Shown: positions 1-64,000 of the stretch, piece by piece | Layout of the letters: each line of letters opens with the position of its first letter | Numbering within the stretch: the first letter of the stretch is position 1 | Source of the DNA: a virus | DNA length: 64,000 nucleotides | IMG/VR virus record: IMGVR_UViG_3300025770_001492 | Location: 124,001 to 188,000 of that record | Direction: 5' to 3' (one strand) | The notes under the pieces: generated by a model | Database searches by the model: none | What the model was told of the DNA's origin: nothing | Seen by the model: only the letters and a program-made list of their open reading frames with translations | Made by a program: the position numbers and the translations under genes

Positions 1-116
1 TACTCTGCACATGCAGCGAGCATTTCTTTCGCTTCTTCAACATCAGAAGTAAACCACAATCCAACTTGAGGATGCTTTAAGGTTCTGCCTGTCTTTTTAT
101 TCAATAAAGTATACAT
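1..116 (-). CDS. Small hypothetical protein, partial at left edge
   Basis: An open frame begins at the ATG at 116-114 and runs off the left end after about 38 codons. The visible N-terminus starts MYTLLNKKTGRTLKHPQVGL and is followed by an acidic helix-like stretch. The ATG shares one base with the TGA of the upstream gene, so the two are probably co-translated. No family recognised. Confidence 0.5.
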   Translation of the reverse strand, partial: MYTLLNKKTGRTLKHPQVGLWFTSDVEEAKEMLAACAE

Positions 117-508
117 CAACCTATATTAGTATCAGGCGATGGAACTTGAACCGTTGAGTTAGCATTATTTTGAGCTTGTCCAAATTGTTGAGGCTGACCT
201 ATGCCGCCGCCACGAACCGAACCAGATTTTGGCGTCGAGGGTGGGGACATATTAGAAGCAGGGGGAACAGGATTCGGCTGAGTGCCGGGACTCATGTTTG
301 AAGCTGGTCTTTTGTTGTTTGTTTGCAATTTGTCAGACACATTAAATGCCGATCTGGGCTTTTTAGAACTATTTAAATTATCTTGAGGATTGATGCCTGC
401 CATTTGTGGATTAGCAGGTGCTACAGGGCTTTCTCCTGCCCTTCCTGCTGCGTTCATTCCTGTGGCACTTGCTCCCGTGCCTTGCTCAAGCCATTTTCTG
501 AATTCCAT
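116..508 (-). CDS. Hypothetical low-complexity protein with capsid-targeting-like N-terminus
   Basis: A 130-residue protein rich in Asn, Pro, Ser, Gly and Gln with no recognisable fold; it looks disordered. Its N-terminus, MEFRKWLEQ, fits the F-x-x-W-L motif shared with other proteins in this window. No Shine-Dalgarno is visible; the 15 bases before the ATG are AT-rich (TATCTACATAATAGT). It is divergent from the HNH gene with only 14 bases between them. Function unknown; an internal virion protein is a possibility by analogy only. Confidence 0.6.
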   Translation of the reverse strand: MEFRKWLEQGTGASATGMNAAGRAGESPVAPANPQMAGINPQDNLNSSKKPRSAFNVSDKLQTNNKRPASNMSPGTQPNPVPPASNMSPPSTPKSGSVRGGGIGQPQQFGQAQNNANSTVQVPSPDTNIG

Positions 509-522
509 ACTATTATGTAGAT

Positions 523-801
523 ATGGGACGTAAAAAAACGCTAATCAACAAGAAAAACAAGAAAAGATTAGAAAGCTGTGCTTTTTGCGAATGTGCAGAC
601 TATGAAATTTTAGATGTCCACAGAATAAACGAAGGAGCAGACGGAGGAAGATATACCAGTCACAACTCCTTGACTGTCTGTGCAAACTGCCATCGGAAAA
701 TTCATTCTGGAAAAATAAAAACATTCAGAAAGCATCTAAGCACTGGCGGATATGTCCTTCATTGTGAAATCGAAGGACAAGAACAGTTTTTGAAACTATG
801 A
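523..801 (+). CDS. HNH endonuclease-like protein
   Basis: A 92-residue protein with the layout of a small HNH nuclease: a C-x-x-C pair (CAFCEC), then DVHRI, then a GG..YTSHNSL segment, then CANCHRKIH supplying a second Cys pair and the final His. The Cys pairs would hold zinc and the His residues the catalytic metal. Free-standing HNH genes are frequent in large phages as homing nucleases or packaging-associated nucleases; the sequence alone does not tell which. The start is the ATG 14 bases from the divergent neighbour. Confidence 0.75.
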   Translation: MGRKKTLINKKNKKRLESCAFCECADYEILDVHRINEGADGGRYTSHNSLTVCANCHRKIHSGKIKTFRKHLSTGGYVLHCEIEGQEQFLKL

Positions 802-1062
802 TTACTTCTTTGCGTTATTGTCAGGCAAAAATTTTGCTGCATCGGCTGGCTTTAGCTGGCCGCTATCGATTGCTTTTATAACATTATTTTTTACAGCATC
901 TTTTACGGCTTTAGAATCTCCACCACTTTTGATTGTTTTTGTGGTGTCTGCTTTAATTTGCTGGCTCAACTGAGAATTCTCTGCGTCCTTTTCCGCATTG
1001 CCCTGTTGTCCCACTTCCATCTCTTTAAGAGATACCCATTTTTCAAAAGAATAATTATTCAT
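802..1062 (-). CDS. Hypothetical protein with capsid-targeting-like N-terminus
   Basis: An 86-residue, Lys/Ala/Asp-rich, probably helical protein. The first 14 residues, MNNYSFEKWVSLKE, contain F-x-x-W-V followed by L-x-E, the recognition type cut by T4 prohead protease. There is no Shine-Dalgarno; instead CATAGATAAATTACT lies directly before the ATG, matching two other motif carriers in position. Its stop lies next to that of the convergent HNH gene. Function unknown. Confidence 0.6.
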   Translation of the reverse strand: MNNYSFEKWVSLKEMEVGQQGNAEKDAENSQLSQQIKADTTKTIKSGGDSKAVKDAVKNNVIKAIDSGQLKPADAAKFLPDNNAKK

Positions 1063-1077
1063 AGTAATTTATCTATG
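1063..1077 (-). promoter_or_regulatory. TATA-like element directly before the start codon
   Basis: CATAGATAAATTACT occupies the 15 bases before the ATG at 1062. It aligns without gaps with CATAAATAATTTATT (before 47905) and CATAAATAATGTATC (before 58485). It resembles the T4 late promoter box TATAAATA; at this distance the transcript would start at or just before the ATG. Confidence 0.4.
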
Positions 1078-1119
1078 TTTGAAGCGTAAATATTTAAAAC
1101 TTTATTTAAGGATGGATAA

Positions 1120-1305
1120 ATGAAAAAAATACTAACTTTACTAATTTTGGGAATGTGTTTTTCCCTAACTGGATGCTCTTCCGACGACTCTTCCTGCTGC
1201 TGTGAGGGGGATAAATGCCATTGTGTGGATATCGGTGCCTGCTGCTGTGAAGAAGGCAAATGCAAAATAGAATGTGATTGCGAAGGATGCGATTGCAGCA
1301 AATAA
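1120..1305 (+). CDS. Cysteine-rich lipoprotein
   Basis: A 61-residue protein with a classic lipoprotein signal: MKK, a hydrophobic stretch, then lipobox LTGC. The mature part is dominated by 13 further Cys in CCC, CxC and CxxC arrangements separated by acidic and Lys residues, which recalls metallothionein-type metal binding but matches no specific family that I recognise. A good ribosome binding site (AAGGATGG) precedes the ATG. After cleavage the acylated Cys would anchor it in a membrane of the host cell. Possible roles are metal scavenging or superinfection exclusion; neither is shown. Confidence 0.75.
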   Translation: MKKILTLLILGMCFSLTGCSSDDSSCCCEGDKCHCVDIGACCCEEGKCKIECDCEGCDCSK

Positions 1306-1327
1306 ACGTTGCGCAGACCACATAGCA

Positions 1328-1831
1328 TCAAATAGGTTTCAACCTCGCCATAAACTCTATCTCTTCTATCATGGCGACAACGCCTTCTTTAATCAAGTCA
1401 TCTACGGCTGTCTCTACTCCGAACCTTTTTCCGGGTCGCTGTAGATGATCCTTGTAGTCGTGACACAATATATCCTTAGCTCCACATCTAATTGATCCTA
1501 ATATATCCCTCTTCACAACCTCTGCATCGTGGTTGCCATCAATAAAAGCAAAATCTATTGATTCAGTAGTGGATTCAAAAAAATTATCACTAGACATGTG
1601 ATGAACAATACAATTGGTTAATTTCCTTGCTTTTATTCCAGCTACGAAAGCTGCCTTCCATTCTTCAATAGGCCATATATCGACACAATGAATTTTGCCG
1701 TTGCATATTTCAGCCATTGGAAAAATTGATGCACCTTGATATACGCCTATGTTGACTATATTCTGATAATTGTTTTCTTTGACAATCTCAGCCATTATTT
1801 GATATTGCTTATTTGAGCATTTTCCTCTCAT
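1328..1831 (-). CDS. Class I SAM-dependent methyltransferase (Methyltransf_24-like)
   Basis: About 167 residues. VNIGVYQGAS corresponds to the glycine-rich SAM-binding motif I, IHCVDIWP to the acidic end of strand beta-2, and DFAFIDGNHD to the DxxHxxE-type strand typical of Methyltransf_24/TylF-like O-methyltransferases acting on sugars. The ATG at 1831 is preferred over an upstream TTG (1852); TATATACTGGC precedes it and there is no Shine-Dalgarno. The substrate is unknown; the neighbourhood of glycosyltransferases suggests a glycan. Confidence 0.7.
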   Translation of the reverse strand: MRGKCSNKQYQIMAEIVKENNYQNIVNIGVYQGASIFPMAEICNGKIHCVDIWPIEEWKAAFVAGIKARKLTNCIVHHMSSDNFFESTTESIDFAFIDGNHDAEVVKRDILGSIRCGAKDILCHDYKDHLQRPGKRFGVETAVDDLIKEGVVAMIEEIEFMARLKPI

Positions 1832-1897
1832 GCCAGTATATAGTAATATCAAATAAATTGTATTTTTAAAAAGTTTGAGGTGTGGGTAAATAAATAT

Positions 1898-2659
1898 ATG
1901 ATTAATGTCTTAATGTGTACTTATAAATCTGGCGATGTATTGCCTTTATCTTTAAAGCCTCTTGTGGACTTTCCGGGAATCACCAAGATACTCATAGCAG
2001 ATGGTCCTCATGGTGGCCCAATTAAGCCGGGAATAAAATTTGATGAACCTTCTGTCTACAAGATAGCAGAAAAGTTTAACAAAAGTGGAAAAATACATTA
2101 TGAGTATACTGACACCTGCAAAAACAGAGCATTGAAGAACAACAGTGTTTTAAAGCACACTACAGACGATTGCAAATGGATTTTAAATGTAGACTCTGAT
2201 GAGGTTTATCACGAAGATGGGTTGAAAAGGCTATTTGAATTCATCCTCACTACTGGCAATGGGTACGATAAATATAGAATCAAAACTATTGACCCTATTG
2301 ATGATTTTTTCCACGAGATCAGAATACCAGATTGGAAGCCAAGACTTTACAAATACAAAAAAGGATACATCTGTCCTCCGGGCGATTGTAGAGCACATCA
2401 ATATGTTGTTGACCCAAACAAAATAAATTCTCACAGAGAAGCAATAGAAAAATTGCCAGAAGACATTTGTAAAATATATCATCTAAATGCTTTGAGAAAC
2501 GCAAGTCTCCCACGCAAGAGAATTAAAACACTTAAGGATGGTTCATATTGTTGGAGTGGCGGCAAAATGAAATTCTATTCTGAGAAATTCGAAATAGATC
2601 GAAAAGAAATACCTAACTGTATATTGAAATTAAACAAGGATACATTGTGGACTATATAA
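1898..2659 (+). CDS. Glycosyltransferase, GT-A fold (GT2-like)
   Basis: About 253 residues. The N-terminal INVLMCTYKSGDVLPLSLKP resembles the first strand and helix of GT2-type enzymes, TCKNRALKNNSV the segment before the metal site, and WILNVDSDEVY contains the D-x-D metal/nucleotide-sugar motif. A GTG 18 bases upstream is an alternative start; GAGGTG lies 17 bases before the ATG. It overlaps the next gene by 13 bases. Donor and acceptor sugars cannot be read from the sequence. Confidence 0.7.
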   Translation: MINVLMCTYKSGDVLPLSLKPLVDFPGITKILIADGPHGGPIKPGIKFDEPSVYKIAEKFNKSGKIHYEYTDTCKNRALKNNSVLKHTTDDCKWILNVDSDEVYHEDGLKRLFEFILTTGNGYDKYRIKTIDPIDDFFHEIRIPDWKPRLYKYKKGYICPPGDCRAHQYVVDPNKINSHREAIEKLPEDICKIYHLNALRNASLPRKRIKTLKDGSYCWSGGKMKFYSEKFEIDRKEIPNCILKLNKDTLWTI

Positions 2660-3321
2660 AATGGGCACAAACCGCAATAGAAAATGCTGGCAAAGAAGTT
2701 TCTAAGCTTAACAAGGGTGCTCTTATGGTTGACGGCATGTCTTCTACGAAGAGTCGCCATCTTCTTAATAATTTATGTGCATTTCCTGAAGCCGTTTATT
2801 TTGAGATAGGAAGTTGGAAAGGATCAACCATTATTGCTGCCTCGTTTGAAAATGAAGGTAAATTCTACGCTTTAGACCAATTCTCGTCTAAGTTTAAACA
2901 AAAAGAAAGTGCATCGGTAGACTTTTATGCTAACAAAGAAAGATTCTCTAAGCATTGCGATTATACTTTCTTCGAAGAAAACAGTTGGGAATTTGACGTG
3001 TCCAAGATAGAAGAAAAGGTTAATGTTTACTTCTATGATGGAGACCACACTCCTGAAGGCACCATTAAAGCTTTTACGCATTACAATGATGTTTTCGCAG
3101 ACACATTTATTATGGTGATGGATGATTGGAATAGAGGACACATTAGAACTTCCACTAAGGCTGCACTGAAGGGCTATAAGATACTCTTTGAGCAAGAGTT
3201 TTTTACTCCCGGTGGCAAGAATGACCCACATGGAACAAAAAGACTTGGATGCATGGAAGGAAGAGAAGTTGACACTTGGTGGAATGGTCTTTACTTGGCT
3301 GTGTTAGAAAAAACATCATAG
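2647..3321 (+). CDS. Class I SAM-dependent methyltransferase
   Basis: A 224-residue protein. VYFEIGSWKGST is motif I of a Rossmann methyltransferase, FYALDQFS motif II, and VNVYFYDGDHTPEGT the acidic catalytic strand of Methyltransf_24-type enzymes. It starts at a GTG with AAGGA six bases upstream and overlaps the end of the glycosyltransferase gene, so the two are probably translated together. Its 3' end overlaps the convergent sulfotransferase gene by 31 bases. Confidence 0.75.
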   Translation: MDYIKWAQTAIENAGKEVSKLNKGALMVDGMSSTKSRHLLNNLCAFPEAVYFEIGSWKGSTIIAASFENEGKFYALDQFSSKFKQKESASVDFYANKERFSKHCDYTFFEENSWEFDVSKIEEKVNVYFYDGDHTPEGTIKAFTHYNDVFADTFIMVMDDWNRGHIRTSTKAALKGYKILFEQEFFTPGGKNDPHGTKRLGCMEGREVDTWWNGLYLAVLEKTS

Positions 3322-3884
3322 TATTTGTCTGCAAACCAATTGACTTCTTTAAGAAAACTTTCCTTGCATTTTGTGTCGATGTCTTCAAAATTATCACAGT
3401 GATATTCTTTGTTTGTATTTATCTTTATATCTAAATCTTCTTGACATATTTCAACGTCATTGATTTCAAAATCATCAAGCAAGGATTGCAAATAAACAAT
3501 ATCAGTTGTCATTTTTTCAAATCTTATCATCTTTATACCTTCTTCTAAATAGGAGTCTAGTATAGTGTAATGTTCTTTCATAAAAGGAACAACTGTTTCG
3601 CATTTAAATTTAGGTCTTCTATTGTATGCGGATAGAAAAACATCATGAGGGTGACGAATTAGAATGGCTTTTTTTTCAACCTCTAAGTCTTTGAAAACAT
3701 TCATCAAATAAGAATTAACTTCTCCATAAAAATCTTTTTGAAATCTGGGTTGGACTTTTTCTATTGGTGCTTTTCTTTGTATGCCCGGTTCATGCAAAAC
3801 AGTCCAAACTTCAGACCTATTCATTAATTGGCTTAAAAAAGTAGTACCACTTCTCCCCATGCCTGTAATTGCAAAATTCTTCAT
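3291..3884 (-). CDS. Sulfotransferase-family protein
   Basis: A 197-residue protein with an N-terminal PAPS-binding loop ITGMGRSGTTFLSQLM (the RSGTT loop binds the 5'-phosphosulfate) and an ILIRHPHDVFLSAYN segment matching the 3'-phosphate-binding R..DP..S region of sulfotransferases. The ATG at 3884 overlaps the upstream stop in an ATGA. It would transfer sulfate from PAPS to a glycan or other acceptor. It sits at the end of a minus-strand operon of methyl- and glycosyltransferases. Confidence 0.75.
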   Translation of the reverse strand: MKNFAITGMGRSGTTFLSQLMNRSEVWTVLHEPGIQRKAPIEKVQPRFQKDFYGEVNSYLMNVFKDLEVEKKAILIRHPHDVFLSAYNRRPKFKCETVVPFMKEHYTILDSYLEEGIKMIRFEKMTTDIVYLQSLLDDFEINDVEICQEDLDIKINTNKEYHCDNFEDIDTKCKESFLKEVNWFADKYYDVFSNTAK

Positions 3885-4507
3885 AGTTCTAGCAAAGCCC
3901 TCAATACAGTATTTTTTCTTTTTACATCTAGCACTTTTGCCCATTTGCTGAGGTAATCTTCAAATTCTTTCTCTGAATACCACCAATGCACATGCGTAGG
4001 ATGATTGTAATGCTCCTTAAAGGGCACAGAGATTAACATCTTGGCCGCAGGCTTAGTAAGCTTCTTTAAGCCCTCAAATATCTCCGTAGGGTCTTCTACG
4101 TGCTCGAAACAATGAGATGACCATACAGAGTCATATTCAGCTTCTTCTACCGTCTCATCTAGGTGTAAACACTCAAACGACACATCGTCTTGTATTTCGT
4201 GAGGCTGCAAGCCTTTGAGATAATTAGCTATTGCAATTGCTGTGCGGCTATTATCGATACCATGCACCTTGCGGCCTTTAAAGGCTAGGCAGATGTCAGA
4301 ATGCCCTGAGCCGCATCCAAAATCAATGGTGTGCCCCGATATCTCAGGATATGATTCTAACATGTCCAAGTATTCAAAATGCTTAGCCCAAAATTTGAAA
4401 TACATTGTATGACGCTGCTTACTAAACATCCTGATATAGAAGATGTCATCTTCATCCCCTATGTCTTGTATGAGTTTAGCCAGTGTTGGGATGTCAGGCT
4501 CTACCAT
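3881..4507 (-). CDS. Class I SAM-dependent methyltransferase (Methyltransf_11/23-like)
   Basis: A 208-residue enzyme. HTIDFGCGSGHSDICLAFKG is a textbook SAM-binding motif I, VHGIDNS motif II, and YDSVWSSHCFEHVEDP the motif IV/post-motif region of small-molecule methyltransferases. Its start overlaps the upstream glycosyltransferase gene by 7 bases and its stop overlaps the sulfotransferase start. Acceptor unknown. Confidence 0.8.
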   Translation of the reverse strand: MVEPDIPTLAKLIQDIGDEDDIFYIRMFSKQRHTMYFKFWAKHFEYLDMLESYPEISGHTIDFGCGSGHSDICLAFKGRKVHGIDNSRTAIAIANYLKGLQPHEIQDDVSFECLHLDETVEEAEYDSVWSSHCFEHVEDPTEIFEGLKKLTKPAAKMLISVPFKEHYNHPTHVHWWYSEKEFEDYLSKWAKVLDVKRKNTVLRALLEL

Positions 4508-5301
4508 GCGATATACTTACTCCAAAAGTCAATGTTGTCTAATATTGTTTGAGGATAGGTTTCGTCAACTGGGACCTTCGTAAGCGTTTGAACTTCGCCA
4601 GTCGAGAGCGTTCTGTCAAAAGGGTCTTGTTGTTTTGAAATTCTTTCTTTAATCTTTTCTTCATCCGTGAACTTGTTTTTCATAAATTCAGGATGTCCTG
4701 CATTATTGATCTTGTAAGCAATTCCTTCAGGATCGGTAAGATAACTAAAGTGCTTGCCATCTGTATTTATGACACCAATGCCCTTGCGTTCATTTCGGAG
4801 TTTATAAATATTTTCATTCCGCTTTCTCAGTTCTCTGCCTGTAATGGCGTAAGAACATCTCCATCCCTTATTTGCGTCTTTCTGGCCTCTTTGCAGATTA
4901 ATCTTGTAGTAATAGCAATGCATCGCCAGCTTTACGAAACCATGCTCAGACGCAGCATCGATGATCCTCGGAAGGTCTTTCTTGTTGTTAATTTCATCAA
5001 GGTCAGAACAAATCAGCACATCGTCATCATCGTAATCAAAGAATCTTAAAACACCATTCTTTTGAATGGTGTCATTCGGCCTATGAGCATTGGGTGAGAA
5101 TTCATCTTCAATAAAACAAAACTCTACTTTTGGATTGTTTTCATGCTTGTTGCCTTTTAAATTTAAAGGCTTTGGCAAACAATGCAGCGACTGATTCGAT
5201 TCAATAAGAAATATCTTATCTACCGTATCTATTTCTTCAGCAACCTTCAAATCAAGAAGGTCGTATTCATTAAAAAAAGGGGAACAACTATAAACTTTCA
5301 T
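4501..5301 (-). CDS. Glycosyltransferase family 17-like (GT17)
   Basis: About 266 residues. The start MKVYSCSPFFNEYDLLDLKV followed by DKIFLIESNQSL and VLICSDLDEINN is the pattern of GT17 (beta-1,4-mannosyl N-acetylglucosaminyltransferase-like) proteins, which occur in large phages. DLDE probably supplies the metal-binding Asp residues. The ATG at 5301 overlaps the TGA of the upstream gene (ATGA), which favours it over an ATG 15 bases upstream. Specificity is unknown. Confidence 0.75.
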   Translation of the reverse strand: MKVYSCSPFFNEYDLLDLKVAEEIDTVDKIFLIESNQSLHCLPKPLNLKGNKHENNPKVEFCFIEDEFSPNAHRPNDTIQKNGVLRFFDYDDDDVLICSDLDEINNKKDLPRIIDAASEHGFVKLAMHCYYYKINLQRGQKDANKGWRCSYAITGRELRKRNENIYKLRNERKGIGVINTDGKHFSYLTDPEGIAYKINNAGHPEFMKNKFTDEEKIKERISKQQDPFDRTLSTGEVQTLTKVPVDETYPQTILDNIDFWSKYIAW

Positions 5302-6440
5302 TTTGACCACCACCAAAAATTTCTATCTTTTTTATAACCAGGAAGTAATTCCATTACGGCTCTTTCAACTCCTCCCTCAAGGTCGTGACGACCTTTGTGA
5401 GCAGAAGCAATATCGTCTCCGCAAAGAACACCGTTCTTAGTTAGTTTGGGAAGCAACGTTTTAATTGTTTTTTTCACACTCTCATAGTCATGAGACGCAT
5501 CAATGTGGCAAAATTTAACTGGTTTGTCTAATTTTTCCAGATAGTCAAAACAATCCATTTGATGTACTTTTACATTCCCTTTTGTGTGCTTCTCTATATT
5601 CTCATCAAAAATTGCCTTTACATCTACTGAAGCTGCGACCTTGGCCGTAGGATGAAGCTTTCCTGTAACGTTGCCTTCGTCGATATTGCCCTTCCATGTA
5701 TCGCAAGCATTAAAGGACATAGGCCATATTTTATTGGCAATTGCTGAACAACTCTTTCCTTTCCAGCAGCCGATTTCTATAAACAAGCCTTCGTCAGAAG
5801 TATCCAAAGCCATATTGACAACATTAATTAAAGACTTAACTTGATAGTCTGTATACTGATTCTCCATGTTGTCCGTGCTTCTTTTAAGGATCGTTAGGCC
5901 GCTGCAATTTGCATGATGCTCTAATTGATCCCAATCATCATTAGAACTCAAAAACTCCTCAATAGCTGGTTTAAGTCCTTTAGCACCAGTGTTGTGACCA
6001 CCAACAAGACCACAACTTTCTGTGTCGTGCATCACTATGTACTTAGTAACTTTGTTATGATGAAGTTCAAGCTCTTTCTTTAAATGATCGTATGTGTGAA
6101 AAGAATCAATGAAAAGCAAATCTGTTTTTTCTATTTCTGTTTCTACTGAACTCTCATGTTTAAATTCAAACTCAGTTCCTTCTGAAAGTTCTCCAATTTG
6201 CCCTACGCTTCCTTTTGGATGAATGTCGTATGTTACAAATTTACTCGGCCTTGCGGCAAGCCAGCAAACCGTTGAAACTCCATGCCTTGCACCAAATTCA
6301 GTAACATGACTGCACTCTTTGGCAAGGGAAAGCATTCTTGGAAAATGAGCATTAATGTCAGAAGAGGTTTTCTCACATATTTTGTAAAGACCAGACAAAG
6401 TAGGGCTGTCGGATTCAAGATAGTCAATTAGTTGTTTCAT
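5298..6440 (-). CDS. Tandem two-domain SAM methyltransferase-like protein
   Basis: A 380-residue protein made of two related Rossmann methyltransferase domains. Domain 1 (about 1-190) has VTEFGARHGVS, FVTYDIHP and DLLFIDSFHTYDH. Domain 2 (about 191-380) has LFIEIGCWKGKS, FNACDTW and FCHIDASHDYESV. Both follow the Methyltransf_24-type plan. The junction contains a Met (KRSTDNMENQY), consistent with fusion of two adjacent genes. A good GAGGAG ribosome binding site precedes the ATG, and this is the first gene of the minus-strand glycan cluster. Confidence 0.75.
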   Translation of the reverse strand: MKQLIDYLESDSPTLSGLYKICEKTSSDINAHFPRMLSLAKECSHVTEFGARHGVSTVCWLAARPSKFVTYDIHPKGSVGQIGELSEGTEFEFKHESSVETEIEKTDLLFIDSFHTYDHLKKELELHHNKVTKYIVMHDTESCGLVGGHNTGAKGLKPAIEEFLSSNDDWDQLEHHANCSGLTILKRSTDNMENQYTDYQVKSLINVVNMALDTSDEGLFIEIGCWKGKSCSAIANKIWPMSFNACDTWKGNIDEGNVTGKLHPTAKVAASVDVKAIFDENIEKHTKGNVKVHQMDCFDYLEKLDKPVKFCHIDASHDYESVKKTIKTLLPKLTKNGVLCGDDIASAHKGRHDLEGGVERAVMELLPGYKKDRNFWWWSK

Positions 6441-6481
6441 TTTTTCTCCTCAATATTCTCTTGCTTGTTTTTCGACATATT

Positions 6482-7474
6482 TTAATTTCCTTTTGATACG
6501 TACTCTTTCATTCCGATTGAAGAAAAATAAGAATCTCCATAAATTCTAAAAGAGTCCTGAAGAGGTTGTTTTGCCTTGATTGCTTCTTTTAGATTCGTCT
6601 CAATCATGCCGTTACGACTCGAAATGTAATCGGCACGGCTCAAAATGCCCGCCTCAACAGATTGAACAGTTTTAACCGAACCCCATTCGGGAAGTCCGTG
6701 GTGACTGGCGATCAGATGAAGAACTTCATTAACCCAATCTTGCGTCACAAAGCTATCGCCTTGAAGTTTCTTCTTCTCTTGAGACACAAGTTCCATGCCA
6801 TAAAACAAATGACCAATAGTTCTCTCTGTTGTCAATGTTTCTGCGATACCCATATCGTTAAGATAATAAGTTTCAACTTTTCCAAGATCGTGAAGAATTG
6901 CTCCAGAAAACAACGCATCTCTATTTATAAAACTGTATCTCTTGCTTGCATCTGCAATTGCTCTACATAGATCTAAAACTTCAGAAGTGTGAACAATTAG
7001 TCCGCCACCATAATTGTGGTGAACTTTCCCGGCTGCGGGGCAAGCTCTCAATTTTTCTACGTCGAATGTCGAAAGACATTGCATGGTGAACTTGTGATGC
7101 TTATCATCGTCCCAAAAGCTAGAATCAGAAATAAGATTCAAAGCAGACCTCATCTCTTCTTCAGATGCTTTTTCAAATTCTAATATAGAGTGCTCTTCTT
7201 GCGGCAGCGTTTCTTTAGTGAGCCTGTGAAAGCCTCTGATGACGATGCTGCCCCGTTCGGCAAACTGGTCGTCATATCCTGTAATCTCAATAATGTCGCC
7301 CGTGTGAGGGAAAAGTGGCGACTCCTCAGCATTTGATGGTGCATTCCACATTAGAGACTTGATATTTCCGACACATGTTTTTAAAGCATTTTGCCAAAAG
7401 TAATCGCCATTCTTTGTGGTTCTTTTTTCCTGCTCAATTACGAGAGCATAAATCGGTACTGGTAATTGTGTCAT
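6482..7474 (-). CDS. YhaM-like OB-fold/HD-domain 3'-5' exoribonuclease
   Basis: A 330-residue protein with an N-terminal OB-fold-like region (about 1-110) and a C-terminal HD phosphohydrolase domain. The HD part shows HHNYGGGLIVHTSEVL, GAILHDLGKVETY, IGHLFYG and LIASHHGLPEWGS, the order of metal-binding His/Asp residues of Bacillus YhaM-type nucleases, whose length is similar. It would trim RNA or single-stranded DNA from the 3' end. No Shine-Dalgarno is seen; GTATAAATTCCTATT lies directly before the ATG. Confidence 0.75.
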   Translation of the reverse strand: MTQLPVPIYALVIEQEKRTTKNGDYFWQNALKTCVGNIKSLMWNAPSNAEESPLFPHTGDIIEITGYDDQFAERGSIVIRGFHRLTKETLPQEEHSILEFEKASEEEMRSALNLISDSSFWDDDKHHKFTMQCLSTFDVEKLRACPAAGKVHHNYGGGLIVHTSEVLDLCRAIADASKRYSFINRDALFSGAILHDLGKVETYYLNDMGIAETLTTERTIGHLFYGMELVSQEKKKLQGDSFVTQDWVNEVLHLIASHHGLPEWGSVKTVQSVEAGILSRADYISSRNGMIETNLKEAIKAKQPLQDSFRIYGDSYFSSIGMKEYVSKGN

Positions 7475-7489
7475 AATAGGAATTTATAC
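7475..7489 (-). promoter_or_regulatory. TATAAAT box directly before the start codon
   Basis: GTATAAATTCCTATT fills the 15 bases before the ATG at 7474, placing a TATAAAT box about 14 bases upstream with no ribosome binding site. This may be a T4-late-like promoter giving an almost leaderless mRNA. Confidence 0.35.
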
Positions 7490-7507
7490 TATTTCGAGAA
7501 TGTTGAA

Positions 7508-8938
7508 TCAAGATCGACTTGCCTTGTTTATTATTTCTGTTGTTGACATGCCTTCAAGCAATTCAACAAATCTAACGTCTTCCACCAAATCGGAGCCAAT
7601 AACGACCTTGCCTTCCCAATCTCCACCTTTTACCAAAACATCAGGCATTATCTTTTTGATCAATGCATATGGAGTTTTCTGGTCAAAGGAAACGACAAAA
7701 TCAACACATTCTAACGCTGCCAGCATCTTTACTCTATCTTCTAGAGGAATTATTGGCCGCTTGTCACCTTTTATTCTTTTAATGCTATCATCAGAATTAA
7801 TGCCAACAACTAACTTGTCGCCAAACGATTTAGCTTCTTCCAAAACTTTTAAATGACCTGAATGTAATAGATCATAACACCCATTTGTAAAAACAAGTTT
7901 ATAATCTCTTTCTTGAGGAGGCATTGTCAATTTATCTGTACTCATAAGTATATCCGATGGTTTAATAGGCTTGTTGTGAGAGTTTTGCACATAAATTGCA
8001 CCAGCCTCATAAGCAATCTCACATGCATCAATTATATCCATCCCAACAGAAAGAGCCATGGCAAGGAAGGCGGCGAAGCAATCCCCTGCCCCAATTACAG
8101 ATTTAGCCTTGATGCTATCCCCCGATCTGTAATTAAAGTGCTTCCCGCCAACCTTACCGTATACTCCGTCGCCCCCATTTGTAACAACGACAGCCATGCA
8201 ACCGATTTTAGCTTGAAAATAATTGCACTGCTCTATCGGGTCTTCAAGCCCAGAAAGCTTTTTGGCTTCAAGAAAGTTAGGCTTAAACACAGTACATCCA
8301 CGCCACTTCTCAACCGGCCCATTTTTTGGGTCTACGATTGTTATAGTGTTTCCATCAGTGAGTGATGGCCAATCGACAAAAGTACCGTGAGAGTCTTCCT
8401 CGAAAATGCCTTTTCCATAATCTGAAAAGATTGCGACATCAAAACTTGATTTAAGCCACTCTGTTTGAAGTCGATCCCTAGCTTTTATAAAGTGTTCAGA
8501 TGAAAGTCCATAATTTTCCTTTTCAACATCAAGCCTGCATAGGGGGAAATCTCTTTGATAAAACCTGTTTTTTGTTGGTATTTTTTGACCGTATGATTCT
8601 TCAATATTCACAGATTCGTAAAAATTGACTTGGTTTTCATGCTGAAAACCAAGTCCCCAACTCTCAGAATTGAAAACTTTTAATGCCAAATCGTCAACAT
8701 ATCCCAAAAGTTCAACTCTTACAGGGAAGTGTTTAAATTGGGAGACAACATTGGCAGCACCACCAGGAACTGACTTTTCTGGCGATTCCCCTTCCATCAG
8801 CATCACAGGAATAGGGAATTCAGGACTGACTCGGTTTGCGCCAACTCTAAAATAGTTGTCAATCATGCAATCGCCAATAACTCCTATTCTTGGCGATTGC
8901 GTTTTGATGTTTTCTAAAAAAGTATTAAACTTATTCAT
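7508..8938 (-). CDS. hldE: HldE-like bifunctional heptose kinase/adenylyltransferase
   Basis: A 476-residue protein with the two-domain plan of HldE (RfaE). The N-terminal PfkB-type kinase domain (about 1-330) has IGVIGDCMIDNY, PGGAANVV and the anion-hole motif SVIGAGDCFAAFLA. The C-terminal nucleotidyltransferase domain (about 345-476) has FTNGCYDLLHSGHLKVL with the HxGH motif, and VGINSDDSIKRIKG. In bacteria this makes ADP-heptose for LPS and surface glycans from heptose-7-phosphate. It fits the glycan theme of the window. It is separated from the upstream operon by a terminator. Confidence 0.85.
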   Translation of the reverse strand: MNKFNTFLENIKTQSPRIGVIGDCMIDNYFRVGANRVSPEFPIPVMLMEGESPEKSVPGGAANVVSQFKHFPVRVELLGYVDDLALKVFNSESWGLGFQHENQVNFYESVNIEESYGQKIPTKNRFYQRDFPLCRLDVEKENYGLSSEHFIKARDRLQTEWLKSSFDVAIFSDYGKGIFEEDSHGTFVDWPSLTDGNTITIVDPKNGPVEKWRGCTVFKPNFLEAKKLSGLEDPIEQCNYFQAKIGCMAVVVTNGGDGVYGKVGGKHFNYRSGDSIKAKSVIGAGDCFAAFLAMALSVGMDIIDACEIAYEAGAIYVQNSHNKPIKPSDILMSTDKLTMPPQERDYKLVFTNGCYDLLHSGHLKVLEEAKSFGDKLVVGINSDDSIKRIKGDKRPIIPLEDRVKMLAALECVDFVVSFDQKTPYALIKKIMPDVLVKGGDWEGKVVIGSDLVEDVRFVELLEGMSTTEIINKASRS

Positions 8939-8972
8939 GACGCAATAATAGAGTTACCTTTTTACAAATTAT

Positions 8973-9013
8973 AAAAAAAACGGGTGATCTATCGTAACTT
9001 AGATCACCCGTTT
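8973..9013 (-). terminator. Rho-independent terminator
   Basis: A 10-bp inverted repeat (CGGGTGATCT / AGATCACCCG) with a 10-base loop, followed on the minus strand by a run of eight T. It closes the operon that ends with the gene at 9083. Confidence 0.85.
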
Positions 9014-9082
9014 ATTAAGGAGAAATTGACCCAGTAAACATCAGGTCAACCAACACAATGGCGTTTGTGCAATCTAAAGTAG

Positions 9083-9364
9083 TTACTTCAAAGTTTTTTT
9101 AAAATGATTTTCACAAGATTTTATTGCAGGGTTCTTCTTACGATGTCTTGAGATAATGCGTTCAGAAAAAGTTTTAGAATTTCTTCCCTGAAATTCTTCA
9201 ATCACAATCGCATAGTAAGCATCGGGCATTGCGCCGTTCCCTAAAAAAATATGAGAATGGATGACTTTGTAGCAATTACACTTGCTTTCCCATATCCTTC
9301 GGTCGGATACGTCAGTGCGATCCTTTTTACATCGTTTTTTCCAGACAAGACTATTATTCCCCAT
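9083..9364 (-). CDS. Hypothetical basic protein
   Basis: A 93-residue Lys/Arg/Cys-containing protein (RRIWESKCNCYKV, MPDAYYAIVIEEF) with no family recognised. The ATG at 9364 overlaps the end of the GMP reductase gene by 11 bases, so it is the last gene of the thyA-guaC operon, just before a terminator. Confidence 0.55.
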   Translation of the reverse strand: MGNNSLVWKKRCKKDRTDVSDRRIWESKCNCYKVIHSHIFLGNGAMPDAYYAIVIEEFQGRNSKTFSERIISRHRKKNPAIKSCENHFKKTLK

Positions 9365-10418
9365 ACACTGTATTATGCGTCCTTGCACACCTTACAAAAG
9401 TTGTACACTTGCTAAGATCTTTTAATCTGGTTGCCCCAACATAAGAACAAGCACTTCTTATGCCGCCTTCGATATTTTGGATAACATTCTGAACAGGGCC
9501 TTTATATGGTATTTTCACGACTTTTCCCTCTGCTGCACGATGGCTTGCCATGCCCCCTGAATATTTGTCCATAGCGGTTTCACTGCTCATCCCATAAAAA
9601 ATTAATGCTTCTTTTATATCTGGTCCAGCATCTGAATATTCCCATTCGCCTTCACATTCCTCTGTGCCAGACAACATCCCACCAAGCATTGCGAAATCTG
9701 CACCTGCTCCAAAAGCTTTTGCAATGTCGCCAGAGGTAGTGCATCCTCCATCGGCGCAAACCAGTCCTCCAAGTCCATGTGCAGCATCGGCACACTCAAT
9801 GATTGCAGACAACTGCGGGTAGCCAACGCCAGCAACAATGCGAGTTTCACAAACACTGCCCGGTCCAATTCCCACTTTAACAATGTCTGCACCCGCAAAT
9901 AAAAGTTCTTGTACCATTTCAGGAGTGCAAACATTTCCAACCATCAAATCGATGGCTGGGTATTGCTCTCTAAACCTTTTAACTTTGTCAACGAAAGCTG
10001 CACTGTACCCGTTCGCCACATCTATACAAACATGCTGTAGCCTTTCTCCACAGCCCGTGCCTTGAAAAAAGACACGTTCGAATTTGGCCATGTCTGAGTC
10101 AACAATTCCAAGTGTGTACCATGCGTGATTGATAACTTCATCTGATTCATTTTTGAAAAAATCAATTAATTCAGATGTTTTATAATGCTTATGAAGACAA
10201 ACGTCCATTCCATGTTTTGCGAATTCTCTGGCCATATCCATAGTGCCAACGGTGTCCATGTTGGCTGCGAATATTGGAAATCCGTCATACCAATTTTTTG
10301 AATTCTTATATTGATAAGTTCTCTTTATGACAACATTTGAACGACTTGCTGTCTCGGATCTCTTTGGCCGAATTAGAACGTCACAAAAATCAAGCTTAAT
10401 GCCGTCTTCAATTTTCAT
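9354..10418 (-). CDS. guaC: GMP reductase / IMP dehydrogenase family
   Basis: A 354-residue TIM-barrel enzyme. IKLDFCDVLIRPKRSETASR is the GuaC N-terminal signature, VGIGPGSVCETRIVAGVGYP holds the catalytic Cys loop, and VCADGGCTTSGDIAKAFGAG the phosphate-binding loop. There is no CBS insertion and the length is that of GuaC (about 345), which favours GMP reductase (GMP to IMP using NADPH) over IMP dehydrogenase. It lies in an operon with ThyA and DHFR; converting G to the A branch would suit an AT-rich phage. Confidence 0.85.
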   Translation of the reverse strand: MKIEDGIKLDFCDVLIRPKRSETASRSNVVIKRTYQYKNSKNWYDGFPIFAANMDTVGTMDMAREFAKHGMDVCLHKHYKTSELIDFFKNESDEVINHAWYTLGIVDSDMAKFERVFFQGTGCGERLQHVCIDVANGYSAAFVDKVKRFREQYPAIDLMVGNVCTPEMVQELLFAGADIVKVGIGPGSVCETRIVAGVGYPQLSAIIECADAAHGLGGLVCADGGCTTSGDIAKAFGAGADFAMLGGMLSGTEECEGEWEYSDAGPDIKEALIFYGMSSETAMDKYSGGMASHRAAEGKVVKIPYKGPVQNVIQNIEGGIRSACSYVGATRLKDLSKCTTFVRCARTHNTVYGE

Positions 10419-10436
10419 TTTATAAATCCGTCTTTA

Positions 10437-10730
10437 CTACCAATCTTTTTTATACTCAAAACCCTGAATGTAGCTGTCTTCCTCTTTCTCCGAAGGGATC
10501 AATGACCATTTTCCTTCATCGTCTCCATCTGCTTTGTTCTCTTCAAAACTTGTTGTATATTTTTGCTCTATATCTTTAATGGGCAAATCAGGTTGAGGAT
10601 CATATGACCTTATCAAAAACCCACCTGCAAATCCTGCAAGTAAACCAATAAGTAAAACATTTAAAATTTCTGAGTGAATTAGGCTCTTGCCGTTCTCACT
10701 CTTTTCCGTTTTTTCCGACTCTTTTGTCAT
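10437..10730 (-). CDS. Small single-pass membrane protein
   Basis: A 97-residue protein with a charged N-terminus, one clear transmembrane helix (ILNVLLIGLLAGFAGGFLI) and an acidic C-terminal region. The ATG at 10730 has AAAAGGAA upstream and lies inside the end of the DHFR gene (35-base overlap); an ATG at 10751 is less likely. Role unknown; inner-membrane location inferred. Confidence 0.6.
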   Translation of the reverse strand: MTKESEKTEKSENGKSLIHSEILNVLLIGLLAGFAGGFLIRSYDPQPDLPIKDIEQKYTTSFEENKADGDDEGKWSLIPSEKEEDSYIQGFEYKKDW

Positions 10731-11241
10731 TTTCTGCCAATTCCTTTTCATAGTTTAAAATTAAGAAGTAGTTATGATCCTCTACATTTGAAATTTTCCA
10801 TTTTTTATCTAATTCAGGAAAAAAAGTATCACCTTTATGGCACTTAGCTTTGATTAAACTCACGATTACCGAGTCAACCAAATCGTTCTCAAGTACATAC
10901 CGATACAATTGCCCGCCACCAATTATGTAAATATCTTTATCTGGCCAAAGATCTTTTGAATAACCTAAAGCAGATTCAACAGATTCTGTTGAAATAAATG
11001 AATCATCTTGATGCATTGACTTTGGAAACTCTAAGCCTGTCGCATTAGAGGTGACAACAATGTTCTGCCTGTTTGGAAGAGGCTTTTTAGGAAGGCTATC
11101 CCAAGTTTTTCTTCCCATTACAACAACGTGATCCGTGGTTAATCTCTTAAAGTTTTTAAGATCTTCAGGAACGCTCCAAGGAATCTTTCCTTCATTTCCG
11201 ATGACTCTGTTTTCATCGTGTGCAACAATTAATTTAATCAT
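10696..11241 (-). CDS. Dihydrofolate reductase
   Basis: A 181-residue DHFR. IKLIVAHDENRVIGNEGKIP has the conserved start with the Trp loop (IPWSVPEDLKNFK), VVMGRKTWDSLP binds NADPH, and DIYIIGGGQLYRYVL carries the GG turn. It regenerates tetrahydrofolate from the dihydrofolate left by thymidylate synthase, encoded directly upstream with an ATGA overlap. The T4 equivalent is frd. Confidence 0.9.
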   Translation of the reverse strand: MIKLIVAHDENRVIGNEGKIPWSVPEDLKNFKRLTTDHVVVMGRKTWDSLPKKPLPNRQNIVVTSNATGLEFPKSMHQDDSFISTESVESALGYSKDLWPDKDIYIIGGGQLYRYVLENDLVDSVIVSLIKAKCHKGDTFFPELDKKWKISNVEDHNYFLILNYEKELAENDKRVGKNGKE

Positions 11242-12110
11242 ACTGCAACTTCGAACTTTATTTCTGGCTCAGGGTTATAATCTTCTAAGACGAAATCAGA
11301 AGGCTTGTAGTCTTCAATTGAATTGGCTGTGGCGAAGATTTTCAAAACGGGAGAATCAGGCTTGCCTCTAGAAAGATATTCCTCAACAGCTTCTATCTGA
11401 TTGACATAGATGTGACTGTCTGCTGTCGTATGAATAAACTCGTAAGGCTCTAAATCCGCTTGTTGGGCAAGCATATAAATCAAAGCACTATAGAATGCTA
11501 TGTTAAAAGGAACACCAACAGGGAAATCACAAGAGCGTTGCGTAAGCATACCGCTAAGTTTGCCATCATGCGTATAACACTGGAAAGTGTAATGACAAGG
11601 AGGCAATCTCATTTGATGCATCATCTTAGGATTCCATAGGGAGAAGAGAATCCTTCTATCATTTGGATTATTTTTTAAAAGATCAACCATGTAAGCAAGT
11701 TGATCAAAACCACCTTCTCCATAAAGTGGATTAGCATTAACTTCGCTTGAGCCGTTTCCATAGTGTCCACCAAAATGCCTAAGCTGGAAGCCATACAAGG
11801 GACCAAACGCACCGTCTACAAATCCATTTTCTTCTTCGAACTCTTTGTCCAGCCAAGGAGTCCAAAACCCACAACCTAGATCTTTCAAATCTTGGTTTAA
11901 AGTGCTACCGGACAAAAACCAAAGAAGCTCGCCAACCATTGATTTATGGCGAATTTTTCGTCTGGTCAAAAGAGGAAATCTCTCATCAATCCTATAGCGA
12001 GATTGCATTCCAAAAAGAGAAATAGTATCAACGCCTGTGCGATTTGTCTTTCTTATTCCGTGTTTTAGAATCTTTTCCAAAGCATCGTCATAATCTTGCA
12101 TCAAATACAT
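11238..12110 (-). CDS. thyA: Thymidylate synthase
   Basis: A 290-residue ThyA. It starts with the usual YDDALEKILKHG..KTNRTGVDTISLFG, has the FWTPW segment, the active site LPPCHYTFQCY with the catalytic Cys, then QRSCDFPVGVPFNIA and ADSHIYVNQ. It makes dTMP from dUMP with methylenetetrahydrofolate. First of the thyA-DHFR pair; it follows a PPIase gene and a 52-residue gene in the same direction. Confidence 0.93.
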   Translation of the reverse strand: MYLMQDYDDALEKILKHGIRKTNRTGVDTISLFGMQSRYRIDERFPLLTRRKIRHKSMVGELLWFLSGSTLNQDLKDLGCGFWTPWLDKEFEEENGFVDGAFGPLYGFQLRHFGGHYGNGSSEVNANPLYGEGGFDQLAYMVDLLKNNPNDRRILFSLWNPKMMHQMRLPPCHYTFQCYTHDGKLSGMLTQRSCDFPVGVPFNIAFYSALIYMLAQQADLEPYEFIHTTADSHIYVNQIEAVEEYLSRGKPDSPVLKIFATANSIEDYKPSDFVLEDYNPEPEIKFEVAV

Positions 12111-12119
12111 TTAAGTTCT

Positions 12120-12278
12120 CTAAGGCTTTACTTTTGATAATCTGTCTTTTATTTTTTCCAAAAGAGGCTCTTCACTCTCGTCGTAATCACGCACGAGTGC
12201 CAAACCACCAAGAGCCTTCTTTAAAAAATCAATTTCTTCAGATCGAAGCATGACAGGGTAAACCATTACATTTTTCAT
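12120..12278 (-). CDS. Small hypothetical protein
   Basis: A 52-residue protein (MKNVMVYPVMLRSEEIDFLK) with a predicted helical, acidic C-terminal half. The ATG at 12278 lies one base after the stop of the PPIase gene, which favours it over an upstream in-frame start. No family recognised. Confidence 0.5.
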   Translation of the reverse strand: MKNVMVYPVMLRSEEIDFLKKALGGLALVRDYDESEEPLLEKIKDRLSKVKP

Positions 12279-12279
12279 T

Positions 12280-12555
12280 TCAATCTCTGGCTGTGACTTG
12301 TAGCAGATGATAACCAAACTGCGTCTTCACTGGTCCTTGCACTTCGTTCAGGGGGCAGCTAAATACAACTTGATCAAACTCAGGAACCATTCTTCCTCTT
12401 CCAAAAGATCCTAGCCCACCACCAGTTTGACCTGATGGGCATTTTGAATAATCTTTGGCGGCTTGTCCAAAATCCGACCCAGATTCAATCTCTTTTTTCA
12501 GTTCTAAACATCGTGCCTCTGAGTCTACCAAAATATGTCTTGCAGTCGCTTGCAT
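12280..12555 (-). CDS. Parvulin-type peptidyl-prolyl isomerase
   Basis: A 91-residue single-domain parvulin. ATARHILVDSEARCLELKKE, FGQAAKDYSKCPSG, GGGLGSFGRGRMVPEFD and VQGPVKTQFGYHLLQV are the four signature segments of PpiC-type rotamases, and the length equals E. coli PpiC. It would catalyse cis-trans isomerisation of X-Pro bonds in the cytoplasm; no signal peptide. It heads the thyA operon. Confidence 0.9.
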   Translation of the reverse strand: MQATARHILVDSEARCLELKKEIESGSDFGQAAKDYSKCPSGQTGGGLGSFGRGRMVPEFDQVVFSCPLNEVQGPVKTQFGYHLLQVTARD

Positions 12556-12575
12556 CTTAATTCTCTCTAAAGTTT

Positions 12576-12660
12576 AAAAAAAAAGACGCCCCAGAGGATT
12601 CGAACCCCAAAGCCCAGCATCTTGTGCTTGCTAGAGCGTTATGGGAATAATCGTTTTTCA
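12576..12660 (-). ncRNA. tRNA-like RNA, incomplete cloverleaf
   Basis: On the minus strand the region ends with a T-arm-like GGGGTTCGAATCCTC, an acceptor-like GGGGCG and a run of nine T. Upstream are TTCCCATAA and GCTC pieces resembling the 5' acceptor and D-stem of a tRNA, but a full D-arm and a 7-base anticodon loop cannot be drawn. It could be a decayed tRNA or a different tRNA-like RNA. Two similar elements lie at 19050-19166 and 23795-23915. Confidence 0.35.
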
Positions 12661-12780
12661 AATGAATTGCTTCAAATGAAAGTTCGGCTTCCCAAACCGC
12701 TGACATTGTAGTGTCAGGTTTTCTAATATAATTATTTTTAACTTAAGTAATATTTAAAATCTTCTTTATAATTAATAAGC
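12661..12780. other. Intergenic stretch without a gene
   Basis: No coding frame. It holds the hairpin TGACA/TGTCA and a 6-bp hairpin (CGGTTT/AAGCCG) on the minus strand, plus the second copy of a direct repeat TTCAAATGAA (12657-12666 and 12671-12680). These may form the 5' part of the tRNA-like RNA next to it. Confidence 0.3.
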
Positions 12781-12809
12781 AAAAACAGTCTCCTGCCCTT
12801 TGGCAAGGA
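12781..12809 (-). terminator. Probable terminator after the 132-residue gene
   Basis: On the minus strand TCCT-t-GCC pairs with GGC-AGGA around a short loop, followed by GACTGTTTTTG. It lies about 70 bases after the stop of the gene at 12881. The stem has one bulged base. Confidence 0.5.
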
Positions 12810-12880
12810 TACTAGATCAGTGTTCCTGCGACGGTAATAATATAGTAATCAATCAGAATAATCAATGCCGAATTGAAAAA

Positions 12881-13279
12881 TTACATGGGTGACTGAGAAT
12901 CCAAGCCTTGCAGAAGTGCGGTGTTCAACTGATCAACAGGAATCGTATAAACTTTGTTATCTGGATCTTCATAAGCACTGACTCTGATTTGCTTTCCATC
13001 ATCGTCTTTTTTAAACTTTTTCTTTGTTGTATCACTTGTATCGTTCATCATCTGGATTTTAGCATGGGTTATATTTCCATCAGAATCACGATCATACCCT
13101 AAAATTTTATATCCAGATAGGTTATATGAATTTCCACCTATAGAAAACTGAGAAATAGTCTGCGGACTGTCTGCAACTAGTTCAGGGGGTATTCCTAGCT
13201 CGTCTTCAATTTGGTTTAAATAATCTATTTTTTGTTTTTGATATTCCAAAAAATCTCTAAATGATAAATTGTTGTTCAT
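12881..13279 (-). CDS. Hypothetical protein with capsid-targeting-like N-terminus
   Basis: A 132-residue protein starting MNNNLSFRDFLEYQKQ, which fits the F-x-x-[W/F]-L motif. A middle region (NSYNLSGYKILGYDRDSDGN) may be a small beta domain; the rest is polar. There is no Shine-Dalgarno; TATATAAGGC immediately precedes the ATG. Family unknown. Confidence 0.6.
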   Translation of the reverse strand: MNNNLSFRDFLEYQKQKIDYLNQIEDELGIPPELVADSPQTISQFSIGGNSYNLSGYKILGYDRDSDGNITHAKIQMMNDTSDTTKKKFKKDDDGKQIRVSAYEDPDNKVYTIPVDQLNTALLQGLDSQSPM

Positions 13280-13324
13280 GCCTTATATACTCTATGAGTA
13301 GATCTTTTTTTGAGAAACATTAAT

Positions 13325-13678
13325 ATGAATAAATCTCCTGCATTTTCTGAATTTAGAAATCTAATGGACACATGGGACAAACAAGTCCTCCATGAGAACA
13401 CAATAGACAATTTTATAGATAAAAACGGCCTTTTATTATTTTTCACAAAAGGAAAAAATTGCTTTGGAGCACCAGAGCAAAGCAGGTTAATTTTTGCAAA
13501 ATTAAAATCCGATGATGAAGATTGCGAAGAAGACGGCTGGAGAGATGAAGCATCCTTCGCCGCATTAAATTTACAAGATGCACTAAACGGTGAAGAAAAA
13601 CAGCATATTTTTTCTAATAGAGACTTGAATTCTATAAAGATAATAGACAAACGTGCTCTTTACGAGAAGTTAAAATGA
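13325..13678 (+). CDS. Hypothetical acidic protein
   Basis: A 117-residue protein (MNKSPAFSEFRNLMDTWDKQ) with an acidic middle (DDEDCEEDGW). The N-terminus F-x-x-F-x-x-L is only a partial fit to the targeting-like motif. A TTG 15 bases upstream is an alternative start. The stop overlaps the next ATG (ATGA). This strand is preferred over a minus-strand frame (13276-13650) because of that coupling and its protein-like composition. Confidence 0.55.
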   Translation: MNKSPAFSEFRNLMDTWDKQVLHENTIDNFIDKNGLLLFFTKGKNCFGAPEQSRLIFAKLKSDDEDCEEDGWRDEASFAALNLQDALNGEEKQHIFSNRDLNSIKIIDKRALYEKLK

Positions 13679-14358
13679 CCCTTCCTTTTGACAACACTAA
13701 TAAAAATCAAAGAAAGTATCAGTGTTTTGTATGCGGCAGACAATATATGTCTTTTTCTGAATTTAAGGAACATATATTAGAAACCCATGATGAAGGTCGT
13801 GAGTTTCTAATATGCCCATGCGAACACTGCGGTGCTCCTGTCAGGGATATGAGGATGCACTTCAAGGTGAAGCACCCACACTCTCCCATCCCCAAGAAGG
13901 GAATGATGAAAGCACTTGTCTGGAAAGATATGTCTCCAAAGAAAGGGAATTCAAAAGGCAAAAAAACTAAAAAGCCTAAATTCAGAGAAGGATATTACGA
14001 ATCTGCAAAAATGAAAAAATCGCTCCACTACCGATCTGGATATGAAGCGACAATATACGAATGCCTAGATTCTTGGCACAAGGTCGTGGCATTCGAAGTA
14101 GAGCCTTTCGAGATACCGTACATCTATAAAGGATCGGGACATAAGTATATTCCTGATTTACTTGTTCACTACAAAGATGGAGAAAAAGAAGTTTGGGAAA
14201 TAAAACCAGCAAACCAAACTACTCTTGAAAAAAATACCCAAAAATGGAGAGCAGCAGAGTTAGCATTAGAACATAGAGGGTGGAAATTCGTAGTTGTTAC
14301 AGAAGTTGGAATAGATAAACTAAAGCAGTTGGTAAGAAACCAATTTTTAAACGATTAA
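13675..14358 (+). CDS. Zinc-finger plus gp4/TnsA-like PD-(D/E)xK nuclease
   Basis: A 227-residue protein. The N-terminal part (about 14-70) has two C-x-x-C...H-x(3-4)-H fingers (YQCFVCGRQYMS...HILETH and CEHCGAPVRDMRMHFKVKH). The C-terminal part (about 115-227) has LHYRSGYEATIYECLD, VEPFEIPYIYKG, YIPDLLVHYKDG and VWEIKPANQTT, the E...PD...ExK arrangement of T4 gp4-like head-completion proteins and TnsA-fold nucleases. Likely role: finishing the DNA-filled head, or end trimming. The zinc fingers are not part of T4 gp4 as I know it. Confidence 0.65.
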   Translation: MTLPFDNTNKNQRKYQCFVCGRQYMSFSEFKEHILETHDEGREFLICPCEHCGAPVRDMRMHFKVKHPHSPIPKKGMMKALVWKDMSPKKGNSKGKKTKKPKFREGYYESAKMKKSLHYRSGYEATIYECLDSWHKVVAFEVEPFEIPYIYKGSGHKYIPDLLVHYKDGEKEVWEIKPANQTTLEKNTQKWRAAELALEHRGWKFVVVTEVGIDKLKQLVRNQFLND

Positions 14359-14828
14359 TCGCCTTTAATTACTCTAAATGAATCTTCATCAAAGTGTTGC
14401 GTGCTGAACTCAAAGAGCCAAGTGTCTTTGATGCCTTCCATCATATGCCTTAGACCAATAGGAATTTGAAACGTATCCCCTTCTTCTAAAACTATAATTC
14501 CATGTTGTGAAAATTGCTTTATCTCTAATTTTTCCCCGTCTGCTGTGATGGTTTGTCCTTTTTTATCAACAGGATACATTTGGTTTTTCATCAAATCAGA
14601 GTGAACATCATCATCGCTCCACCAAACTTTCAATTCGCCCTTATGCACATAAAAAGTTTCTGTTTTAATCTTGTGGTAATGAAAGCTACACTTTTTTCCA
14701 CGCTTAAAAAACAAAAGCTTTCCACAATACTTTTCAGAATTGACTATCCAGTCTTCATATCCCCACCCTTTTGAAACAAAGACTCTGCTAGGTTGAGGAG
14801 TTACTTCGTGCCCTTGAATGTGCCTCAT
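14355..14828 (-). CDS. Cupin, mannose-6-phosphate isomerase type II-like
   Basis: A 157-residue protein. GWGYEDWIVNSEKYCGKLLFF, CSFHYHKIKTETFYVHKGEL (the HxH...E metal site) and DTFQIPIGLRHMME are the cupin motifs found in the C-terminal domain of GDP-mannose pyrophosphorylase/phosphomannose isomerases. A stand-alone sugar isomerase or sugar-binding cupin fits the glycan genes nearby. Its start overlaps the upstream stop (ATGA) and its end overlaps the convergent nuclease gene by 4 bases. Confidence 0.7.
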   Translation of the reverse strand: MRHIQGHEVTPQPSRVFVSKGWGYEDWIVNSEKYCGKLLFFKRGKKCSFHYHKIKTETFYVHKGELKVWWSDDDVHSDLMKNQMYPVDKKGQTITADGEKLEIKQFSQHGIIVLEEGDTFQIPIGLRHMMEGIKDTWLFEFSTQHFDEDSFRVIKGD

Positions 14829-15535
14829 GCTATCGCCTTGTATCTATTTTTGATATATGGAACTACAATTTCATCAATCTTTTTATAAAGATCTTGAACA
14901 GTTCCATCATTACGAATAAACAAATGAACCAAGTCGGCACCCTCTGGCAAGCTGGTTAGCTCATTGGGATCTAAATTTAAAAGGAAATCACCTGTGTCTC
15001 CCTCTACATTTGTTTTCTTCCAAAAGTCTACCGCAGGCTTGATTTGCTTTTCAGACCCATTGGGATCATCGTTTTCACGTTCTGGATGCCAAACTAAAAT
15101 ATTTGTGCCGTTAACCGAGAATATCTTGTCTAATTCATTTATGTATCTGGCATCTGAAATGATGACTGAATCTTCTCTATTTAAAAACGGCTTATTAAGC
15201 CACACATCGCCCTGAATTTCTCGAAAGCCATCGCCTATAAATTGTAAAGATTGCCTAACGGGCTTTAAAAATCCTGGCGGAGGTTCTGGAATCGTTTTCC
15301 ACTTTTCGATAAAGTCCATATCGACACCAAAAGTGTCACAAAAAACCTTTTTAACCCCTGCGGCGAATGCATCTCTCCGGTAAGAAAGGTTGAAAATGCT
15401 GGATGAGTTGAAAGGACTTTGTATTGGGCGGCGATCAAGTATAGCGGAATACAAGTAGTCGGCAATTGTGTCTTTACCATTTTGCATCTGTCCAGCTACT
15501 CCAACAGCGGCAAAATTTAGATTTTCGGCTATCAT
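14825..15535 (-). CDS. Deoxynucleoside monophosphate kinase (T4 gp1-like)
   Basis: A 236-residue P-loop kinase. VGVAGQMQNGKDTIADYL is the phosphate-binding loop of the dNMP kinase/AAA-type small kinases, VRQSLQFIGDGFREIQGDVW and VIISDARYINELD resemble the substrate and Walker B segments of T4 gp1 and related phage kinases. It would phosphorylate dGMP, dTMP or related dNMPs for replication, which complements the ThyA and RNR genes. The exact substrate is inferred. Confidence 0.75.
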   Translation of the reverse strand: MIAENLNFAAVGVAGQMQNGKDTIADYLYSAILDRRPIQSPFNSSSIFNLSYRRDAFAAGVKKVFCDTFGVDMDFIEKWKTIPEPPPGFLKPVRQSLQFIGDGFREIQGDVWLNKPFLNREDSVIISDARYINELDKIFSVNGTNILVWHPERENDDPNGSEKQIKPAVDFWKKTNVEGDTGDFLLNLDPNELTSLPEGADLVHLFIRNDGTVQDLYKKIDEIVVPYIKNRYKAIA

Positions 15536-15599
15536 TTTAATTTCCTGTTAAATATAATAAAATATAACACTAATTTAACTACAACAAGGTTGAAAATCA

Positions 15600-15878
15600 A
15601 TGGCAAAAAAAGTAGAAAAAACATGCAAGAACTGCCAATTATACAACCAAAAGAGCGGAGAATGTAGTGTAATAGTCCTTCATGAAGGAGAAAAAATAAA
15701 CATTCCTGTTGATCCAGAGGATGCATGTTTTTTTGAAAATGAATTCATAGAAAAATATAAACCTATTCAGGACGTAAAACAAGTTAAGCTTTGGGTAGAA
15801 GATCCAAAAACTGGCGAAAAGACTACGGATGGAGTCGTAAAAATAGAATACCCAACTGATTTTTTTGGTGAAGAATAA
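15600..15878 (+). CDS. Small hypothetical protein with Cys pairs
   Basis: A 92-residue protein. CKNCQLYN...GECSVIVLHEGE and EDACFFENEF contain four Cys that could bind zinc or iron-sulfur. AAGG lies before the ATG. It ends one base before the next gene, so they probably share a transcript. No family recognised. Confidence 0.6.
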   Translation: MAKKVEKTCKNCQLYNQKSGECSVIVLHEGEKINIPVDPEDACFFENEFIEKYKPIQDVKQVKLWVEDPKTGEKTTDGVVKIEYPTDFFGEE

Positions 15879-15879
15879 T

Positions 15880-17001
15880 ATGGCGACATTGGAAAACTGC
15901 TGCGGAGGAGGAGGAGGAGGAGGGGTAGACTCAAACTGCTGCGGTCCTTTTAGCCTCGGAACGCCTGGCAGTGGTTGGTCCTCTTGTTGCGACAACGTTT
16001 GTCCGCCACCCGTTTGCTGCTGTGGGAGCGTTACGTTCAATTATCAATGCGGTGGAGGCGGAACTGGTGCGTCAGACTGCTACCCTGTAAACCCATGCGA
16101 CCTCTGTCCTCCACCTTGTGAAGGTAGCCCGCCATCTTGTACTCCGCCATCATATGACCCGCCCGATTGCATTCCATCTTGCTGCCCGCCGTCGTATGAC
16201 CCACCGTCGTATGATCCACCGTCATATGATCCACCGTCATATGAAGATCCACCAATCACGTCCAGCGTAGCGTTGAGATTTCGGTCCATTCTGCCAGAGG
16301 GTCATCCTGATTACTCGAATAATAGGTCAAATCTATCCTATGCCTTGGAAGATTTTCCAGGAATAGAAGATTTTACGAATAGTTATATTGGCATGGAAAA
16401 CAACCCCAACTATACCAAATTCGCTCGTGAATCTGGTTCGCATTTGCCAAGCCGTGAATATATTTCCAGCGAGGATTCTTTTGAGTCTCTTGGAGCCATT
16501 CAGTCTCTTGAAGTCACTCCCAGTCCATCTGTTATTGACCCGTCCTGTTGTTGCGACCCATGTACTTGTGCAACGACTAGTGTCACCGTGACTTTCTCAG
16601 GTTGCTGCCTGTATATTGATGGGTGCAGCATCACCACTGTTGGATCTGGAGACCTAACATGGAACTCAGCATTCACTGCTGGCAGTTGCAGTGGGACAGT
16701 TTCTGTAAACGGGGACTCATCAGGAAGTTTATCTGTCGCAGACGGCGAGTCAGTCAGCGTATCAATCAGTGGCGTCTCAGGTGATTGCTGCAATTGTGAA
16801 TTAGTATCTCAAACAGGTTGTGGAATCGCATTTGACAATAGCAACCTCTACTCTCTTGTAAACGGGAAGTTAGCGTTAAACAAAAAAGAGTACATGAAGC
16901 AAAGAAACGCCCTAATCAAACACAGAGCGGAAACGAAACTCAGAAAATTATCCAAAGAAAGAAAGAATTCTTTGCTAAACAAAATCAGAAGAAGAAATTA
17001 A
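15880..17001 (+). CDS. Cys/Pro-rich structural-type protein with repeats
   Basis: A 373-residue protein starting MATLENCC. It contains a poly-Gly segment, many CC and CxxC pairs, a tandem YDPPS repeat (about residues 110-130), a Cys-rich beta region with an Ig-like feel (TSVTVTFSGCCLYIDGC and SVNGDSSGSLSVADGESVSV) and a strongly basic C-terminus. Such composition suggests a virion-surface or fibre-associated protein stabilised by disulfides or metal. The C-terminal basic tail resembles that of the protein at 41453. No signal peptide. Function inferred only. Confidence 0.5.
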   Translation: MATLENCCGGGGGGGVDSNCCGPFSLGTPGSGWSSCCDNVCPPPVCCCGSVTFNYQCGGGGTGASDCYPVNPCDLCPPPCEGSPPSCTPPSYDPPDCIPSCCPPSYDPPSYDPPSYDPPSYEDPPITSSVALRFRSILPEGHPDYSNNRSNLSYALEDFPGIEDFTNSYIGMENNPNYTKFARESGSHLPSREYISSEDSFESLGAIQSLEVTPSPSVIDPSCCCDPCTCATTSVTVTFSGCCLYIDGCSITTVGSGDLTWNSAFTAGSCSGTVSVNGDSSGSLSVADGESVSVSISGVSGDCCNCELVSQTGCGIAFDNSNLYSLVNGKLALNKKEYMKQRNALIKHRAETKLRKLSKERKNSLLNKIRRRN

Positions 17002-19028
17002 GTTATATCCTTTGCGCTTTGACAAATTTTATCTATAGATTCCTTTTTCATGTTCAAAATAGATTGAACTTTTCCTTGATTTGAAGAAACATCTTTTGCG
17101 TTCTTTATCCCAGCCTTCCAGAGTTTCTCTGCTCTGACCTTTCCTATATTTGCAATCCCACAGAGGGAGAGCAAGTGTGGTTTGACTCCATAATTAATTC
17201 TTAAACTTAGAGTCTTAAACCAATCTTTTTTGTTCCACTTGCAATTCATTTGATCTATTGCCTGCAAGACCTGAATCATCCTTGGAGCATCCCATTGCAG
17301 AGTTTTTGAAACTCCAGATATACTTCCACCGTGAATCCCATTCATGAGACAATAATACGCATATCCAAATTTTATCTCTGGGTCTTTGAACTGAAATCTG
17401 CCGTAAGATTTTTGAACCATGCTTTTAAAGCCAGCCATGTCTTTCTTTTCAGCATTACTTATGATTCCCGCTCTTGCATTTTCTACGTTAGCAAGAGCCA
17501 TGGCCACTCTTAAATCATTGTCTTCATATCCGCCATCAAACACATCTTTAAAGTTTCTTCTTAAATCAGCAACATCAAAAGGACTGAAGTAAAACAAAGA
17601 AGCAACTGTTCCAATGGCAGTGGCTTTATAGATGCCATTGTCTTCTTTTATTGCCCTGCATTTCAAAAGCATATCAATAGTAGAATCTGCTATTTGGTCA
17701 TCTAGATCCTTCGCTTGAAAGGATGCCAAGCTTTTTTCGTACCACTTATGCAGATCTTTTTTATTCTTAATCGATCCGTGGTGAATTTCACTGACTAAAT
17801 GAAAAGCAAGAGTCTTGTACTTAGCTTTTTTTCCATTTCCAACATGTTCTAATAATCTAGACTCAATTTTCTGATGTGCTTTTAATCTACTTCTATGCTT
17901 TTCTTCATTGTTGTGAGGCAGAAGTATATAAACATCTCCACGAGGGTCATATCCAGGTCTGCCAGCACGCCCTGCCATCTGCCATATATCATACGTTGCA
18001 ACCTCTTGCATACCCCTGTGTACTCCGAGAATTATGACTCTACGAGCAGGCATGTTGAGACCCCAAGCAAGAGTTGAAGTGGCAACAATTATTTGTAAAT
18101 TTCCTTCACGAAATTTCTTTTCTACAGAATGCCTTTTGTTCTTATCTAAATCTGCGTTATGAAACTCTGCTTCATATCCAGCTTTCTCCAAAGCCTTTTT
18201 AACCATATGCCCCGTTCTTTTGGTATGGACAAAAACGATAAACTTGTCTTCTTTATAGTCGTTTATGATATTCAGGGCAGAATTTAGTTTTTCCTCTTCT
18301 ATAGACTCATACTTTCCTTGAGAAATATAAGATTCATAATGCACGCCCAAAGGACACGGCCTATATTCCGATTCAATTAAATACGTTTCTTTGCCTGTAA
18401 GTTGGTAGCTGATCCACTCGGCTATTTCTCCAACATTAGGCATAGTAGCAGACAGAAAAACAACTCTAGCATTGGGGGCGACTTGAGTAAGCTTCATCAA
18501 GCCAACTTCTAAATGATCGCCCCTGCCTGGTACGGTCAAAAGATGAGACTCATCAACGACGAGCGTTCCTATGTCTTTGAGCCACTCATTGTTTTCAGAT
18601 TTATTGTTCCTGCATCTGGAGTTCAACATCTCAGATGTCATCAGAACTATGTCTGAATTTTCAAGCTCTTTTTTTCTGGCCGCTGTCAGTCTGTAGTCGC
18701 CTGTACAAATGGAAAGATTACAATCTGCAAAGTGGTGATTGGGATCGGTCCAGTCGTCAATTTTCTCTTTAGCCAATGCTTTTAGAGGTGCTAAGAACAT
18801 GGCCTTGCCGCCACGCTCTCTAATCTCATGAGCCATGATCATTTCAGAGCATATGGTCTTTCCCGCTGATGTCTTTGCTGCAACGATGACGTTGCAATCC
18901 TTATCGAATAATTCAAATATCCGACTTTGAACCGGATTGAAATTTTCAAAAGGAAAGTTTGCGTATGAAGGATATTGCTCAGTAGGAACCAAATCATTTT
19001 GATCAGTCAGATTTTTGACTGGTGGCAC
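16998..19028 (-). CDS. Ski2-like superfamily 2 helicase (Hel308/Brr2 type)
   Basis: A 676-residue helicase starting at GTG with AAGGAGTG upstream. Motifs in order: Q-like FNPVQ, Walker A AAKTSAGKT (about 50-58), LAPLKAL, DESH box (159-162), LSATMPN, and ATSTLAWGLNMPAR and QMAGRAGRPGYD (motifs V and VI). A winged-helix/ratchet region follows, and the C-terminus has a helix-hairpin-helix-like CGIANIGKVRAEKLWKAGI. The order is that of Hel308/Ski2 DNA repair helicases. Its partner role beside UvsW and the DnaB-like helicase is unknown. Confidence 0.85.
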   Translation of the reverse strand: MPPVKNLTDQNDLVPTEQYPSYANFPFENFNPVQSRIFELFDKDCNVIVAAKTSAGKTICSEMIMAHEIRERGGKAMFLAPLKALAKEKIDDWTDPNHHFADCNLSICTGDYRLTAARKKELENSDIVLMTSEMLNSRCRNNKSENNEWLKDIGTLVVDESHLLTVPGRGDHLEVGLMKLTQVAPNARVVFLSATMPNVGEIAEWISYQLTGKETYLIESEYRPCPLGVHYESYISQGKYESIEEEKLNSALNIINDYKEDKFIVFVHTKRTGHMVKKALEKAGYEAEFHNADLDKNKRHSVEKKFREGNLQIIVATSTLAWGLNMPARRVIILGVHRGMQEVATYDIWQMAGRAGRPGYDPRGDVYILLPHNNEEKHRSRLKAHQKIESRLLEHVGNGKKAKYKTLAFHLVSEIHHGSIKNKKDLHKWYEKSLASFQAKDLDDQIADSTIDMLLKCRAIKEDNGIYKATAIGTVASLFYFSPFDVADLRRNFKDVFDGGYEDNDLRVAMALANVENARAGIISNAEKKDMAGFKSMVQKSYGRFQFKDPEIKFGYAYYCLMNGIHGGSISGVSKTLQWDAPRMIQVLQAIDQMNCKWNKKDWFKTLSLRINYGVKPHLLSLCGIANIGKVRAEKLWKAGIKNAKDVSSNQGKVQSILNMKKESIDKICQSAKDIT

Positions 19029-19049
19029 TTCGACACTCCTTCAAATAAT

Positions 19050-19166
19050 AAAAACTCACAGAGTCGGGAATCGAACCCGAATTAGGGAATGACCCTTTAC
19101 AGATCCACTATCGACGCTCGTGCCACACGATATAGGGTATTGAACCTTACACGCCGCATCTGTGAG
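19050..19166 (-). ncRNA. tRNA-like RNA with 8-bp end-pairing stem
   Basis: On the minus strand the 5' CTCACAGA (19166-19159) pairs perfectly with the 3' TCTGTGAG (19062-19055), followed by five T. Just inside the 3' end is a perfect T-arm (TCGGG-TTCGATT-CCCGA). A second T-loop-like GGTTCAATACC occurs near the 5' end. The interior (about 75 bases) has hairpins such as TCGTG/CACGA but no conventional D and anticodon arms. It is too long for a standard tRNA and too short for tmRNA. Confidence 0.45.
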
Positions 19167-19187
19167 CCGAAAGCTCCACCACTTCTG

Positions 19188-19487
19188 TTACGCATTCTGT
19201 CTTTTCTTCTTATCAGAAGATTTTTTGAAAGATTTTGAATCTTCTCCATATCTCCTAATATTTTCTTTTTTAACATAATCTCCAACCATGTCAAGCATGT
19301 CGAACCATTCTGTACATGAAGAAGCGGCAGAAAGCCAGTTATCAACACTTCTTTCTCTTGATAAAAACTCTGCCGACTCTGCTTTGTCTCCACTCAGAGA
19401 ATGAGTGAAACGAATCGATAGATAACGTAGATCTTCGTCAGAAAGCTTTCTGACATACTCTTTTAAAACATTCTCAATCTTTTTCAT
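19188..19487 (-). CDS. Hypothetical protein
   Basis: A 99-residue, mostly helical, charged protein ending in a Lys/Ser-rich tail (SFKKSSDKKKR). AGAGGGACGG precedes the ATG. It lies directly upstream of the tRNA-like RNA. No family recognised. Confidence 0.55.
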   Translation of the reverse strand: MKKIENVLKEYVRKLSDEDLRYLSIRFTHSLSGDKAESAEFLSRERSVDNWLSAASSCTEWFDMLDMVGDYVKKENIRRYGEDSKSFKKSSDKKKRQNA

Positions 19488-19502
19488 GAGTCCGTCCCTC
19501 TA

Positions 19503-19796
19503 ATGTTAGACCCTAGTGAATTTGAAAAAATAATACTTTCAAAATGGACAGAGTTCTTTGACAATAGAAAATTACTTTCTATTGCAAAAAAATTAGCAAT
19601 AGAAAATCTAGACATAGATTCCTCCTGTCAGATTACAAAGCTAACTCTATCTCGTTTTGAAAAACAAAAATCAAGTTTTTTATTATGGATAGATTATACA
19701 ATCCTAGAATATAAAAACAATATCACTTCGGCAACTAGCGAAATAATTTTGAACAAAGATGGAAAAACCATCCATATAAAAACAATTAAAAACTAA
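19503..19796 (+). CDS. Hypothetical protein
   Basis: A 97-residue protein (MLDPSEFEKIILSKWTEFF) that looks like a small alpha/beta fold; the second half alternates hydrophobic and polar residues (SFLLWIDYTILEY). It is divergent from the gene at 19487 and overlaps the next convergent gene by 4 bases. Function unknown. Confidence 0.5.
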   Translation: MLDPSEFEKIILSKWTEFFDNRKLLSIAKKLAIENLDIDSSCQITKLTLSRFEKQKSSFLLWIDYTILEYKNNITSATSEIILNKDGKTIHIKTIKN

Positions 19797-20095
19797 ACTA
19801 CAGATAAAATGTGTTGTTCTTCTCCATTTTGCCCGATGGCTTGGTCCTCAAATATAAACTTATTTGTATCGGCGTTAAAACTCAATCCTAAATTGTAAGC
19901 ATCCATAGAAGCAGTTCTGCCGTCTTGGGTCGCTATCATCCAACAGTAATTGTCTTTCTTTACTAAATCGCCAACCTTGTCCTCTTGAACTGTCCCAATC
20001 TCTAGAACAATACCATCGGGTAAAATAAGTTCGACGTATCCCTCTTCTAAAAGATGACTAATTAGAAGTTGTTGAATTTTTTTAGATTTATTCAT
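19793..20095 (-). CDS. Hypothetical protein
   Basis: A 100-residue protein with a short helical start and a beta-rich body (YVELILPDGIVLEIGTVQED). A clear AGGAGTGG ribosome binding site precedes the ATG. It resembles in style the 69-residue protein at 49920 (short beta protein with GIVLEI-type strands), but a relationship is not established. Confidence 0.55.
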   Translation of the reverse strand: MNKSKKIQQLLISHLLEEGYVELILPDGIVLEIGTVQEDKVGDLVKKDNYCWMIATQDGRTASMDAYNLGLSFNADTNKFIFEDQAIGQNGEEQHILSVV

Positions 20096-20181
20096 GTTTC
20101 CACTCCTGTATTTAAGTTATGAGCTTCCTTCTTATATACAAATAATAAGAAAGGAAAACTTAAAAAGAAAACAAAAGATAG

Positions 20182-20649
20182 TTAATAAAAATTAACTGTG
20201 GTAGGGTCAATATATCCGTATTCAAAGCCTTCATAAACACATCTTTCAACACTCTCTGACTCTTCAAGATTACTTTTCATTGGCTTCCCTCCATCATCTA
20301 CTAACAAAGTCCAACAATAAATTTTCCTATTACCTCTGAGCATCTCCACAAGAGAGAGACGATGGCCGCCTAGAATCTTTTGGGCTAATTTTGCAACCAA
20401 GTTAAATGGTAAAAAGGGAGCATCTTTAGACATTACTTGTAATGTCTCTAAATAATGATTTTCATACTTTGCTTTGCTAAAATGTAGGATTATTCTATAT
20501 CCATCTATGGTGCAATCTGTAATTTTTAAAAAATTTAAATCATCTTCCCAAACTGGATCGCCTAAAGGAAAATTATAAGGAATTAATAAATTCCCCATAT
20601 TCTTCATACGATCAATTATTTCATCTAATTTAAGTTTTTCATAAGACAT
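20182..20649 (-). CDS. Hypothetical protein
   Basis: A 155-residue protein (MSYEKLKLDEIIDRMKNMGN) with GAGGT upstream of the ATG. Content is mixed alpha/beta; IYCWTLLVDDGGKPM and YEGFEYGYIDP are notable but not diagnostic. It lies upstream of the 100-residue gene on the same strand. Function unknown. Confidence 0.55.
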   Translation of the reverse strand: MSYEKLKLDEIIDRMKNMGNLLIPYNFPLGDPVWEDDLNFLKITDCTIDGYRIILHFSKAKYENHYLETLQVMSKDAPFLPFNLVAKLAQKILGGHRLSLVEMLRGNRKIYCWTLLVDDGGKPMKSNLEESESVERCVYEGFEYGYIDPTTVNFY

Positions 20650-20690
20650 AATGTACCTCAGAAGTATATATTGATAAGCATCTGATAAAA

Positions 20691-21767
20691 TTAAAATCTG
20701 TACTCAGTAGAGTACAGATTTTTTTCATCGTTCAAAGAATTTAAAAGGTCATTGTCGCTTAATCCCATAGATTTTATAGCCTCATCTAATTTCTCTTTAG
20801 ATTGTGATCTTGATAAATTAGACCACACTCCTGGCGAATCTGAATCAAAGATATTGTTTTTTAAACGAGCTAAAAACCAATTCCTAACTTGTTCCATCCC
20901 TTTCGAAAGAATATATTCCTCGTGAAAAAACCCTAAAAAGTACAAAACTTCATCAGGATCTAACCAAAGAAAAGATGACCAAGGATCATCACACTTGTAA
21001 CTTCTTGGAGCCATTGCCCAACTTGAAACGTCTACAAAATGCAACAAAAGTTTAATCCAGTTTTTGACCAAGAAAGGATTAACGCAACCATCTGATTCTA
21101 TTATTCTAAATTCTATAGTATTTCTATTCCTTCTGCATTTATGGTATGTGTTTAAAGAATAATATTTCATAGTTCCTAAAGAGTTTATTATCTCTCCATC
21201 TGAATAGTCACAATCGTGCTCAAACAAGTCTGTTAAACCGATAGCCTGACAATACCTATTTATTTTTCTATTGGCTGGCACTGAGTCCAAAAATACGCTT
21301 TCGCATTTGATCCAATATTTCAATATATTAGCAATTTGTGCGTCCGATAGGTCAGAAACATCAATATGACAATGAAAGGAACATCTCGAATCTACTCCCA
21401 CCGAAGTGTTGTCTTTAATAAATTCTACAACTTTGCAAACCTCTTCCAATCCATCCCAACCGGAAAGAACAGGAGAACAAAGTTCCATTCCACAACTTGA
21501 ATCCGGCTTCAGCCTCCAATTTTCGTTATCGTGAGTATGATGCCAGCCTGTAACCTGCACAGTTGAATCTAAATTAGACTTATCAGACTTTAAATAGTAA
21601 CTTCTCAAAAAATCGCTACATTCTTTAGAGAAATCCATCATTCCCAAGGGCTGTTCGCCTCGTTCTAAAGGGTTGCTCTTGAAATCCCTGCGATCTTGGG
21701 AGTTTAATTCAATTTCGACTCCAAAATTTCTTTTAGAGTCCGATTTTAATAAAAAGCTTTCTACCAT
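20691..21767 (-). CDS. Putative amidoligase (COOH-NH2 ligase family)
   Basis: About 358 residues from the ATG at 21767. NFGVEIELNSQD, WRLKPDSSCGMELCSPVLSG, CSFHCHIDVSDLS, RKINRYCQAIGL, YYSLNTYHKCRRNRNTIEFRI follow the order of the Amidoligase_2 family (glutamine-synthetase-like fold: EIE, D.S...E..SP, H.H, N..R, EFR). These enzymes form amide or isopeptide-type bonds using ATP and are usually linked to peptide or cell-surface modification. No partner such as a GGCT-like cyclotransferase is seen nearby. Start uncertain: no Shine-Dalgarno is visible. Confidence 0.65.
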   Translation of the reverse strand: MVESFLLKSDSKRNFGVEIELNSQDRRDFKSNPLERGEQPLGMMDFSKECSDFLRSYYLKSDKSNLDSTVQVTGWHHTHDNENWRLKPDSSCGMELCSPVLSGWDGLEEVCKVVEFIKDNTSVGVDSRCSFHCHIDVSDLSDAQIANILKYWIKCESVFLDSVPANRKINRYCQAIGLTDLFEHDCDYSDGEIINSLGTMKYYSLNTYHKCRRNRNTIEFRIIESDGCVNPFLVKNWIKLLLHFVDVSSWAMAPRSYKCDDPWSSFLWLDPDEVLYFLGFFHEEYILSKGMEQVRNWFLARLKNNIFDSDSPGVWSNLSRSQSKEKLDEAIKSMGLSDNDLLNSLNDEKNLYSTEYRF

Positions 21768-21857
21768 GTTTTTTATTTTACATAATAAAATATTTGATTG
21801 CAACCTTGCTTTTCTTTGAGAAAAATGCAATAATCTAAAAATATATTGGAGAAAAAA

Positions 21858-22343
21858 ATGTTAACCAAAAAAGACCACAACTGCATATTGCTAAAAACCA
21901 AAGATAAAAGAAATTTCTTTACGTCTGAGAAAAATTTAAATTATCTAATAGAGTTTTCAAATTTTTTCAATGCTGAAATAAAGCATGTCAAAATTAAAAA
22001 AGGCGAAGTGCTTAATCTAGAAGAATTGGCTTCTGCAATTTCAAACCCAGATTATTCAGCAAACTTTGAATATGAAACAGTCGAATCAGTCCCTAAAGTG
22101 CTAGACCAAAAGGGTGTGCCTCGAAAAGAAAAAATGAGAAGAGCAGCAATCATTAGGAACCATATAAAGAAAGAATTCGAAAAGGGAAAGACTGTAGACC
22201 TTTCGAAAGTCAAGAAAAGATATGAAAGGTATGAGTTAAGCTCTGCATGTTTTTCTTCTCACATTTCTCATGTTAAAAAAGAAATGGAAAAACAAGGATG
22301 CAAAATCAAAAAAGTTGGCGGAGGGAAGTACGTTAAAATCTAA
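21858..22343 (+). CDS. Hypothetical protein with possible DNA-binding C-terminus
   Basis: A 161-residue basic protein. GGAG six bases before the ATG at 21858 fixes the start. The C-terminal half (about 90-161: RAAIIRNHIKKEFEKGKTVD, SSACFSSHISHVKKEMEKQG) looks like a helix-turn-helix or winged-helix domain. It ends just before a strong terminator and is divergent from the amidoligase gene. Role as a regulator is a guess. Confidence 0.5.
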   Translation: MLTKKDHNCILLKTKDKRNFFTSEKNLNYLIEFSNFFNAEIKHVKIKKGEVLNLEELASAISNPDYSANFEYETVESVPKVLDQKGVPRKEKMRRAAIIRNHIKKEFEKGKTVDLSKVKKRYERYELSSACFSSHISHVKKEMEKQGCKIKKVGGGKYVKI

Positions 22344-22365
22344 AAATAAGATTCTAACGCACCTA

Positions 22366-22398
22366 CAAAAAAACCTCGCCTTACGGCGAGGTTTTTTT
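22366..22398. terminator. Bidirectional rho-independent terminator
   Basis: CCTCGCC-TTAC-GGCGAGG flanked by seven A on the left and seven T on the right. It sits between the convergent gene ends at 22343 and 22441 and should stop both transcripts. Confidence 0.9.
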
Positions 22399-22440
22399 GA
22401 TCACAACTAACCCAGTGATACGCCAACTCTCTTCAAGAGC

Positions 22441-23715
22441 TTATTCAGATTCTTCTGGCGTGAACTCATCACTATTAAATTGATCTTCTAATCCGAGATT
22501 CTTCAACACGTCTGCATCCTTGACCATGTCAACATTTTCATCTGCGATGCCCTCTGTTTTGAGATCGGCTGCTGCTAATTTGGAAGCTCCCTCCCAAATG
22601 GAAAGATAATCTCTTACCTGTTCTTCGTTTTCAGCATCGATAAGTGATGGGCACTTGAGGAGAATCTCTTCTGGGACCACACCCTCAGCAGCAGATGCTT
22701 TGAATGTGACCTCTTCCCCGCCTGCCCACGGTTCATTGACGATCCAATTTCCCTTGGGACTTGGTCGCTCAATCCTTTCTGCTTGCTTCAGGCTCATCAG
22801 AAGTCCTCCTAGAGGTGAGATTCCTTGATCGAAGAAAAGCTGAACACCTTCGACGACGCCAAAAGGTTTGAAAGCTCTATTCTTCTTGTTGCGGAAATTC
22901 AGATTAACACCACATGGGACTTCGTGCTTGTCAAGCATGTGCTTTGTCGCACTAGTTCTGAGACGACACGAGGCGTAGAAAGGGAGTGCTTTTCCACCAC
23001 CAGCAGTGGTTTCGTCGCTGCCAAACATAACTCCAATCTTTTGCCTAGTTTGATTTACGATGTACAGAGATGCATTGTGATCATTCAAAAAAGGATTCAA
23101 CCTTCTAAGAGCATCGCCTGCGGCTCTTGCTCTTTCTCCCGGTCGCTCTTTGGAACCTACAACTCTCTTAAATTCAGCCGCAGTATAGTTTTCAGGTAGC
23201 TCATTAGTTTTCCACTCTCGTTCCGTTGGAACAACAGAAATTGAGTCCCACACGAAAAGCTTTGGAATATCGACGCCGTAATGCTTTGTGATCAATTTGA
23301 TAGAAGTTCTAATCTTGGCTTCAACTTGCTCAATAGAGATCGGCTCATACGTTATAAGTTTATCAACATCTACTTTGGCTGCATTTTTTGCAAATTCAGG
23401 ATTTCCTGCACGTTCGCAGTCTAGATAGACAGCAATCCCTCCCATGCGTTGACAAGCACCAAGAACACAATTTCCCAAAAGGGACTTGGCCGATGCAGAA
23501 GGTCCATAAACTTCTGTGATTTGTCCACCTGGAATGCCTCCGCCTACGTACTTGCCAGAACAGATTCTATTTAGAGCTAAATTCCCGGTATCAATGAAAT
23601 ACTTTGAAGCTCCCACTTCGCTCATTATTTGACCTCCAGTCTCAGAAGCAAGCTCCTTCAGAAAGTCATCATCAGATTTAGTTTTAGTTGTTTTTTTAGT
23701 TCCTTTTTTAGCCAT
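22441..23715 (-). CDS. uvsX: RecA/UvsX-like recombinase
   Basis: A 424-residue strand-exchange ATPase. Walker A is GPSASAKS (71-78), with Ser in place of the usual Thr as in T4 UvsX; LFVWDSISVVPT is Walker B, and SLYIVNQTRQKIGVMFGSDETTAGGGKALPFYAS spans the switch and L2 region. The acidic C-terminal tail (FNSDEFTPEESE) is typical of recombinases. It loads on single-stranded DNA with gp32 for recombination-dependent replication and repair. CGGAGTG precedes the ATG; a triple 7-base repeat lies in the leader. Confidence 0.92.
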   Translation of the reverse strand: MAKKGTKKTTKTKSDDDFLKELASETGGQIMSEVGASKYFIDTGNLALNRICSGKYVGGGIPGGQITEVYGPSASAKSLLGNCVLGACQRMGGIAVYLDCERAGNPEFAKNAAKVDVDKLITYEPISIEQVEAKIRTSIKLITKHYGVDIPKLFVWDSISVVPTEREWKTNELPENYTAAEFKRVVGSKERPGERARAAGDALRRLNPFLNDHNASLYIVNQTRQKIGVMFGSDETTAGGGKALPFYASCRLRTSATKHMLDKHEVPCGVNLNFRNKKNRAFKPFGVVEGVQLFFDQGISPLGGLLMSLKQAERIERPSPKGNWIVNEPWAGGEEVTFKASAAEGVVPEEILLKCPSLIDAENEEQVRDYLSIWEGASKLAAADLKTEGIADENVDMVKDADVLKNLGLEDQFNSDEFTPEESE

Positions 23716-23741
23716 AATTCACTCCGTAATTTTTGTTTGTT

Positions 23742-23762
23742 GTTGATTGTTGATTGTTGATT
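23742..23762 (+). repeat. Triple heptamer repeat in the uvsX leader
   Basis: GTTGATT occurs three times without gaps (AATCAAC on the uvsX coding strand), about 27 bases before the uvsX ATG and between a terminator and the ribosome binding site. AATCAAC also occurs once downstream of the gp32 promoter -10 box (24963-24969). It may be a binding site for a protein regulating these messages. Confidence 0.5.
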
Positions 23763-23763
23763 A

Positions 23764-23795
23764 AAAAAGAGCCTTGCCCAAACGGGCAAGGCTCT
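23764..23795 (-). terminator. Rho-independent terminator between gp32 and uvsX
   Basis: GAGCCTTGCCC-AAAC-style hairpin: AGCCTTGCCC pairs with GGGCAAGGCT, followed on the minus strand by six T. It ends transcripts of gp32 and the tRNA-like RNA before uvsX. Confidence 0.85.
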
Positions 23796-23915
23796 AGCAA
23801 AGCTACTAGCGTATAGGATTCAAACCCATTAAGCCCAGTTATTATTTTAAGTTATTACTGGTGTTCCCTCTGTCAGGGCATGTGTCGCTCACCACATCGC
23901 CGCTTTCGCTTCTGA
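23795..23915 (-). ncRNA. tRNA-like RNA upstream of uvsX
   Basis: On the minus strand the order is: TGTG/CACA hairpin, CCCT/AGGG hairpin, CCAGT/ACTGG hairpin with a 17-base loop, then a T-arm (ATGGG-TTTGAAT-CCTAT). This resembles the D, anticodon, long variable and T arms of a class II tRNA, but the anticodon loop lacks U33 and the acceptor strands pair poorly (GCG/CGC and AAAGC/GCTTT only). It ends at a terminator. Confidence 0.4.
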
Positions 23916-23916
23916 A

Positions 23917-24903
23917 TTAACTGCTTAGATTTCTTAGTTCATTCAAGAAGTCATCATCAGCCATTGATTCTGTTTCTCCAGAAGTTGGCAACTCCGTTTC
24001 AGCGACAGCAACTGCGGCAGCAGCGGGAGCGGGAGCGGAGTCCAAAGGAGCATCTGTTACCGTTGCTGATGCAACTGTTGCACTCGGAGATGTTTGAAAT
24101 TCAGTAGGATCAAACCCACTAGAACCAGAGCTATCTTGAACCAACCCAAGATGAACTTTAAGCTCATGCTTAAGCTCATCTTCTGGCCTCAAGGCTCTCA
24201 GAGATGCAATATCGTGCAAATCTGTCATCCATTTTTCAATTTGATCTGGCTCACCTAATGGGCTTGGATCTAAGAATTTAGAATCGCTGTAATTAGGATA
24301 AGAATCACGACCTGATTGTCGCATCGTTTTGATTAACTTAAAGTCTCTGCCGTTTGTCGGATGAGTTACATCCCCCAAAGCAGCCTCATTGATCGATTTG
24401 TCGCCAACAATCGCTCGAATGATCATCTTGTGTAAAGTTTTACCAACAGACAAGATTTTGGGACCAACATTTTCTTCCATCTTTTGAGTCTGCTCATTGA
24501 ACACAGATCGAACAACAACATTGTAATAGTAACGCTCGATTGGCTTTATCTTTCGAGCATTTGCCTGCATTTGATTAGCTTCTTCAGGCGACTTCTTTTC
24601 CGACTCTTGCCACAGCCAATTATAATATTTGCAAATAGGACAATTATCGCCCTTCCATCGTGAACCGTCTAGTTCTTTAGGGCAGTGGCAGCTTTTGTTG
24701 TTTACTCTATGAATCCTTGTAGAGCAGTAGAAAGGATTTTTATCCCTGCCAAAAGCACTTGCTGGTGCTGGTGGTAGAAGCCTTAAAACTAAGGCCCCAT
24801 TGCCTTCTGGCATTTTTACAAAGTTTGCAAGATAATCACCTGCTTGTGATTCTGTTGATAATCGATCATTTTCTGCTTGTAGAGCACCGATGTCTAAAGT
24901 CAT
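23917..24903 (-). CDS. gp32-like single-stranded DNA-binding protein
   Basis: A 328-residue protein. LVLRLLPPAP and the PFYCSTRIHRVNNKSCHCPK...CPICKYYNWLW segment give an OB-fold with a zinc site (Cys/His...C-x-x-C) like that of T4 gp32. The low-complexity Ala/Pro linker (about 265-310) and acidic end (MADDDFLNELRN) match the flexible C-terminal tail that recruits other replication proteins. It coats single-stranded DNA and works with UvsX, the helicase and polymerase. It has its own strong promoter at 24969-24997. Confidence 0.88.
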   Translation of the reverse strand: MTLDIGALQAENDRLSTESQAGDYLANFVKMPEGNGALVLRLLPPAPASAFGRDKNPFYCSTRIHRVNNKSCHCPKELDGSRWKGDNCPICKYYNWLWQESEKKSPEEANQMQANARKIKPIERYYYNVVVRSVFNEQTQKMEENVGPKILSVGKTLHKMIIRAIVGDKSINEAALGDVTHPTNGRDFKLIKTMRQSGRDSYPNYSDSKFLDPSPLGEPDQIEKWMTDLHDIASLRALRPEDELKHELKVHLGLVQDSSGSSGFDPTEFQTSPSATVASATVTDAPLDSAPAPAAAAVAVAETELPTSGETESMADDDFLNELRNLSS

Positions 24904-24968
24904 TTTTGTTCTCCGTAGTTTTTAAAGGTAATGCAACGTTTGTTATAGTTTTCGTTGCGTGGTTGATT

Positions 24969-24997
24969 GTTATAAATAGTATCGTCAATAAGGTCAA
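24969..24997 (-). promoter_or_regulatory. Sigma70-type promoter for gp32
   Basis: On the minus strand TTGACC (24997-24992), a 17-base spacer and TATAAC (24974-24969) lie about 65 bases before the gp32 ATG. The long A-rich leader after it is free of strong structure. Confidence 0.65.
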
Positions 24998-25042
24998 TGG
25001 ACTTTAGTTATATTTTTATTTTATTTTTAGGTAGGCATCGGT

Positions 25043-25513
25043 TCAGTTTTTAAGGTCTGGCTCTGATGTTGCGAAACTGCATTCCGCCCCTCCTGCAAAG
25101 CCTCCAATAGTTTTCTTTTTGATTTGATTTTTGGCCTTTTCAACGGCTCCAGATTTTATAGCTTCTAGCTTTTCTTCAGGGGTTGTTGCACCTGTCGCCA
25201 CTAGTTCCTCGTTTAACTTTTTTCTATTTTCTGCTTGTTGGCCACTTTCTTCTTCTAAAGCTTTCAGGATCTCTAAATTCTTCTCTAGTTTTTCCATCAC
25301 TTCTGCATCCTTTTCTGGATTAGGTTCTTTTTTTCGGTATGTAGTAGACAAACCGGCTTTAGCGGCAGCTTTGCGAGCACGCTCTTGAGAATCTCTTTCG
25401 GCCCTTTTCTCCTTTGCCTCTTCACGAATTGCTGACCTGCGTGCCAGAACTCTCCCCTTGGCTAATTTTTCTCTTTTTTTCTTTTTCTTTTCTTGTTTTT
25501 TTAAATTGCTCAT
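25043..25513 (-). CDS. Charged coiled-coil-like hypothetical protein
   Basis: A 156-residue Lys/Glu/Arg/Ala-rich protein, very probably helical or coiled-coil through residues 5-130 (KKQEKKKKKREKLAKGR...). The C-terminus is Gly-rich (KKTIGGFAGGAECSF). The ATG at 25513 has GAGGTAA upstream and is preferred over one 45 bases further upstream inside the previous gene. Function unknown. Confidence 0.6.
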   Translation of the reverse strand: MSNLKKQEKKKKKREKLAKGRVLARRSAIREEAKEKRAERDSQERARKAAAKAGLSTTYRKKEPNPEKDAEVMEKLEKNLEILKALEEESGQQAENRKKLNEELVATGATTPEEKLEAIKSGAVEKAKNQIKKKTIGGFAGGAECSFATSEPDLKN

Positions 25514-25515
25514 AT

Positions 25516-26331
25516 TTACCTCACGCTTGGCATGTTGTCGCCAATTACGCCGCTCCATTGTAATTTTGAATCTGACTGGTCTTGGATCTGGACACCTCTT
25601 TCCCGATCCCCGATTAACTGTGATGTTTCCGTTTTGAAGAACTTATCTGACATTGCTTGTTTGTTGCCATTATCATCTAAAGTAAAATACTGCATGCCTG
25701 CGTATTGATTTCCAGCAGCTTTTTCTTCGTATATTGGATATTTTTTACCCAAAGTAAACCTAAGACCTCGACGTTTGGCATCTTGTGCTAACCCGTCTAT
25801 AACAGGATCGAACACCTCGTACCTCAAAGGAGCGTTTTTAAATTGCGACTTGCCTTTGGGACTAGGTGCTGTAGCCTGTGGGTGTGTTTTTCTAGATGGT
25901 GTGTTTTGCGACGATTCGTGTGGGAAAGGCACGCTGGCAGTCTCGGCCCCAGCAACCCCAAGCGAATTGATTAAATCAGGATTGGCATCAAGCAAGGCTT
26001 TGAGTTGGTCTATGGGATCACTTTGCTCAAGGCTCTCGCCTTTCAACGTTGACCCATCATCAAACTTAAACTTCCTATTTTTTATAACAATGCCGTCTTT
26101 CGCCTCTCTGAATGTTACGCTTTTTTTCTTAAATTCGCTTATCTCTAAACTTGTAACTAGAATACTTCTCCGAGCCAAGAGTGCCATTACTTTGCCAGCT
26201 AAATAATCTAATTCCACATCTTCCCACGCCTCACCTACAATTACCATGCCTTCTTTTGTTTCTTCTTTGTTATATTCTCCACGCTCTATTTCTTCGTGGT
26301 AATAGTATACAACTTCGTAACCCATTGACAT
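25516..26331 (-). CDS. Hypothetical protein
   Basis: A 271-residue protein. The N-terminal third (YEVVYYYHEEIERGEYNKEE) looks folded and mixed alpha/beta; the middle (about 120-165) is a Ser/Pro/Thr/Lys linker; the C-terminal part (GLRFTLGKKYPIYEEK) is folded again. AGAGGTAA precedes the ATG. It lies between gp32 and the methyltransferase gene on the same strand. No family recognised. Confidence 0.55.
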   Translation of the reverse strand: MSMGYEVVYYYHEEIERGEYNKEETKEGMVIVGEAWEDVELDYLAGKVMALLARRSILVTSLEISEFKKKSVTFREAKDGIVIKNRKFKFDDGSTLKGESLEQSDPIDQLKALLDANPDLINSLGVAGAETASVPFPHESSQNTPSRKTHPQATAPSPKGKSQFKNAPLRYEVFDPVIDGLAQDAKRRGLRFTLGKKYPIYEEKAAGNQYAGMQYFTLDDNGNKQAMSDKFFKTETSQLIGDRERGVQIQDQSDSKLQWSGVIGDNMPSVR

Positions 26332-26375
26332 TTACCTCTTTTACTATTATTTCTCTTTAAGATAGTTTGAAAAAC

Positions 26376-26999
26376 TTATTTTTGAACTATTCCAACACCG
26401 TATCTTGTTTTTATTACAAAAGGATCTCTATTTTTAATGTTACAAAAATTACTAAAAGAATCTTTGGCAGACTTGTCAGATACAACACGATCCACCACTA
26501 AAAATCCACCCGAACTTAGAAAAGGCCACAAAATCTCCAAGCATTCTAGATGAGTGTCATACAATATTCTCTCATTTACCATAATAAGATCCCATTTCTT
26601 ACTATGAACACTTTTTTCAAAAGCTTCATCATGAAAGCCTCCGTGATAAAAACTAAAATTATTTTTGTAATGATTTTTTACATTTTTAATAGAAAGACGA
26701 GACGAGTAAAAAACTTCATTTTTTCTTTGAAAAGCTAAAAAATCTTCCACCGAATTACAGCTTTTCATAAAGCAAGCAGAAGAAAGCCCCAAATTAAAAC
26801 CTATTTGAATATAGCTCTTAGGAGAAATATGTTTCCCAAGATGATAATAAAATGGCATATACAAGGGATCTGCATAAGCACCTGATTTCCTAGATGATTC
26901 ATCAATAAACCGAAGTGAACTTAAAATTATTCTAGGAGATATCAACCCATCCTGTAGATTTGACTCTAGATTAGAAACTATTTCTTTCAATTCTTTCAT
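26376..26999 (-). CDS. SAM methyltransferase-like protein
   Basis: A 207-residue protein. SYIQIGFNLGLSS corresponds to motif I of Rossmann methyltransferases, FYHGGFHDEAF and WDLIMVNERILYDTHLECLEIL to the acidic strand and following helix, and SGGFLVVDRVVSD to the strand after. Motif I is weaker than in the other methyltransferases here (G-F-N-L-G), so catalytic activity is uncertain. It neighbours a DUF707-type glycosyltransferase gene. Confidence 0.55.
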   Translation of the reverse strand: MKELKEIVSNLESNLQDGLISPRIILSSLRFIDESSRKSGAYADPLYMPFYYHLGKHISPKSYIQIGFNLGLSSACFMKSCNSVEDFLAFQRKNEVFYSSRLSIKNVKNHYKNNFSFYHGGFHDEAFEKSVHSKKWDLIMVNERILYDTHLECLEILWPFLSSGGFLVVDRVVSDKSAKDSFSNFCNIKNRDPFVIKTRYGVGIVQK

Positions 27000-27083
27000 T
27001 TTAACACCAAATACACAAACAGCCTTTTCCCTATCGCCCCAATTGTTTAAAAGACTTGAGAAAAGGCTGCTTGCTTAAAAATT

Positions 27084-27111
27084 AAAAAACTGACTGTTCC
27101 TCCAGTCAGTT
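27084..27111 (-). terminator. Rho-independent terminator
   Basis: AACTGACT pairs with AGTCAGTT around an 8-base loop, followed on the minus strand by six T. It would end transcripts from the genes at 27140 and upstream, before the methyltransferase gene at 26999. Confidence 0.8.
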
Positions 27112-27139
27112 CTTTGCACTCTTAGCTAAGACGTTTGTC

Positions 27140-27244
27140 TTAATTTTTGAAAACCACACAAGATGTGCCTTTAAAGCATCCATCTTCTGTGCAAGTGATT
27201 TTCTTCTTTTTCATGTGTGTCATCCGCACAGGCAGACCCATCAT
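27140..27244 (-). CDS. Possible 34-residue peptide
   Basis: A short frame begins with two ATG codons (MMGLPVRMTHMKKKKITCTE) and ends just before a TAAGAC/GTCTTA hairpin and the terminator. It has three Cys and a Lys cluster. No good ribosome binding site is seen, so this may instead be part of a non-coding 3' region. Reported because the gap (27000-27286) otherwise holds only hairpins. Confidence 0.3.
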   Translation of the reverse strand: MMGLPVRMTHMKKKKITCTEDGCFKGTSCVVFKN

Positions 27245-27286
27245 ATTTCGAAGGCAAATTCTAAGAATACAAATTATTTACTCTTG

Positions 27287-28165
27287 TTAATCTATTAAAT
27301 TTTTAAAATTTAACAACCTATTTCCCACTTTCCTGCACGCATGAGAACACCCTTTATCCCTTCGGAAAAGGTGATTAAACCTATGTTTAACCTGTGGGAT
27401 TTCATGCAGTACACACACTCTTTCCATTCGTCTCTCTATATTAGAAATTTCAGTACAAATAGCAAGAGGAATCTTGTATCGCCTAAGAATTTTTTTCTTT
27501 TCTATAGTGGGGCAAATATCGTCTTTTTTATATTTTTCATATAATTCCCCAGACTCACATTCTTTTGTGTGCTTAATTTGGATTAAATCTATTACTCCGC
27601 AATTTTCATAATTTAAGATTTTAGGCCAAACCCAATCAAGTCCCCATCCACTTTTGGTCTCTATAAAAGTTTTTCTAAGCGTTTTGAAAGATTCTCTACT
27701 GAAAACCGGAGCCATTCGTTCTACGACGTTGGTAAATCGGAATTCTGTTCCAGTGTGATTGGACACAATGGGCCACTCTTTTTTATCCGAACCTATAAAA
27801 CTATCACTAGTCATCGAAGGCTGTGCCAAATTTAAACCTTTATCTTTGCAATACCGAAACATGTGAGACAAAGATTCGCTGTTTACAGACACGTCGTCAT
27901 CTGGGCACCAGATGAATTCATAATTTGAAAAAGACTTTTCAAATTTATCATACATTTCAGATATTAAATGCCACTTATATCCTTTTGATTTTAAATAATA
28001 TTTGGCATCATCTTTGTACATCTCTTCTTTGTGGACAAGATCGCCATAGTAAATCAAAGCCAAATCAAAAGATTTGTTTTTGGCATCAGAAATCCACTCT
28101 TTGTGAATAGATTGATCACCAACAGCAGCGATAACCAAATTTGACTTTCTTCTCTTCCAAATCAA
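27287..28165 (-). CDS. DUF707-like glycosyltransferase
   Basis: A 292-residue protein starting at TTG that overlaps the upstream TGA (TTGA), with AGGTGG seven bases before. YEFIWCPDDDVSVNS carries the DDD metal motif, and VFSRESFKTLR followed by KSGWGLDWVWPKIL is the signature pair of DUF707 proteins (GT-A fold). It probably transfers a sugar to an unknown acceptor. Confidence 0.7.
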   Translation of the reverse strand: MIWKRRKSNLVIAAVGDQSIHKEWISDAKNKSFDLALIYYGDLVHKEEMYKDDAKYYLKSKGYKWHLISEMYDKFEKSFSNYEFIWCPDDDVSVNSESLSHMFRYCKDKGLNLAQPSMTSDSFIGSDKKEWPIVSNHTGTEFRFTNVVERMAPVFSRESFKTLRKTFIETKSGWGLDWVWPKILNYENCGVIDLIQIKHTKECESGELYEKYKKDDICPTIEKKKILRRYKIPLAICTEISNIERRMERVCVLHEIPQVKHRFNHLFRRDKGCSHACRKVGNRLLNFKNLID

Positions 28166-28725
28166 TTCGCACCACCTATGATATTGTCAACCTTCGCACC
28201 ACCTATGATATTGTCAACCTTGACATCAAGGTCACTTGAGGTCGTTGTTAAGCGACCGTCACTATTGGCCGGATCGAACCATTGTTTTTCCATTTCTTTT
28301 CTAAATGTATTTGCTCTATTTTGAGCCGAATCGTGTGCCTTGTCCCAAGCTCTAAGATGCTGTTGCAGGCATTTGACGGTGTGCTTCGCTCGTGCGATTC
28401 CTTTCTTTGCTTCTTCGAGTTCTTCATCTGATTTAGCACTTGCATCTGCTAATTTGTCAGAACATCCATTTTCTTTATAGGAAACAAACAAGCTTGCATA
28501 TTTACTTTCATAGTCAGCATCTCTTGCATCTTTAAGATATTCTGCATCTGCTAGTTGTCGAGCAAAGTATGCGTACCACGCACCTGCATCTTGTAACCAT
28601 TCGCCTACAGACTGTTCGTTGAAGATCAGCCTATTGGGGTCAAGATATACTTTTTGCTCACCAACTTTTACGCTAGGCGTCTGTTCTAATATTTCTTCTA
28701 AAGTTTCTACTGTTACGTCTGGCAT
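28162..28725 (-). CDS. Hypothetical helical protein with duplicated C-terminus
   Basis: A 187-residue, mostly helical protein. The C-terminus contains KVDNIIGGA twice in tandem, encoded by an exact 27-bp duplication. AAAGGGAAA precedes the ATG. It lies between the DnaB-like helicase and glycosyltransferase genes. No family recognised, though position beside the helicase would allow a helicase accessory role (speculative). Confidence 0.6.
   Translation of the reverse strand: MPDVTVETLEEILEQTPSVKVGEQKVYLDPNRLIFNEQSVGEWLQDAGAWYAYFARQLADAEYLKDARDADYESKYASLFVSYKENGCSDKLADASAKSDEELEEAKKGIARAKHTVKCLQQHLRAWDKAHDSAQNRANTFRKEMEKQWFDPANSDGRLTTTSSDLDVKVDNIIGGAKVDNIIGGAN
28166..28219. repeat. Exact 27-bp tandem duplication
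   Basis: Two identical 27-bp units (28166-28192 and 28193-28219) at the 3' end of the 187-residue gene. Each unit includes the AGGTGG that serves as ribosome binding site for the following TTG-started glycosyltransferase gene. Confidence 0.9.
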
Positions 28726-28744
28726 TTTATTTCCCTTTGTTAAA

Positions 28745-30409
28745 CTAGTCTAGTCCTGGTATTTCGTCTTTTACATCTACATCATCGTCATTGTTTCCAA
28801 TTTCTTTAGAAAAATTTGCCGATGCTCCTTCAATCGCATTCAGGTGATCAGATGCATTTCCAATTATACTGGCAGTTGGGTCGTTCTTTAACTCATTTTC
28901 CACGCCTTGAGTACCGTGTTCCTCTTTTGTGGACTGGTATTCTTTAAGAACTTTCATATATGTATCTTTCGATATCTGTCGCATGCACAACGTGTGTCTA
29001 TTAATTTCTATATGAAAGTGATACTTCGCTTGACCGTTTCTATTTTTGGCAATAAAGACCCTAGCCAATCTAATTGGCTCGCAATCGTTTTCATCTTGAA
29101 ACTGATTCAGAGTCCACAAGGCATCGAGCGGCTTAACTTGGTCAAAGGAGTCTGAGAGATGTTCGTCATCAATTACATCTCCCATTTTTGCAATTTCTTT
29201 AGAACTTCTATTTGCCTGCATAGCTGTAATAATGCAAATCTTCTCAGAAACAGCCCAGCCTCTCAGGTCTCTAACAATCTTGTATCTAGATTCATAGGTC
29301 TTCACGCCAGGATAATCTGCCATTTCTCCGATATAATCAACAATGACCAAATCAGGAGTAAATCCTTGAAGTTTAAGCTGATTGTGGTATGCCATTAGAT
29401 CGCTCGGACCCATTTGGCCACCAGGAAACTGCTTAATAATTAAAAGCCTTTTGTCCTCTTTGTCTTCTACATATTCGTTAATTGCATTGATGACAATTTC
29501 AGGGTTGTCTTTCTCCATGAGAGTGTTGATTCCAGGCATGCTCTCTACACCTACCGGATTTGCTATTTGTGAATCAAACCTGTCAGCAGTAAGATCTTCT
29601 GAATTTTCGAGAGTGATGTAAAGGACTTTTTTTCCAATATTAACATTAGCAATAGCACCTCTCACAAGAGCTAAAGATTTCCCCGTCCCACTCAATCCCA
29701 TCCAAGATGCTATCTCGCCTCGACTGAGACCGCCACCAATAATATGGTCATCAATTGCCTTAAATCCACTTGTGAAGATCTCTCCTTCTTCTGCCGCTTT
29801 CTTCTTTCTTTCGTATCTCTCTTCCGGCCCTTCGAAGTAGTTTTCGCCAATATCAACATCACGATCAACCAACAAGGCTTCACGTAACATTTCTTTAATT
29901 TTGTCCCAAGACCTCTTTCCTTTGAATTCTTGGATGCACCTGTGAAACGTTATCTTCAGTTCGGCTTCTTTAGCAAACTCAGTAATCTTATCGCTGTAAT
30001 ACGATCTTGATTCAATTCCAGGATTGTAGAACTTCAGGACAGTACTGAGTTCCTTCAGAAAATGAACACGAACTTCTGCATCTTTTCCCTCTGTTAAATC
30101 CCTTAGTTCCTGTGCTAATTGAATTCTAGTTGGTAGAGATGTGTATTCTTGAAAGTGTGAAAATAAAATTTTGCACAACTTTTGATGAACTTCATTGGCG
30201 AAGTAAGTGTGCTTAACTAGCTGAATATTTTGTCGGCAAAAGCTTTCATCTTGAAGAAGCAGAGAGACAATTTCCCGTTGAAAATCTTCGCTCCAATTGT
30301 ACGCATCGCCAGACGCAGGGTCAGGATCATTGGCCATTAATTCAGCCAATGCTTCCTGCTCTTCATCTGACAAGTCGCCTTCGTCTAGGAAATCAATTCC
30401 TTCTGCCAT
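28745..30409 (-). CDS. Replicative DNA helicase (DnaB/T4 gp41-like)
   Basis: A 554-residue superfamily 4 helicase. The N-terminal domain (about 40-200) is helical. The RecA-like core starts with TSGFKAIDDHIIGGGLSRGE, Walker A MGLSGTGKS, VLYITLENSE, Walker B DLVIVDYIGEM and ICIITAMQANRSSKE (the Q/R region of motifs H3/H4). The acidic tail (NNDDDVDVKDEIPGLD) is typical of phage replisome proteins. It unwinds the fork on the lagging strand. The ATG at 30409 has GGAG upstream. Confidence 0.92.
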   Translation of the reverse strand: MAEGIDFLDEGDLSDEEQEALAELMANDPDPASGDAYNWSEDFQREIVSLLLQDESFCRQNIQLVKHTYFANEVHQKLCKILFSHFQEYTSLPTRIQLAQELRDLTEGKDAEVRVHFLKELSTVLKFYNPGIESRSYYSDKITEFAKEAELKITFHRCIQEFKGKRSWDKIKEMLREALLVDRDVDIGENYFEGPEERYERKKKAAEEGEIFTSGFKAIDDHIIGGGLSRGEIASWMGLSGTGKSLALVRGAIANVNIGKKVLYITLENSEDLTADRFDSQIANPVGVESMPGINTLMEKDNPEIVINAINEYVEDKEDKRLLIIKQFPGGQMGPSDLMAYHNQLKLQGFTPDLVIVDYIGEMADYPGVKTYESRYKIVRDLRGWAVSEKICIITAMQANRSSKEIAKMGDVIDDEHLSDSFDQVKPLDALWTLNQFQDENDCEPIRLARVFIAKNRNGQAKYHFHIEINRHTLCMRQISKDTYMKVLKEYQSTKEEHGTQGVENELKNDPTASIIGNASDHLNAIEGASANFSKEIGNNDDDVDVKDEIPGLD

Positions 30410-30463
30410 TCTCACTCCGAATAAAGCAACACGTTTCTGCTTATCTGACTCTGTGTTGAGTTG

Positions 30464-31027
30464 TTAAAAATCAGAAGAAACCAAGTAGTCATATTCCGAA
30501 AGACTCACCTGCCCTGATCTGATTCCTTTTTCTCTAGTAATTCTTTTGCCCATAGATTTTTGAGCATTCCAGGTTATAGATTTACAATATGTTACAAATT
30601 TACTGTCTATTCGTAAAGGTGCTTTTCTAGAGAGTCTTTCTTTTTTTGGAACTATCTTCTTAACAAGTTTTTCTAGAATCTTTTCTTGATGAGGTCCAAA
30701 CTTTTGCTTATTCGCTCCGTGTCGAGTTTTATTTCTCCAAAGCTCACACAACTCTTCAACCACACATTTTACAAATTTATCTTGTGCGTGTTTGGCACAA
30801 AGCTCCAAGCATCCAACAATGTAAACCTGCCTCTTGTAGTAAGAGCCTGCCCTAATTAAGGCTATTCTGAGTTCTTGTGAAATATCTGTTTGTTCATCCG
30901 TGTGATTATTTCTAGAATTTTTTTTAATCAACTGCCATGCGGCATATTCGCACAAATCGCCAAACTTTTCATCAAGCTTTTCATATTCCTCTGATGTTAC
31001 AGGAAATTGAGTAAATATAGATTTCAA
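30464..31027 (-). CDS. Hypothetical protein, possibly sigma-like
   Basis: A 187-residue basic protein beginning at TTG with GGAG five bases upstream. Two segments resemble region 2 of small phage sigma factors: DISQELRIALIRAGSYYK and SKFVTYCKSITWNAQKSMGK, with Arg/Lys-rich surroundings. T4-type phages need a gp55-like late sigma factor and none is otherwise seen here. The match is weak and the protein may be something else. Confidence 0.4.
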   Translation of the reverse strand: MKSIFTQFPVTSEEYEKLDEKFGDLCEYAAWQLIKKNSRNNHTDEQTDISQELRIALIRAGSYYKRQVYIVGCLELCAKHAQDKFVKCVVEELCELWRNKTRHGANKQKFGPHQEKILEKLVKKIVPKKERLSRKAPLRIDSKFVTYCKSITWNAQKSMGKRITREKGIRSGQVSLSEYDYLVSSDF

Positions 31028-31038
31028 GGTATCTCCAA

Positions 31039-32310
31039 TTAGTTTATAGGCTTCATGTCATTGAGATTTTTCCCAATCTCACATGAAATTTTTAATTTTA
31101 AATTTGGATACAGATTATCGTCATCTGACTCCAGAATATCTTTTGATAAGTTATAAACCTTACGACAGTCGCTCGGCCTAACATAAAAAATATAACCATC
31201 ATGAACGTGCATCGCTATTCTTGCATCTTTAATTTCCCGGTGCAGCATGACAAGTTTATGCAAACAGACCGTAGATGCAGGAGATTGAATTACAAAATTT
31301 CTAATCCTATAATCTTGCTCTCCAAAAAATCGCTTTTTTCCGTAATGGTCTAAAGCATATCCGTCATCTTTAACAATTTGCTTGGCAACATATTCCAATG
31401 CGACCGAGTATTTATTTTGTATCTTTGTAATCAACTTATTGGCGACATCAAACGGTATCCCAAGCCGTTTCGAAAGGGACTTTGCGCCCTGTCCAAATAT
31501 GACAGGTAAAAATATACCCTTACAAATCCTTCTCGAATCTGGTGTTGGCTCCAATGTCGTGATATCTCTCCAAATCGTATTATACAAATCTTGCCCTGTT
31601 GCAAGATTTTTCCCCAACTCAGGATCATCAGAAAGCCATTGCAGCATAGAAACTTCCTGATGATTGAAGTCTATGTACATGAAAATTTCATCAAATCCAG
31701 CAGGTCTGAACAATTCTCTATCGGACTCGTTAATTGAATGGGGATTAAAGCTTTTGTCTGAGAATTTTGAGCATTTGCTTCGACCGTTAACTTGTCCAAG
31801 AATCTCGTAATAGGAATTTAGCTTTAATCTGTTTTTGGTGTGTATGATGCCTGCGTTTTCTATATCAGGTATCACACTAGTTATAAGCGGGAGATAAATA
31901 TTTTTGTAAATATATTTTAATTTATCCCAATTTGCGTCCTGCATGATGCTGACTAGTCTGGACTGGGCAGTTTTAAAACTCTCTGGGGCTTTCTCAAACA
32001 CTCCAAAAAAACACTCTAAAACCTTTAAGTCCAACAAGTTAGAGTCCAAATCATATTTCAATCCAAGCACATTGCCAACATGGGAAAATAAGTTTTTCAA
32101 ATCCCATCCAATCAACACTTTATTTGGATCATTTATATAAAAATCAATTTCGCCCAATTGTTCAGCAAGCTGACTTCTGTCGCTCGACAGATCTATTTGC
32201 ACTCGTTTGTTTCCGCCAATAATAATCAATCTTTTAGAAACAGTGCCTTCTACAGCAATAAAAATATTGCTATCTACCAACTGCTCTAAGGCTTGTGCTA
32301 ATTCGCTCAT
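31039..32310 (-). CDS. Family A DNA polymerase-like protein
   Basis: About 423 residues from the ATG at 32310. Polymerase motifs: A, YIDFNHQEVSMLQWL; B, RRICKGIFLPVIFGQGAKSL; C, MHVHDGYIF. The second Asp/Glu partner in motif C is Gly (HDG instead of HDE). An N-terminal region (about 15-110) resembles a DnaQ-like exonuclease fold (LIGWDLKNLFSHVG), but the DxE and N..D metal residues are not conserved. It is shorter than full PolA-type phage polymerases (about 580-700). No Shine-Dalgarno is seen. It is the promoter-proximal gene of the replication cluster. Confidence 0.75.
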   Translation of the reverse strand: MSELAQALEQLVDSNIFIAVEGTVSKRLIIIGGNKRVQIDLSSDRSQLAEQLGEIDFYINDPNKVLIGWDLKNLFSHVGNVLGLKYDLDSNLLDLKVLECFFGVFEKAPESFKTAQSRLVSIMQDANWDKLKYIYKNIYLPLITSVIPDIENAGIIHTKNRLKLNSYYEILGQVNGRSKCSKFSDKSFNPHSINESDRELFRPAGFDEIFMYIDFNHQEVSMLQWLSDDPELGKNLATGQDLYNTIWRDITTLEPTPDSRRICKGIFLPVIFGQGAKSLSKRLGIPFDVANKLITKIQNKYSVALEYVAKQIVKDDGYALDHYGKKRFFGEQDYRIRNFVIQSPASTVCLHKLVMLHREIKDARIAMHVHDGYIFYVRPSDCRKVYNLSKDILESDDDNLYPNLKLKISCEIGKNLNDMKPIN

Positions 32311-32581
32311 AGTAAGAGTGTAATGAAAAATCAAACAACTAACAAGATCGAAAAAACAACTAACGAGTTAAAACAAGTTTAAAAAACAAGTTTTGTATGC
32401 GCATAATCTCCTCCAAGTTTTATCTGGCCTTAATGCTTTCACCCTATTAATTAATTACTAATAATAACAAGGGGGATATAAGAGCACAGATAAACTGAGT
32501 TAATGTTCTTACTGACTTGTCTAATAAGAATCATTGTGTACAAGCAATAACAAAATCCAATTTGAAATTTACATAAAGCAA

Positions 32582-32609
32582 TTGTCTTGAATTACTTTTT
32601 CTTTATAAA
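32582..32609 (+). promoter_or_regulatory. Possible sigma70-type promoter
   Basis: TTGTCT, 16-base spacer, TATAAA. It would drive transcription through the structured segment at 32670-32820. Confidence 0.35.
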
Positions 32610-32937
32610 TTTCTTGTAAACGTCCTAACCAAAGTAAAGGAGAAAGATCTTTTTCAACTTTCTCACCCCAAGAGTTGGGTACGAATGGTTACGTAACAAT
32701 CCAACTGTTTTGCCGTTTTTAGGGGATGGTTTCAATACTCTGGCTCACCTAGTTTACTGCTCTCATGTAGATCTGGAGTTAGATCCGATTAGCAAGCAGG
32801 GCCACCTCGCAGAGTCAGGTTTTGTTTATCAGGCTGTAATTTGGGATTTTTTCAAATAATTCCTGATAAGGCAGGATGATGCCTAGCATGTTTTTAAAGT
32901 TGAAACTAAGTTAGTAACTCTAAATAATAAAGTCAAC

Positions 32938-32966
32938 TTGACTTGAGAAAAAAAATTTTATATAAA
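32938..32966 (+). promoter_or_regulatory. Sigma70-type promoter
   Basis: TTGACT, 17-base spacer, TATAAA, about 30 bases before the ATG at 32996, with AAAGGAAA in between as ribosome binding site. Confidence 0.65.
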
Positions 32967-32995
32967 TCTCAATTCGAACAAAGGAAAATTTCTCA

Positions 32996-33685
32996 ATGCC
33001 AGACCCTCTCGAAGCAATTTTGCATCATCAAATGAATAAACTTGAGGCGAAGGCTTATAAAATCTCCCTAATGTGGGTCGAGATGTCTAGAGAGCAATTT
33101 CCTAATTATCAACATGTTCGAATTCGAAAAACAGGTGATCCTCGAAAATCCCTTCTTTTTAAACACTGCTACAAATTAGCAAAAGAAACCAACGGCATAT
33201 TGCCAGACAAAGAATATAAACTATACATTCTAGCTCAACTTCATATTTTAAAGTCAATTAACGATGGAAAAATACACGCCTTAATTGATCCTCAGTGCTT
33301 GCATGGAGAAAAAGCTTGGAGAAGATGGCAAGTTTGGAAAAGAAGATATGATGCTCACCGCATTAAAACTCAATCAATAGAAAACTTGAGTTCAGATAGC
33401 ACCTCTAGAGTGCTGAGGGAATTAGAAAAAACAAAAATGTTTTTAGCTGATCGCAACTGCCTAATTTATAGGCAGTACGAAGAAAAAGTTTTAGATAGAA
33501 CCATGATTAAATGGATAACATTTGGATGGGTGTCACCAATTTATTCGCTGTTAAGCCCTTGGATGGCTAAGGTTCTGAATGAACCAATTGAGAAAGCATT
33601 CTCTTTTGACTTTTCTATCTATAAATCTTCGATCAACGATGAAGTCGTAAATAGGTTTAAGGAAATTTTTGACTATGAACAATAG
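32996..33685 (+). CDS. Hypothetical basic protein
   Basis: A 229-residue, Lys/Arg/Trp-rich helical protein (RKSLLFKHCYKLAKET, EKAWRRWQVWKRRYDAH). Promoter and ribosome binding site are clear. It is the first plus-strand gene opposite the replication operon, so an early expressed DNA- or RNA-binding role is plausible but not shown. No family recognised. Confidence 0.65.
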   Translation: MPDPLEAILHHQMNKLEAKAYKISLMWVEMSREQFPNYQHVRIRKTGDPRKSLLFKHCYKLAKETNGILPDKEYKLYILAQLHILKSINDGKIHALIDPQCLHGEKAWRRWQVWKRRYDAHRIKTQSIENLSSDSTSRVLRELEKTKMFLADRNCLIYRQYEEKVLDRTMIKWITFGWVSPIYSLLSPWMAKVLNEPIEKAFSFDFSIYKSSINDEVVNRFKEIFDYEQ

Positions 33686-33923
33686 ATTTTTTTTAGACGA
33701 AGAAAATAGTGTTTGGAAATACTACGACTTAAAAAACACCGAATCAAATATGAGATGTTGCCGATTTGAAGGCTATACAAATACCAAAGAACGACAAGAA
33801 ATCTGGGTATGTAGAAGAAGCTGCCCTGAAGAAACTTGGATGGAAATTTTTGAACATCAAGCACAAATTATTATTGACTCGGAGAAACATAATGGAATTC
33901 CAAACAGACCATCTCAAGTCTGA
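33675..33923 (+). CDS. Hypothetical protein
   Basis: An 82-residue protein (MNNRFFLDEENSVWKYYDLK) overlapping the previous gene by 11 bases, suggesting translational coupling. It has three Cys and several aromatic residues. Function unknown. Confidence 0.5.
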   Translation: MNNRFFLDEENSVWKYYDLKNTESNMRCCRFEGYTNTKERQEIWVCRRSCPEETWMEIFEHQAQIIIDSEKHNGIPNRPSQV

Positions 33924-34167
33924 TGACTTAAGGCAAATATGTAGATTCGCATATGAAAATTGTAAAATTTGGTATGGCGAAATATTTATTGAAGATATAG
34001 ATGATGAAAATTGTTCATTAGAAAATATAATGTCTTATATTGACGAAGACTTTAATTTTAGAATAAGCATAAATGATGATATAGAAATGGGCTTCTATGA
34101 AGATAGTTGTTATTGCTGGTTCGTGTTAGAAAAAGATCATATTAGCAATATTGCATCCTTAGTTTAA
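33892..34167 (+). CDS. Hypothetical acidic protein
   Basis: A 91-residue acidic protein (MEFQTDHLKSDDLRQICRFA) rich in Asp, Glu, Ile and aromatic residues. GGAG seven bases before the ATG at 33892 sets the start; it overlaps the previous gene by 32 bases. Its stop directly abuts the stop of the convergent gene. An acidic small phage protein could mimic DNA, but this is only a composition-based thought. Confidence 0.5.
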   Translation: MEFQTDHLKSDDLRQICRFAYENCKIWYGEIFIEDIDDENCSLENIMSYIDEDFNFRISINDDIEMGFYEDSCYCWFVLEKDHISNIASLV

Positions 34168-34395
34168 TCAAACAGTCTTGCTTAACCACTCTTTAAAGCT
34201 AAAGTTTTTTATAAGCAAGGAATCTATTTGTCTATTTGGATTAACAATTATTTTGTTAATTTCTTTCTTTCCTTTTTCAGATGTTATTGCTTTCCATGCT
34301 TTTTTTCTTGTCGGATAGCTCATATCTTTAAAAGATGATCTTAAATTTTTTACAATATCTTCTATTGCATCTCTTTTATTTGATTTTTTACTCAA
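34168..34395 (-). CDS. Small basic protein with C-terminal F-x-x-W-L motif
   Basis: A 75-residue Lys-rich protein. Its start is a TTG two bases after the upstream stop. The C-terminus, NFSFKEWLSKTV, carries the same F-x-x-W-L motif that other proteins here have at their N-terminus. Function unknown. Confidence 0.45.
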   Translation of the reverse strand: MSKKSNKRDAIEDIVKNLRSSFKDMSYPTRKKAWKAITSEKGKKEINKIIVNPNRQIDSLLIKNFSFKEWLSKTV

Positions 34396-34396
34396 C

Positions 34397-35176
34397 TTAG
34401 TACCATTTCAGAGTATTAGTGATTGTTTCTATTATTTCAGAATTTTCCTGTGTAGGAAAGAAATTCAAATCAGTATCAGAAGGACTCATGGCCCACTCAT
34501 GTTGTCCCATTCCAGACTCTATGTTGTAGTTCAATATTCGAATCATCCCTTTTTCTTTTTCGAATATTATAGAAGTTTGATTTTCCTCGACTCTTTGATG
34601 ATCTGGTGCTTGGTTGCCATGTCCTTTAACTCCCAGTCTGATGATATAATTAGAATTACTTATTTTCTTAATGCCCTCATAGATGAAGATATTCTTTGCG
34701 TTTCTTCTTATAGAATCAGCCATTTGTACAACTAGGCTTTCGAGTTTATTATATTCTCTCTTTGGAGAATCTATATCCTCTTTATTTATCACTTGCACTT
34801 CGTCTAAAACTTCATTGGCGACTATATCTTCATATCCCCCATATCCGCCTCTGTTTATTTGAAAAATTCTTTTTGTATACCAAGTTGGGTTCCCAGTTAA
34901 ATCGCTTCCTAGTCTGTCGATCATGAGATTCAGACCAGTACCACACCAGCACTTTATAGAACCGGAATTATCTCCCCATTGTACCTCATTCATGAAATTG
35001 CTACGCCCTTCATTGGTTCCAATTTTTTTAGATGCGAGTATAGAAAACAGCTTTTCTAAATCAAAAGATTTTATAGGCATATCGTTTTGATGTGACTTCT
35101 CAGCATCTTTGTTGTTTTGATCAAATCCAAAAATATCTTTAAATTCTAACCATGTTTTAAAGCCTTTAACTGTCAT
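34397..35176 (-). CDS. Hypothetical protein with capsid-targeting-like N-terminus
   Basis: A 259-residue protein starting MTVKGFKTWLEFKD, which fits F-x-x-W-L. The body is mixed alpha/beta with a Gly-rich patch (GTGLNLMIDRL; RGGYGGYED) and no family that I recognise. It sits downstream of the fibre-type genes on the minus strand. Possible internal virion protein. Confidence 0.6.
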   Translation of the reverse strand: MTVKGFKTWLEFKDIFGFDQNNKDAEKSHQNDMPIKSFDLEKLFSILASKKIGTNEGRSNFMNEVQWGDNSGSIKCWCGTGLNLMIDRLGSDLTGNPTWYTKRIFQINRGGYGGYEDIVANEVLDEVQVINKEDIDSPKREYNKLESLVVQMADSIRRNAKNIFIYEGIKKISNSNYIIRLGVKGHGNQAPDHQRVEENQTSIIFEKEKGMIRILNYNIESGMGQHEWAMSPSDTDLNFFPTQENSEIIETITNTLKWY

Positions 35177-35177
35177 T

Positions 35178-35534
35178 TTATTCCTTTGTAGGTTTCTCTA
35201 TAGATTCTTCTGCGGTTTTTTCAGGCAACATATTTTTTAAGGTCTCTTCTATACTTTTCAGCATTTTAGTTTGTTCTTTTTCTTGTTTGAATATTCTCAT
35301 ATCCATAGCTTCCACCTTCTTCACCAGTTTTCCCAAATTCAACTTGTCTTCGCCATATTCTTTTTGCATTTCAGCCCAAACTTCTTTCAACGCTTTAAGA
35401 GAAGTCGTGAAATCATCTTCAGTTAAAGTTGAAAGATTTAACTTTGTCTCTTCTGTTTCAATTATATTACCTTCGTCGTCTACGACTTCGAAGGTAGTTG
35501 TTAAAGTTGTATTTCTATGTAAAACAGTTGTCAT
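35178..35534 (-). CDS. Hypothetical coiled-coil protein
   Basis: A 118-residue protein. The N-terminus is Thr-rich and beta-like (TVLHRNTTLTTTFEVVDDEG); the second half (LGKLVKKVEAMDMRIFKQEK) is predicted coiled coil. AAGGAG precedes the ATG. Located between fibre-type proteins and a motif-carrier gene, so a structural or chaperone role is possible. Confidence 0.55.
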   Translation of the reverse strand: MTTVLHRNTTLTTTFEVVDDEGNIIETEETKLNLSTLTEDDFTTSLKALKEVWAEMQKEYGEDKLNLGKLVKKVEAMDMRIFKQEKEQTKMLKSIEETLKNMLPEKTAEESIEKPTKE

Positions 35535-35565
35535 TTTATCTCCTTTGTACTATATTTATGAACTT

Positions 35566-37098
35566 TTAAACATTTTCTATTTCTACTAGAGTTGTTTTAG
35601 CACACCATCTAATTGTTTCACTTGCTACTCCTGTCACTTTGATTGCTAATGCATCATTTGTGTTGTCTGCTTCTGCGTCTGTATCCCAAGAAGCGGTATC
35701 TTCAGCTATTGTTGTTTTTGTTGGAGTTCCTACTAAAGCTGTTGTTCCACTGGTGTTTTCAATAACTCCTTCTATTCTATATCCTCCTCCATCACCAGAT
35801 GTTACACTTCTTCCTACGATTAATATATCAAAAAGATAAGTTTGGCCGCTTGGTATTGATATTCTAGCATTTGTAACATCTCCTATAAACATTTCTGTTT
35901 GAGTAGCGTTAGTTGTCTCACATGCAGACACAACATAGCTTGTTTGTGCTTTTTTAATTGTTTCTGTGACTGTTATGTTTGACCAATAACTTAAATCAGA
36001 TTGCAGTAACACTCCTGAAGTTGTAACTACAGCATCGTAATTCCCTGATTCTCCCGCAATGACTCCATCAAAAGATCCATTGTATTTCCCGTCTAGTGAT
36101 GTTGACCATGTTTCGCTTCCTCCTAAAGGAGCATCATTATCTGTTTGATCTTCTCCATATAGAATATTATCCACCCATACTCGAACGCTTCCTATTGGCC
36201 CAACTTGAAATTCCCACATTAAATCAAAATCTACGTTTTGAGGCAGTGAAGCATTGGGTATTTCAACTCTAGCGAAGTCGTCAACATCAGGAGTTGCGCT
36301 GCCATCTCCCAATCTAACAACTAAGTCGTAAGATCCATTAAATCCGCAATATCCACCTCTGAATGAATTGCCCATTTCGAAAATACAACCTTCTGGATTT
36401 GTTCCTGTTGGTATGTTTACAGTTGTTTTAAATACAGCGTTTTGACTTCTTCCTATATTTTGAGGAGATCCTCCACCTGTATATGAAAAAGCTGAATTTA
36501 CATTGCTTCCGCTTGTAATAACTTCATCAGCAGACGCAACAGGGGTAGCACCCTCTTCGAAAGCTCCAGAACTCCTAGCATGCTGACATCTTAATGTGGC
36601 TAAAGCATTTTTCCCTGTTGCCAGAGAATAATCGCCACTGGCAGTGCAATCTTCTCCTATTTCTACTCCATTTGTGCTTATAGGGTTTAATGCAATGTTT
36701 CCGCTTGTTGATGAAACTATGTTTCCGTCAAATTTTAAATTATCAACTGTTAAGGACCCGTTTATCCCAATTGTTGTAGACGATCCATCATTTGTTCTTA
36801 CAAAGTCCGTGGTTCCTCCAAAACTTCCCGCATTATTATATTGCACATAAGTATCAGAGCCTCCTGGCGATCCTCCACCATTCGAATCAACATACGACTT
36901 AGTAGCTGCATCTTGGTTTGCAGTAGGATCGGTTATATTTACGATTTTGTTGGTTTGCATGTCAAGATTACCAGTAAATCTTAATTGGTTTGCTCCATCG
37001 ATAGTGGTTAGGCCAAGAGCTTCAATAGATTCATCGTCAGATGTAATTTCGTTCTCTTGTATTTTTAAATATTTTCCACTTATGAATTTAACTACCAT
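35566..37098 (-). CDS. Fibre-like structural protein
   Basis: A 510-residue protein. Residues about 30-75 form a module (DGANQLRFTGNLDMQTNKIV, then NITDPTANQDAATKSYVD) shared with three neighbours and common in phage fibre proteins. A Gly-rich segment with YVQYNNAGSFGG follows, then beta-rich domains and a C-terminal domain (GTPTKT...WCAKTTLVEIENV) shared with the next gene. GGAGG precedes the ATG. Likely part of a tail or head fibre. Confidence 0.75.
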   Translation of the reverse strand: MVVKFISGKYLKIQENEITSDDESIEALGLTTIDGANQLRFTGNLDMQTNKIVNITDPTANQDAATKSYVDSNGGGSPGGSDTYVQYNNAGSFGGTTDFVRTNDGSSTTIGINGSLTVDNLKFDGNIVSSTSGNIALNPISTNGVEIGEDCTASGDYSLATGKNALATLRCQHARSSGAFEEGATPVASADEVITSGSNVNSAFSYTGGGSPQNIGRSQNAVFKTTVNIPTGTNPEGCIFEMGNSFRGGYCGFNGSYDLVVRLGDGSATPDVDDFARVEIPNASLPQNVDFDLMWEFQVGPIGSVRVWVDNILYGEDQTDNDAPLGGSETWSTSLDGKYNGSFDGVIAGESGNYDAVVTTSGVLLQSDLSYWSNITVTETIKKAQTSYVVSACETTNATQTEMFIGDVTNARISIPSGQTYLFDILIVGRSVTSGDGGGYRIEGVIENTSGTTALVGTPTKTTIAEDTASWDTDAEADNTNDALAIKVTGVASETIRWCAKTTLVEIENV

Positions 37099-38163
37099 TT
37101 ATCCTCCAAGTATTCCATTTCCTACGGTTGACCAAGTTTCATCTTTAATTCCTCCGTGGAAAGGAATTGGTGCTCCACTTGCCTCTCCTCTAACCTCGAC
37201 TGCTGTCATCTTCGCACACCAGTGTGTAGTCGAATTTGACCCATGTATCCCTTTTAAAATTACACTTACATCTCCTGCGGATGGAGTGTTGCTTGCAAGA
37301 CTTAAGGTCACATCTAGATCAGGACTTCCTGATGCTATTGCTGTTTTTGTTGGAGTTCCTACAAATGATCCGGTTCCATCGTTGTTTTTAATTAATCCGT
37401 TATATCTATATGCGTTTCTTTTTTGATTGGTCCCATCGTCTGTTGTTCCCACTATTAAATATTCAAAAAGCGAATTCCCGTCAGTTGGTAATTCAAATGA
37501 ATTGTAATTTCCGCCTGGATATATTTCAGCCGTAGCATCGTCTGAACGTTGACGATTGTGATATGTTAGATAGAGAGTTTGGTAGACATTTACTGATTTC
37601 CCAAGATTCCCAGAGCTAGTTAAATGTTGTCCAACTCTACCTTCTCCTAAAGGTTCGGCATCGGTTCCATGAACAAGTAAGAAGTCTTCTGTAACTGTTG
37701 GGTTAAAATGCTCTGAACTGTTTATTACAAATCCATTGTTATTGATTGGGTCTACAACTAGATTTTGAAGAGATATGTTATTATTTGTTCTAATTTCATT
37801 TGGATTTTGGCCACTTATCCCAATTCTATCAATTTCAACATTATCCGTAGCCGTTACATTTCCCGATCCATCAAATATGAAACCTGCTCCTCCACCAAAG
37901 CTGCCTGCATTGTTGTATTGCACATGAGTATTTGACCCGCCTGGTGATCCTCCACCATTTGCATCAGCGTATGCCTTAGTAGCAGCTTCTTGGTTTGCCG
38001 TTGGGTCTGTAAGATTGACTACTTTATTTGTCTGAAGATCCATATCGCCAGAAAATTTTAGCTGCCTTGCTCCATCCATCTGAGTTCTTGCCAATGAAGA
38101 TACCAGATCTCTCCCATCAGTAGAAATAACTATTATTCTTCCGCTTATTTGTTTAACAGACAT
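37099..38163 (-). CDS. Fibre-like structural protein
   Basis: A 354-residue protein from the ATG at 38163. It shares the N-terminal QTNKVVNLTDPTANQEAATK module, the HVQYNNAGSFGG linker and the C-terminal GTPTKT...WCAKMTAVEVRG domain with the 510-residue protein, but the middle differs. The start lies about 14 bases after a terminator hairpin and has TATATAAGTTC but no Shine-Dalgarno, so it may have its own promoter overlapping the terminator tail. Confidence 0.7.
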   Translation of the reverse strand: MSVKQISGRIIVISTDGRDLVSSLARTQMDGARQLKFSGDMDLQTNKVVNLTDPTANQEAATKAYADANGGGSPGGSNTHVQYNNAGSFGGGAGFIFDGSGNVTATDNVEIDRIGISGQNPNEIRTNNNISLQNLVVDPINNNGFVINSSEHFNPTVTEDFLLVHGTDAEPLGEGRVGQHLTSSGNLGKSVNVYQTLYLTYHNRQRSDDATAEIYPGGNYNSFELPTDGNSLFEYLIVGTTDDGTNQKRNAYRYNGLIKNNDGTGSFVGTPTKTAIASGSPDLDVTLSLASNTPSAGDVSVILKGIHGSNSTTHWCAKMTAVEVRGEASGAPIPFHGGIKDETWSTVGNGILGG

Positions 38164-38175
38164 GAACTTATATAT

Positions 38176-38204
38176 TAAAAAAGGATGGCAAATTGCCATC
38201 CTTT
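38176..38204 (-). terminator. Terminator hairpin between fibre genes
   Basis: AAAGGATGGCA pairs with TGCCATCCTTT around a 3-base loop (11-bp perfect stem), followed on the minus strand by six T. It ends transcription of the gene at 38230 and lies just before the start of the next gene. Confidence 0.85.
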
Positions 38205-38229
38205 AGAGTTTTAATAATTTAAATCAAAT

Positions 38230-39384
38230 TTATTGGTTGTAATTAACTAGAATCACATCTCCAGACTCAGGGGCAGTATTAAATGTTATAATGGCTCCTG
38301 ATAAAGTGTAATCATTTGCACCACCAGTATTCTGGATGATGCCATTTAGATAAATACAATCAGTATTTGACAAAGGTGTTGCCGCCATTGTGAAGTCTGT
38401 ATTTGATCCATTAACTGTTCCTGTAGGAGTTTCTCTTGTTACCCAAGTATCTGTAACATATGAATCCGCAATGGTAAAGGCTGCACTTGAACTCATTGTC
38501 AGGTCGCCCCCAACTGCGTTGTAGGTAGTGTCAGATGCACCTTGTCCAACAAGCAATGCAGCAGAAGCTCCATCGGCAAGAGAAAGCCCACTAGAACCTA
38601 GAGCGAGAGTTGATCCATCAAGATTAACTTCAATATCATCAGCATTTACGGTAATTCCACCCGAAGTTGCAGCACCAATATTAACATCACCGCCAGATGC
38701 TGCTAGACCGCTTCCTGCACCGACTGAAATACCGCCAGCACCAAGGTTTAGTCCCGAATTAGTATCCAGATTTATTGTGATGTCGTTTGCATTTGCTGTT
38801 AATCCACCGCTTGTTGCGGCAACAACATCTACTGTTTCATCAGTCTTCGTAAGACCAGCACCAGCTACAAGATCGCCTAAAAGTTGTCCGGTTTGAGAGA
38901 ATTTTTCAAAAGTCAGAGCGGTTGTATCTAGAGTGATAGATCCGGTTGTAGTTAGCAACCAGCCAGTGTCTGCGTTTGAAGTTCCTTCTTCAATGAATGC
39001 AAACATGCCAGTTGTAACTTCGGCACTTGTGTTTGCGTCTGAAGATCTGACAGGAGCACCAGATGCGGTTACATCATAAATACCGTTTTGGTTACCAGTT
39101 GATTGATTCTTAAGAAGAATTCTATCGTCTGCTACAAGAGTCACTCCGTCTACGGTTTGACCTGCTGTGAATGCTGAAGCAAAAGTTCCATTAGACGTAG
39201 TTGCTACCCTAATGCTTTCTTTAAAATCAATTACACCACCTGCAACTTGAGCATCAACATATGCTTTCGTTGCAGCTTCCTGATTTGCTGTCGGATCTGT
39301 AAGATTGACAATTTTATTGGTTTGCAAGTCAAGATTGCCAGTAAATCTTAACTGACGAGCACCATCTGTTTGTGTTACGGCCAT
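38230..39384 (-). CDS. Fibre-like structural protein, paralogue A
   Basis: A 384-residue protein. N-terminal QTNKIVNLTDPTANQEAATK module, then a beta domain (RILLKNQSTGNQNGIYDVTA), then a Gly/Ala/Asn/Asp repeat region (ATSGGLTANANDITINLD and AATSGGITVNADDIEVNL), and a C-terminal domain (TPTGTVNGSNTDF...GDVILVNYN). It is a tandem duplicate of the gene at 39437. Probably a trimeric fibre. Confidence 0.75.
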   Translation of the reverse strand: MAVTQTDGARQLRFTGNLDLQTNKIVNLTDPTANQEAATKAYVDAQVAGGVIDFKESIRVATTSNGTFASAFTAGQTVDGVTLVADDRILLKNQSTGNQNGIYDVTASGAPVRSSDANTSAEVTTGMFAFIEEGTSNADTGWLLTTTGSITLDTTALTFEKFSQTGQLLGDLVAGAGLTKTDETVDVVAATSGGLTANANDITINLDTNSGLNLGAGGISVGAGSGLAASGGDVNIGAATSGGITVNADDIEVNLDGSTLALGSSGLSLADGASAALLVGQGASDTTYNAVGGDLTMSSSAAFTIADSYVTDTWVTRETPTGTVNGSNTDFTMAATPLSNTDCIYLNGIIQNTGGANDYTLSGAIITFNTAPESGDVILVNYNQ

Positions 39385-39436
39385 TTTTTTCCTTCCTTGG
39401 ATTTTAATTTTATGGTAATTTTATGGTAATTTTATT

Positions 39437-40591
39437 TTATTTGGCATAATTAACTAATAAAACATCTCCGGTTTCAGGAGCACTATTGAAAGTGATTGAG
39501 TTTGTTGAAATGGTGTAATCATTTGAACCGCCAACATTTTGAAGTATACCATTTAAATGGACACATTCTGTTCCACTTAAAGGCGTTGCTGCCAACGTGT
39601 AAGAAGCATTGCTTCCATTTACAAGTCCTGATGGAACTTCTCTGTAAACCCAAGTATCTGTAACATATGAATCCGCAATGGTAAAGGCTGCACTTGAACT
39701 CATTGTCAGGTCGCCCCCAACTGCGTTGTAAGTCGAATCAGATGCACCTTGTCCAACAAGCAATGCAGCAGAGGCTCCATCGGCAAGAGAAAGACCACTA
39801 GCACCTAGAGCGAGAGTTGATCCGTCAAGATTTACTTGGATATCATCAGCATTTACGGTAATTCCACCCGAAGTTGCAGCACCAACATTAACGTCACCGC
39901 CAGATGCTGCCAAACCACTTCCTGCACCGACTGAGATACCGTTAGCACCAAGGTTTAGTCCCGAATTAGTATCTAGATTTATTGTGATGTCGTTTGCATT
40001 TGCTGTTAATCCACCGCTTGTTGCGGCAACAACATCTACTGTTTCAGCAGTCTTCGTAAGACCAGCACCAGCTACAAGATCTTCTAAAAGTTGTCCAACT
40101 TCACTGAATTTTTCAAAAGTCAGAGCCGTTGTATCTAAGGTGATAGTTCCAGTTGTAGTTAGTAACCATCCGGTTTTTGCGTTTGAAGTTCCTTCTTCTA
40201 CAAAACAAAACAGTCCACTTGTAACTTCTGCACTTGTGTCTGCATCTGATGACCTACTTGGAGCACCAGTAGCTTGTACTATGTAGATTCCGTTCTCGTC
40301 TCCTGATGACTGGTTTTTGATTAAAATTCTATCATTAGTTGCAAGAGTCACTCCGTCTATAACGTCGTTATTTTCAAAATCACTAGCTAGAGTTCCTGTT
40401 GCCGTAGTTGCAACTCTGACACTTTCTTTAAAATCAATTACACCACCTGCAACTTGAGCATCAACATATGATTTCGTAGCAGCGTCTTGATTTGCTGTCG
40501 GATCTGTAAGATTGACAATTTTATTGGTTTGCAAGTCAAGATTACCAGTAAATCTTAATTGACGAGCACCATCTATTTGTGTTACGGCCAT
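39437..40591 (-). CDS. Fibre-like structural protein, paralogue B
   Basis: A 384-residue protein of exactly the same length as paralogue A and nearly identical through the central repeat region. Differences concentrate in the second beta domain (residues about 60-160) and in the C-terminal domain (VPSGLVNGSNASY...GDVLLVNYA). This pattern suggests tandem duplication with gene conversion in the middle and divergence at the likely ligand-facing parts. It is the first gene of the minus-strand fibre block. Confidence 0.75.
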   Translation of the reverse strand: MAVTQIDGARQLRFTGNLDLQTNKIVNLTDPTANQDAATKSYVDAQVAGGVIDFKESVRVATTATGTLASDFENNDVIDGVTLATNDRILIKNQSSGDENGIYIVQATGAPSRSSDADTSAEVTSGLFCFVEEGTSNAKTGWLLTTTGTITLDTTALTFEKFSEVGQLLEDLVAGAGLTKTAETVDVVAATSGGLTANANDITINLDTNSGLNLGANGISVGAGSGLAASGGDVNVGAATSGGITVNADDIQVNLDGSTLALGASGLSLADGASAALLVGQGASDSTYNAVGGDLTMSSSAAFTIADSYVTDTWVYREVPSGLVNGSNASYTLAATPLSGTECVHLNGILQNVGGSNDYTISTNSITFNSAPETGDVLLVNYAK

Positions 40592-40676
40592 GTTTTCCCT
40601 CCTTGAATATTTAAACTGACATTGTAGTTATTCATTATTATGTATTTTTTACAATCTTTCATGCGTTTATATTGGT

Positions 40677-41444
40677 ATGGCTATAGAAAGATTCACAAAC
40701 GATGCTGCAACTACGCTTGCTGCTAATATCACCAGTATAGTACAGACTACTGTCGCCGTTGATTCAGATGCAGATTTTCCTACTAGTCCTCAATTTAGGA
40801 TTAAAATAGGAGAAGAAATAATGTTGGTGACTGCATTGCCAGCAGCGAATCAATTTACAGTAATAAGGGGAGTAGAAGATACAAACCCTTTAACGTACTC
40901 TTCAGGAGTAGATGTTACACATTTACTTACTGCGGGTTCTTTTGCGAACGCAATTCGGGGAGATATAGCTTTTTCCAGTGATTCTGGTGTTTCCAATGCA
41001 TATGTTGTTTCTTTGGAAATAGCTCCTGAAGAATATAAAACTGGAATGATAGTTCGATTTGATCCATCAAATGGAAATACGGGATCTTCAACTATAAACG
41101 TTAATTCTTTAGGCGTCAAAAATATAAAGAAAAATGTTTCAGACGACTTGGATGAAGGCGATATTTTAAGCGGAAAAATTTGCTCTTTAATTTATGACTC
41201 ATCAGGTAATTTTCAACTTCTCACTTTTCCTGAAATGGTGCTCGGTATAACTCCAACTGGATCGGTTGATGGCACAAACGATACTTTCACGATGCCAGAC
41301 ACCTATATATCTAACACAACAGTTGTTTATCGCAATGGACTGCGACAAAAAGAAGGAGACGATTACTCAGAATCGGGCAGTACAGTAGTTTTCATATCTC
41401 CCCCACCTGTTGGAGACTCATTGCTGGCTGACTATAAGAAATAG
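40677..41444 (+). CDS. Structural protein with fibre C-terminal module
   Basis: A 255-residue protein. The N-terminal part (FTNDAATTLAANITSIVQTT and EEIMLVTALPAANQFTVIRG) looks like a phage baseplate/fibre adaptor beta domain. The C-terminal 65 residues (TPTGSVDGTNDTFTM...YRNGLRQ...GDSLLADYK) are homologous to the C-terminal domain of both 384-residue fibre proteins on the other strand. No clear Shine-Dalgarno; TTATATTGGT precedes the ATG. Confidence 0.65.
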   Translation: MAIERFTNDAATTLAANITSIVQTTVAVDSDADFPTSPQFRIKIGEEIMLVTALPAANQFTVIRGVEDTNPLTYSSGVDVTHLLTAGSFANAIRGDIAFSSDSGVSNAYVVSLEIAPEEYKTGMIVRFDPSNGNTGSSTINVNSLGVKNIKKNVSDDLDEGDILSGKICSLIYDSSGNFQLLTFPEMVLGITPTGSVDGTNDTFTMPDTYISNTTVVYRNGLRQKEGDDYSESGSTVVFISPPPVGDSLLADYKK

Positions 41445-41452
41445 GGAAAAAT

Positions 41453-42775
41453 ATGGCAAGGACGTTCACAGGTCGCTTAGGAAATGAAAAGAGTCGCTTG
41501 GCTAATATTGTATTAGCTTACAGCGAGACAGAAAAATCTTTTATTGCTTCTGGCGGCGTAAATGCATCTGGGCAGTCCAATGCTCAGGTCAATCTTTCTT
41601 ACACTGCTTCAGGTGGAATTTTAATCTCTGGTGATTCTACTGATAGTGAAGGAAATCGACAAATAGCAAGTGGCGGAGTTGTTGTAAGTGGCGAATCCGA
41701 CATTAACTTAATTCTCAGTTTTTCAGGGTCGGGAATTATAACAGCAAGTGGTCGAGCAGCATGGATTGTGAACCCTGTTGTAAGAGTTGCAACCGGCGGA
41801 GTCGAATTATCTGGCAGTGCTCTTTGCGTATTTGAAGAAAGATCGTGTACTTTAACAATTTCAGGAGTTAATGGCCCTGGCGAGGCTGAACCTGCGGGCG
41901 TTCCTGTTGAAGAAGAGTTTAGAGTATTCGTTGACTGTTACAGTCAGTCGTCTGTAGGTGGATCGTCGGACAAACAATTTGTTGAATGTATTGAAATGCG
42001 ATACATTAATTCAGCATTTCTTTCGGCTAGAACTTTCTGCAATCAAGGATTGTTTGTACTAAATGATCCGGTTGGAAGGCAAATAAGACTTTTAGAAGCA
42101 AAATCTGAGGATGCCACCCCTTTATCTTTCTTCGGTTCTAGGAGGCATTACAAACCTGTAGCTCCTATTGAAGAAAAAATTATTGAGCAAGAGGTTTTGG
42201 ATTCAATTGTTATTGAAGATCCTATTCTTAAAAATATTAAAAATACAAAAAAAAGAGCATCCAAAAACAATAATATTTTGAATCAAAACAAGGTTGAAAA
42301 AGAAGAAATTTGCTTTGACTCAATAATCGAGAAATCTTTAGAAATTCTTGGAGTAAACTACAGCTACGTTGGATTTTCAAAGAAAAAAGACAACTCAGAA
42401 AATTTAGTTATAGAAGCAGTAATTTTAAATGAACCTATTTCCAAAACCATATCAAACAGTAAAAAGAGAGCAAGGAGAATGAATACTTTGCTTGAAACAA
42501 ATAAAATCAATAAACCAATTGAGATTGAGAATGAATTAGATTTTTATGAATCTAATGACAACCTTTCTTCGCTTGCTTTAGTGGCTAAGGAAAAGCAAAA
42601 AGTTAAGTCTCCAAAAATCAAAGTCGAAAGCCCACAACCGATTTTGAATCATGGGAAGTCTATAAAGAAAAACGTTCACAGAAGAAGTTCTGCACCTAGA
42701 AGACACCCTAAACTTCATGCAAATAAAAAAGAAATAGAAAAATTGCAAGAAATGAGAGAGAACGCACTAAGATAA
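41453..42775 (+). CDS. Structural-type protein with SGG repeats and basic tail
   Basis: A 440-residue protein. Residues about 25-125 contain repeated beta units with the pattern ASGGV..SG, followed by a conserved-looking segment (EEEFRVFVDCYSQ). The C-terminal half is charged, with repeated NSKKRARRMN / NTKKRASKNN-type basic motifs about 100 residues apart, and ends strongly basic (KKNVHRRSSAPRRHPKLHAN). It follows the adaptor-like gene by 8 bases. Probably virion-associated; family not recognised. Confidence 0.5.
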   Translation: MARTFTGRLGNEKSRLANIVLAYSETEKSFIASGGVNASGQSNAQVNLSYTASGGILISGDSTDSEGNRQIASGGVVVSGESDINLILSFSGSGIITASGRAAWIVNPVVRVATGGVELSGSALCVFEERSCTLTISGVNGPGEAEPAGVPVEEEFRVFVDCYSQSSVGGSSDKQFVECIEMRYINSAFLSARTFCNQGLFVLNDPVGRQIRLLEAKSEDATPLSFFGSRRHYKPVAPIEEKIIEQEVLDSIVIEDPILKNIKNTKKRASKNNNILNQNKVEKEEICFDSIIEKSLEILGVNYSYVGFSKKKDNSENLVIEAVILNEPISKTISNSKKRARRMNTLLETNKINKPIEIENELDFYESNDNLSSLALVAKEKQKVKSPKIKVESPQPILNHGKSIKKNVHRRSSAPRRHPKLHANKKEIEKLQEMRENALR

Positions 42776-42800
42776 AGCAGTTTACTTTGATGGTGCAATT

Positions 42801-43682
42801 ATGTTTTGGAAAGACAGCTTAGTTTCTGTAGATCAATTAGATAAGTATTCTATATCTGAAATATTTTCTCAGACTGATTTGTTTAAAATAAGTCCTTTTC
42901 CGTGCGGTTCGGGAGATAAAGTTTTTGCCACTATGTTCTTTGAACCATCCACTAGAACTAGACTTTCTTTCGAGTCTGCAATTGTTAGACATGATTACCG
43001 TTTAATAACTGTTGAAAATGGGAAAGTAAGCTCGTCTGACAAAAAAGGCGAATCTTTAGAAGATTGTGTCAAAACAGTCTCGCAGTATGTTGACTGCATC
43101 ATACTAAGACACCCAGAAAAGGGTGCTGCTAAAAGAGCAGCAAAAGTTTCAGATGTTCCAATTATAAACGCTGGTGATGGCGACGGAGAACATCCCACTC
43201 AATCTTTGTTGGACATGTATACTATTTACGAGAATAAAAAGACAGATAAACAAAACTGTTGGTCTTTGGAATCTGTGTTTGAACCATTAAATGTCCTTTT
43301 TTACGCAGATTTAGAAAATGCCAGAACAGTCAATTCTCTTGAAAAACTTCTTTCTTTATATGGGGCATCTGTCGAAAAAAGAAGTCTTTTTGACGACCCC
43401 AATAAAGATAAAGATTTATGGAAAAAGGCTGATGTCGTTTATATCACTAGGCTTCAAAAAGAAAGAAAAGATCCTGATCGGCCTTTATGCAAAATACCAG
43501 AAAATGTGGTAAATGAAGAAATATTAAAATCAACCAATGAAAATTGTATTTTTCTTCATCCCTTACCAAGGTGTGGCGAAGTAGATCCAGCAATAGACAA
43601 AGATGAAAGAGTACTATTTTGGCCACAGGTTAAAAATGGCATGTACACCAGAATGGCTTTAATTTCTATGATGAATATCTGA
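42801..43682 (+). CDS. pyrB: Aspartate carbamoyltransferase catalytic chain
   Basis: A 293-residue enzyme. FFEPSTRTRLSFE (carbamoyl-phosphate loop), SSSDKKGESLED (the mobile loop Ser/Lys), GDGDGEHPTQSLLDMYTI and FLHPLPRCGEVDP are the ATCase signatures; the HPLPR segment and the STRTR/KGES pair rule in favour of PyrB over ornithine carbamoyltransferase. It joins aspartate and carbamoyl phosphate, the committed step of pyrimidine synthesis. No regulatory PyrI is seen. With PyrE, ThyA and RNR it would boost dTTP and dCTP. Confidence 0.9.
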   Translation: MFWKDSLVSVDQLDKYSISEIFSQTDLFKISPFPCGSGDKVFATMFFEPSTRTRLSFESAIVRHDYRLITVENGKVSSSDKKGESLEDCVKTVSQYVDCIILRHPEKGAAKRAAKVSDVPIINAGDGDGEHPTQSLLDMYTIYENKKTDKQNCWSLESVFEPLNVLFYADLENARTVNSLEKLLSLYGASVEKRSLFDDPNKDKDLWKKADVVYITRLQKERKDPDRPLCKIPENVVNEEILKSTNENCIFLHPLPRCGEVDPAIDKDERVLFWPQVKNGMYTRMALISMMNI

Positions 43683-43705
43683 ACCTAAAAACTATATATT
43701 TTGTT

Positions 43706-43960
43706 ATGGAATTTAGATATTGGATAGAATCTGAAGCGAAAGCACTGGCGTCTAGAGACATGGTGCTTAATTTTCTTCAAGATAAATTAAACATTAATGA
43801 TCCCGAAGCAATCCTAAATATGTCTACAGATCAGATAGACTCAGGCGTTATTGCAGATCTTTCCCAAAGAGGAATTATATCTTCTGATGATGAGCTTCAA
43901 TCTATAATCAAGAACGGAATTAAGATATCTGAATTAATAAACATTCTTTCAAAGCAATGA
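43706..43960 (+). CDS. Small protein with capsid-targeting-like N-terminus
   Basis: An 84-residue helical acidic protein starting MEFRYWIESEAKAL, a clear F-x-x-W-I motif with the same first four residues (MEFR) as the protein at 508. TATATATTTTGTT precedes the ATG and there is no Shine-Dalgarno. Function unknown; candidate internal virion protein. Confidence 0.6.
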   Translation: MEFRYWIESEAKALASRDMVLNFLQDKLNINDPEAILNMSTDQIDSGVIADLSQRGIISSDDELQSIIKNGIKISELINILSKQ

Positions 43961-43970
43961 GGCAAAATGA

Positions 43971-44762
43971 ATGGGAAATTATAAAATTTTAATGTGTAAG
44001 CCAACGCATTACGGCATTAAATATTCTATAAACCCTTGGATGAATCTAGAAAATCAATCAGACTACTCAAAATCTCAAAAACAATGGCAAAAACTTCATG
44101 ACACAATCCTCTCCACAGGAGCAGAAATTGAACACGTTGAACCTCATTCAGATGTGCCAGATATAGTATTCACAGCAAACGCTGCTCTTATATATGAAAA
44201 TAAATGCATCATATCGAACTTCAAATTTGATGAAAGAAAAAAAGAAGAAAAATTTTACGAGGAAAAACTTGGTGAATATTACGACATTGTCAGATTACCA
44301 AGAGAGTTAAATTTTGAAGGAGCAGGAGATGCTTTGTTTTCAGAAAATAAATTAATTATGGCGCATGGATTTAGGACTAGTATTGATTCTTTACATGCAA
44401 TTGACGAGGTGTTGGAACTTGATTCAATTAAGGTCAAATTGATAGACCCTTATTTTTATCATTTAGATACATGTTTTTGTCCTCTTGAAAAAAATAAAGC
44501 AATTTACTTTCCGAAAGCATTCCACAGGGATTCTGTTAAAGCTTTAAATGAAAATATGGACATGATACCTGTTCCTGAAAACGATGCAAAAAAGTTCGCA
44601 TGTAATGCTGTGGTAATTGGAAATTATGTTATAATTCCAGAAGGATGTGATGAAACTAAAAGACTTTTAGAGAGAATGAACTTTAATGTACTGTGCTGCG
44701 ATATGAGTGAATTCATAAAAGCAGGCGGTGCTTGCAAATGTCTGACTCTCATGATGGTGTAA
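43971..44762 (+). CDS. Arginine deiminase-superfamily amidinohydrolase (DDAH-like)
   Basis: A 263-residue protein of the guanidino-group-modifying fold. PDIVFTANAALIY, LNFEGAGDALF, YHLDTCFCPL (catalytic His) and FIKAGGACKCLTL (catalytic Cys in GGACKC) match dimethylarginine dimethylaminohydrolase and related amidinotransferases. It probably hydrolyses or transfers the guanidino group of an arginine-like compound. Its purpose in the phage is not evident; the PyrB and histidine-phosphatase genes are neighbours. Confidence 0.8.
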   Translation: MGNYKILMCKPTHYGIKYSINPWMNLENQSDYSKSQKQWQKLHDTILSTGAEIEHVEPHSDVPDIVFTANAALIYENKCIISNFKFDERKKEEKFYEEKLGEYYDIVRLPRELNFEGAGDALFSENKLIMAHGFRTSIDSLHAIDEVLELDSIKVKLIDPYFYHLDTCFCPLEKNKAIYFPKAFHRDSVKALNENMDMIPVPENDAKKFACNAVVIGNYVIIPEGCDETKRLLERMNFNVLCCDMSEFIKAGGACKCLTLMMV

Positions 44763-44764
44763 TA

Positions 44765-45415
44765 ATGGAAATACTAATAATTCGACACGGACAGAGTGAA
44801 CACAATGTCTCCTATGAAGGCACTTTGGATTCTTCTTTGACCAAAAAAGGAAATGAGCAAGTTTACAATACAGCTTGCTGGCTTAAAGATAACTTTGATT
44901 TATCTGGTTACAAGGGAGTATCGAGTCCATATTTAAGAACTCTTCAAACTTCTTATATTTTACGAAGTCAAACTAATATTGATTTCGAAGTAAATGAACT
45001 TGTTCGAGAATATCATGTAAAAAAAGATGAACCTGAACTTGTAGAAAATCAAGGAATGCCTATTAAATTTAGGGAAAATCTGTTTGGAGATTTTGACTGG
45101 AGCAGATGGAATGGGAAAGATGGAAAGTATGGAGTTTCTGAAGACCTCAAAATATACCCGAATGAAACTATGGACGATTTCTTGGGAAGAATAGAATTTT
45201 ATTTAAAAGGTTTAAATGAAGATTCTAAATATCTCATCGTAGGACACGGAGCATCATGTCGTGCTCTCCATGATGTATCAATAAACAAAGATTTAAAAAG
45301 TATCAAAGAAAGATATGCAAAACCGATTAAAGAGTATAAAGATAGCATTGAGAATTCTAGTTTAATATGGATTAAAGATGAAAAATGCAAATGGTTTTCT
45401 AAAGTAGTTTGGTAA
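44765..45415 (+). CDS. Histidine phosphatase family (phosphoglycerate mutase-like)
   Basis: A 216-residue protein. EILIIRHGQSEHN carries the RHG motif with the catalytic His, SSPYLRTLQTS the second Arg, and YLIVGHGASCRAL the second His. The start MEILIIRHG at 44765 is two bases after the upstream stop. Substrates in this family range from sugar phosphates to nucleotides; the adjoining genes do not settle it. Confidence 0.8.
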   Translation: MEILIIRHGQSEHNVSYEGTLDSSLTKKGNEQVYNTACWLKDNFDLSGYKGVSSPYLRTLQTSYILRSQTNIDFEVNELVREYHVKKDEPELVENQGMPIKFRENLFGDFDWSRWNGKDGKYGVSEDLKIYPNETMDDFLGRIEFYLKGLNEDSKYLIVGHGASCRALHDVSINKDLKSIKERYAKPIKEYKDSIENSSLIWIKDEKCKWFSKVVW

Positions 45416-45420
45416 AAAAC

Positions 45421-46044
45421 ATGAAACCTTGTTGGATTTTAACAACCCCAAGATCTGGATCGACCTTTTTAAGCAGGAGATTAAACCAGACAGGACTTTT
45501 TAACCCACCGTTTGCAGAGTGGTATAATAGCGAGACACTCTTTGATGAATTTCTTGTAAAGAACCCAGTTCCGTTTTGCAAGATACATAAATTTCAATAT
45601 AATGAACATCTGCCGTCGTTTCCAAAAAATGTATTTTTTATACATTTAACTAGAAAAGACTTGGCAGAAGCAACAGTTTCACAGTATTTCGCAGGACATA
45701 CTAAAATGTGGAACACTACGTGTGAGAAAGACCTCTCAGAACACGCAAACGTGGATGTCCCTTACAATAGAGATACAATGCTTCGCTTGTACTTTGATAT
45801 GATACATGAGTCAAAAGGATGGGTCGAATTCTTAAAAGATAAAAAACACCTAGAGTTCGATTATGAGGACCTAATGACTGATTGTAGTTCTATTGTGGAC
45901 AAAATAGTTGAATTAACTGAGACTCAAAACAATGAACCAAACAAATATAAAGACATGCACACTCCATTAAAGATGTATCATCCACTTAAGGAAGAATATG
46001 TAAAAAAATTCAAGGAAACAATTAAACAAATAGAGAATAATTAA
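45421..46044 (+). CDS. Stf0-like sulfotransferase
   Basis: A 207-residue protein. CWILTTPRSGSTFLSRRLNQ is the PAPS-binding loop characteristic of Stf0 (trehalose sulfotransferase)-type enzymes, and VFFIHLTRKDLAEATVSQYF the 3'-phosphate-binding region. It is a second sulfotransferase, clearly different from that at 3291. Acceptor unknown; a glycan is likely. Confidence 0.75.
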   Translation: MKPCWILTTPRSGSTFLSRRLNQTGLFNPPFAEWYNSETLFDEFLVKNPVPFCKIHKFQYNEHLPSFPKNVFFIHLTRKDLAEATVSQYFAGHTKMWNTTCEKDLSEHANVDVPYNRDTMLRLYFDMIHESKGWVEFLKDKKHLEFDYEDLMTDCSSIVDKIVELTETQNNEPNKYKDMHTPLKMYHPLKEEYVKKFKETIKQIENN

Positions 46045-46419
46045 ATGATTATAAAAAAATCCGAGACGTTTGAGGTAAGGCTGTACATTGGTTCAATGTT
46101 CGGGTATCACGGAGATAATTTCACAAAAGAAGAACTCAAAAAAGAAGTCGGATTTATACAGAAACAATTTAAAGAAAAATATACATTTGAGTCGGGGGTT
46201 ATACCTGTAAGGATGACACAAACGGAATTCATATCAGAAGACTACTCAGAAAAAGGCTGGGAGTTAGCTGCGATAAATTATCCACGATTCGAAAAAGCCG
46301 AGTCCACAATTACTGTATTCATGTACGAATTAGCAAGGCATTTGCTAGTGAGATTCAACCAACACCGAATCAGTTTAATCACGCCTGAAGAAACTGTGTT
46401 GTTTGAAGAAGAAAAATAG
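46045..46419 (+). CDS. Hypothetical protein
   Basis: A 124-residue alpha/beta protein (FEVRLYIGSMFGYHGDNFTK; STITVFMYELARHLLVRFNQ) whose ATG directly follows the upstream stop. The pattern resembles small phage proteins of unknown function lying next to uvsW; no family recognised. Confidence 0.6.
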   Translation: MIIKKSETFEVRLYIGSMFGYHGDNFTKEELKKEVGFIQKQFKEKYTFESGVIPVRMTQTEFISEDYSEKGWELAAINYPRFEKAESTITVFMYELARHLLVRFNQHRISLITPEETVLFEEEK

Positions 46420-46433
46420 GTTATCATTTCAAA

Positions 46434-47888
46434 ATGAAGAAAGCTGTAATAAAGGTTCAAAACTGCTATTCTTGGTTAAACACCAATTGTGATGATACCC
46501 GAATAAATCTTTGGAAAGCCCTTAGACATAGAGAAAAAGGGTATTTTCACAGTCGTCTTTATAAACAAAGGCTGTGGGATGGATATACAGAGTTTTTCAA
46601 AAAAGAAAGTGGAAGATTTTTATCTGGCCTACTGCCAGAGGTTACTGCTGCTTTAGATCATTGGAAAATACCTCATACCATTATCGATGAGAGAGGTGAG
46701 CCTGAATTTTTGTATGACGAAATTGGCTCGGACTTCTTGGATCAATGGATTCATCACCTTCCTCAGAAAGATCAAGATCGATGGCAAGGAATGCGTGACT
46801 ATCAAATTGATCTCACCAATCAAGTCATCAAACACAAGAGAGGTGTTGTTTTTGCCCCAACCTCAGCAGGTAAAACTGCAATCATGGTTGCAATTTTAAA
46901 AACAATTCCTGAAAACGTGCCAACTCTTATTCTTGCAAATAAGAAAAGCCTTTGTGATCAAAACTATGATGCCTTGACAAGCTGGGGATTTGAAAATGTC
47001 GGACGACTTTATGACAAGTACAAAGATCCAAACATCTTCACATGTGCGACTGTACAATCTTTGCATAAAATAGAAAAGTTAATTCCTAAAGTTAAAGTCA
47101 TGGTAGTGGATGAAATTCATGACATGATGAGTAAGACGCCAAAGAAGTTTTACACAAAAATGAAAAACTGCTCGGTTAGAGTAGCCGTCAGTGCTACGCC
47201 TTTTAAATTTGGCGGAAAAGATAAAACACAAAAGTTCTCTGTAAAAGGCCACTTTGGACCTGTGCTTAAAACAAAGTCAGCAGATAACGACAAGGGAATC
47301 CTTACAACAAAGACTCTTCAAGATAGAGGAATCTTATCTTCTTGTAACTGTACGTTCTATCCAGTGAAAGAACCTCAGATTCCGTATGATATTTATCTTG
47401 ATGCAGTAACCAATGGTATAGCTGAGAGTTGGCATTTTCACGACATTGTGAGCCGATTGGCTAGATCTTTGAAGGGCAGAACCCTTATCTTGGTCGAAAG
47501 ACTTGCACACGGAGAAGCCTTGCAAAGTCTGATTCCTGATGCTTTATGGGTTCGTGGAGAAGATAACCTAGATGCAAGAAAAGATGTCATCGACCAGCTA
47601 CAGTACTCTAAAGGCAATAAAATAGCAATCGCCACCCAAGGTATTTTCAATGCTGGGATCAACGTGTTTGTCCACAATCTTATCAATGCGGCTGGAGGAC
47701 AAGCAGATCACCAGATTATACAGCGATTTGGGCGAGGATTGAGACTTGCATCTGATAAAGACGGACTTGAATACTATGATTTTGTTTTCGATATAAATGA
47801 ATATTTGCTAGATCATTCAAAGAAAAGAATTAAAATTATAAAGAATGAAGGACATAAAGTAGATATTCGTGAAGAATTAGACTTTTAA
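46434..47888 (+). CDS. uvsW: UvsW-like superfamily 2 DNA helicase
   Basis: A 484-residue helicase. An N-terminal region (about 1-120, with LWKALRHREKGYFHSRLYKQ and LWDGYTEFF) matches the double-stranded-DNA-binding domain of UvsW. Core motifs: RDYQ, FAPTSAGKTAI (Walker A), DEIHDMM box, VSATPF, and QRFGRGLRLA (motif VI). In T4 UvsW unwinds branched DNA and R-loops and switches origin replication to recombination-dependent replication. It supports the T4-type assignment along with UvsX and gp46/47. Confidence 0.88.
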   Translation: MKKAVIKVQNCYSWLNTNCDDTRINLWKALRHREKGYFHSRLYKQRLWDGYTEFFKKESGRFLSGLLPEVTAALDHWKIPHTIIDERGEPEFLYDEIGSDFLDQWIHHLPQKDQDRWQGMRDYQIDLTNQVIKHKRGVVFAPTSAGKTAIMVAILKTIPENVPTLILANKKSLCDQNYDALTSWGFENVGRLYDKYKDPNIFTCATVQSLHKIEKLIPKVKVMVVDEIHDMMSKTPKKFYTKMKNCSVRVAVSATPFKFGGKDKTQKFSVKGHFGPVLKTKSADNDKGILTTKTLQDRGILSSCNCTFYPVKEPQIPYDIYLDAVTNGIAESWHFHDIVSRLARSLKGRTLILVERLAHGEALQSLIPDALWVRGEDNLDARKDVIDQLQYSKGNKIAIATQGIFNAGINVFVHNLINAAGGQADHQIIQRFGRGLRLASDKDGLEYYDFVFDINEYLLDHSKKRIKIIKNEGHKVDIREELDF

Positions 47889-47889
47889 A

Positions 47890-47904
47890 CATAAATAATT
47901 TATT
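47890..47904 (+). promoter_or_regulatory. TATA-like element directly before the start codon
   Basis: CATAAATAATTTATT fills the 15 bases before the ATG at 47905, in the same spacing as those before 1062 and 58485. It resembles the T4 late promoter TATAAATA. No Shine-Dalgarno is present. Confidence 0.45.
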
Positions 47905-49884
47905 ATGTTTAGAAATTGGATAGAAAATAAAGAACAGTTAAATAAATCGGTCAACAAGTCAATTGACGAAATTGTTTATGGCGATATGGATGAAAAGACA
48001 GATGCTCTGTCTAAAAAAGAGCATCCTCTCTTTAAAGGAAGATTTAAGGTAGACCCACCACCTTCCAACACCTCGAAAGAAACTATCGAGGAACTTAAAG
48101 AGCTAGAAAAGATGAGTCATTTTAAGTCCAAAGATATCATGAAAGATATGAAGGATTTTGATGTGGCTCAAGTCAAGCCATTTGAAGATTATCTTAAACA
48201 AAATTCTCTAGATTTCGATTTCAAAATGCTTAACAAAATACTTAAGCAAGGCGAAATACTTGGACTAAAGCTTAAAAAGAAGTTCAACAGACCAAGACCG
48301 CATCAGATCGCACCCAAGATGGGTCTAAACATAATGTATCATGATTTGAAAACAGACGATACGCCAGCTTATCCTTCAAATCACTCTTTGATTTCTTCTT
48401 TAATTGCTCTATATCTTTCTTCGCTATATCCGAAACATGAAAAAGGATTCATGGACATTGCAGACAGGATCGGAATTAGCCGATTATATGGAGGGACTCA
48501 TTATCGAAGCGATCATGATTCTGCAAGGAAACTAGCTAAGGACATCATGAAGTCTTGGAAACCTGCTGTTAAGCCTGCAAAATATTCGTTCACTGAGTGG
48601 ATGCTGAAGCTCGAAGACCAAGGTATCCACGCATTCATGCGAGTGGCAAGTGAAAAATATAAAGACGACAGAAGTAAAGACATTCTTGTTATTTATGGAA
48701 ATACGACGCCAATTAAAGACAAACTAAAAGAAATAACAAAATTTACTTGGAACCAAGGTGGCTATTGGAGCACGGGCAGGTGGAGTCTGAATAATGATGT
48801 GATTCAAAAACTCATAGAGCTAACTGGAATAACTGATTTGAAAGAAATCATAGATGCTGGACCGCAATTTAACGCTGATTCGACTGAGGCAGAAGAAGAG
48901 AAAGATGCACCCAAGAGTCAAGTTGATGCGATTCTTGGTAACATGGAACAGGAAATTGAAAACGCTAAAGGCAAAGCGGGCGGTAAAGCAAAACAAATTC
49001 TCACCATGATTGAAAACTATCTTGAAAAATTGGCCAACTTGGTTGATGAAGAAATCAAATCAGGATTCGTTAAAGACTTTATGCGGTTTGCTGCTAAATT
49101 CCACAACTACTCTTTCAATAATCAAATGTTGATTTACGCACAAAAGAAAGATGCAACTTACGTAAACTCTGAAAGTCGTTGGCTTAAACTCGGAAGAGCA
49201 GTTACCAATAAGGATCAAGGAATTATAATTCTTGCGCCTATGACAGGAAAGAAAAAAGAAAAAGATGCAGATTTAGAGGGGCAAAAGGAAGAAAGAAAAT
49301 TTGTATTCTTCAGACCCGTTAAAGTTTATGATATTTCTTCAACACAAGTCATATCAGGACAAGAAGACAAGGCAAAAGTGTTTGAGCCAAATGATTGGCG
49401 ACAAGATACTGATGAAAACACTGAAGAACTTACCCTGCTCATCAATGCAGGAATAGAAATAGCCAAGCAAAAAGATATATCTATCGACTATGAGGAACTA
49501 GCTCAAGGTACGGGCGGCTACTCTGCGGGTGGAAAGATTGTAATCAACAACACCTATGGTGGAATCAACAAGTTTAGCACTCTCGTACATGAACTCGCCC
49601 ATGAAATACTCCATCAAGTAATGAAGCCAGAAGAAAGAGCAAAAGAAAACAAAAGAGATTTTGAATATGATGCTGAATCTGTGGCCTATATCGTTCTTCA
49701 ATACTTTGGATTTGAAACCAAAGACTCTCCAAGATATATCGCTCTATGGAAAGGCGACAGCAAAGCAGTTAAAGGAAGAAGAGAAAATATCAGCAAAGCA
49801 TCAAAGGAAATCATTCAAGGCATAAAAAAGAATGTCGAGGATATGGTAATTCAAGATGATCTCCCTGAAGAAGATGCTGCCTAA
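47905..49884 (+). CDS. PAP2 phosphatase / ArdC-like antirestriction / zinc peptidase fusion
   Basis: A 659-residue multidomain protein. Residues 1-6 (MFRNWI) fit the targeting-like motif. About 90-220 is a PAP2-type acid phosphatase: KKKFNRPRP, PSNH (157-160), SRLYGGTHYRSD (192-203). A second motif copy, KYSFTEWMLKLED, is at 226-238. About 385-480 matches the ArdC N-terminal ssDNA-binding domain (NNQMLIYAQ, SRWLKLGRAV, GIIILAP). About 535-600 is a zincin: VHELAHEIL (H562, E563, H566) and DAESVAY (E591). ArdC proteins block restriction; the architecture suggests two packaged proteins fused. Middle region 240-320 unassigned. Confidence 0.75.
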   Translation: MFRNWIENKEQLNKSVNKSIDEIVYGDMDEKTDALSKKEHPLFKGRFKVDPPPSNTSKETIEELKELEKMSHFKSKDIMKDMKDFDVAQVKPFEDYLKQNSLDFDFKMLNKILKQGEILGLKLKKKFNRPRPHQIAPKMGLNIMYHDLKTDDTPAYPSNHSLISSLIALYLSSLYPKHEKGFMDIADRIGISRLYGGTHYRSDHDSARKLAKDIMKSWKPAVKPAKYSFTEWMLKLEDQGIHAFMRVASEKYKDDRSKDILVIYGNTTPIKDKLKEITKFTWNQGGYWSTGRWSLNNDVIQKLIELTGITDLKEIIDAGPQFNADSTEAEEEKDAPKSQVDAILGNMEQEIENAKGKAGGKAKQILTMIENYLEKLANLVDEEIKSGFVKDFMRFAAKFHNYSFNNQMLIYAQKKDATYVNSESRWLKLGRAVTNKDQGIIILAPMTGKKKEKDADLEGQKEERKFVFFRPVKVYDISSTQVISGQEDKAKVFEPNDWRQDTDENTEELTLLINAGIEIAKQKDISIDYEELAQGTGGYSAGGKIVINNTYGGINKFSTLVHELAHEILHQVMKPEERAKENKRDFEYDAESVAYIVLQYFGFETKDSPRYIALWKGDSKAVKGRRENISKASKEIIQGIKKNVEDMVIQDDLPEEDAA

Positions 49885-49919
49885 ATTGAAGAACTTGTTC
49901 AAGAAGTTTCAGTATTGAT

Positions 49920-50129
49920 TCATTCGTAGTGACCTCCGAAGACCATATTGAGGCCGTATGGTTGGGTAGGAGGTTGAGTAACGACAACAGTATCTCCAAT
50001 TAGTTCCGGGTTGGATTTTGGTACGTTGATTAGAAGAGTTGTGCCATCTGGATAGATGACTTCTATACAGAAGTCTTTGTCCGTGTCTAGGTCCGAACGG
50101 TGTTTGGTTTGAATCATAGTTGTAGTCAT
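49920..50129 (-). CDS. Hypothetical small beta protein
   Basis: A 69-residue protein (CIEVIYPDGTTLLINVPKSN and GDTVVVTQPPTQPYG) that starts in an ATGA overlap with the upstream gene. Predominantly beta strands. Function unknown. Confidence 0.55.
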   Translation of the reverse strand: MTTTMIQTKHRSDLDTDKDFCIEVIYPDGTTLLINVPKSNPELIGDTVVVTQPPTQPYGLNMVFGGHYE

Positions 50130-50635
50130 CGTTGGTTAAGAGCATTTCCGGGGCATTGTTCGATTGCAGGAGCAACTTTTATCCAAAGCTTTTCGGGCGG
50201 GATCTTGTAATGAAGTCTCAAATCTTGACATATCCAAGACTGCTGGCCAGACAAAAGCTTGAAAGCACAGTTCTCTTCATCTGGAAAAGGAATGACATTG
50301 TAAATATCGCCACCATATTTTTCTTCAATCCACTCCAAACACACATCTGCATCTGGAAAGACTTCTTCAGAAAAATAAAGAAGAAACCCATCTTCTGGAC
50401 TCTTAATCGACTTCTGACTGGCCGCTTCGGTGACAAGCCGGTCAGCACCAACTACGATTGGAGATAATCCTTGCCCCACTGAGCCAGCAGGAGCGAAGTT
50501 ATGCCGGTTTCCAGATGCATCGTCCCACACCCAAGCATTTTTGTGCTTGTATGGCTTGACTACATTGATGCCTTGAATTTTTTCAAATTCAAAATCCTCA
50601 GAAGATTCATTCTGACTATTGAATATCTTGCTCAT
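50126..50635 (-). CDS. Hypothetical protein (DUF6717-like features)
   Basis: A 169-residue protein. VWDDASGNRH...GLSPIVVGADRLV, DGFLLYFSEEVFPDADVCLE and the C-terminal WICQDLRLHYKIPPEKLWIKV follow the arrangement I associate with the DUF6717 family (D..GL...V.GAD, LLFS..PFP, W.C...L.....PE). The assignment is from memory and tentative. Role unknown. It overlaps the lipoprotein gene by 20 bases. Confidence 0.5.
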   Translation of the reverse strand: MSKIFNSQNESSEDFEFEKIQGINVVKPYKHKNAWVWDDASGNRHNFAPAGSVGQGLSPIVVGADRLVTEAASQKSIKSPEDGFLLYFSEEVFPDADVCLEWIEEKYGGDIYNVIPFPDEENCAFKLLSGQQSWICQDLRLHYKIPPEKLWIKVAPAIEQCPGNALNQR

Positions 50636-51194
50636 TTGGACAACCTGTGATTTCTCTTAATGCTTTTTCGAACTTGTTCAAAGAAACTCTAACAAATGCG
50701 TTTAAAATCCATCTGCGAGTATTGTTGCTCTTCAACATTACCCAGGCTTTCATATCTACATTTGTACTTTTTTTATCCTTATAAATCAATACGATTGTCT
50801 CATATCTTCTGTATTTTTTGTTGCTTCCTGCGAGTTTTGTTTCTATTTTCATAGACTTAAAATCAACAGAAATCTTCTCCTCTAATTTTAAAACTACTTT
50901 TTCTCTGAGAACTGTTGTCTCAATCTCTTTTATAGAAAAAATCTCCAAAACACTGTTGATGCCTTCGCTATCTATCCTTAAAGAATATCTGGAAGAACGT
51001 ATTTTCGAACTTAATAGTTTTTGACCATTTTTAGCGTAAAGATCATTCTTGTTAGAAAGGATGTCCACAATAACATCCTTGAACTCTTTATTGAGAGTAA
51101 AGTCTAATTTAGAATTTGGAGCTTCATCCGCTGCTCTGCAAGCCCCCGTTAACATTAATAAAAATATTAATGACCTAGTTATTGCCTTCTTCAT
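50616..51194 (-). CDS. Putative lipoprotein
   Basis: A 192-residue protein starting MKKAITRSLIFLLMLTGACR: a short basic N-terminus, hydrophobic core and lipobox LTGAC. The mature part is alpha/beta and basic. The ATG at 51194 has a near-perfect ribosome binding site GGAGGTGAT. That site lies in a hairpin (51195-51217). It would be exported and lipid-anchored in the host envelope; superinfection exclusion or lysis control are possible, not shown. Confidence 0.65.
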   Translation of the reverse strand: MKKAITRSLIFLLMLTGACRAADEAPNSKLDFTLNKEFKDVIVDILSNKNDLYAKNGQKLLSSKIRSSRYSLRIDSEGINSVLEIFSIKEIETTVLREKVVLKLEEKISVDFKSMKIETKLAGSNKKYRRYETIVLIYKDKKSTNVDMKAWVMLKSNNTRRWILNAFVRVSLNKFEKALREITGCPNEQDIQ

Positions 51195-51217
51195 ATTATC
51201 ACCTCCGTGGCGATAAT
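51195..51217 (-). promoter_or_regulatory. Hairpin enclosing the ribosome binding site of the lipoprotein gene
   Basis: ATTATCGCC pairs with GGTGATAAT (9 bp with one G-U) around the loop ACGGA, so that the GGAGG is split between loop and stem. It ends at the base directly before the ATG. This could limit translation until melted by a protein or temperature. Confidence 0.5.
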
Positions 51218-51243
51218 ATCTATGCAATTTAGTTAAAATATCC

Positions 51244-51462
51244 TTAAGATGCAACAAATATCCGAATCCCGTGAAGAACTAATTCTTGTCGGGATTCTGA
51301 AATGTAGTATGTAGAACCTTTTGGACCCTGAACTCTTGCATAATCTTGTCTCATCGGAGAAAGTCTTTGGAGTTCATCGGCCTTATCAAAGGCATCTTCT
51401 ATATTTTCGAAAAAACTAATAGTTCGCCACTCTGATGGCGTTTGTATCTGAACTTGAAACAT
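51244..51462 (-). CDS. Hypothetical protein
   Basis: A 72-residue protein (MFQVQIQTPSEWRTISFFEN, then AFDKADELQRLSPMRQDYAR) with a small alpha/beta pattern. Located between pyrE and the lipoprotein gene. No family recognised. Confidence 0.55.
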   Translation of the reverse strand: MFQVQIQTPSEWRTISFFENIEDAFDKADELQRLSPMRQDYARVQGPKGSTYYISESRQELVLHGIRIFVAS

Positions 51463-51510
51463 TTTGAAGTTTATTTAATGCTGAATGTAGTTTATCCAAT
51501 GATGTCACCA

Positions 51511-52083
51511 TTAGTTCTTGTCTCGATTTCCATTCACCTCTAGATCCTCTAGTTTTAAAAGCGGTTGCCAAGGGACGCCACGTTGAGCTAGTAGCTTTTC
51601 CGCACCCTCTTGTCTGTCAATGATGGTGATCGCTTTAATCACCTCGGCACCAAAGTCGCTAATCTTATCAAAGGCATCTGCCAGTGTCTCTCCACTAGCT
51701 GCTACGTCGTCTACTAAGATTACTTTGTCCTTTGGTTGCACTGTTCCAAGGGGCTTGTCTTCGCCTTTTCTAATAAGAAAAGCTCGCAAGTCTTTTCCTA
51801 CTCGTCCTTGATTATAGCAAAATGCTCCAACGATTGGCGCAGAACCTAAACTAGGACCACCAATTGCATCAAATTCAGTTCTAAATGTTCTTCCGACATC
51901 TGTCATATACAGGACGCCCCACATGGCTTTAACTATTTCAAACACTCCCTCAGCCGATAAGGTTAACTTTTTGCAGTCAAAATAAAAATTTGTTTCATCT
52001 CCGTTTGGAAGAGTGAAATCTCCGTATTCTAAAGCATGTTTTTTAACAGCCTGTATTAAACTGTCTTTTTCTTTATTCTTCAT
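51511..52083 (-). CDS. pyrE: Orotate phosphoribosyltransferase
   Basis: A 190-residue phosphoribosyltransferase. YGDFTLPNGDETNFYFDCKK is the OPRTase hood start, FDAIGGPSLGSAPIVGAFCY the phosphate loop, FLIRKGEDKPLGT the flexible loop with the Lys residues and VILVDDVAASGETLADAF the PRPP-binding motif. It makes OMP from orotate and PRPP. With PyrB this gives the phage two steps of de novo pyrimidine synthesis. Its ATG overlaps the YqeY gene by 11 bases. Confidence 0.9.
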   Translation of the reverse strand: MKNKEKDSLIQAVKKHALEYGDFTLPNGDETNFYFDCKKLTLSAEGVFEIVKAMWGVLYMTDVGRTFRTEFDAIGGPSLGSAPIVGAFCYNQGRVGKDLRAFLIRKGEDKPLGTVQPKDKVILVDDVAASGETLADAFDKISDFGAEVIKAITIIDRQEGAEKLLAQRGVPWQPLLKLEDLEVNGNRDKN

Positions 52084-52510
52084 TGTTTTTCCTCATTTTA
52101 GCTACAACTGATTTGACTATGTCTCCCTCAACCGGAGCACCCTGTTGCTTCAGTTTTTGCATCGCCATCCCCATTGCTTGACCTTCAGATTTAACGCTCG
52201 AAAAATTTAACCCTTCTTTGAGTATGAACTCTTCAACCTGATCCGCTGACCAATATTGAGGCAACAAGGAGTTTAAAGCCTCGTTTTCCTTGTTTAAACG
52301 AGTAAACCTTTCGTCATCTTGAGATAAATGAGCCAAACATTCATCGTTCGATTTGATGAGCTTCTTCACTATGTTGTGGCCACGATCATCCGTCAAAGCT
52401 TTCATCTCTTGCTGACATTCGCCTAAAACACAGCGAAAAATGTCTTTTTCAACTGATCTGAAGGGTGCTTTGTTTAATGCTTCTTTTAACTTTGTTTCAA
52501 AATTCATCAT
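52073..52510 (-). CDS. YqeY/GatB-like domain protein
   Basis: A 145-residue protein matching stand-alone YqeY: LKEALNKAPFRSVEKDIFRC, QMLPQYWS-type linker and the C-terminal GQAMGMAMQKLKQQGAPVEG pattern. YqeY shares the tRNA-binding tail of the GatB subunit of Asp-tRNA/Glu-tRNA amidotransferase; its own function is not well established. It overlaps YopX in an ATGA. Confidence 0.75.
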   Translation of the reverse strand: MMNFETKLKEALNKAPFRSVEKDIFRCVLGECQQEMKALTDDRGHNIVKKLIKSNDECLAHLSQDDERFTRLNKENEALNSLLPQYWSADQVEEFILKEGLNFSSVKSEGQAMGMAMQKLKQQGAPVEGDIVKSVVAKMRKNNEE

Positions 52511-52842
52511 TTTTTACTTTCTTCCTTAATTCCTTCAAATACATTTCCCACGACAAATTTTGAGATTTGTTTATAAAGTGGAATATTGCCGAACCAAAAA
52601 CAACCACTTCTATACTCAATCTCGTATTTAAGATGACTATATGATTCGTCCAATGACGGAACACACAAATCACCCTCATAAACATCTACACCATTTTGAT
52701 CTTTGAGTCCTGTGTATCGCTGGAGATGTATATCATTGTCGTAGTTGTGATGACATTGATTTTCCTCAAACCAATACAGGTCGTCAATCATTTCCATTTC
52801 TTTTCGACGTGTATTCCACGCCCTGAATTTAATCTCTCTCAT
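52507..52842 (-). CDS. YopX family protein
   Basis: A 111-residue protein. MREIKFRAWNTRRKEMEMID, LQRYTGLKDQNGVDVYEGD and KFVVGNVFE are the signature segments of the YopX family, common in phages of many bacteria. Function unknown. It is in an ATGA overlap on both sides. Confidence 0.88.
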   Translation of the reverse strand: MREIKFRAWNTRRKEMEMIDDLYWFEENQCHHNYDNDIHLQRYTGLKDQNGVDVYEGDLCVPSLDESYSHLKYEIEYRSGCFWFGNIPLYKQISKFVVGNVFEGIKEESKK

Positions 52843-53108
52843 ACCGATTCAGCCCTTATGTAATTTATATTTTCAATCAAATGACTCGTGACTCGTTTGG
52901 AATATTCCAAATATTGTCGTTCAAATTCTTTAAGATCTTTACAAGATAGGTAAACAGGAAGTCGATTTGGTTCGTCAACTCCACCAAATGGAATTCGCCA
53001 TTTAGCCGTGCCTTCATAATCGATGTTCATATTTCCATTGAGGTAATCACGTAAAGTGATTTCCTCGTTTTCATGAATGTAAACGAACTCTTCAAGCGGC
53101 ATTTTCAT
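52839..53108 (-). CDS. Hypothetical protein
   Basis: An 89-residue protein (KMPLEEFVYIHENEEITLRD; GTAKWRIPFGGVDEPNRLPV) with AGAGGAA before the ATG. First gene of the YopX-YqeY-PyrE operon, immediately after a terminator. Function unknown. Confidence 0.6.
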   Translation of the reverse strand: MKMPLEEFVYIHENEEITLRDYLNGNMNIDYEGTAKWRIPFGGVDEPNRLPVYLSCKDLKEFERQYLEYSKRVTSHLIENINYIRAESV

Positions 53109-53127
53109 ATAGAATTCCTCTGTGTAT

Positions 53128-53182
53128 AAAAAAAGCCAGAAGCATTATCCTACTAAGTAGGACTTGATCTTTGCTTCTGACT
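53128..53182 (-). terminator. Terminator after the tRNA-Met gene
   Basis: AGCCAGAAGC pairs with GCTTCTGACT, enclosing an inner hairpin (TCCTAC/GTAGGA), with seven A on the left giving a T run on the minus strand. It ends the tRNA transcript. Confidence 0.75.
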
Positions 53183-53186
53183 TCAG

Positions 53187-53260
53187 TAGGGCCGACTGGA
53201 CTCGAACCAGTAACCGCCGGTTTATGAGACCGGTGAACTAACCAATTGTTCTACAGCCCC
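53187..53260 (-). tRNA. tRNA-Met or tRNA-Ile2 (CAU anticodon)
   Basis: A complete cloverleaf on the minus strand: acceptor GGGGCTG/CGGCCCT, anticodon stem CCGGT/ACCGG with loop CTCATAA (anticodon CAT), T-arm ACTGG-TTCGAGT-CCAGT, discriminator A. CCA is not encoded. The lack of three G-C pairs at the anticodon and a G-U first pair argue against an initiator; Met elongator and lysidine-modified Ile cannot be separated here. Confidence 0.9.
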
Positions 53261-53366
53261 GTGTGGGTGTCATCATACCGATTCTTGTTCTGCTTGTAAA
53301 GTGTTTTCTGATAAGATCAGGTCCCACTTTGTTTTATAAAGATCTTCAATCAAAAAATTAAGATAG

Positions 53367-53657
53367 TAGGAACGGCGGGACTCGAACCCGCACTGGATGG
53401 ATTTTCTTACTACTACAACTTTCGTTGCCATTTCTGTTTGTAGTCTGGACTTTATCTTCACCATGTCTTTCGATTTAGGTGGAACCCGTCAAGTCTCTAC
53501 ACCACTCCCAAAAAGGGTTCGGCTCGGTATTGCCATTTTACAGGTTTCACCGAATTTGGGTTCTCCACTTTATACGTTTCCGCATAAAGGCTCAAATTAC
53601 TCAAGTCCATTGACTCTGCCAATTGGTCTACGTTCCCTCTTTTACTTTTTGCCTACT
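53367..53657 (-). tRNA. Intron-containing tRNA with UAA anticodon
   Basis: On the minus strand exon 1 is 53657-53623 and exon 2 is 53405-53367. Joined they give acceptor GGGAACG/CGTTCCT, D-arm, anticodon stem ATGGA/TCCAT with loop CTTAAAA (anticodon UAA), variable loop CCAGT and T-arm GCGGG-TTCGAGT-CCCGC. A UAA anticodon reads UUA (Leu), but the 5-base variable loop is class I, not the long arm expected of tRNA-Leu. CCA is not encoded. The intron sits between U34 and A35. Confidence 0.85.
53406..53622 (-). ncRNA. Group I intron, cyanobacterial tRNA-Leu(UAA) type
   Basis: A 217-base intron. It starts GAGTAATTTGAGCC after exon CTT and ends in G before exon AAAA, as in the Anabaena/chloroplast tRNA-Leu intron. 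Core segments: GGTGAAACC and GGCAATACCGAGCC (P4-P6 region), GAGACTTGACGGG (P7 5' strand and P3), GATAAAGTCCAGACTAC (P7 3' strand and J8/7 region). No open frame of interest is inside it, so it is a small intron probably acting without its own homing nuclease. Confidence 0.85.
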
Positions 53658-53797
53658 TCGTCTCTTTCGTGAGACCAAGTAGGATAACCAACCTTCTCAA
53701 AGACTACGCTTTGAGAAGTTTTCAACCATTTTTTGTATATCAAAATTCCATTGTGATATACAAAGAGTTGATCGTCTTTTATTTCTTTATAGATCAT
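53658..53797 (-). other. Three strong hairpins between the epimerase-like gene and tRNA
   Basis: No gene. Inverted repeats: CCTACTT...AAGTAGG with GTCTC/GAGAC inside (53661-53693); CTTCTCAAAG/CTTTGAGAAG (53694-53719); TTGTATATCA/TGATATACAA (53735-53763). They lie in the 5' flank of the intron-containing tRNA and could be processing or attenuation signals. Confidence 0.5.
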
Positions 53798-54256
53798 CTA
53801 ATCAATCTTAAATTTTGATTCATTTTCGTGTTCATGCCGAATTTCATCTACTGGGTATTTTTTACCTGGACCGGCATATAATTGGTTTGGCGCATTGAAT
53901 ACCAAGCCATCATTTTCAGAAACACATTTATAGCCATGCACTACGCCTGGCGGAACGATAACACTAATAGGATTTGACTCTCCCACCAAGTGAACTTCAT
54001 AAAACCCACTAGATCTATTATCCCAAAGATGCAATTCAAAATCGCCAGGACCTACGAAACAAAATAGATCTGTTTGATAATGATGTTCGTGGGGTCCACG
54101 AGTTACATTTGGTTTTGTCCAGCTAATGTACGCCATTACTGGTTGGTGTAAAGTTTTGAGTTCATCATCCCGAAACAATTCAAACAGAAAACCTCTGTTA
54201 TCTTCATTTTTAGGAATTGAATTGATGACTACTCCGTAAATTTTTGTTTCATTCAT
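53798..54256 (-). CDS. RmlC-like cupin (dTDP-sugar epimerase-like)
   Basis: A 152-residue cupin. DNRGFLFELFRDDELK, AYISWTKPNVTRGPHEHHYQ (metal/substrate His) and IVPPGVVHGYKCVSENDGLV follow the RmlC/FdtA plan (3,5-epimerase of dTDP-4-keto-6-deoxyhexoses). Whether the catalytic His-Asp dyad is intact cannot be judged confidently. It supports a sugar-nucleotide pathway in the phage. Confidence 0.7.
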   Translation of the reverse strand: MNETKIYGVVINSIPKNEDNRGFLFELFRDDELKTLHQPVMAYISWTKPNVTRGPHEHHYQTDLFCFVGPGDFELHLWDNRSSGFYEVHLVGESNPISVIVPPGVVHGYKCVSENDGLVFNAPNQLYAGPGKKYPVDEIRHEHENESKFKID

Positions 54257-54672
54257 ATTTTGAAATATCTCTTTGTTCTTTCGATAAATTCTTCCATTGG
54301 ATTTTCAAGAGTTTTTGGGACTGGACGACCGGCCACTGACATATCCAGCATCATGTCCTCTGGGATTGCTCGCTCAAGGGCGTATCGTTGGCCGACTTTT
54401 GAGTAGAACTTTTCACTTTTTCGGCAAAGTGCCCACCCAATTCGCACTTTACCGTCTTTTCCACGGTAAGCGGCCAATACTCCAACGGGAGCAGATTTTC
54501 CAATCTTTACAGAAAACCCATTTTTCGTTTCAGTTAAACAAACTGGTGTGGGTCCTTTTCGAACATATTTAATGATGACATCCGTTTCGTTTCGAAAGGA
54601 TTTACACCAATCATTACATTCTTGAACGAAGTCTTGCTTGCTTCGAATTTTCTTTTCGATAGTCAAAGTCAT
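54253..54672 (-). CDS. Hypothetical protein
   Basis: A 139-residue basic protein (GVLAAYRGKDGKVRIGWALC) with an alpha/beta pattern and TAGGAGAT ahead of the ATG. ATGA overlap with the epimerase-like gene. No family recognised. Confidence 0.6.
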   Translation of the reverse strand: MTLTIEKKIRSKQDFVQECNDWCKSFRNETDVIIKYVRKGPTPVCLTETKNGFSVKIGKSAPVGVLAAYRGKDGKVRIGWALCRKSEKFYSKVGQRYALERAIPEDMMLDMSVAGRPVPKTLENPMEEFIERTKRYFKI

Positions 54673-54707
54673 TTCAATATCTCCTAAAAGGTTTTAGTGC
54701 CTTTGAA

Positions 54708-54908
54708 TCAGACACGAACGTACCTGAAATTGTTATCCTCTAGAACTATACCGTTGATTTCTGCGATGTAAAGTATTCCTTCGAGAGAAACTTCTAGTTG
54801 TGCAGCATCAATAATAGATTCTGCTTCTTCTTCGTCCAAATCACCACCACAGACGAGATTTGCAACGATTCGATTGAGTTTATTCCACGCTTCATCTCTA
54901 GTCATCAT
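54708..54908 (-). CDS. Hypothetical acidic protein
   Basis: A 66-residue protein (MMTRDEAWNKLNRIVANLVC...DEEEAESIIDAAQLEVSLEG), helical and acidic, with GGAG five bases before the ATG. Function unknown. Confidence 0.55.
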   Translation of the reverse strand: MMTRDEAWNKLNRIVANLVCGGDLDEEEAESIIDAAQLEVSLEGILYIAEINGIVLEDNNFRYVRV

Positions 54909-54924
54909 ACAACTCCATCCAGTT

Positions 54925-55146
54925 TCATGTCATTCTAAAGTAATCTTCTAATTCAACCAACGCTGCTCGGATTTCTGAAGCCCGGTCAAGCTTGAAATAC
55001 TGGTCACCGATTGAAGTCCTTCTTAATACTTTGATGCAGATTGCCTCTAGTTGTTCATTTTTATCGGTCAGTCGCTTGATCTCCTCATCTTTGATTTCAA
55101 GCTGTTTGTCGAGCCATTGCTTCATTATCCATATTGAGTCATTCAC
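54925..55146 (-). CDS. Hypothetical coiled-coil protein
   Basis: A 73-residue protein starting at GTG with AAGGATG upstream, overlapping the previous stop. Residues 8-40 (KQWLDKQLEIKDEEIKRLTD) form a heptad-like coiled coil. Function unknown. Confidence 0.55.
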   Translation of the reverse strand: MNDSIWIMKQWLDKQLEIKDEEIKRLTDKNEQLEAICIKVLRRTSIGDQYFKLDRASEIRAALVELEDYFRMT

Positions 55147-55324
55147 AGTTGCACATCCTTATTTTGTTTCTCATCCTCAAAATCACATCTGCCAGAAAAC
55201 AGCTTTCACAAATATGACCAACACTAGAATCACAAAATTCACATTCTTCAGTTCCATCAGAGCATTCTTTTTCCTCTGTTTTTAGGAGTTCCAATGCTGT
55301 TTGGATATCTTCATCAAGTGTCAC
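55139..55324 (-). CDS. Small zinc-ribbon-like protein
   Basis: A 61-residue protein starting at GTG in a GTGA overlap with the methyltransferase gene. CEFCDSSVGHICESC contains two C-x-x-C pairs that could hold zinc; a further CNC lies at the C-terminus. Function unknown. Confidence 0.55.
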   Translation of the reverse strand: MTLDEDIQTALELLKTEEKECSDGTEECEFCDSSVGHICESCFLADVILRMRNKIRMCNCE

Positions 55325-55881
55325 TTGTATTTCCTGTATATCGCACTATTGTCGTTCCAGAGTGGGTCGCTTTCGTCGATATACGATTCGACTAAAGAGA
55401 TTTTATGCTCGTTTTTGTTTGCCCATTTTTCAAGCCCGCTCCAAGAGTCTTTTAAAAACCTCCAACAATCGGTCGGATATCCATGATACGGACCAGTGGA
55501 AGGAGCTTGGATATAAATTAATCCATCTTTTTTCAAAACTCTGCATATTTCTAAGAATGTAACCCAAAACATATCATCATGTTCAAAGCAGGAAGATGAT
55601 ATTATTATATCAAAAGATTCATCGCTGAATGGCATTTCATGCGCCGACCCAACCACATCGACGTTTCTGCCTGAATCTTGGTCTAACCCTATATATTCCT
55701 TAACCGGAACGCCACCGTCAGCAGGATTCCAGCGGCTAGGATCAATGAATATAGGTCGCATGTTAAACCCCTGAATATCCAGAGAACCCACGTCCAGAAC
55801 TGATTTGCCCTCTAACAGCGGATCATTCTTGCAATATTTTTCATAGAACATCAAAACGTTTTTCAGTGCAGATTTGTGCAT
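55321..55881 (-). CDS. Class I SAM-dependent methyltransferase (Methyltransf_11)
   Basis: A 186-residue enzyme. SVLDVGSLDIQGFN is motif I, YIGLDQDSGRNVD motif II, HEMPFSDESFDIIISSSCFE the catalytic region and LKKDGLIYIQAPSTG the strand after. The YPTDCWRFLKDSWS segment is common in methyltransferases of polysaccharide loci. Acceptor unknown. Confidence 0.75.
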   Translation of the reverse strand: MHKSALKNVLMFYEKYCKNDPLLEGKSVLDVGSLDIQGFNMRPIFIDPSRWNPADGGVPVKEYIGLDQDSGRNVDVVGSAHEMPFSDESFDIIISSSCFEHDDMFWVTFLEICRVLKKDGLIYIQAPSTGPYHGYPTDCWRFLKDSWSGLEKWANKNEHKISLVESYIDESDPLWNDNSAIYRKYK

Positions 55882-56071
55882 TTTCTATAACCACTTTTAT
55901 TTTTTTTCCGACTTGAATAATGTCTCCGACATGGAATTCGTGTTCCATATTCAGATTTTGAACCGGAAATCCATTTAGCTTTATAGCTTGATCAGAAACA
56001 AGCCTTCGGCCCTCAGCCATACTAACTAAAGCCTTATTTTTAAGCAATATCTCATTTATCGTAGTTTTCAT
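55841..56071 (-). CDS. S4-domain RNA-binding protein
   Basis: A 76-residue protein from the ATG at 56071. SMAEGRRLVSDQAIKLNGFPVQNL followed by FHVGDIIQVGKKIKVVIE matches the S4 RNA-binding domain as found at the C-terminus of tyrosyl-tRNA synthetase. A free-standing S4 domain may bind tRNA or rRNA. It overlaps the methyltransferase gene by 41 bases. Confidence 0.65.
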   Translation of the reverse strand: MKTTINEILLKNKALVSMAEGRRLVSDQAIKLNGFPVQNLNMEHEFHVGDIIQVGKKIKVVIENAQICTEKRFDVL

Positions 56072-56216
56072 CTCTGTTCTTTCCGAAATTAGAGGAAACC
56101 CATTTATTTTGAAGCATGTTAGCATAAATATTAACATGCTTCAACGTTATCACACAACTGCTCCGATGGCATAATGAATTCAATTTGGGAAAATTAATGA
56201 GTCTCACCGAACCCAC

Positions 56217-56244
56217 TTGACAGATCTGAAAAAATCTATACAAC
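56217..56244 (+). promoter_or_regulatory. Sigma70-type promoter P1
   Basis: Consensus -35 TTGACA, 16-base spacer, TACAAC. First of two tandem promoter candidates before the gene at 56305. Confidence 0.45.
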
Positions 56245-56256
56245 TTTGGAACGATG

Positions 56257-56285
56257 TTGACTATTATGTCATTACGTGCTGTAAC
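56257..56285 (+). promoter_or_regulatory. Sigma70-type promoter P2
   Basis: TTGACT, 17-base spacer, TGTAAC, with the transcript expected to begin just before the TAAGGAG ribosome binding site of the gene at 56305. Confidence 0.4.
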
Positions 56286-56304
56286 TTAATGTAAGGAGTT
56301 AGTT

Positions 56305-56649
56305 ATGAAAAACGCAGCTAAGTTTTCGTTAATGGCGGCAGTTGTTCTGTCTACCATGACAATTATGAGTGCCGACGCAGATGCAGGATTGTTCTGTCGT
56401 CAGCCAGTTCGAACAATGTTGAAAAACACTGTTTGCCGAGTTAAAACTTGTCGTCCCGTTCGATCAATGGCTTGCAATACAGCCTGTCGAGTTCGCACGG
56501 TCAAGCCGGTTCGAAGAGTTCTTCGTGGCTCAGTGAATGTTGTTCGTTCTGTTTTGCCACCGTATGGTTGTTGTAATAGTTGTTCAACTGCAACTGTAAC
56601 AGAAACAGAAACACAAAAAGCACCTGCACCTGCACCTCCTGCTAATTAG
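56305..56649 (+). CDS. Secreted Cys/Arg-rich repeat protein
   Basis: A 114-residue protein with a Sec signal peptide (MKNAAKFSLMAAVVLSTMTI, cleavage likely after the Ala-Asp-Ala segment near residue 27). The mature part has repeated C-R-x-x-[R/K]-PVR units (CRQPVRTM, CRPVRSM, CRVRTVKPVR), a CC pair and a Pro/Ala tail. It forms an isolated transcription unit with tandem promoters, a strong ribosome binding site and a terminator, in the midst of minus-strand genes. Function unknown; export to the host envelope is likely. Confidence 0.7.
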   Translation: MKNAAKFSLMAAVVLSTMTIMSADADAGLFCRQPVRTMLKNTVCRVKTCRPVRSMACNTACRVRTVKPVRRVLRGSVNVVRSVLPPYGCCNSCSTATVTETETQKAPAPAPPAN

Positions 56650-56676
56650 CAGGAAGCTAGGTTAAAGTAAAAGAGC

Positions 56677-56704
56677 AAAAAGCCCGCCATTCGGCGGGCT
56701 TTTT
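56677..56704 (+). terminator. Rho-independent terminator
   Basis: AAAAAGCCCGCC pairs with GGCGGGCTTTTT around a short loop. It ends the gene at 56305 and, by symmetry, could also stop minus-strand transcripts from 56708. Confidence 0.9.
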
Positions 56705-56707
56705 CTA

Positions 56708-56935
56708 TTATCTATTACACTCATCGCATGGATATCGAGTATCGTCCGAATAGCAGTCATGTGGATCATTTGCTGGCCCATCATAGTGGTTCAACTCATG
56801 CGACCAAACCCATCCAGAGTCATTGCACTTTTCGCACAATGGGTATGGGCAATTTTTGCATCCATTATGACAGCATTTCTTTTGCTTGAGCAGGAACTCT
56901 CTGCTGAATGGTTGTTTTTCATATGAGTTTTTCAT
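56708..56935 (-). CDS. Small Cys-rich protein (DUF5522-like start)
   Basis: A 75-residue protein. FSREFLLKQKKCCHNGCKNCPY matches the CC-x-x-GC-x-x-CPY pattern of DUF5522 proteins; two further C-x-x-C pairs (CEKCNDSGW and CDECNR) form a zinc-ribbon-like tail. Starts at 56935 or 56953; it overlaps the glycosyltransferase gene upstream. Confidence 0.6.
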   Translation of the reverse strand: MKNSYEKQPFSREFLLKQKKCCHNGCKNCPYPLCEKCNDSGWVWSHELNHYDGPANDPHDCYSDDTRYPCDECNR

Positions 56936-57785
56936 ATTTGTCCCATATATCATCTAAGTTTTCAGTAGGCTGAAATCTTTGATAATAAGAAGAGAAGTGT
57001 GCCATGATGGGTCCTGCGTGTACGCAGTTTATTTTTCCTAGTCTTTTAGGGATTGCCTTCGTAAGATCTAATTCTTCATTCATTGCGACACTTTTGAATT
57101 GTCCTCCAAACCAACTGATGCAATTAATGAGAACTCTTTCCTGCTGTCTAAGCAGGACATTTCCTATTTTGTATTTTTCTAAATTGTTATTTTTTACATC
57201 TTCAATGAATTGATTATGTATATCGCATATAGCTCTGCCTTTATAAAAGCAGTTTGTACAGTTCCATTCATATTTGCAATCTTTCAGGGATTCCAAATCT
57301 AGGACTTTTCTTTGATATAAAATGTAATTTAAAAAAGGACTATTCACGATCAGCGGATAGACCAGCAGATATTCTTCGTTTTCGACTCTGAACTTCAGTA
57401 GTTCTTCGATTGCGTTATCTTGCATGTAGCAGATATCATCATCGAATCTAATATAGACTGCATTTTCATCTCTGCAATATTTGAAAAAGTTGTGTATTCT
57501 ATAGCATCTGTACCCATGATCTCTGTGGGAGCAGAATTTGTGCTGTTCTTCAGGAAACTCCCAAGCCTTATCATTTGCTTCTTTTATTTCTATTTTTGGA
57601 TTTTCACTTTTCATTTGATGAATATAATCGACATCTTCTGGGTTATCGGTATTAAGCCAGATTTGCCACTCATCAATGATGTCGCACTTTTCTACATATT
57701 TTCTTAATAGTTTTAAGTTTTTCTTTCGTCCTGCCGGTGTTACGGCAACAACTTTGTATATTTTACTTTTTCCTGAAATAGGCAT
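56919..57785 (-). CDS. Glycosyltransferase-like protein
   Basis: A 288-residue protein. YKVVAVTPAGRKKNLKLLRK opens a GT-A type fold, DEWQIWLNTDNPEDVDYI follows, and AVYIRFDDDICYMQ supplies the metal-binding DDD. A Cys pair (WNCTNCFYKG) in the middle is unusual. It overlaps the TylF-type methyltransferase gene by 23 bases, pointing to a shared pathway. Confidence 0.65.
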   Translation of the reverse strand: MPISGKSKIYKVVAVTPAGRKKNLKLLRKYVEKCDIIDEWQIWLNTDNPEDVDYIHQMKSENPKIEIKEANDKAWEFPEEQHKFCSHRDHGYRCYRIHNFFKYCRDENAVYIRFDDDICYMQDNAIEELLKFRVENEEYLLVYPLIVNSPFLNYILYQRKVLDLESLKDCKYEWNCTNCFYKGRAICDIHNQFIEDVKNNNLEKYKIGNVLLRQQERVLINCISWFGGQFKSVAMNEELDLTKAIPKRLGKINCVHAGPIMAHFSSYYQRFQPTENLDDIWDKYEKLI

Positions 57786-58425
57786 GTACTGATCCTTGAA
57801 GTGTTTTTACATTTAAATCATTTATTGTTTCTGGTTTGTCGTTTAAAAATTCATCCACGGCTTCTTTTGCTCCAGGAAAATCTATTAAACCATAGTCATC
57901 TATCACGCAAACAGAACCCTTTGTCAGTCTAGGATAGACGCCTTCAATGCTTGTCTTAATAGATTCATACAAGTCTCCGTCTAAATGTGCAAAACATATT
58001 TGATCGGGAAGATGTTTTGGAACTGTATTTTCAAACCAGCCTGGAATTACTTTTTTGCATCCTAATAGATCGAATACCGAAAGATTTTTAAGAAGAACGT
58101 CTGGTGATGTTGCAAACATGCCGGGTTTTGCCCAAGGATGATTTTCGTATTTCCATGGACCACCTCGGCTAGGCTTGTCTTTTTCGGAAAAATCAGGCAA
58201 TCCTTGAAATGAATCAAGTAGATATAGATCTTTGTCAGATTTTTGCCACTCCATTACTGCCGCTATTACTCTTGTGGATAATCCGTCGCATGTCCCCAAT
58301 TCAGCAACATCGCCTTCCACGCCATATTCCAGCACTTGAGTAACAAGGTGGTAATGGTTCATTAGACGAGAAGAATTCATCCTTGGGTCGTTGATATTTA
58401 ATAGGGCTTTTATTTTATTGTTCAT
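57763..58425 (-). CDS. TylF-like O-methyltransferase
   Basis: A 220-residue protein. GDVAELGTCDGLSTRVIAAV (motif I), LYLLDSFQGLPDFSEKD (the TylF signature DSFxGLP), ICFAHLDGDLYESIKTSIEG (DxD metal site) and GSVCVIDDYG are the hallmarks of macrocin O-methyltransferase TylF and relatives, which methylate sugar hydroxyls with Mg. AAGGATC precedes the ATG. Confidence 0.85.
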   Translation of the reverse strand: MNNKIKALLNINDPRMNSSRLMNHYHLVTQVLEYGVEGDVAELGTCDGLSTRVIAAVMEWQKSDKDLYLLDSFQGLPDFSEKDKPSRGGPWKYENHPWAKPGMFATSPDVLLKNLSVFDLLGCKKVIPGWFENTVPKHLPDQICFAHLDGDLYESIKTSIEGVYPRLTKGSVCVIDDYGLIDFPGAKEAVDEFLNDKPETINDLNVKTLQGSVHAYFRKK

Positions 58426-58469
58426 TTTTAGATCCTTCGATTTTAAATTAGTAGAATTTCGATTTTAAT

Positions 58470-58484
58470 CATAAATAATGTATC
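58470..58484 (+). promoter_or_regulatory. TATA-like element directly before the start codon
   Basis: CATAAATAATGTATC fills the 15 bases before the ATG at 58485; 12 of 15 bases equal those before 47905. No Shine-Dalgarno. Confidence 0.45.
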
Positions 58485-58913
58485 ATGAATTTTAAAGACT
58501 TTATTGTATCAGAAGAAGATATGGCACCGATGGGAGACCCTATGGGCGGTGGAATGCCGATGGGAGACCCTATGGGCGGTGGAATGCCGATGGACCCTAT
58601 GGGTGGAGCACCCCCAATGGACCCTATGGGAGGGATGGGTGGAGGAGCACCCCCAATGGACCCTATGGGAGGGATGGGTGGAGGAGCACCAGGCGGCGTT
58701 CAACCACCAATACAATTTAAACCTAATTCTGTTTGGGATGTTTTAGATAAAATATTAAATGGAGAGCCTGTTAACGATAAAGAAGATGAAGAAAAAGAAA
58801 AAGAAAAAGAAGTAGATCAATCTGGACAAGAAAATTTAGATATGTTAAGTTCCCCTCAACAGCAAGAACCGGGAATGGCCCCCACTGGTCAAGTTGAGAA
58901 TCCTCAGCTTTAA
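58485..58913 (+). CDS. Met/Gly/Pro-rich repeat protein with capsid-targeting-like N-terminus
   Basis: A 142-residue protein. MNFKDFIVSEED fits F-x-x-F-I followed by acidic residues, close to the T4 internal-protein start MKTYQEFIAE. Residues about 12-72 are a tandem array of DPMGG(G)MP and PPMDPMGGMGG units; then a short folded piece (NSVWDVLDKILNGEPVND) and an acidic tail. The repeat is low complexity and may be disordered. Candidate internal or scaffold-like virion protein. Confidence 0.65.
   Translation: MNFKDFIVSEEDMAPMGDPMGGGMPMGDPMGGGMPMDPMGGAPPMDPMGGMGGGAPPMDPMGGMGGGAPGGVQPPIQFKPNSVWDVLDKILNGEPVNDKEDEEKEKEKEVDQSGQENLDMLSSPQQQEPGMAPTGQVENPQL
58533..58690 (+). repeat. Tandem short repeats within the Met-rich gene
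   Basis: Two near-identical units of about 27 bases (from 58533 and 58560), then two of about 48 bases (GTGGAGGAGCACCCCCAATG type) in direct succession. They encode the DPMGG repeats. In-frame repeat gain or loss is likely in relatives. Confidence 0.75.
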
Positions 58914-58945
58914 ATAAACATATTATTTTTTACTAGTGGTGATAT

Positions 58946-60070
58946 ATGGTGGACAAAACCCCCAATGCAGTTGGAAGAGTTTTGCTGTTTTCTGATTTGC
59001 ATATCCATCCTCACAAGCGAAAAACAGAACGTCTTGAGGATTGTCTAAAAGTTTTGGAATGGGTTTTCGATACTGCCATCGAACGAGGAATTGAAAACAT
59101 TCTCTTTGGCGGCGATCTTTTCCATGACAGGCAAAAAATAGATGTCTTAACTTATCAGCGAACATTCGAGATATTTGACAAAAAGATATCAGAATGGAGA
59201 AAGGGCAACGGCGAAGCCAAAATTTGGCTTTTGTTGGGCAATCATGATTTGTGGCACCTTAAAAAACATGATGTGTCTAGCGTGTACCCCCTTGCTGCTA
59301 TAGATGGCGTTGAAATTATTTCAGAACCCTGTACTCGAACTATTTGCTCGAACTCTGAGGGAGAAGAATTTCAGGTTAGCTTTCTTCCGTACACGCACAA
59401 TCCGCCTGAAGATCTTGGAAAAATAGAAAATAAGTCTGAGAACAAAGTTTTAGTCGGGCATATAGCAATTGATAATGCTGTCTGGAACAGACTCCACGGA
59501 ACTCGTTCAGAAGTTTCAATTGAACACGATGGAGACATGATCAAAGTTGACACTAAAATATTTGACGGATGGAATCAGGTATTTCTAGGACACTACCACG
59601 CAGAGCAACAGTTGGATTTCAATACTGAGTACATAGGAAGCCCTTTGCAGTTGAGTTTTGGAGAGGCTTTTCAACACAAACACATAGTCCAATTCGATTT
59701 AAAAAACAACGACAAAGAATATATCAGAAACACATTCAGTCCTCAGCATTTTATAATTCCAGAAGCCGATTTGGAAAAATATGTTTTAGATAATAATTTT
59801 ATCAGAGTTCTTGTGGAAGATATATCTGATTCTAAAACTATAGAGATGAGGCAAAAGCTGACTGAAGACAACGATGTCGGCAGTTTGGAAATTCAGCAAT
59901 CATCAAAGAAAAAAGAAGAACACATAGTCGAGGATGCTAAGGCTATTTTGTTCAAAGAAGAAGAAATGTTAGATCAATACGTTGATGAAGTAGAGAAGGG
60001 TTCTGGTTTGGACACACTGGAAAAAGAACATCTGCTAGAAATTGGTAAGAATATATTACAGTCAGAGTAA
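58946..60070 (+). CDS. gp47/SbcD/Mre11-like nuclease subunit
   Basis: A 374-residue metallophosphoesterase. Metal motifs: FSDLHIH (D17, H19), GGDLFHD (about 54-60), GNHDLWHL, VGHIAIDN and FLGHYHAE. It has the Mre11/SbcD order and the length of T4 gp47 (339) plus a C-terminal helical extension. With gp46 it resects DNA ends for recombination-dependent replication and host DNA breakdown. The partner subunit is two genes downstream. Confidence 0.9.
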   Translation: MVDKTPNAVGRVLLFSDLHIHPHKRKTERLEDCLKVLEWVFDTAIERGIENILFGGDLFHDRQKIDVLTYQRTFEIFDKKISEWRKGNGEAKIWLLLGNHDLWHLKKHDVSSVYPLAAIDGVEIISEPCTRTICSNSEGEEFQVSFLPYTHNPPEDLGKIENKSENKVLVGHIAIDNAVWNRLHGTRSEVSIEHDGDMIKVDTKIFDGWNQVFLGHYHAEQQLDFNTEYIGSPLQLSFGEAFQHKHIVQFDLKNNDKEYIRNTFSPQHFIIPEADLEKYVLDNNFIRVLVEDISDSKTIEMRQKLTEDNDVGSLEIQQSSKKKEEHIVEDAKAILFKEEEMLDQYVDEVEKGSGLDTLEKEHLLEIGKNILQSE

Positions 60071-60079
60071 GATTTTAAA

Positions 60080-60952
60080 ATGAAAGACGCAATAATTTCT
60101 TGGGCTAGTGGTTACGATTTCTGCCGCTTACCGGAATTCAATATATTTCTAAACTCTATTAGAAGATCTGGCTTCAAGGGCGACGTTGTTCTGTTTAGTC
60201 ACGATCTCGATGATGAAATCCATGACAAATTTTTGTCAATGGACTACAAGATAGTGATGACGGAGAAAGATAGAGTTCATTTGGTTGTAAGAGACAGGTT
60301 TTTACTGCTTTATGAATGGCTAATAAAGAACGGGGACAATTATGACAACATCATAATGACAGACTCAAAAGACGTACTCTTCCAAAAAAATCCTTCTGAC
60401 TACTTTTACATGAGGCAACTTTGTGCAGAAGGTGACAGGCCATTCACGAATCTGGGTGAAGAACAATCAATGAGCCACCAAGAACTTGAGAAATACGTTC
60501 TTTTGTGTTGCGAGGGAAGTGTCCACTACAAAAGCGAATGGAATTCTCAGAATCAAATTCGACTGCAAATGAATGTAGATGAATTCAAAATGCCTTTTAT
60601 TAAAAGGCCAATAATTAATTCTGGATTCATCGCAGGAAGTCCAGAAGAATTGAAAAATCTATGTTTATTAATGTGGTCAAATTCTATCAGAACTGTTACA
60701 AAATTAAGTGAACAGGCAACTCTTAATTATCTTTATTTCTTTTTAGAGAAAGACCCCATTTACAAGCTTTATTATCCTCAAGACGATCCGTTTTGCTTGA
60801 CAGGAGAAGGCGTTAAGCAAGGGTGGGTTGAATGTACAAAAATGAAAAAAGACGGATTAGTTTACAATTCTGAAACGGATATGCCTTACTTTGCTTTCCA
60901 CCAATGGGAAAGAACCCAATATAGAGATGAAATAATGGAGATGTATTCATGA
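60080..60952 (+). CDS. Glycosyltransferase-like protein inserted between gp47 and gp46
   Basis: A 290-residue GT-A type protein. VVLFSHDLDDEIHD, NIIMTDSKDVLFQKNPSDYF (D-x-K-D type metal region) and PIINSGFIAGSPEELKNL (the INSG.IAG motif) resemble eukaryote-type and phage glycosyltransferases. It ends in an ATGA overlap with gp46, so it is part of the operon. Its link to recombination is unclear; likely a passenger. Confidence 0.6.
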   Translation: MKDAIISWASGYDFCRLPEFNIFLNSIRRSGFKGDVVLFSHDLDDEIHDKFLSMDYKIVMTEKDRVHLVVRDRFLLLYEWLIKNGDNYDNIIMTDSKDVLFQKNPSDYFYMRQLCAEGDRPFTNLGEEQSMSHQELEKYVLLCCEGSVHYKSEWNSQNQIRLQMNVDEFKMPFIKRPIINSGFIAGSPEELKNLCLLMWSNSIRTVTKLSEQATLNYLYFFLEKDPIYKLYYPQDDPFCLTGEGVKQGWVECTKMKKDGLVYNSETDMPYFAFHQWERTQYRDEIMEMYS

Positions 60953-62982
60953 TAGATCTGAAATTTAACTTTGTTGCAGCACAAAACTTTCTTTGTTTTG
61001 GGCCTGAAGGTATTGAGGTAGACCTTACAGAATACGGAAATATCATTTTGATTCGTGGAGAAAACATGGATGTTTTCGAAGAAGAAGAGAAAGTGTCTTC
61101 AAATGGCGTTGGGAAGTCCTCAATACCAGAAACGATTGTGTATACCCTTTATGGCAAAACAATAAAGCAACCCAACAAATTAAGTCACAATAATGTGATT
61201 AATAATAAGACTGGGAAGAAATTAAGAACAGAGGCCAGATGGGATAACTTTAGAGTTATTAGAACTAGAAAGCCTGATTCATTGAGAATTTGGGAGTCTC
61301 CAGACGGAGATTGGAGTCAAATTGATAATGAAGGATGGGCAGACCAACATGAGATTTCTTTAGGAGGCATGCCCGCTACTCAGAAGTTAATAGAAGAAAA
61401 GATTGGTTTAAACTATCAAACATTTGTCAATGTGGCTGTCTTTACAGACAATAACTCTGGATCTTTTTTAGAATGCGATACTCCAACTAAACGTCAAATC
61501 GTAGAAAACTTATTAAGCTTAGACAAATATAGGCATTATTCTGAGACCGCTAAAAAGTCTAGAAATGAATTTAAAGAAAATATAAAATTAATTTCATCTG
61601 AGTATGATCGAGTTCTTGGTGATAAAACATCGTGCGACAATAGGTTAAAGCAAGCGAAAGAAGAAGAAGTATCTTGGAAAAAAGATAAAGAACAAGAGAT
61701 AGTCACATTAAAGGCTTTTATAGAAAAAACAAAGTTAAAATTAGCCGAAACGGATTTGGGCGATGCGATTAATGAATACAGAAGTGCCCAAGAGGAAATA
61801 GAGACCATTGATTTGTCAATTAAAGAAAAAGATTCAGTTCTAGCAAAGGTTAAGACTTTGTTGGACAAGGCTACCGAAAAGTTAAATTCTGAATCTGTTT
61901 TAAAAAATGATTCGTTTAATAAAATAAACTCACTATCAAGCTCTATAGCATCTTTGCAACGAGAAGTTTCTAAAAATGAAAAAACTATAGAAAATTATGA
62001 ATCTAAGAAGGACACCAAATGCCCCACATGCTTGGGATTTGTCAAAGAAGAAAATTACATTTCTTTAGTAGATTCATGTAAAGAGATTATATCATCGAAG
62101 AATTCAGAGATAAACAATCTCACAACGCAAAAGAACACAGAAGATGCGGCTTTTCAAAAACAAGAATCTTCGATATCTAAAATAAACGAAAGCATAAATA
62201 CTGGACAAAACCATTATCGTTTACATTCAAAGCAGATAGACGACTTTAGAAATAGAAGATCTATCTTAGAGAAGATAGAAAAGCCAGAAGGCGATGTTCA
62301 AACAGCGGTTTTAACTTCTAAAATAGATGAATCAAAAAAACAAATAGTAAATATAGAAGAGCAAATAAAAGGAACGTCTCCCTATGAAGCAATCATCAAG
62401 AGATGTAAAGAAGAGTTTTTAAGCAAAGAAAAGGAATGTTTATCTAAAAGAACAGAATTGAAAAAAGCTGAGAAAGAATTGCCTTACTATGAATTCTGGG
62501 TTAAAGCTTTTGGAGATTCTGGAATTAGGAAGATTGTAGTAGACGGCATAGTGCCAGCACTTAACTCTAGAGTGTCCCATTGGTTACAATTTTTAATTGA
62601 TGGAAAAATTTCTTTATCTTTCAACAATCAGTTTGAAGAAACCATTGATAGAAATCCAAAAGATGGCGATCCTTTTGTTTACTACGCAATGAGCGGCGGC
62701 GAAAGGAGAAGGCTTAATTTAGCTGTTTCTCAAGCGTTTGCACACGTCATGATGCTTAACTCTGGGGCTTCACCATCTTTAGTATTTTTGGATGAAGTTA
62801 CCACAAACATCGACCCAATTGGTGTCCAAGGCGTCTACAATATGATTGTCGAACTATCGAATCATAAACAAGTCTTTGTTACAACTCATGACCATGATTT
62901 ATTGGACATGTTATCTGGTTGTAAAAGTATTAATTTAAAGAAAATTAACGGATTCACAACGCTCTGTGATGACCGTAATTAA
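60949..62982 (+). CDS. gp46/SbcC/Rad50-like ATPase subunit
   Basis: A 677-residue SMC-type ATPase. Walker A SSNGVGKSS (50-58), two coiled-coil arms around a zinc hook CPTC (358-361), then MSGGERRRLNLAVSQ (ABC signature), SLVFLDEVTTNID (Walker B) and VTTHDHDLL (H-loop). The T4 gp46 equivalent is 560 residues; the longer coil explains the difference. Works with gp47 in end resection. Confidence 0.92.
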   Translation: MIDLKFNFVAAQNFLCFGPEGIEVDLTEYGNIILIRGENMDVFEEEEKVSSNGVGKSSIPETIVYTLYGKTIKQPNKLSHNNVINNKTGKKLRTEARWDNFRVIRTRKPDSLRIWESPDGDWSQIDNEGWADQHEISLGGMPATQKLIEEKIGLNYQTFVNVAVFTDNNSGSFLECDTPTKRQIVENLLSLDKYRHYSETAKKSRNEFKENIKLISSEYDRVLGDKTSCDNRLKQAKEEEVSWKKDKEQEIVTLKAFIEKTKLKLAETDLGDAINEYRSAQEEIETIDLSIKEKDSVLAKVKTLLDKATEKLNSESVLKNDSFNKINSLSSSIASLQREVSKNEKTIENYESKKDTKCPTCLGFVKEENYISLVDSCKEIISSKNSEINNLTTQKNTEDAAFQKQESSISKINESINTGQNHYRLHSKQIDDFRNRRSILEKIEKPEGDVQTAVLTSKIDESKKQIVNIEEQIKGTSPYEAIIKRCKEEFLSKEKECLSKRTELKKAEKELPYYEFWVKAFGDSGIRKIVVDGIVPALNSRVSHWLQFLIDGKISLSFNNQFEETIDRNPKDGDPFVYYAMSGGERRRLNLAVSQAFAHVMMLNSGASPSLVFLDEVTTNIDPIGVQGVYNMIVELSNHKQVFVTTHDHDLLDMLSGCKSINLKKINGFTTLCDDRN

Positions 62983-63091
62983 TAATGATTTTTTTTTATA
63001 AAAAAACAAATCATAAGCTTTAGATAATGTTCCCCATACACTCAAATATAAAACTTAAATAATTTTTAAAAGAAAAAAAAGAGGACAAAAT
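62983..63091. other. Short AT-rich intergenic region
   Basis: Contains the inverted repeat TGATTTTTTTTT / AAAAAAACAAATCA (62985-63014), a plausible weak terminator for gp46, followed by an AT-rich stretch and the AGAGGAC ribosome binding site of the next gene. Confidence 0.4.
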
Positions 63092-64000
63092 ATGTCAATT
63101 CGTGCATTGCAAGATTATACGTATTATTCAAAATACGCACGTTACAACAAAAAAGAAATAAGAAGAGAAACATGGAATGAAGCGAGCGGTAGAGTCGAAG
63201 ACATGCACATTAGGAAGTACCCAGAAGTTGAAGAAGACATTAGGTGGGCGTTTAAGATTTCTAAAGATAAAAGAGTATTAGGATCACAAAGAGCATTGCA
63301 GTTCGGAGGCACTCCCATAGAAAAGAAAAATGCAAGAATGTATAATTGCACTGTTTCTTTTTGTGATCGGATGAGATTTTTTCAAGAGTGCTTTTGGCTT
63401 TTGCTTTGTGGATGTGGAACAGGATTTTCTGTTCAAAAACACCACATTGGAAAACTACCCGACTTTGTGGAAAATTTAAATGGTGAACGTGGACTCAGTT
63501 CCCGTAAAGAAAGAATATTCACAGTCCCAGATACAATTGAAGGCTGGGCAGATTCACTAGGAATTTTGCTGGCCACTTATATGCCTCATCCTGACTACCT
63601 CGACTGGAAAGGATGCAATGTTAAATTTGACTTTTCTCAAATCAGACCCAAAGGAGCACATTTGGCATCAGGAGTTGGAAAAGCTCCTGGTCCAGAACCT
63701 CTGATACAAGCTTTGAAAACGATTAGGGAAATGCTTGATGAGCGTGTAAAGCAAGGCCACACACGTCTGAGGACAATCGATGCATATGATGTAATTATGC
63801 ACGCTAGTGATGCGGTTTTGTCTGGTGGCGTTCGTAGATCTGCAACCATTTGCATTTTCGCACCAGACGATGAAGACATGATTAATGCAAAAACGGGGAA
63901 TTGGTTTGTCGATAACCCTCAACGAGCACGATCTAACAACTCTGCACTGTTGCTAAGAAACGAAACTTCAAAAGATGAATTTGAAAAAATTATGACTGCT
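63092..64000 (+). CDS. nrdJ: Class II (B12-dependent) ribonucleotide reductase, partial
   Basis: The first 303 residues of an open frame that continues past the right edge. QRALQFGGTPIEKKNARMYN with the redox Cys in MYNCTVSF, CGCGTGFSVQKHHI, IRPKGAHLASGVGKAPGPEP, VLSGGVRRSATICIF and NPQRARSNNSALL follow the monomeric adenosylcobalamin-dependent RTPR family (Lactobacillus leichmannii type). It makes dNTPs from NTPs and does not need oxygen, but needs host B12. AGAGGAC precedes the ATG. Confidence 0.85.
   Translation, partial: MSIRALQDYTYYSKYARYNKKEIRRETWNEASGRVEDMHIRKYPEVEEDIRWAFKISKDKRVLGSQRALQFGGTPIEKKNARMYNCTVSFCDRMRFFQECFWLLLCGCGTGFSVQKHHIGKLPDFVENLNGERGLSSRKERIFTVPDTIEGWADSLGILLATYMPHPDYLDWKGCNVKFDFSQIRPKGAHLASGVGKAPGPEPLIQALKTIREMLDERVKQGHTRLRTIDAYDVIMHASDAVLSGGVRRSATICIFAPDDEDMINAKTGNWFVDNPQRARSNNSALLLRNETSKDEFEKIMTA

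Follow-up and report, generated by a model that had tools for sequence, protein, structure and literature searches.

The closest described system is the capsid-targeting sequence (CTS) of the phage T4 internal proteins IPI, IPII and IPIII, an N-terminal stretch of about 10 residues (Mullaney and Black 1996, reviewed in PMC9026906; PMC12373910). For IPIII (MKTYQEFIAE), the residues that matter most for targeting are 4 and 7 (Y4, F7), those for processing are 8 and 10, and the protease gp21 cuts after [L/I]-x-E (PMC9026906). The T4 internal proteins act as blockers of type IV restriction, and their recognition goes through the same kind of leader (PMC12373910). In phage P1, which is compared here by description, an N-terminal signal likewise takes the large anti-restriction protein DarB into the head; the Dar proteins have no BLAST consensus in common and P1 has no separate scaffold (PMC9024508). 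The giant phages phiKZ and SPN3US inject many head proteins and have a prohead protease that cuts after E, but their propeptides are mostly longer than 100 residues and no short common motif has been described for them (PMC5694885), unlike the tag reported here. ArdC-type proteins are thought to accompany the DNA and to shield it from restriction, and polyvalent proteins that combine an ArdC N-terminal domain with a metalloprotease belong to a class for which delivery together with the DNA is predicted (PMC5512222).

Here we describe a giant-phage lineage that places one short peptide at the end of more than 100 otherwise unrelated proteins. The tag has F at position 0, W/F/Y at +3 and L/I at +4, which is the spacing of the Y4/F7 pair of IPIII; common to both systems is thus an aromatic pair at i and i+3 followed by I/L, on otherwise unrelated proteins that appear to be late. 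Relatives encode T4-like gp20, gp21 and gp23, and one family has the [LI]xE cleavage consensus after its prefix. Unlike the T4 CTS, the tag often has W at the second aromatic site, sits on large multidomain enzymes, also occurs in C-terminal copies, and has its candidate cleavage site apart from the targeting pair or none. The tagging is on a far larger scale than in T4, with tens of carriers per genome against a handful. The system is a large, flexible variant of the T4 CTS and not a new category.

A terminal motif on unrelated proteins

The window, i.e. the whole stretch of 64,000 nucleotides that was analysed, corresponds to bases 124001-188000 in a virus record of 245,522 bases. An earlier note had proposed that at least seven of its proteins share the N-terminal motif F-x-x-[W/F]-[I/L/V] and nothing else. 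When the seven open reading frames were checked against the window sequence, their starts, strands and N-termini were all as given (Table 1). A common body was equally absent, no Pfam or PHROG family being shared by the carriers; in these searches domains were assigned only to the 659-aa protein. The orthologues of the 259-aa carrier are 59% identical in G001 and 29% identical in LR756511, where the protein starts with MKSFASWF; its predicted fold (pLDDT 41) was not used.

Table 1. Tagged proteins, domains and head genes (window positions unless marked genome)
Feature	Position	Strand	Details
MEFRKWLEQ..., 130 aa, low-complexity body	116..508	-	FRKWL codons 488-502; Pfam/PHROG: no family
MNNYSFEKWVSLKE..., 86 aa	802..1062	-	FEKWV codons 1033-1047
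MNNNLSFRDFLEY..., 132 aa	12881..13279	-	Motif codons 13247-13261; TATATA element 13284-13289
MTVKGFKTWLEF..., 259 aa	34397..35176	-	Motif kept in orthologues
MEFRYWIESE..., 84 aa	43706..43960	+	G001 orthologue MEFRFWIEA; TATATA 43693-43698
MFRNWIENKE..., 659 aa; PAP2, ArdC-N, metalloprotease-like C-terminal part	47905..49884	+	ATAAATA 47891-47897
MNFKDFIVSE..., 142 aa, Gly/Met/Pro-rich	58485..58913	+	G001 orthologue MISFSNFVDLYEQAPPP; ATAAATA 58471-58477
51-aa ORF ending FSFKEWLSKTV, tentative candidate for a C-terminal tag copy	34168..34323	-	Motif codons 34183-34197
Other carrier starts	genome 39944, 46395, 96884, 112272, 209692, 214070, 217054, 219530	-	
Other carrier starts	genome 80123, 84789, 113938, 192687, 218005, 218514, 235528	+	
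Carriers with the motif or a close form in orthologues	genome 80123, 84789, 113938, 158397, 167706, 182485, 192687, 218005, 218913, 235528		
PAP2 phosphatase domain, 659-aa carrier (47905)	residues 118-203		PF01569, 2.6e-9
ArdC N-terminal domain, 659-aa carrier (47905)	residues 364-475		PF08401, 1.3e-8; 35.5 bits, cut-off 22.6
Nudix hydrolase	carrier at genome 218514		PF00293, E 2.7e-15; 57 bits, cut-off 21.1
LR756511 gp20			PF07230, 2.6e-73
LR756511 gp21			PF03420, 2.5e-27
LR756511 gp23			PF07068, 2.5e-86

Genes were called with a simple codon-usage caller that was blind to the motif, and manual editing then corrected or added four starts. F-x-x-[WF]-[ILVM] was counted where it began at residues 2-8, and the density of the motif inside proteins gave the expectation. 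Over the whole 245.5-kb record, 22 of 301 genes carried the motif and 1.1 were expected (P ~2e-21); the excess over chance and over shuffled controls is real, and the seven proteins of the window are a subset of the carriers. The uncorrected gene calls gave 19/300 against 1.4 expected. Shuffling of the N-terminal residues produced at most 6 carriers in 200 runs, and without a gene caller the DNA pattern was found at 45 places, compared with 16 for the reversed pattern. As in a T4-type CTS, a short shared signal lies at the extreme N-terminus of otherwise unrelated proteins. The HldE-like enzyme at window positions 7508-8938 matched the regular expression but was not accepted as a carrier, since its orthologue is without the motif and the match is due to chance. 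For a 995-aa carrier, relatives were absent from the two collections searched. The W form was not enriched in the phages NCTB, SP-15, Mosig, Mel-JY01 and LR756502, and by the same N-terminal test the motif was not enriched in the T4 proteome.

The 595-kb uncultured phage LR756511.1 was reached via a SpoVR-like gene. It has 23 N-termini with F..[WF][ILVM] (3.5 expected), 16 of them in the W form (0.84 expected). A PWM trained only on the window's own record found 22 N-termini in LR756511 against 2.1 expected (score >=6) and 139 against 7.4 in 117 other viral loci. These non-redundant loci, with 1,944 genes, were fetched with the major capsid protein (MCP) of LR756511 and with one carrier. The MCP-centred loci had 42 tagged genes out of 742 where 2.1 were expected (P 1e-39), and the other loci, with the query family excluded, 69 out of 1,142 (4.9 expected); P values for the loci serve as guides only and overstate independence, because the loci share ancestry. 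By body sequence, 232 carriers fell into about 126 families. Orthologues of the carriers mostly retain the motif, exactly or in a closely similar form, and the residues after it vary. With the same PWM the highest score in T4 went to gp61.1 (MKTFKEFIKED); the N-termini of the internal proteins are MKTYQEFIAE in IPII and IPIII and MKTFKEFTS in IPI.

Prefixes, head genes, expression and cargo

Conservation was best seen for the carrier at genome position 218005, which has a TRYSVEVN body. The prefixes of its homologues differ widely in length and sequence, and most begin with a motif-like aromatic pair. The regular expression was passed by 34 of 64 homologues, and many others have looser variants, for example MKFSEWQ or MKTFKDWT. 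Directly before the conserved body, at the prefix end, [LIVM]-x-E was present in 55 of 62 members, compared with a maximum of 32 for shuffled prefix ends and of 13 for body windows. The E of this junction lies 5 residues before the body in 35 cases and 3 residues before it in 12, and S, A or G follows it (P1') in 44 of the 55. The family consensus reads MxxFxxWxxxxxxLxExxxxTRYSVEVNYRT. In the AF2 model (pLDDT 82), the motif corresponds to a predicted helix of residues 3-9, followed by a loosely predicted flexible linker and a folded body; a fold search with this protein gave no significant match.

The earlier note had stated that the T4 signal is cut at [L/I]-x-E. The consensus recurs at the prefix/body junction of the one family, but the candidate site is usually not inside the motif; it lies further downstream or is absent. 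Within residues 5-40, [LI]xE was not enriched in the carriers of the record (8/22, compared with 108/278 non-carriers), and therefore many may stay uncleaved. In the 86-aa carrier of the window, L-K-E directly follows the motif. Judged by these patterns, cleavage would be uncoupled from targeting in this lineage, unlike in T4.

LR756511 has a head module of the T4 type with terminase (gp17), portal, gp21 protease, a gp22-like protein (LR756511 525018-525950) and gp23. The portal also has an intein match that stays under the cut-off of the family. T4-type prohead genes are present in LR756511 and in 54 relatives, and in 49 of 54 head modules a gene lying between gp20 and gp21 codes for a member of a single carrier family. 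This small protein takes the position of the T4 core proteins 67/68 on the strand opposite to the head genes, and automatic reading recovered its motif (MKTFxxY and similar) in 44 of the 49. In 36/80 loci of relatives one carrier gene is found immediately downstream of the neck gene gp13, and the TRYSVEVN carrier is near gp13 in many relatives. The 245.5-kb record itself gave no match to PF03420, PF07230 and PF07068 (gp21, gp20 and gp23), and the controls were equally silent; it is probably a fragment. A ClpP-like gene at genome 116495-117208 was dropped as head protease once the relatives showed the true gp21, and portal and MCP candidates at genome 117459-122479 were rejected, as they resemble a SpoVR/YeaH/PrkA-type trio.

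A gp55-like sigma factor is encoded in the record. Non-carriers with upstream gaps >=40 were used for gap-matched comparison. The element TATAAATA, fixed a priori and allowed at most 1 mismatch, was found upstream of 8/22 carriers and 16/144 gap-matched non-carriers (P 0.004-0.005). TATATA or ATAAATA, k-mers picked after inspecting the same record, preceded 13/22 carriers and 22/144 gap-matched non-carriers there (P 2.7e-5). The corresponding figures were 13/27 and 28/303 in LR756511 (P 1.5e-6) and 123/278 and 299/1666 in the large locus set (P 3.5e-20). The carriers appear to have late-promoter-like upstream elements in common, by which the tagged proteins look late. A Shine-Dalgarno-like sequence was rarer in the carriers of the record (4/22) than in non-carriers (157/278), and some of the mRNAs may therefore be leaderless.

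The 659-aa carrier resembles the polyvalent proteins (PMC5512222) in combining ArdC-N with a metalloprotease-like domain and, unlike these, adds PAP2 and the capsid tag; its PHROG matches are anti-restriction and metallo-protease. Other carriers have Nudix, nucleotidyltransferase, NADAR, 2H-phosphodiesterase, HAD, thymidylate kinase, FMN reductase and MT-A70 domains, and UvrD and SNF2-type helicase domains.

Probable capsid targeting and its alternatives

From the computed tag, its enrichment and its modularity we infer docking to the scaffold, packaging, cleavage and ejection. The motif very probably acts as a portable tag for capsid targeting, of the same type as the T4 CTS, by which late cargo would be trapped in the head, partly freed by the protease and ejected with the DNA. 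The tag would form a short amphipathic helix with F and W/F (i, i+3) and L/I (i+4) on one face, and while the shell is still open this face would dock on the scaffold or core of the prohead. Late-made carriers would thereby be caught inside the head. A gp21-type protease could free at least some of the cargo at a downstream [LI]-x-E, and the cargo ejected with the DNA might be active at once in the next host, in anti-restriction, in nucleotide and RNA processing or as helicases. The likeness to the T4 CTS, as drawn in the earlier note, is supported by the enrichment, the i/i+3 aromatic pair, the T4-type head genes of the relatives, the carrier family of the head module, the junction consensus of one family, the late-promoter-like elements and the conflict-type cargo. 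Points that weigh against it are the missing matches to head genes in the record, the [LI]xE frequency of its carriers, which is not raised, the opposite strand of the head-module carrier, the choice of the upstream k-mers after inspection and the common ancestry of the loci.

It is unlikely that the tag docks or localises its carriers to another late structure, such as the tail, neck, baseplate or an intracellular assembly site, and not to the prohead core. The carrier genes downstream of gp13 and the late appearance of the tagged proteins would agree with this, but one carrier family lies within the portal-protease-scaffold-MCP cluster, the tag fits the mapped T4 CTS residues with a gp21-type site after it in one family, and cargo such as ArdC, NADAR and helicases has no structural domains. 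Slightly less probable still is a function in the infected cell (as a stability signal, in binding to a factor of the phage or the host, or in import into a phage compartment) of proteins that stay unpackaged. A short hydrophobic helix has many potential binding partners, and the many carriers lacking a Shine-Dalgarno-like sequence hint at unusual expression; such a function, however, would not account for the prohead-protease consensus at the junction and leaves the conserved head-module copy unexplained in a clade with T4-type heads. That chance or N-terminal composition created the pattern is hardly conceivable. The motif is short and has one clear chance match in the HldE-like enzyme, but the internal-density, shuffle and reversed-pattern controls refute this explanation, the phages named above and T4 showed no enrichment, and diverged orthologues keep the motif.

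If capsid targeting is the correct reading, the list of proteins injected by uncultured huge phages could be read from sequence, each tagged protein being a candidate virion cargo, and more than 100 mostly unknown families would become testable candidates for anti-defence or takeover. The old question of what the T4-type core uses to recognise the CTS would also become testable, because a comparison of the tag with the scaffold is now possible over hundreds of loci; candidate partners are the gp22-like scaffold and the 616-aa core protein.

Tags at the C-terminus

The tag had been described as N-terminal, but it is not confined to that end, as some orthologues are tagged at the C-terminus. A C-terminal capsid-targeting signal of T4-type phages was not found described in the literature searched. 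A short tag that is independent of the end could serve as a loading signal for T4-type heads. We give an even chance to the view that, in huge phages with such heads, an end-independent helix of about 10 residues loads dozens of different enzymes per genome into the prohead and turns the virion into a vehicle that delivers many enzymes.

The Nudix gene adjoining the TRYSVEVN gene on its downstream side has an N-terminal tag in the genome of the window and in the loci L134, L156 and L162. The tag of the same gene is C-terminal in LR756511 (...HNHSFKEWLSQRI) and in L155, L157, L150, L148, L159, L146, L138 and L168, and other Nudix orthologues show looser forms. A tree of the tag position in the Nudix family points, with weak support, to at least one change between the N- and the C-terminus. 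Near the C-termini of all genes, with related genes counted repeatedly, F..W[ILVM] occurred 20 times, compared with 3.6 expected.

Tagged proteins and their upstream regions

The TRYSVEVN carrier was frequent within the clade with its NWDDGEWV core conserved, and a fold search with this protein gave no match to known folds. Which terminus bears the tag differs between phages among the Nudix orthologues, a comparison that also included the loci L155, L157, L150, L148 and L159. A second tag-like stretch, YSFTEWM, was observed between the two halves of the PAP2/ArdC carrier, which is possibly an old gene fusion.

Upstream of most carriers of the own genome, a Shine-Dalgarno-like sequence was absent, and in several ATAAATA was found 8-14 bases 5' of the ATG. 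Some of these carriers might be expressed from leaderless late mRNAs.

Head genes and other genes

The ClpP-like gene of the own genome matched head maturation protease families and showed no relation to gp21. In LR756511, the portal gene contains an intein-like insert with a PF14890 match under the family cut-off. The first gene of the SpoVR/YeaH/PrkA-like trio matched a spoVR-annotated phage gene. An N-terminal stretch like DGARQLRFTGNLDLQTNKIVNLTDPTAN was common to the four tail-fibre-like genes.

Positions of the features (L-numbers, DNA stretches or loci)
Feature	Stretch or locus	Genome or window	Remark
TRYSVEVN carrier	L002:10005-10514		also in related viral loci L133-L212
Nudix orthologue, LR756511	L044:14464-14877	LR756511 474464-474877	
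Nudix orthologue, own genome		218514-218939	
ClpP-like protease gene, own genome	L004:12495-13208	genome 116495-117208	
T4-type portal gene, LR756511	L047:11014-13587		
PAP2/ArdC carrier		window 47905-49884	PAP2 phosphatase, ArdC-N and metalloprotease-like domain in one fused protein
Three neighbouring genes	L004:13459-18479	genome 117459-122479	similar to bacterial SpoVR/YeaH/PrkA trio
Two small CsrA-like proteins (MLVLSRK...)	L009	genome 5529-5762 and 10710-10868	likeness judged by eye
Four consecutive related tail-fibre-like genes		window 35566-40591

Follow-up and report, generated by a model that had tools for sequence, protein, structure and literature searches.

The question raised by this locus is what brings together, in one viral protein, a phosphatase, an antirestriction protein and a short aromatic motif at the very N-terminus. 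The reading frame lies in a stretch of 64,000 nucleotides, here called the window, which represents bases 124001-188000 of the 245,522-base virus record IMGVR_UViG_3300025770_001492. The 659-residue frame proposed in a preliminary description of this DNA was borne out at 47905-49884 on the plus strand. Three further IMG/VR contigs from different datasets encode the same ORF with 100% identity over all 659 residues, therefore it does not represent a single-sample assembly artefact; the search for close relatives gave just these three identical contigs. Its layout in window positions is the following:

47905..49884, + strand: 659-aa fusion of an N-terminal tag, a PAP2-type phosphatase, a linker and a complete ArdC (ssDNA-binding domain and metallopeptidase)
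47908..47922, + strand: tag F2-R-N-W-I6, the best-scoring copy of a genome-wide tag
48256..48513, + strand: PAP2 domain, residues 118-203, class A acid-phosphatase-like, with all catalytic motifs
48589..48603, + strand: internal FTEWM, residues 229-233, indistinguishable from chance
48604..48993, + strand: linker, residues 234-363, no confident family, model mostly of low confidence
48994..49329, + strand: ArdC N-terminal ssDNA-binding domain, residues 364-475
49423..49743, + strand: ArdC metallopeptidase domain, HELAH 562-566 at 49588-49602 and E591 at 49675-49677

The C-terminal half is an ArdC protein. Pfam PF08401 matches residues 364-475 (E 1.3e-8, 35.5 bits against a cut-off of 22.6), and an antirestriction family of PHROGs spans residues 393-636. 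Hence, the ArdC-type N-terminal domain and the link to antirestriction had been recognized correctly beforehand, the latter being supported by the family match, whereas the limits of the domain move from about 385-480 to 364-475. The sequence indeed contains the previously noted HELAH 562-566 and E591. In an alignment of 39 phage ArdC proteins, i.e. the ORF and 38 others, none deviates at the zinc ligands and the catalytic glutamate (H562, E563, H566, E591). The profile made from this alignment gave the R388 ArdC structures 6SNA/6I89 as top matches (E 1.7e-16) and IrrE weakly. Structure prediction, which had been suggested as a check, returned the ArdC fold, with pLDDT above 90 for most of residues 400-650 and 6SNA/6I89 as the best PDB matches; residues 1-360 are of low confidence, because that half is without relatives. 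R388 ArdC is built from a ssDNA-binding domain followed by a metallopeptidase, and its peptidase is dispensable for antirestriction (PMC7213743). Since ArdC normally comprises both the N-terminal domain and the zinc peptidase, the ORF consists of two known units and not of three (PAP2, ArdC-like protein and zinc peptidase), as initially assumed. Its ArdC shares approximately 25-35% identity with the ArdC proteins of other phages. At about 80 inspected loci, these are mostly stand-alone proteins of 250-320 residues, many of them without tag; a PAP2-ArdC fusion was not found among the ORFs inspected at these loci. According to PMC5512222, polyvalent proteins of phages and plasmids often combine ArdC-N and a metallopeptidase. 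Like such proteins, the ORF combines at least two unlike activities, including ArdC-N with a metallopeptidase. A search of the record with PF18818 (MPTase-PolyVal), run without a working control, gave no match.

The preceding half carries a PAP2 domain at residues 118-203 (Pfam PF01569, E 2.6e-9, above the cut-off). The motifs PSNH 157-160 and SR-x5-H-x3-D 192-203 occur where the preliminary description had placed them, and K122-x6-RP is found in addition. A membrane span is absent from this half; it is probably soluble, because its highest Kyte-Doolittle mean over 19 residues is just 0.74. The soluble acid phosphatase structures 7F17/7F18 match it by sequence with E of about 1e-8, and its predicted model is of low confidence, with an alignment that contains no relatives. 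The substrate is a guess, a nucleotide-type defence signal being one option. For residues 225-345, the comparison with solved structures returned designed armadillo repeats and other weak matches, which we judged spurious, and a Foldseek search of the predicted model against viral models gave nothing at E 0.001. In the neighbourhood, metabolic-looking genes precede the ORF at window 42801-46044 (carbamoyltransferase, dimethylargininase-like protein, histidine phosphatase, sulfotransferase). Further upstream, two neighbouring genes (window 38230-39384 and 39437-40591) encode 384-aa proteins that are nearly identical at their N-termini and resemble head-decoration/tail-fibre families.

The motif F-x-x-W-I at residues 2-6 had been described as targeting-like. 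As a class it occurs far above chance, in the manner of a targeting tag. About 22 ORFs in the 245-kb record start with F-x-x-[FW]-[LIVM]. In the form [FW]-polar-x-[FW]-[ILVM] starting within the first 10 residues, it was counted in 20 of 324 gene calls compared to about 1.6-2.1 expected from the motif frequency inside proteins (1.6 if the start range is narrowed, P about 2e-15); these counts refer to called starts only, which came from a simple script and are in some cases wrong, e.g. at record 111985 and 124116. Shuffling the residues within each N-terminus resulted in a mean count of 1.9 and a maximum of 8. When a position-specific score was trained without the ORF, its N-terminus still ranked first in the genome. 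The second aromatic residue is followed by L, I, V or M in 47 of 47 tag copies used, a property that is part of the selection pattern. Examples in the record are MKFKSWLEQ, MEFKDFLES, MNFRKWIEG, MKFREFLLNE, MSFRNFIES and MNFKNWLEL. A shared nucleotide element as origin of the tag is not favoured, because codons vary at its variable and aliphatic positions; the TTT codon is somewhat overrepresented at the first F. Among internal sequences, the one most similar to the tag is ESFQNWLESKEE, located at residue 105 of a 170-aa protein (record 47343-47855). Besides the fusion, the following tagged proteins are encoded in the window:

116..508, - strand: 130-aa protein, tag MEFRKWLEQG if read from an upstream ATG
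802..1062, - strand: 86-aa protein, tag MNNYSFEKWVSLKE
12881..13279, - strand: 132-aa protein, tag MNNNLSFRDFLEY
34397..35176, - strand: 259-aa protein, tag MTVKGFKTWLEFK; the ortholog in LR756511 is tagged too (MKSFASWFNE)
43706..43960, + strand: 84-aa protein, tag MEFRYWIESE
58485..58913, + strand: 142-aa Met/Gly/Pro-rich protein, tag MNFKDFIVSEED if read from an upstream ATG

The tagged proteins of the record are unrelated to each other and comprise, for example, a NUDIX hydrolase, a predicted nucleotidyltransferase, two small HExxH proteins and a very acidic protein. Two others, of 57-64 aa (record 96690-96884 and 213897-214070), have a net charge of +13 and end in lysine runs; they are possibly DNA-condensing head proteins. 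Zincins, methyltransferases and one protein resembling a poly(A) polymerase also belong to the candidate cargo. The tag is absent from the DNA polymerase, helicases, UvsX, SSB, ribonucleotide reductase and tail sheath of the record.

The N-terminal tag also recurs in related phages. The nearest named record is LR756511, a 595-kb uncultured phage that has a kinase with 66% identity and shares 120 reciprocal best hits with our record. It has 25 N-terminal tags compared to 4.2 expected. In LR756511 the tag is found on 9 of 10 orthologs of tagged genes and on 5 of 110 orthologs of untagged genes (P about 2e-9); an ortholog of the 659-aa ORF was not detectable there. Gain and loss occur on the same enzymes: the NUDIX protein (record 218514-218939) is tagged in the record and untagged in LR756511, and the opposite is true for a cyclic-phosphodiesterase-like protein (untagged at record 12845-13210, tagged at LR756511 locus 11779-12324). 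LR756502, a phage of 642 kb that is more distantly related, encodes 18 proteins in its first 400 kb that open with the stricter T4-like form [FYW]xx[FW][ILVM]xE, including methyltransferases and a DHH-domain protein, compared to 0.7 expected. Furthermore, 55 head-module loci around gp23 genes of the clade, some of them near-duplicates, contain 43 N-terminal tags with 1.5 expected. The tag counts of phiKZ and S-PM2 show no excess, and phiYS40 has a weak excess by one pattern (P 0.03) and none by other patterns. Among 14 related contigs, neither a tagged PAP2 nor a tagged ArdC was found; ArdC is present in two of them, untagged, and PAP2 in one, untagged and apparently of the membrane type.

The pattern resembles the capsid targeting sequence of T4. 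IPII and IPIII of T4 start with MKTYQEFIAEA and IPI with MKTFKEF, and many tags of LR756511 likewise read MKTF (MKTFNQWLE, MKTFSEWLE). For IPIII it was reported that packaging needs no more than the first ten residues, that residues 4 and 7 (Y, F) target the protein, and that residues 8 and 10 (I, E) direct its processing (PMC9026906). Ip1-3 have the leader alone in common; once injected, they block type IV restriction enzymes, a different one in each case (PMC12373910). In the ORF, F2, W5 and I6 correspond to Y4, F7 and I8 of IPIII. However, the conserved glutamate of the clade is mostly located one residue earlier than position 10 of T4, and the first [LI]-x-E of the ORF is IDE 20-22, with none at the T4 position. 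Given this earlier glutamate, processing of the tag may differ from that in T4. It must also be mentioned that the match to T4 is a pattern of 5-7 residues, which could have arisen by convergence or serve docking of another kind. In T4 itself, the 54-residue hypothetical protein gp61.1 (NC_000866 18966-19130) starts with MKTFKEFIKEDM, which corresponds to the T4 capsid targeting pattern, and may represent an unrecognised packaged protein.

A search for a gp21-like prohead protease, proposed at the outset, gave a divided answer. In LR756511 a T4-type gp23 (290 bits) adjoins an S77 (gp21-type) protease (96 bits), but neither S77 protease nor gp23 was found in the 245,522-base record. No gene of the record has an ortholog starting at LR756511 500-550 kb, where the head genes are located, therefore the record appears to be a fragment without the head module. 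Two contigs of approximately 340 kb encode both a gp23 that is 82-92% identical to that of LR756511 and a kinase that is 68-72% identical to that of the record. A ClpP-like 'head maturation protease' (record 116495-117208) was considered as likely prohead protease and dropped in view of the S77 protease beside the LR756511 gp23. At record 116495-122479, the ClpP-like gene stands beside a PrkA-like kinase and two further genes, an arrangement that recalls the SpoVR/YeaH/PrkA operon of the host; of this set, the kinase gene and the two further ones are kept in LR756511 and partly in Thermus phages.

The upstream region of the ORF may give some information on its timing. The T4-type late promoter -10 element, TATAAATA, is resembled by a motif close upstream of the ATG:

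47890..47897, + strand: CATAAATA, resembling the T4-type late promoter -10 element

Window 47875-47904 contains CATAAATAATT, and a Shine-Dalgarno motif is absent right before the ATG. Late-promoter-like motifs are modestly enriched 5' of tagged genes, with an exploratory Fisher P of 0.003-0.03 depending on the cut-off, of which several were tried, so that a link between late promoter and tag is suggestive only. Moreover, the Shine-Dalgarno motif is missing in about half of the tagged genes compared to a quarter of all genes, which may reflect late, leaderless transcripts.

Taken together, we consider it probable that huge phages deliver dozens of cargo proteins by means of an N-terminal capsid targeting sequence of the T4 type, the ORF product being one of them. 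Judged from T4 and from the occurrence pattern, the tag is likely to act as a capsid address; provided that the protein is delivered, the ArdC half quite likely serves in antirestriction, as its family would predict. We infer packaging, injection and activity of the product along the following lines. During head assembly, F-x-x-[FW]-[LIVM] would dock the protein into the prohead core, as in T4. It would then be packaged with the DNA, and the tag would perhaps be trimmed by a gp21-type protease such as that encoded by the relatives. Subsequently, the protein would be injected along with the genome, and by analogy with R388 ArdC its ArdC half would bind incoming or single-stranded DNA and block restriction; the intact metallopeptidase may also act on a host or phage protein. 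In the weakest step of this scheme, the soluble PAP2 half could dephosphorylate a small molecule or nucleotide, plausibly a defence signal or host metabolite.

Other explanations have to be weighed against capsid delivery. Short aromatic peptides are common docking motifs. Hence, the tag could dock the protein to another phage structure, such as the replisome, a sliding clamp, a transcription complex or an intracellular compartment, and the protein would then work after synthesis in the cell. The data on R388 ArdC fit with such a role, since it works if made in the recipient and its expression there was what mattered (PMC7213743), a result that also disputes the previous statement that ArdC enters recipient cells with plasmid DNA. 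However, replication, recombination and tail proteins are untagged, and the key tag positions match the packaging residues mapped in T4. The very basic, poly-lysine-tailed members of the tagged set and the tags around gp23 genes also speak against docking elsewhere, as does the lack of an excess in phiKZ, although this jumbo phage forms an intracellular compartment. We therefore regard this alternative as rather unlikely. A similar weighing applies to the assumption that the ORF encodes an ordinary early polyvalent protein, with ArdC antirestriction and a phosphatase, in which the tag has no role. The ArdC-N/metallopeptidase pair is indeed common (PMC5512222), and many phages encode untagged ArdC; but the N-terminus of the ORF is the best tag of the genome even when left out of training, and the tag set as a whole cannot be due to chance, which makes this assumption improbable.

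The preliminary description had favoured a third possibility, itself a variant of packaged cargo, namely that two separately packaged, individually tagged proteins were fused and are perhaps split by the prohead protease near residue 229. It draws on the F-x-x-W-M at 229-233 between the PAP2 and ArdC halves, and stand-alone ArdC is the rule in other phages. The internal motif, however, scores 6.2 and ranks 58 of 68,159 internal windows; 0.54 windows scoring like FTEWM are expected in 640 residues, corresponding to a chance of about 12% in the 218-363 linker. Furthermore, [LI]-x-E is absent at the junction, the nearest ones being LKE 64-66 before and LKE 274-276 after it. Because the internal motif is within chance and a cleavage signal is missing nearby, neither a second tag nor cleavage at the junction is supported. 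About 130 unassigned residues separate FTEWM from ArdC, and a separately tagged PAP2 or ArdC gene was found neither in the 14 related contigs nor at the about 80 phage ArdC loci. Fused cargo is accordingly a very unlikely origin of the ORF.

If the capsid address is accepted, a broader picture of this widespread huge-phage clade emerges, towards which we lean slightly: the T4-type tag would represent a genome-wide loading code carried by dozens of otherwise unrelated enzymes (nucleotide hydrolases, peptidases, methyltransferases, RNA-end enzymes and DNA-binding antirestriction proteins), its gain and loss would switch proteins between injected and cell-made, and the ORF would be the first PAP2-ArdC fusion so delivered. 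Internal proteins bearing a capsid targeting sequence, ArdC and polyvalent proteins are already known. As far as tested, three things are new: the occurrence of the tag on tens of huge-phage proteins, the fact that one and the same enzyme can gain or lose it, and the joining of PAP2 to ArdC; in the literature searched, outside which most subscription journals lie, the short tag is described for T4 and its T-even relatives only. The injected proteins of huge phages are largely unknown, because most such phages were never cultured. A tag acting as capsid address would make it possible to list them from sequence alone, including those of uncultured phages, and would turn many 'hypothetical' genes into candidate counter-defence or takeover proteins. 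Foreign proteins are already being loaded into T4 heads by means of the T4 tag, an application that a version on large enzymes in phages of 300-600 kb would extend. Moreover, the pattern leads to a testable prediction in phage T4 itself, namely that gp61.1 is a packaged protein.

Compared with known systems, the ORF resembles ArdC of R388/pSa (6SNA, 6I89) in both domains, their order and fold, but it is phage-borne and carries a 360-residue N-terminal part (tag and PAP2) ahead of them. With class A non-specific acid phosphatases (7F17/7F18, 1D2T) it shares K-x6-RP, PS-x-H, SR-x5-H-x3-D and the lack of a membrane span; it differs by PSNH where PSGH is usual and by the addition of the capsid-type N-terminal tag and the ArdC fusion. 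The polyvalent proteins of phages and conjugative elements (Iyer et al. 2017, PMC5512222) likewise combine unlike activities in one chain, including ArdC-N with a metallopeptidase, and their injection with DNA has been proposed; the passages of that paper considered here do not mention a PAP2 phosphatase and do not tie these proteins to a T4-type capsid tag. Head proteins of the giant phage SPN3US also use N-terminal targeting on injected proteins, but their propeptides, mostly over 100 residues, are far longer than the short tag (PMC5694885), and phiKZ, a related giant phage according to the same paper, is without short-tag excess. IPI, IPII and IPIII of T4 share with our phages the N-terminal aromatic-x-x-aromatic-aliphatic tag on otherwise unrelated proteins and, as predicted for the ORF, an antirestriction role. 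In contrast to T4, the huge phages, with genomes of 245-640 kb, use W as commonly as F at the second aromatic position and carry the tag on about 20 proteins or more in each genome, among them large enzymes.
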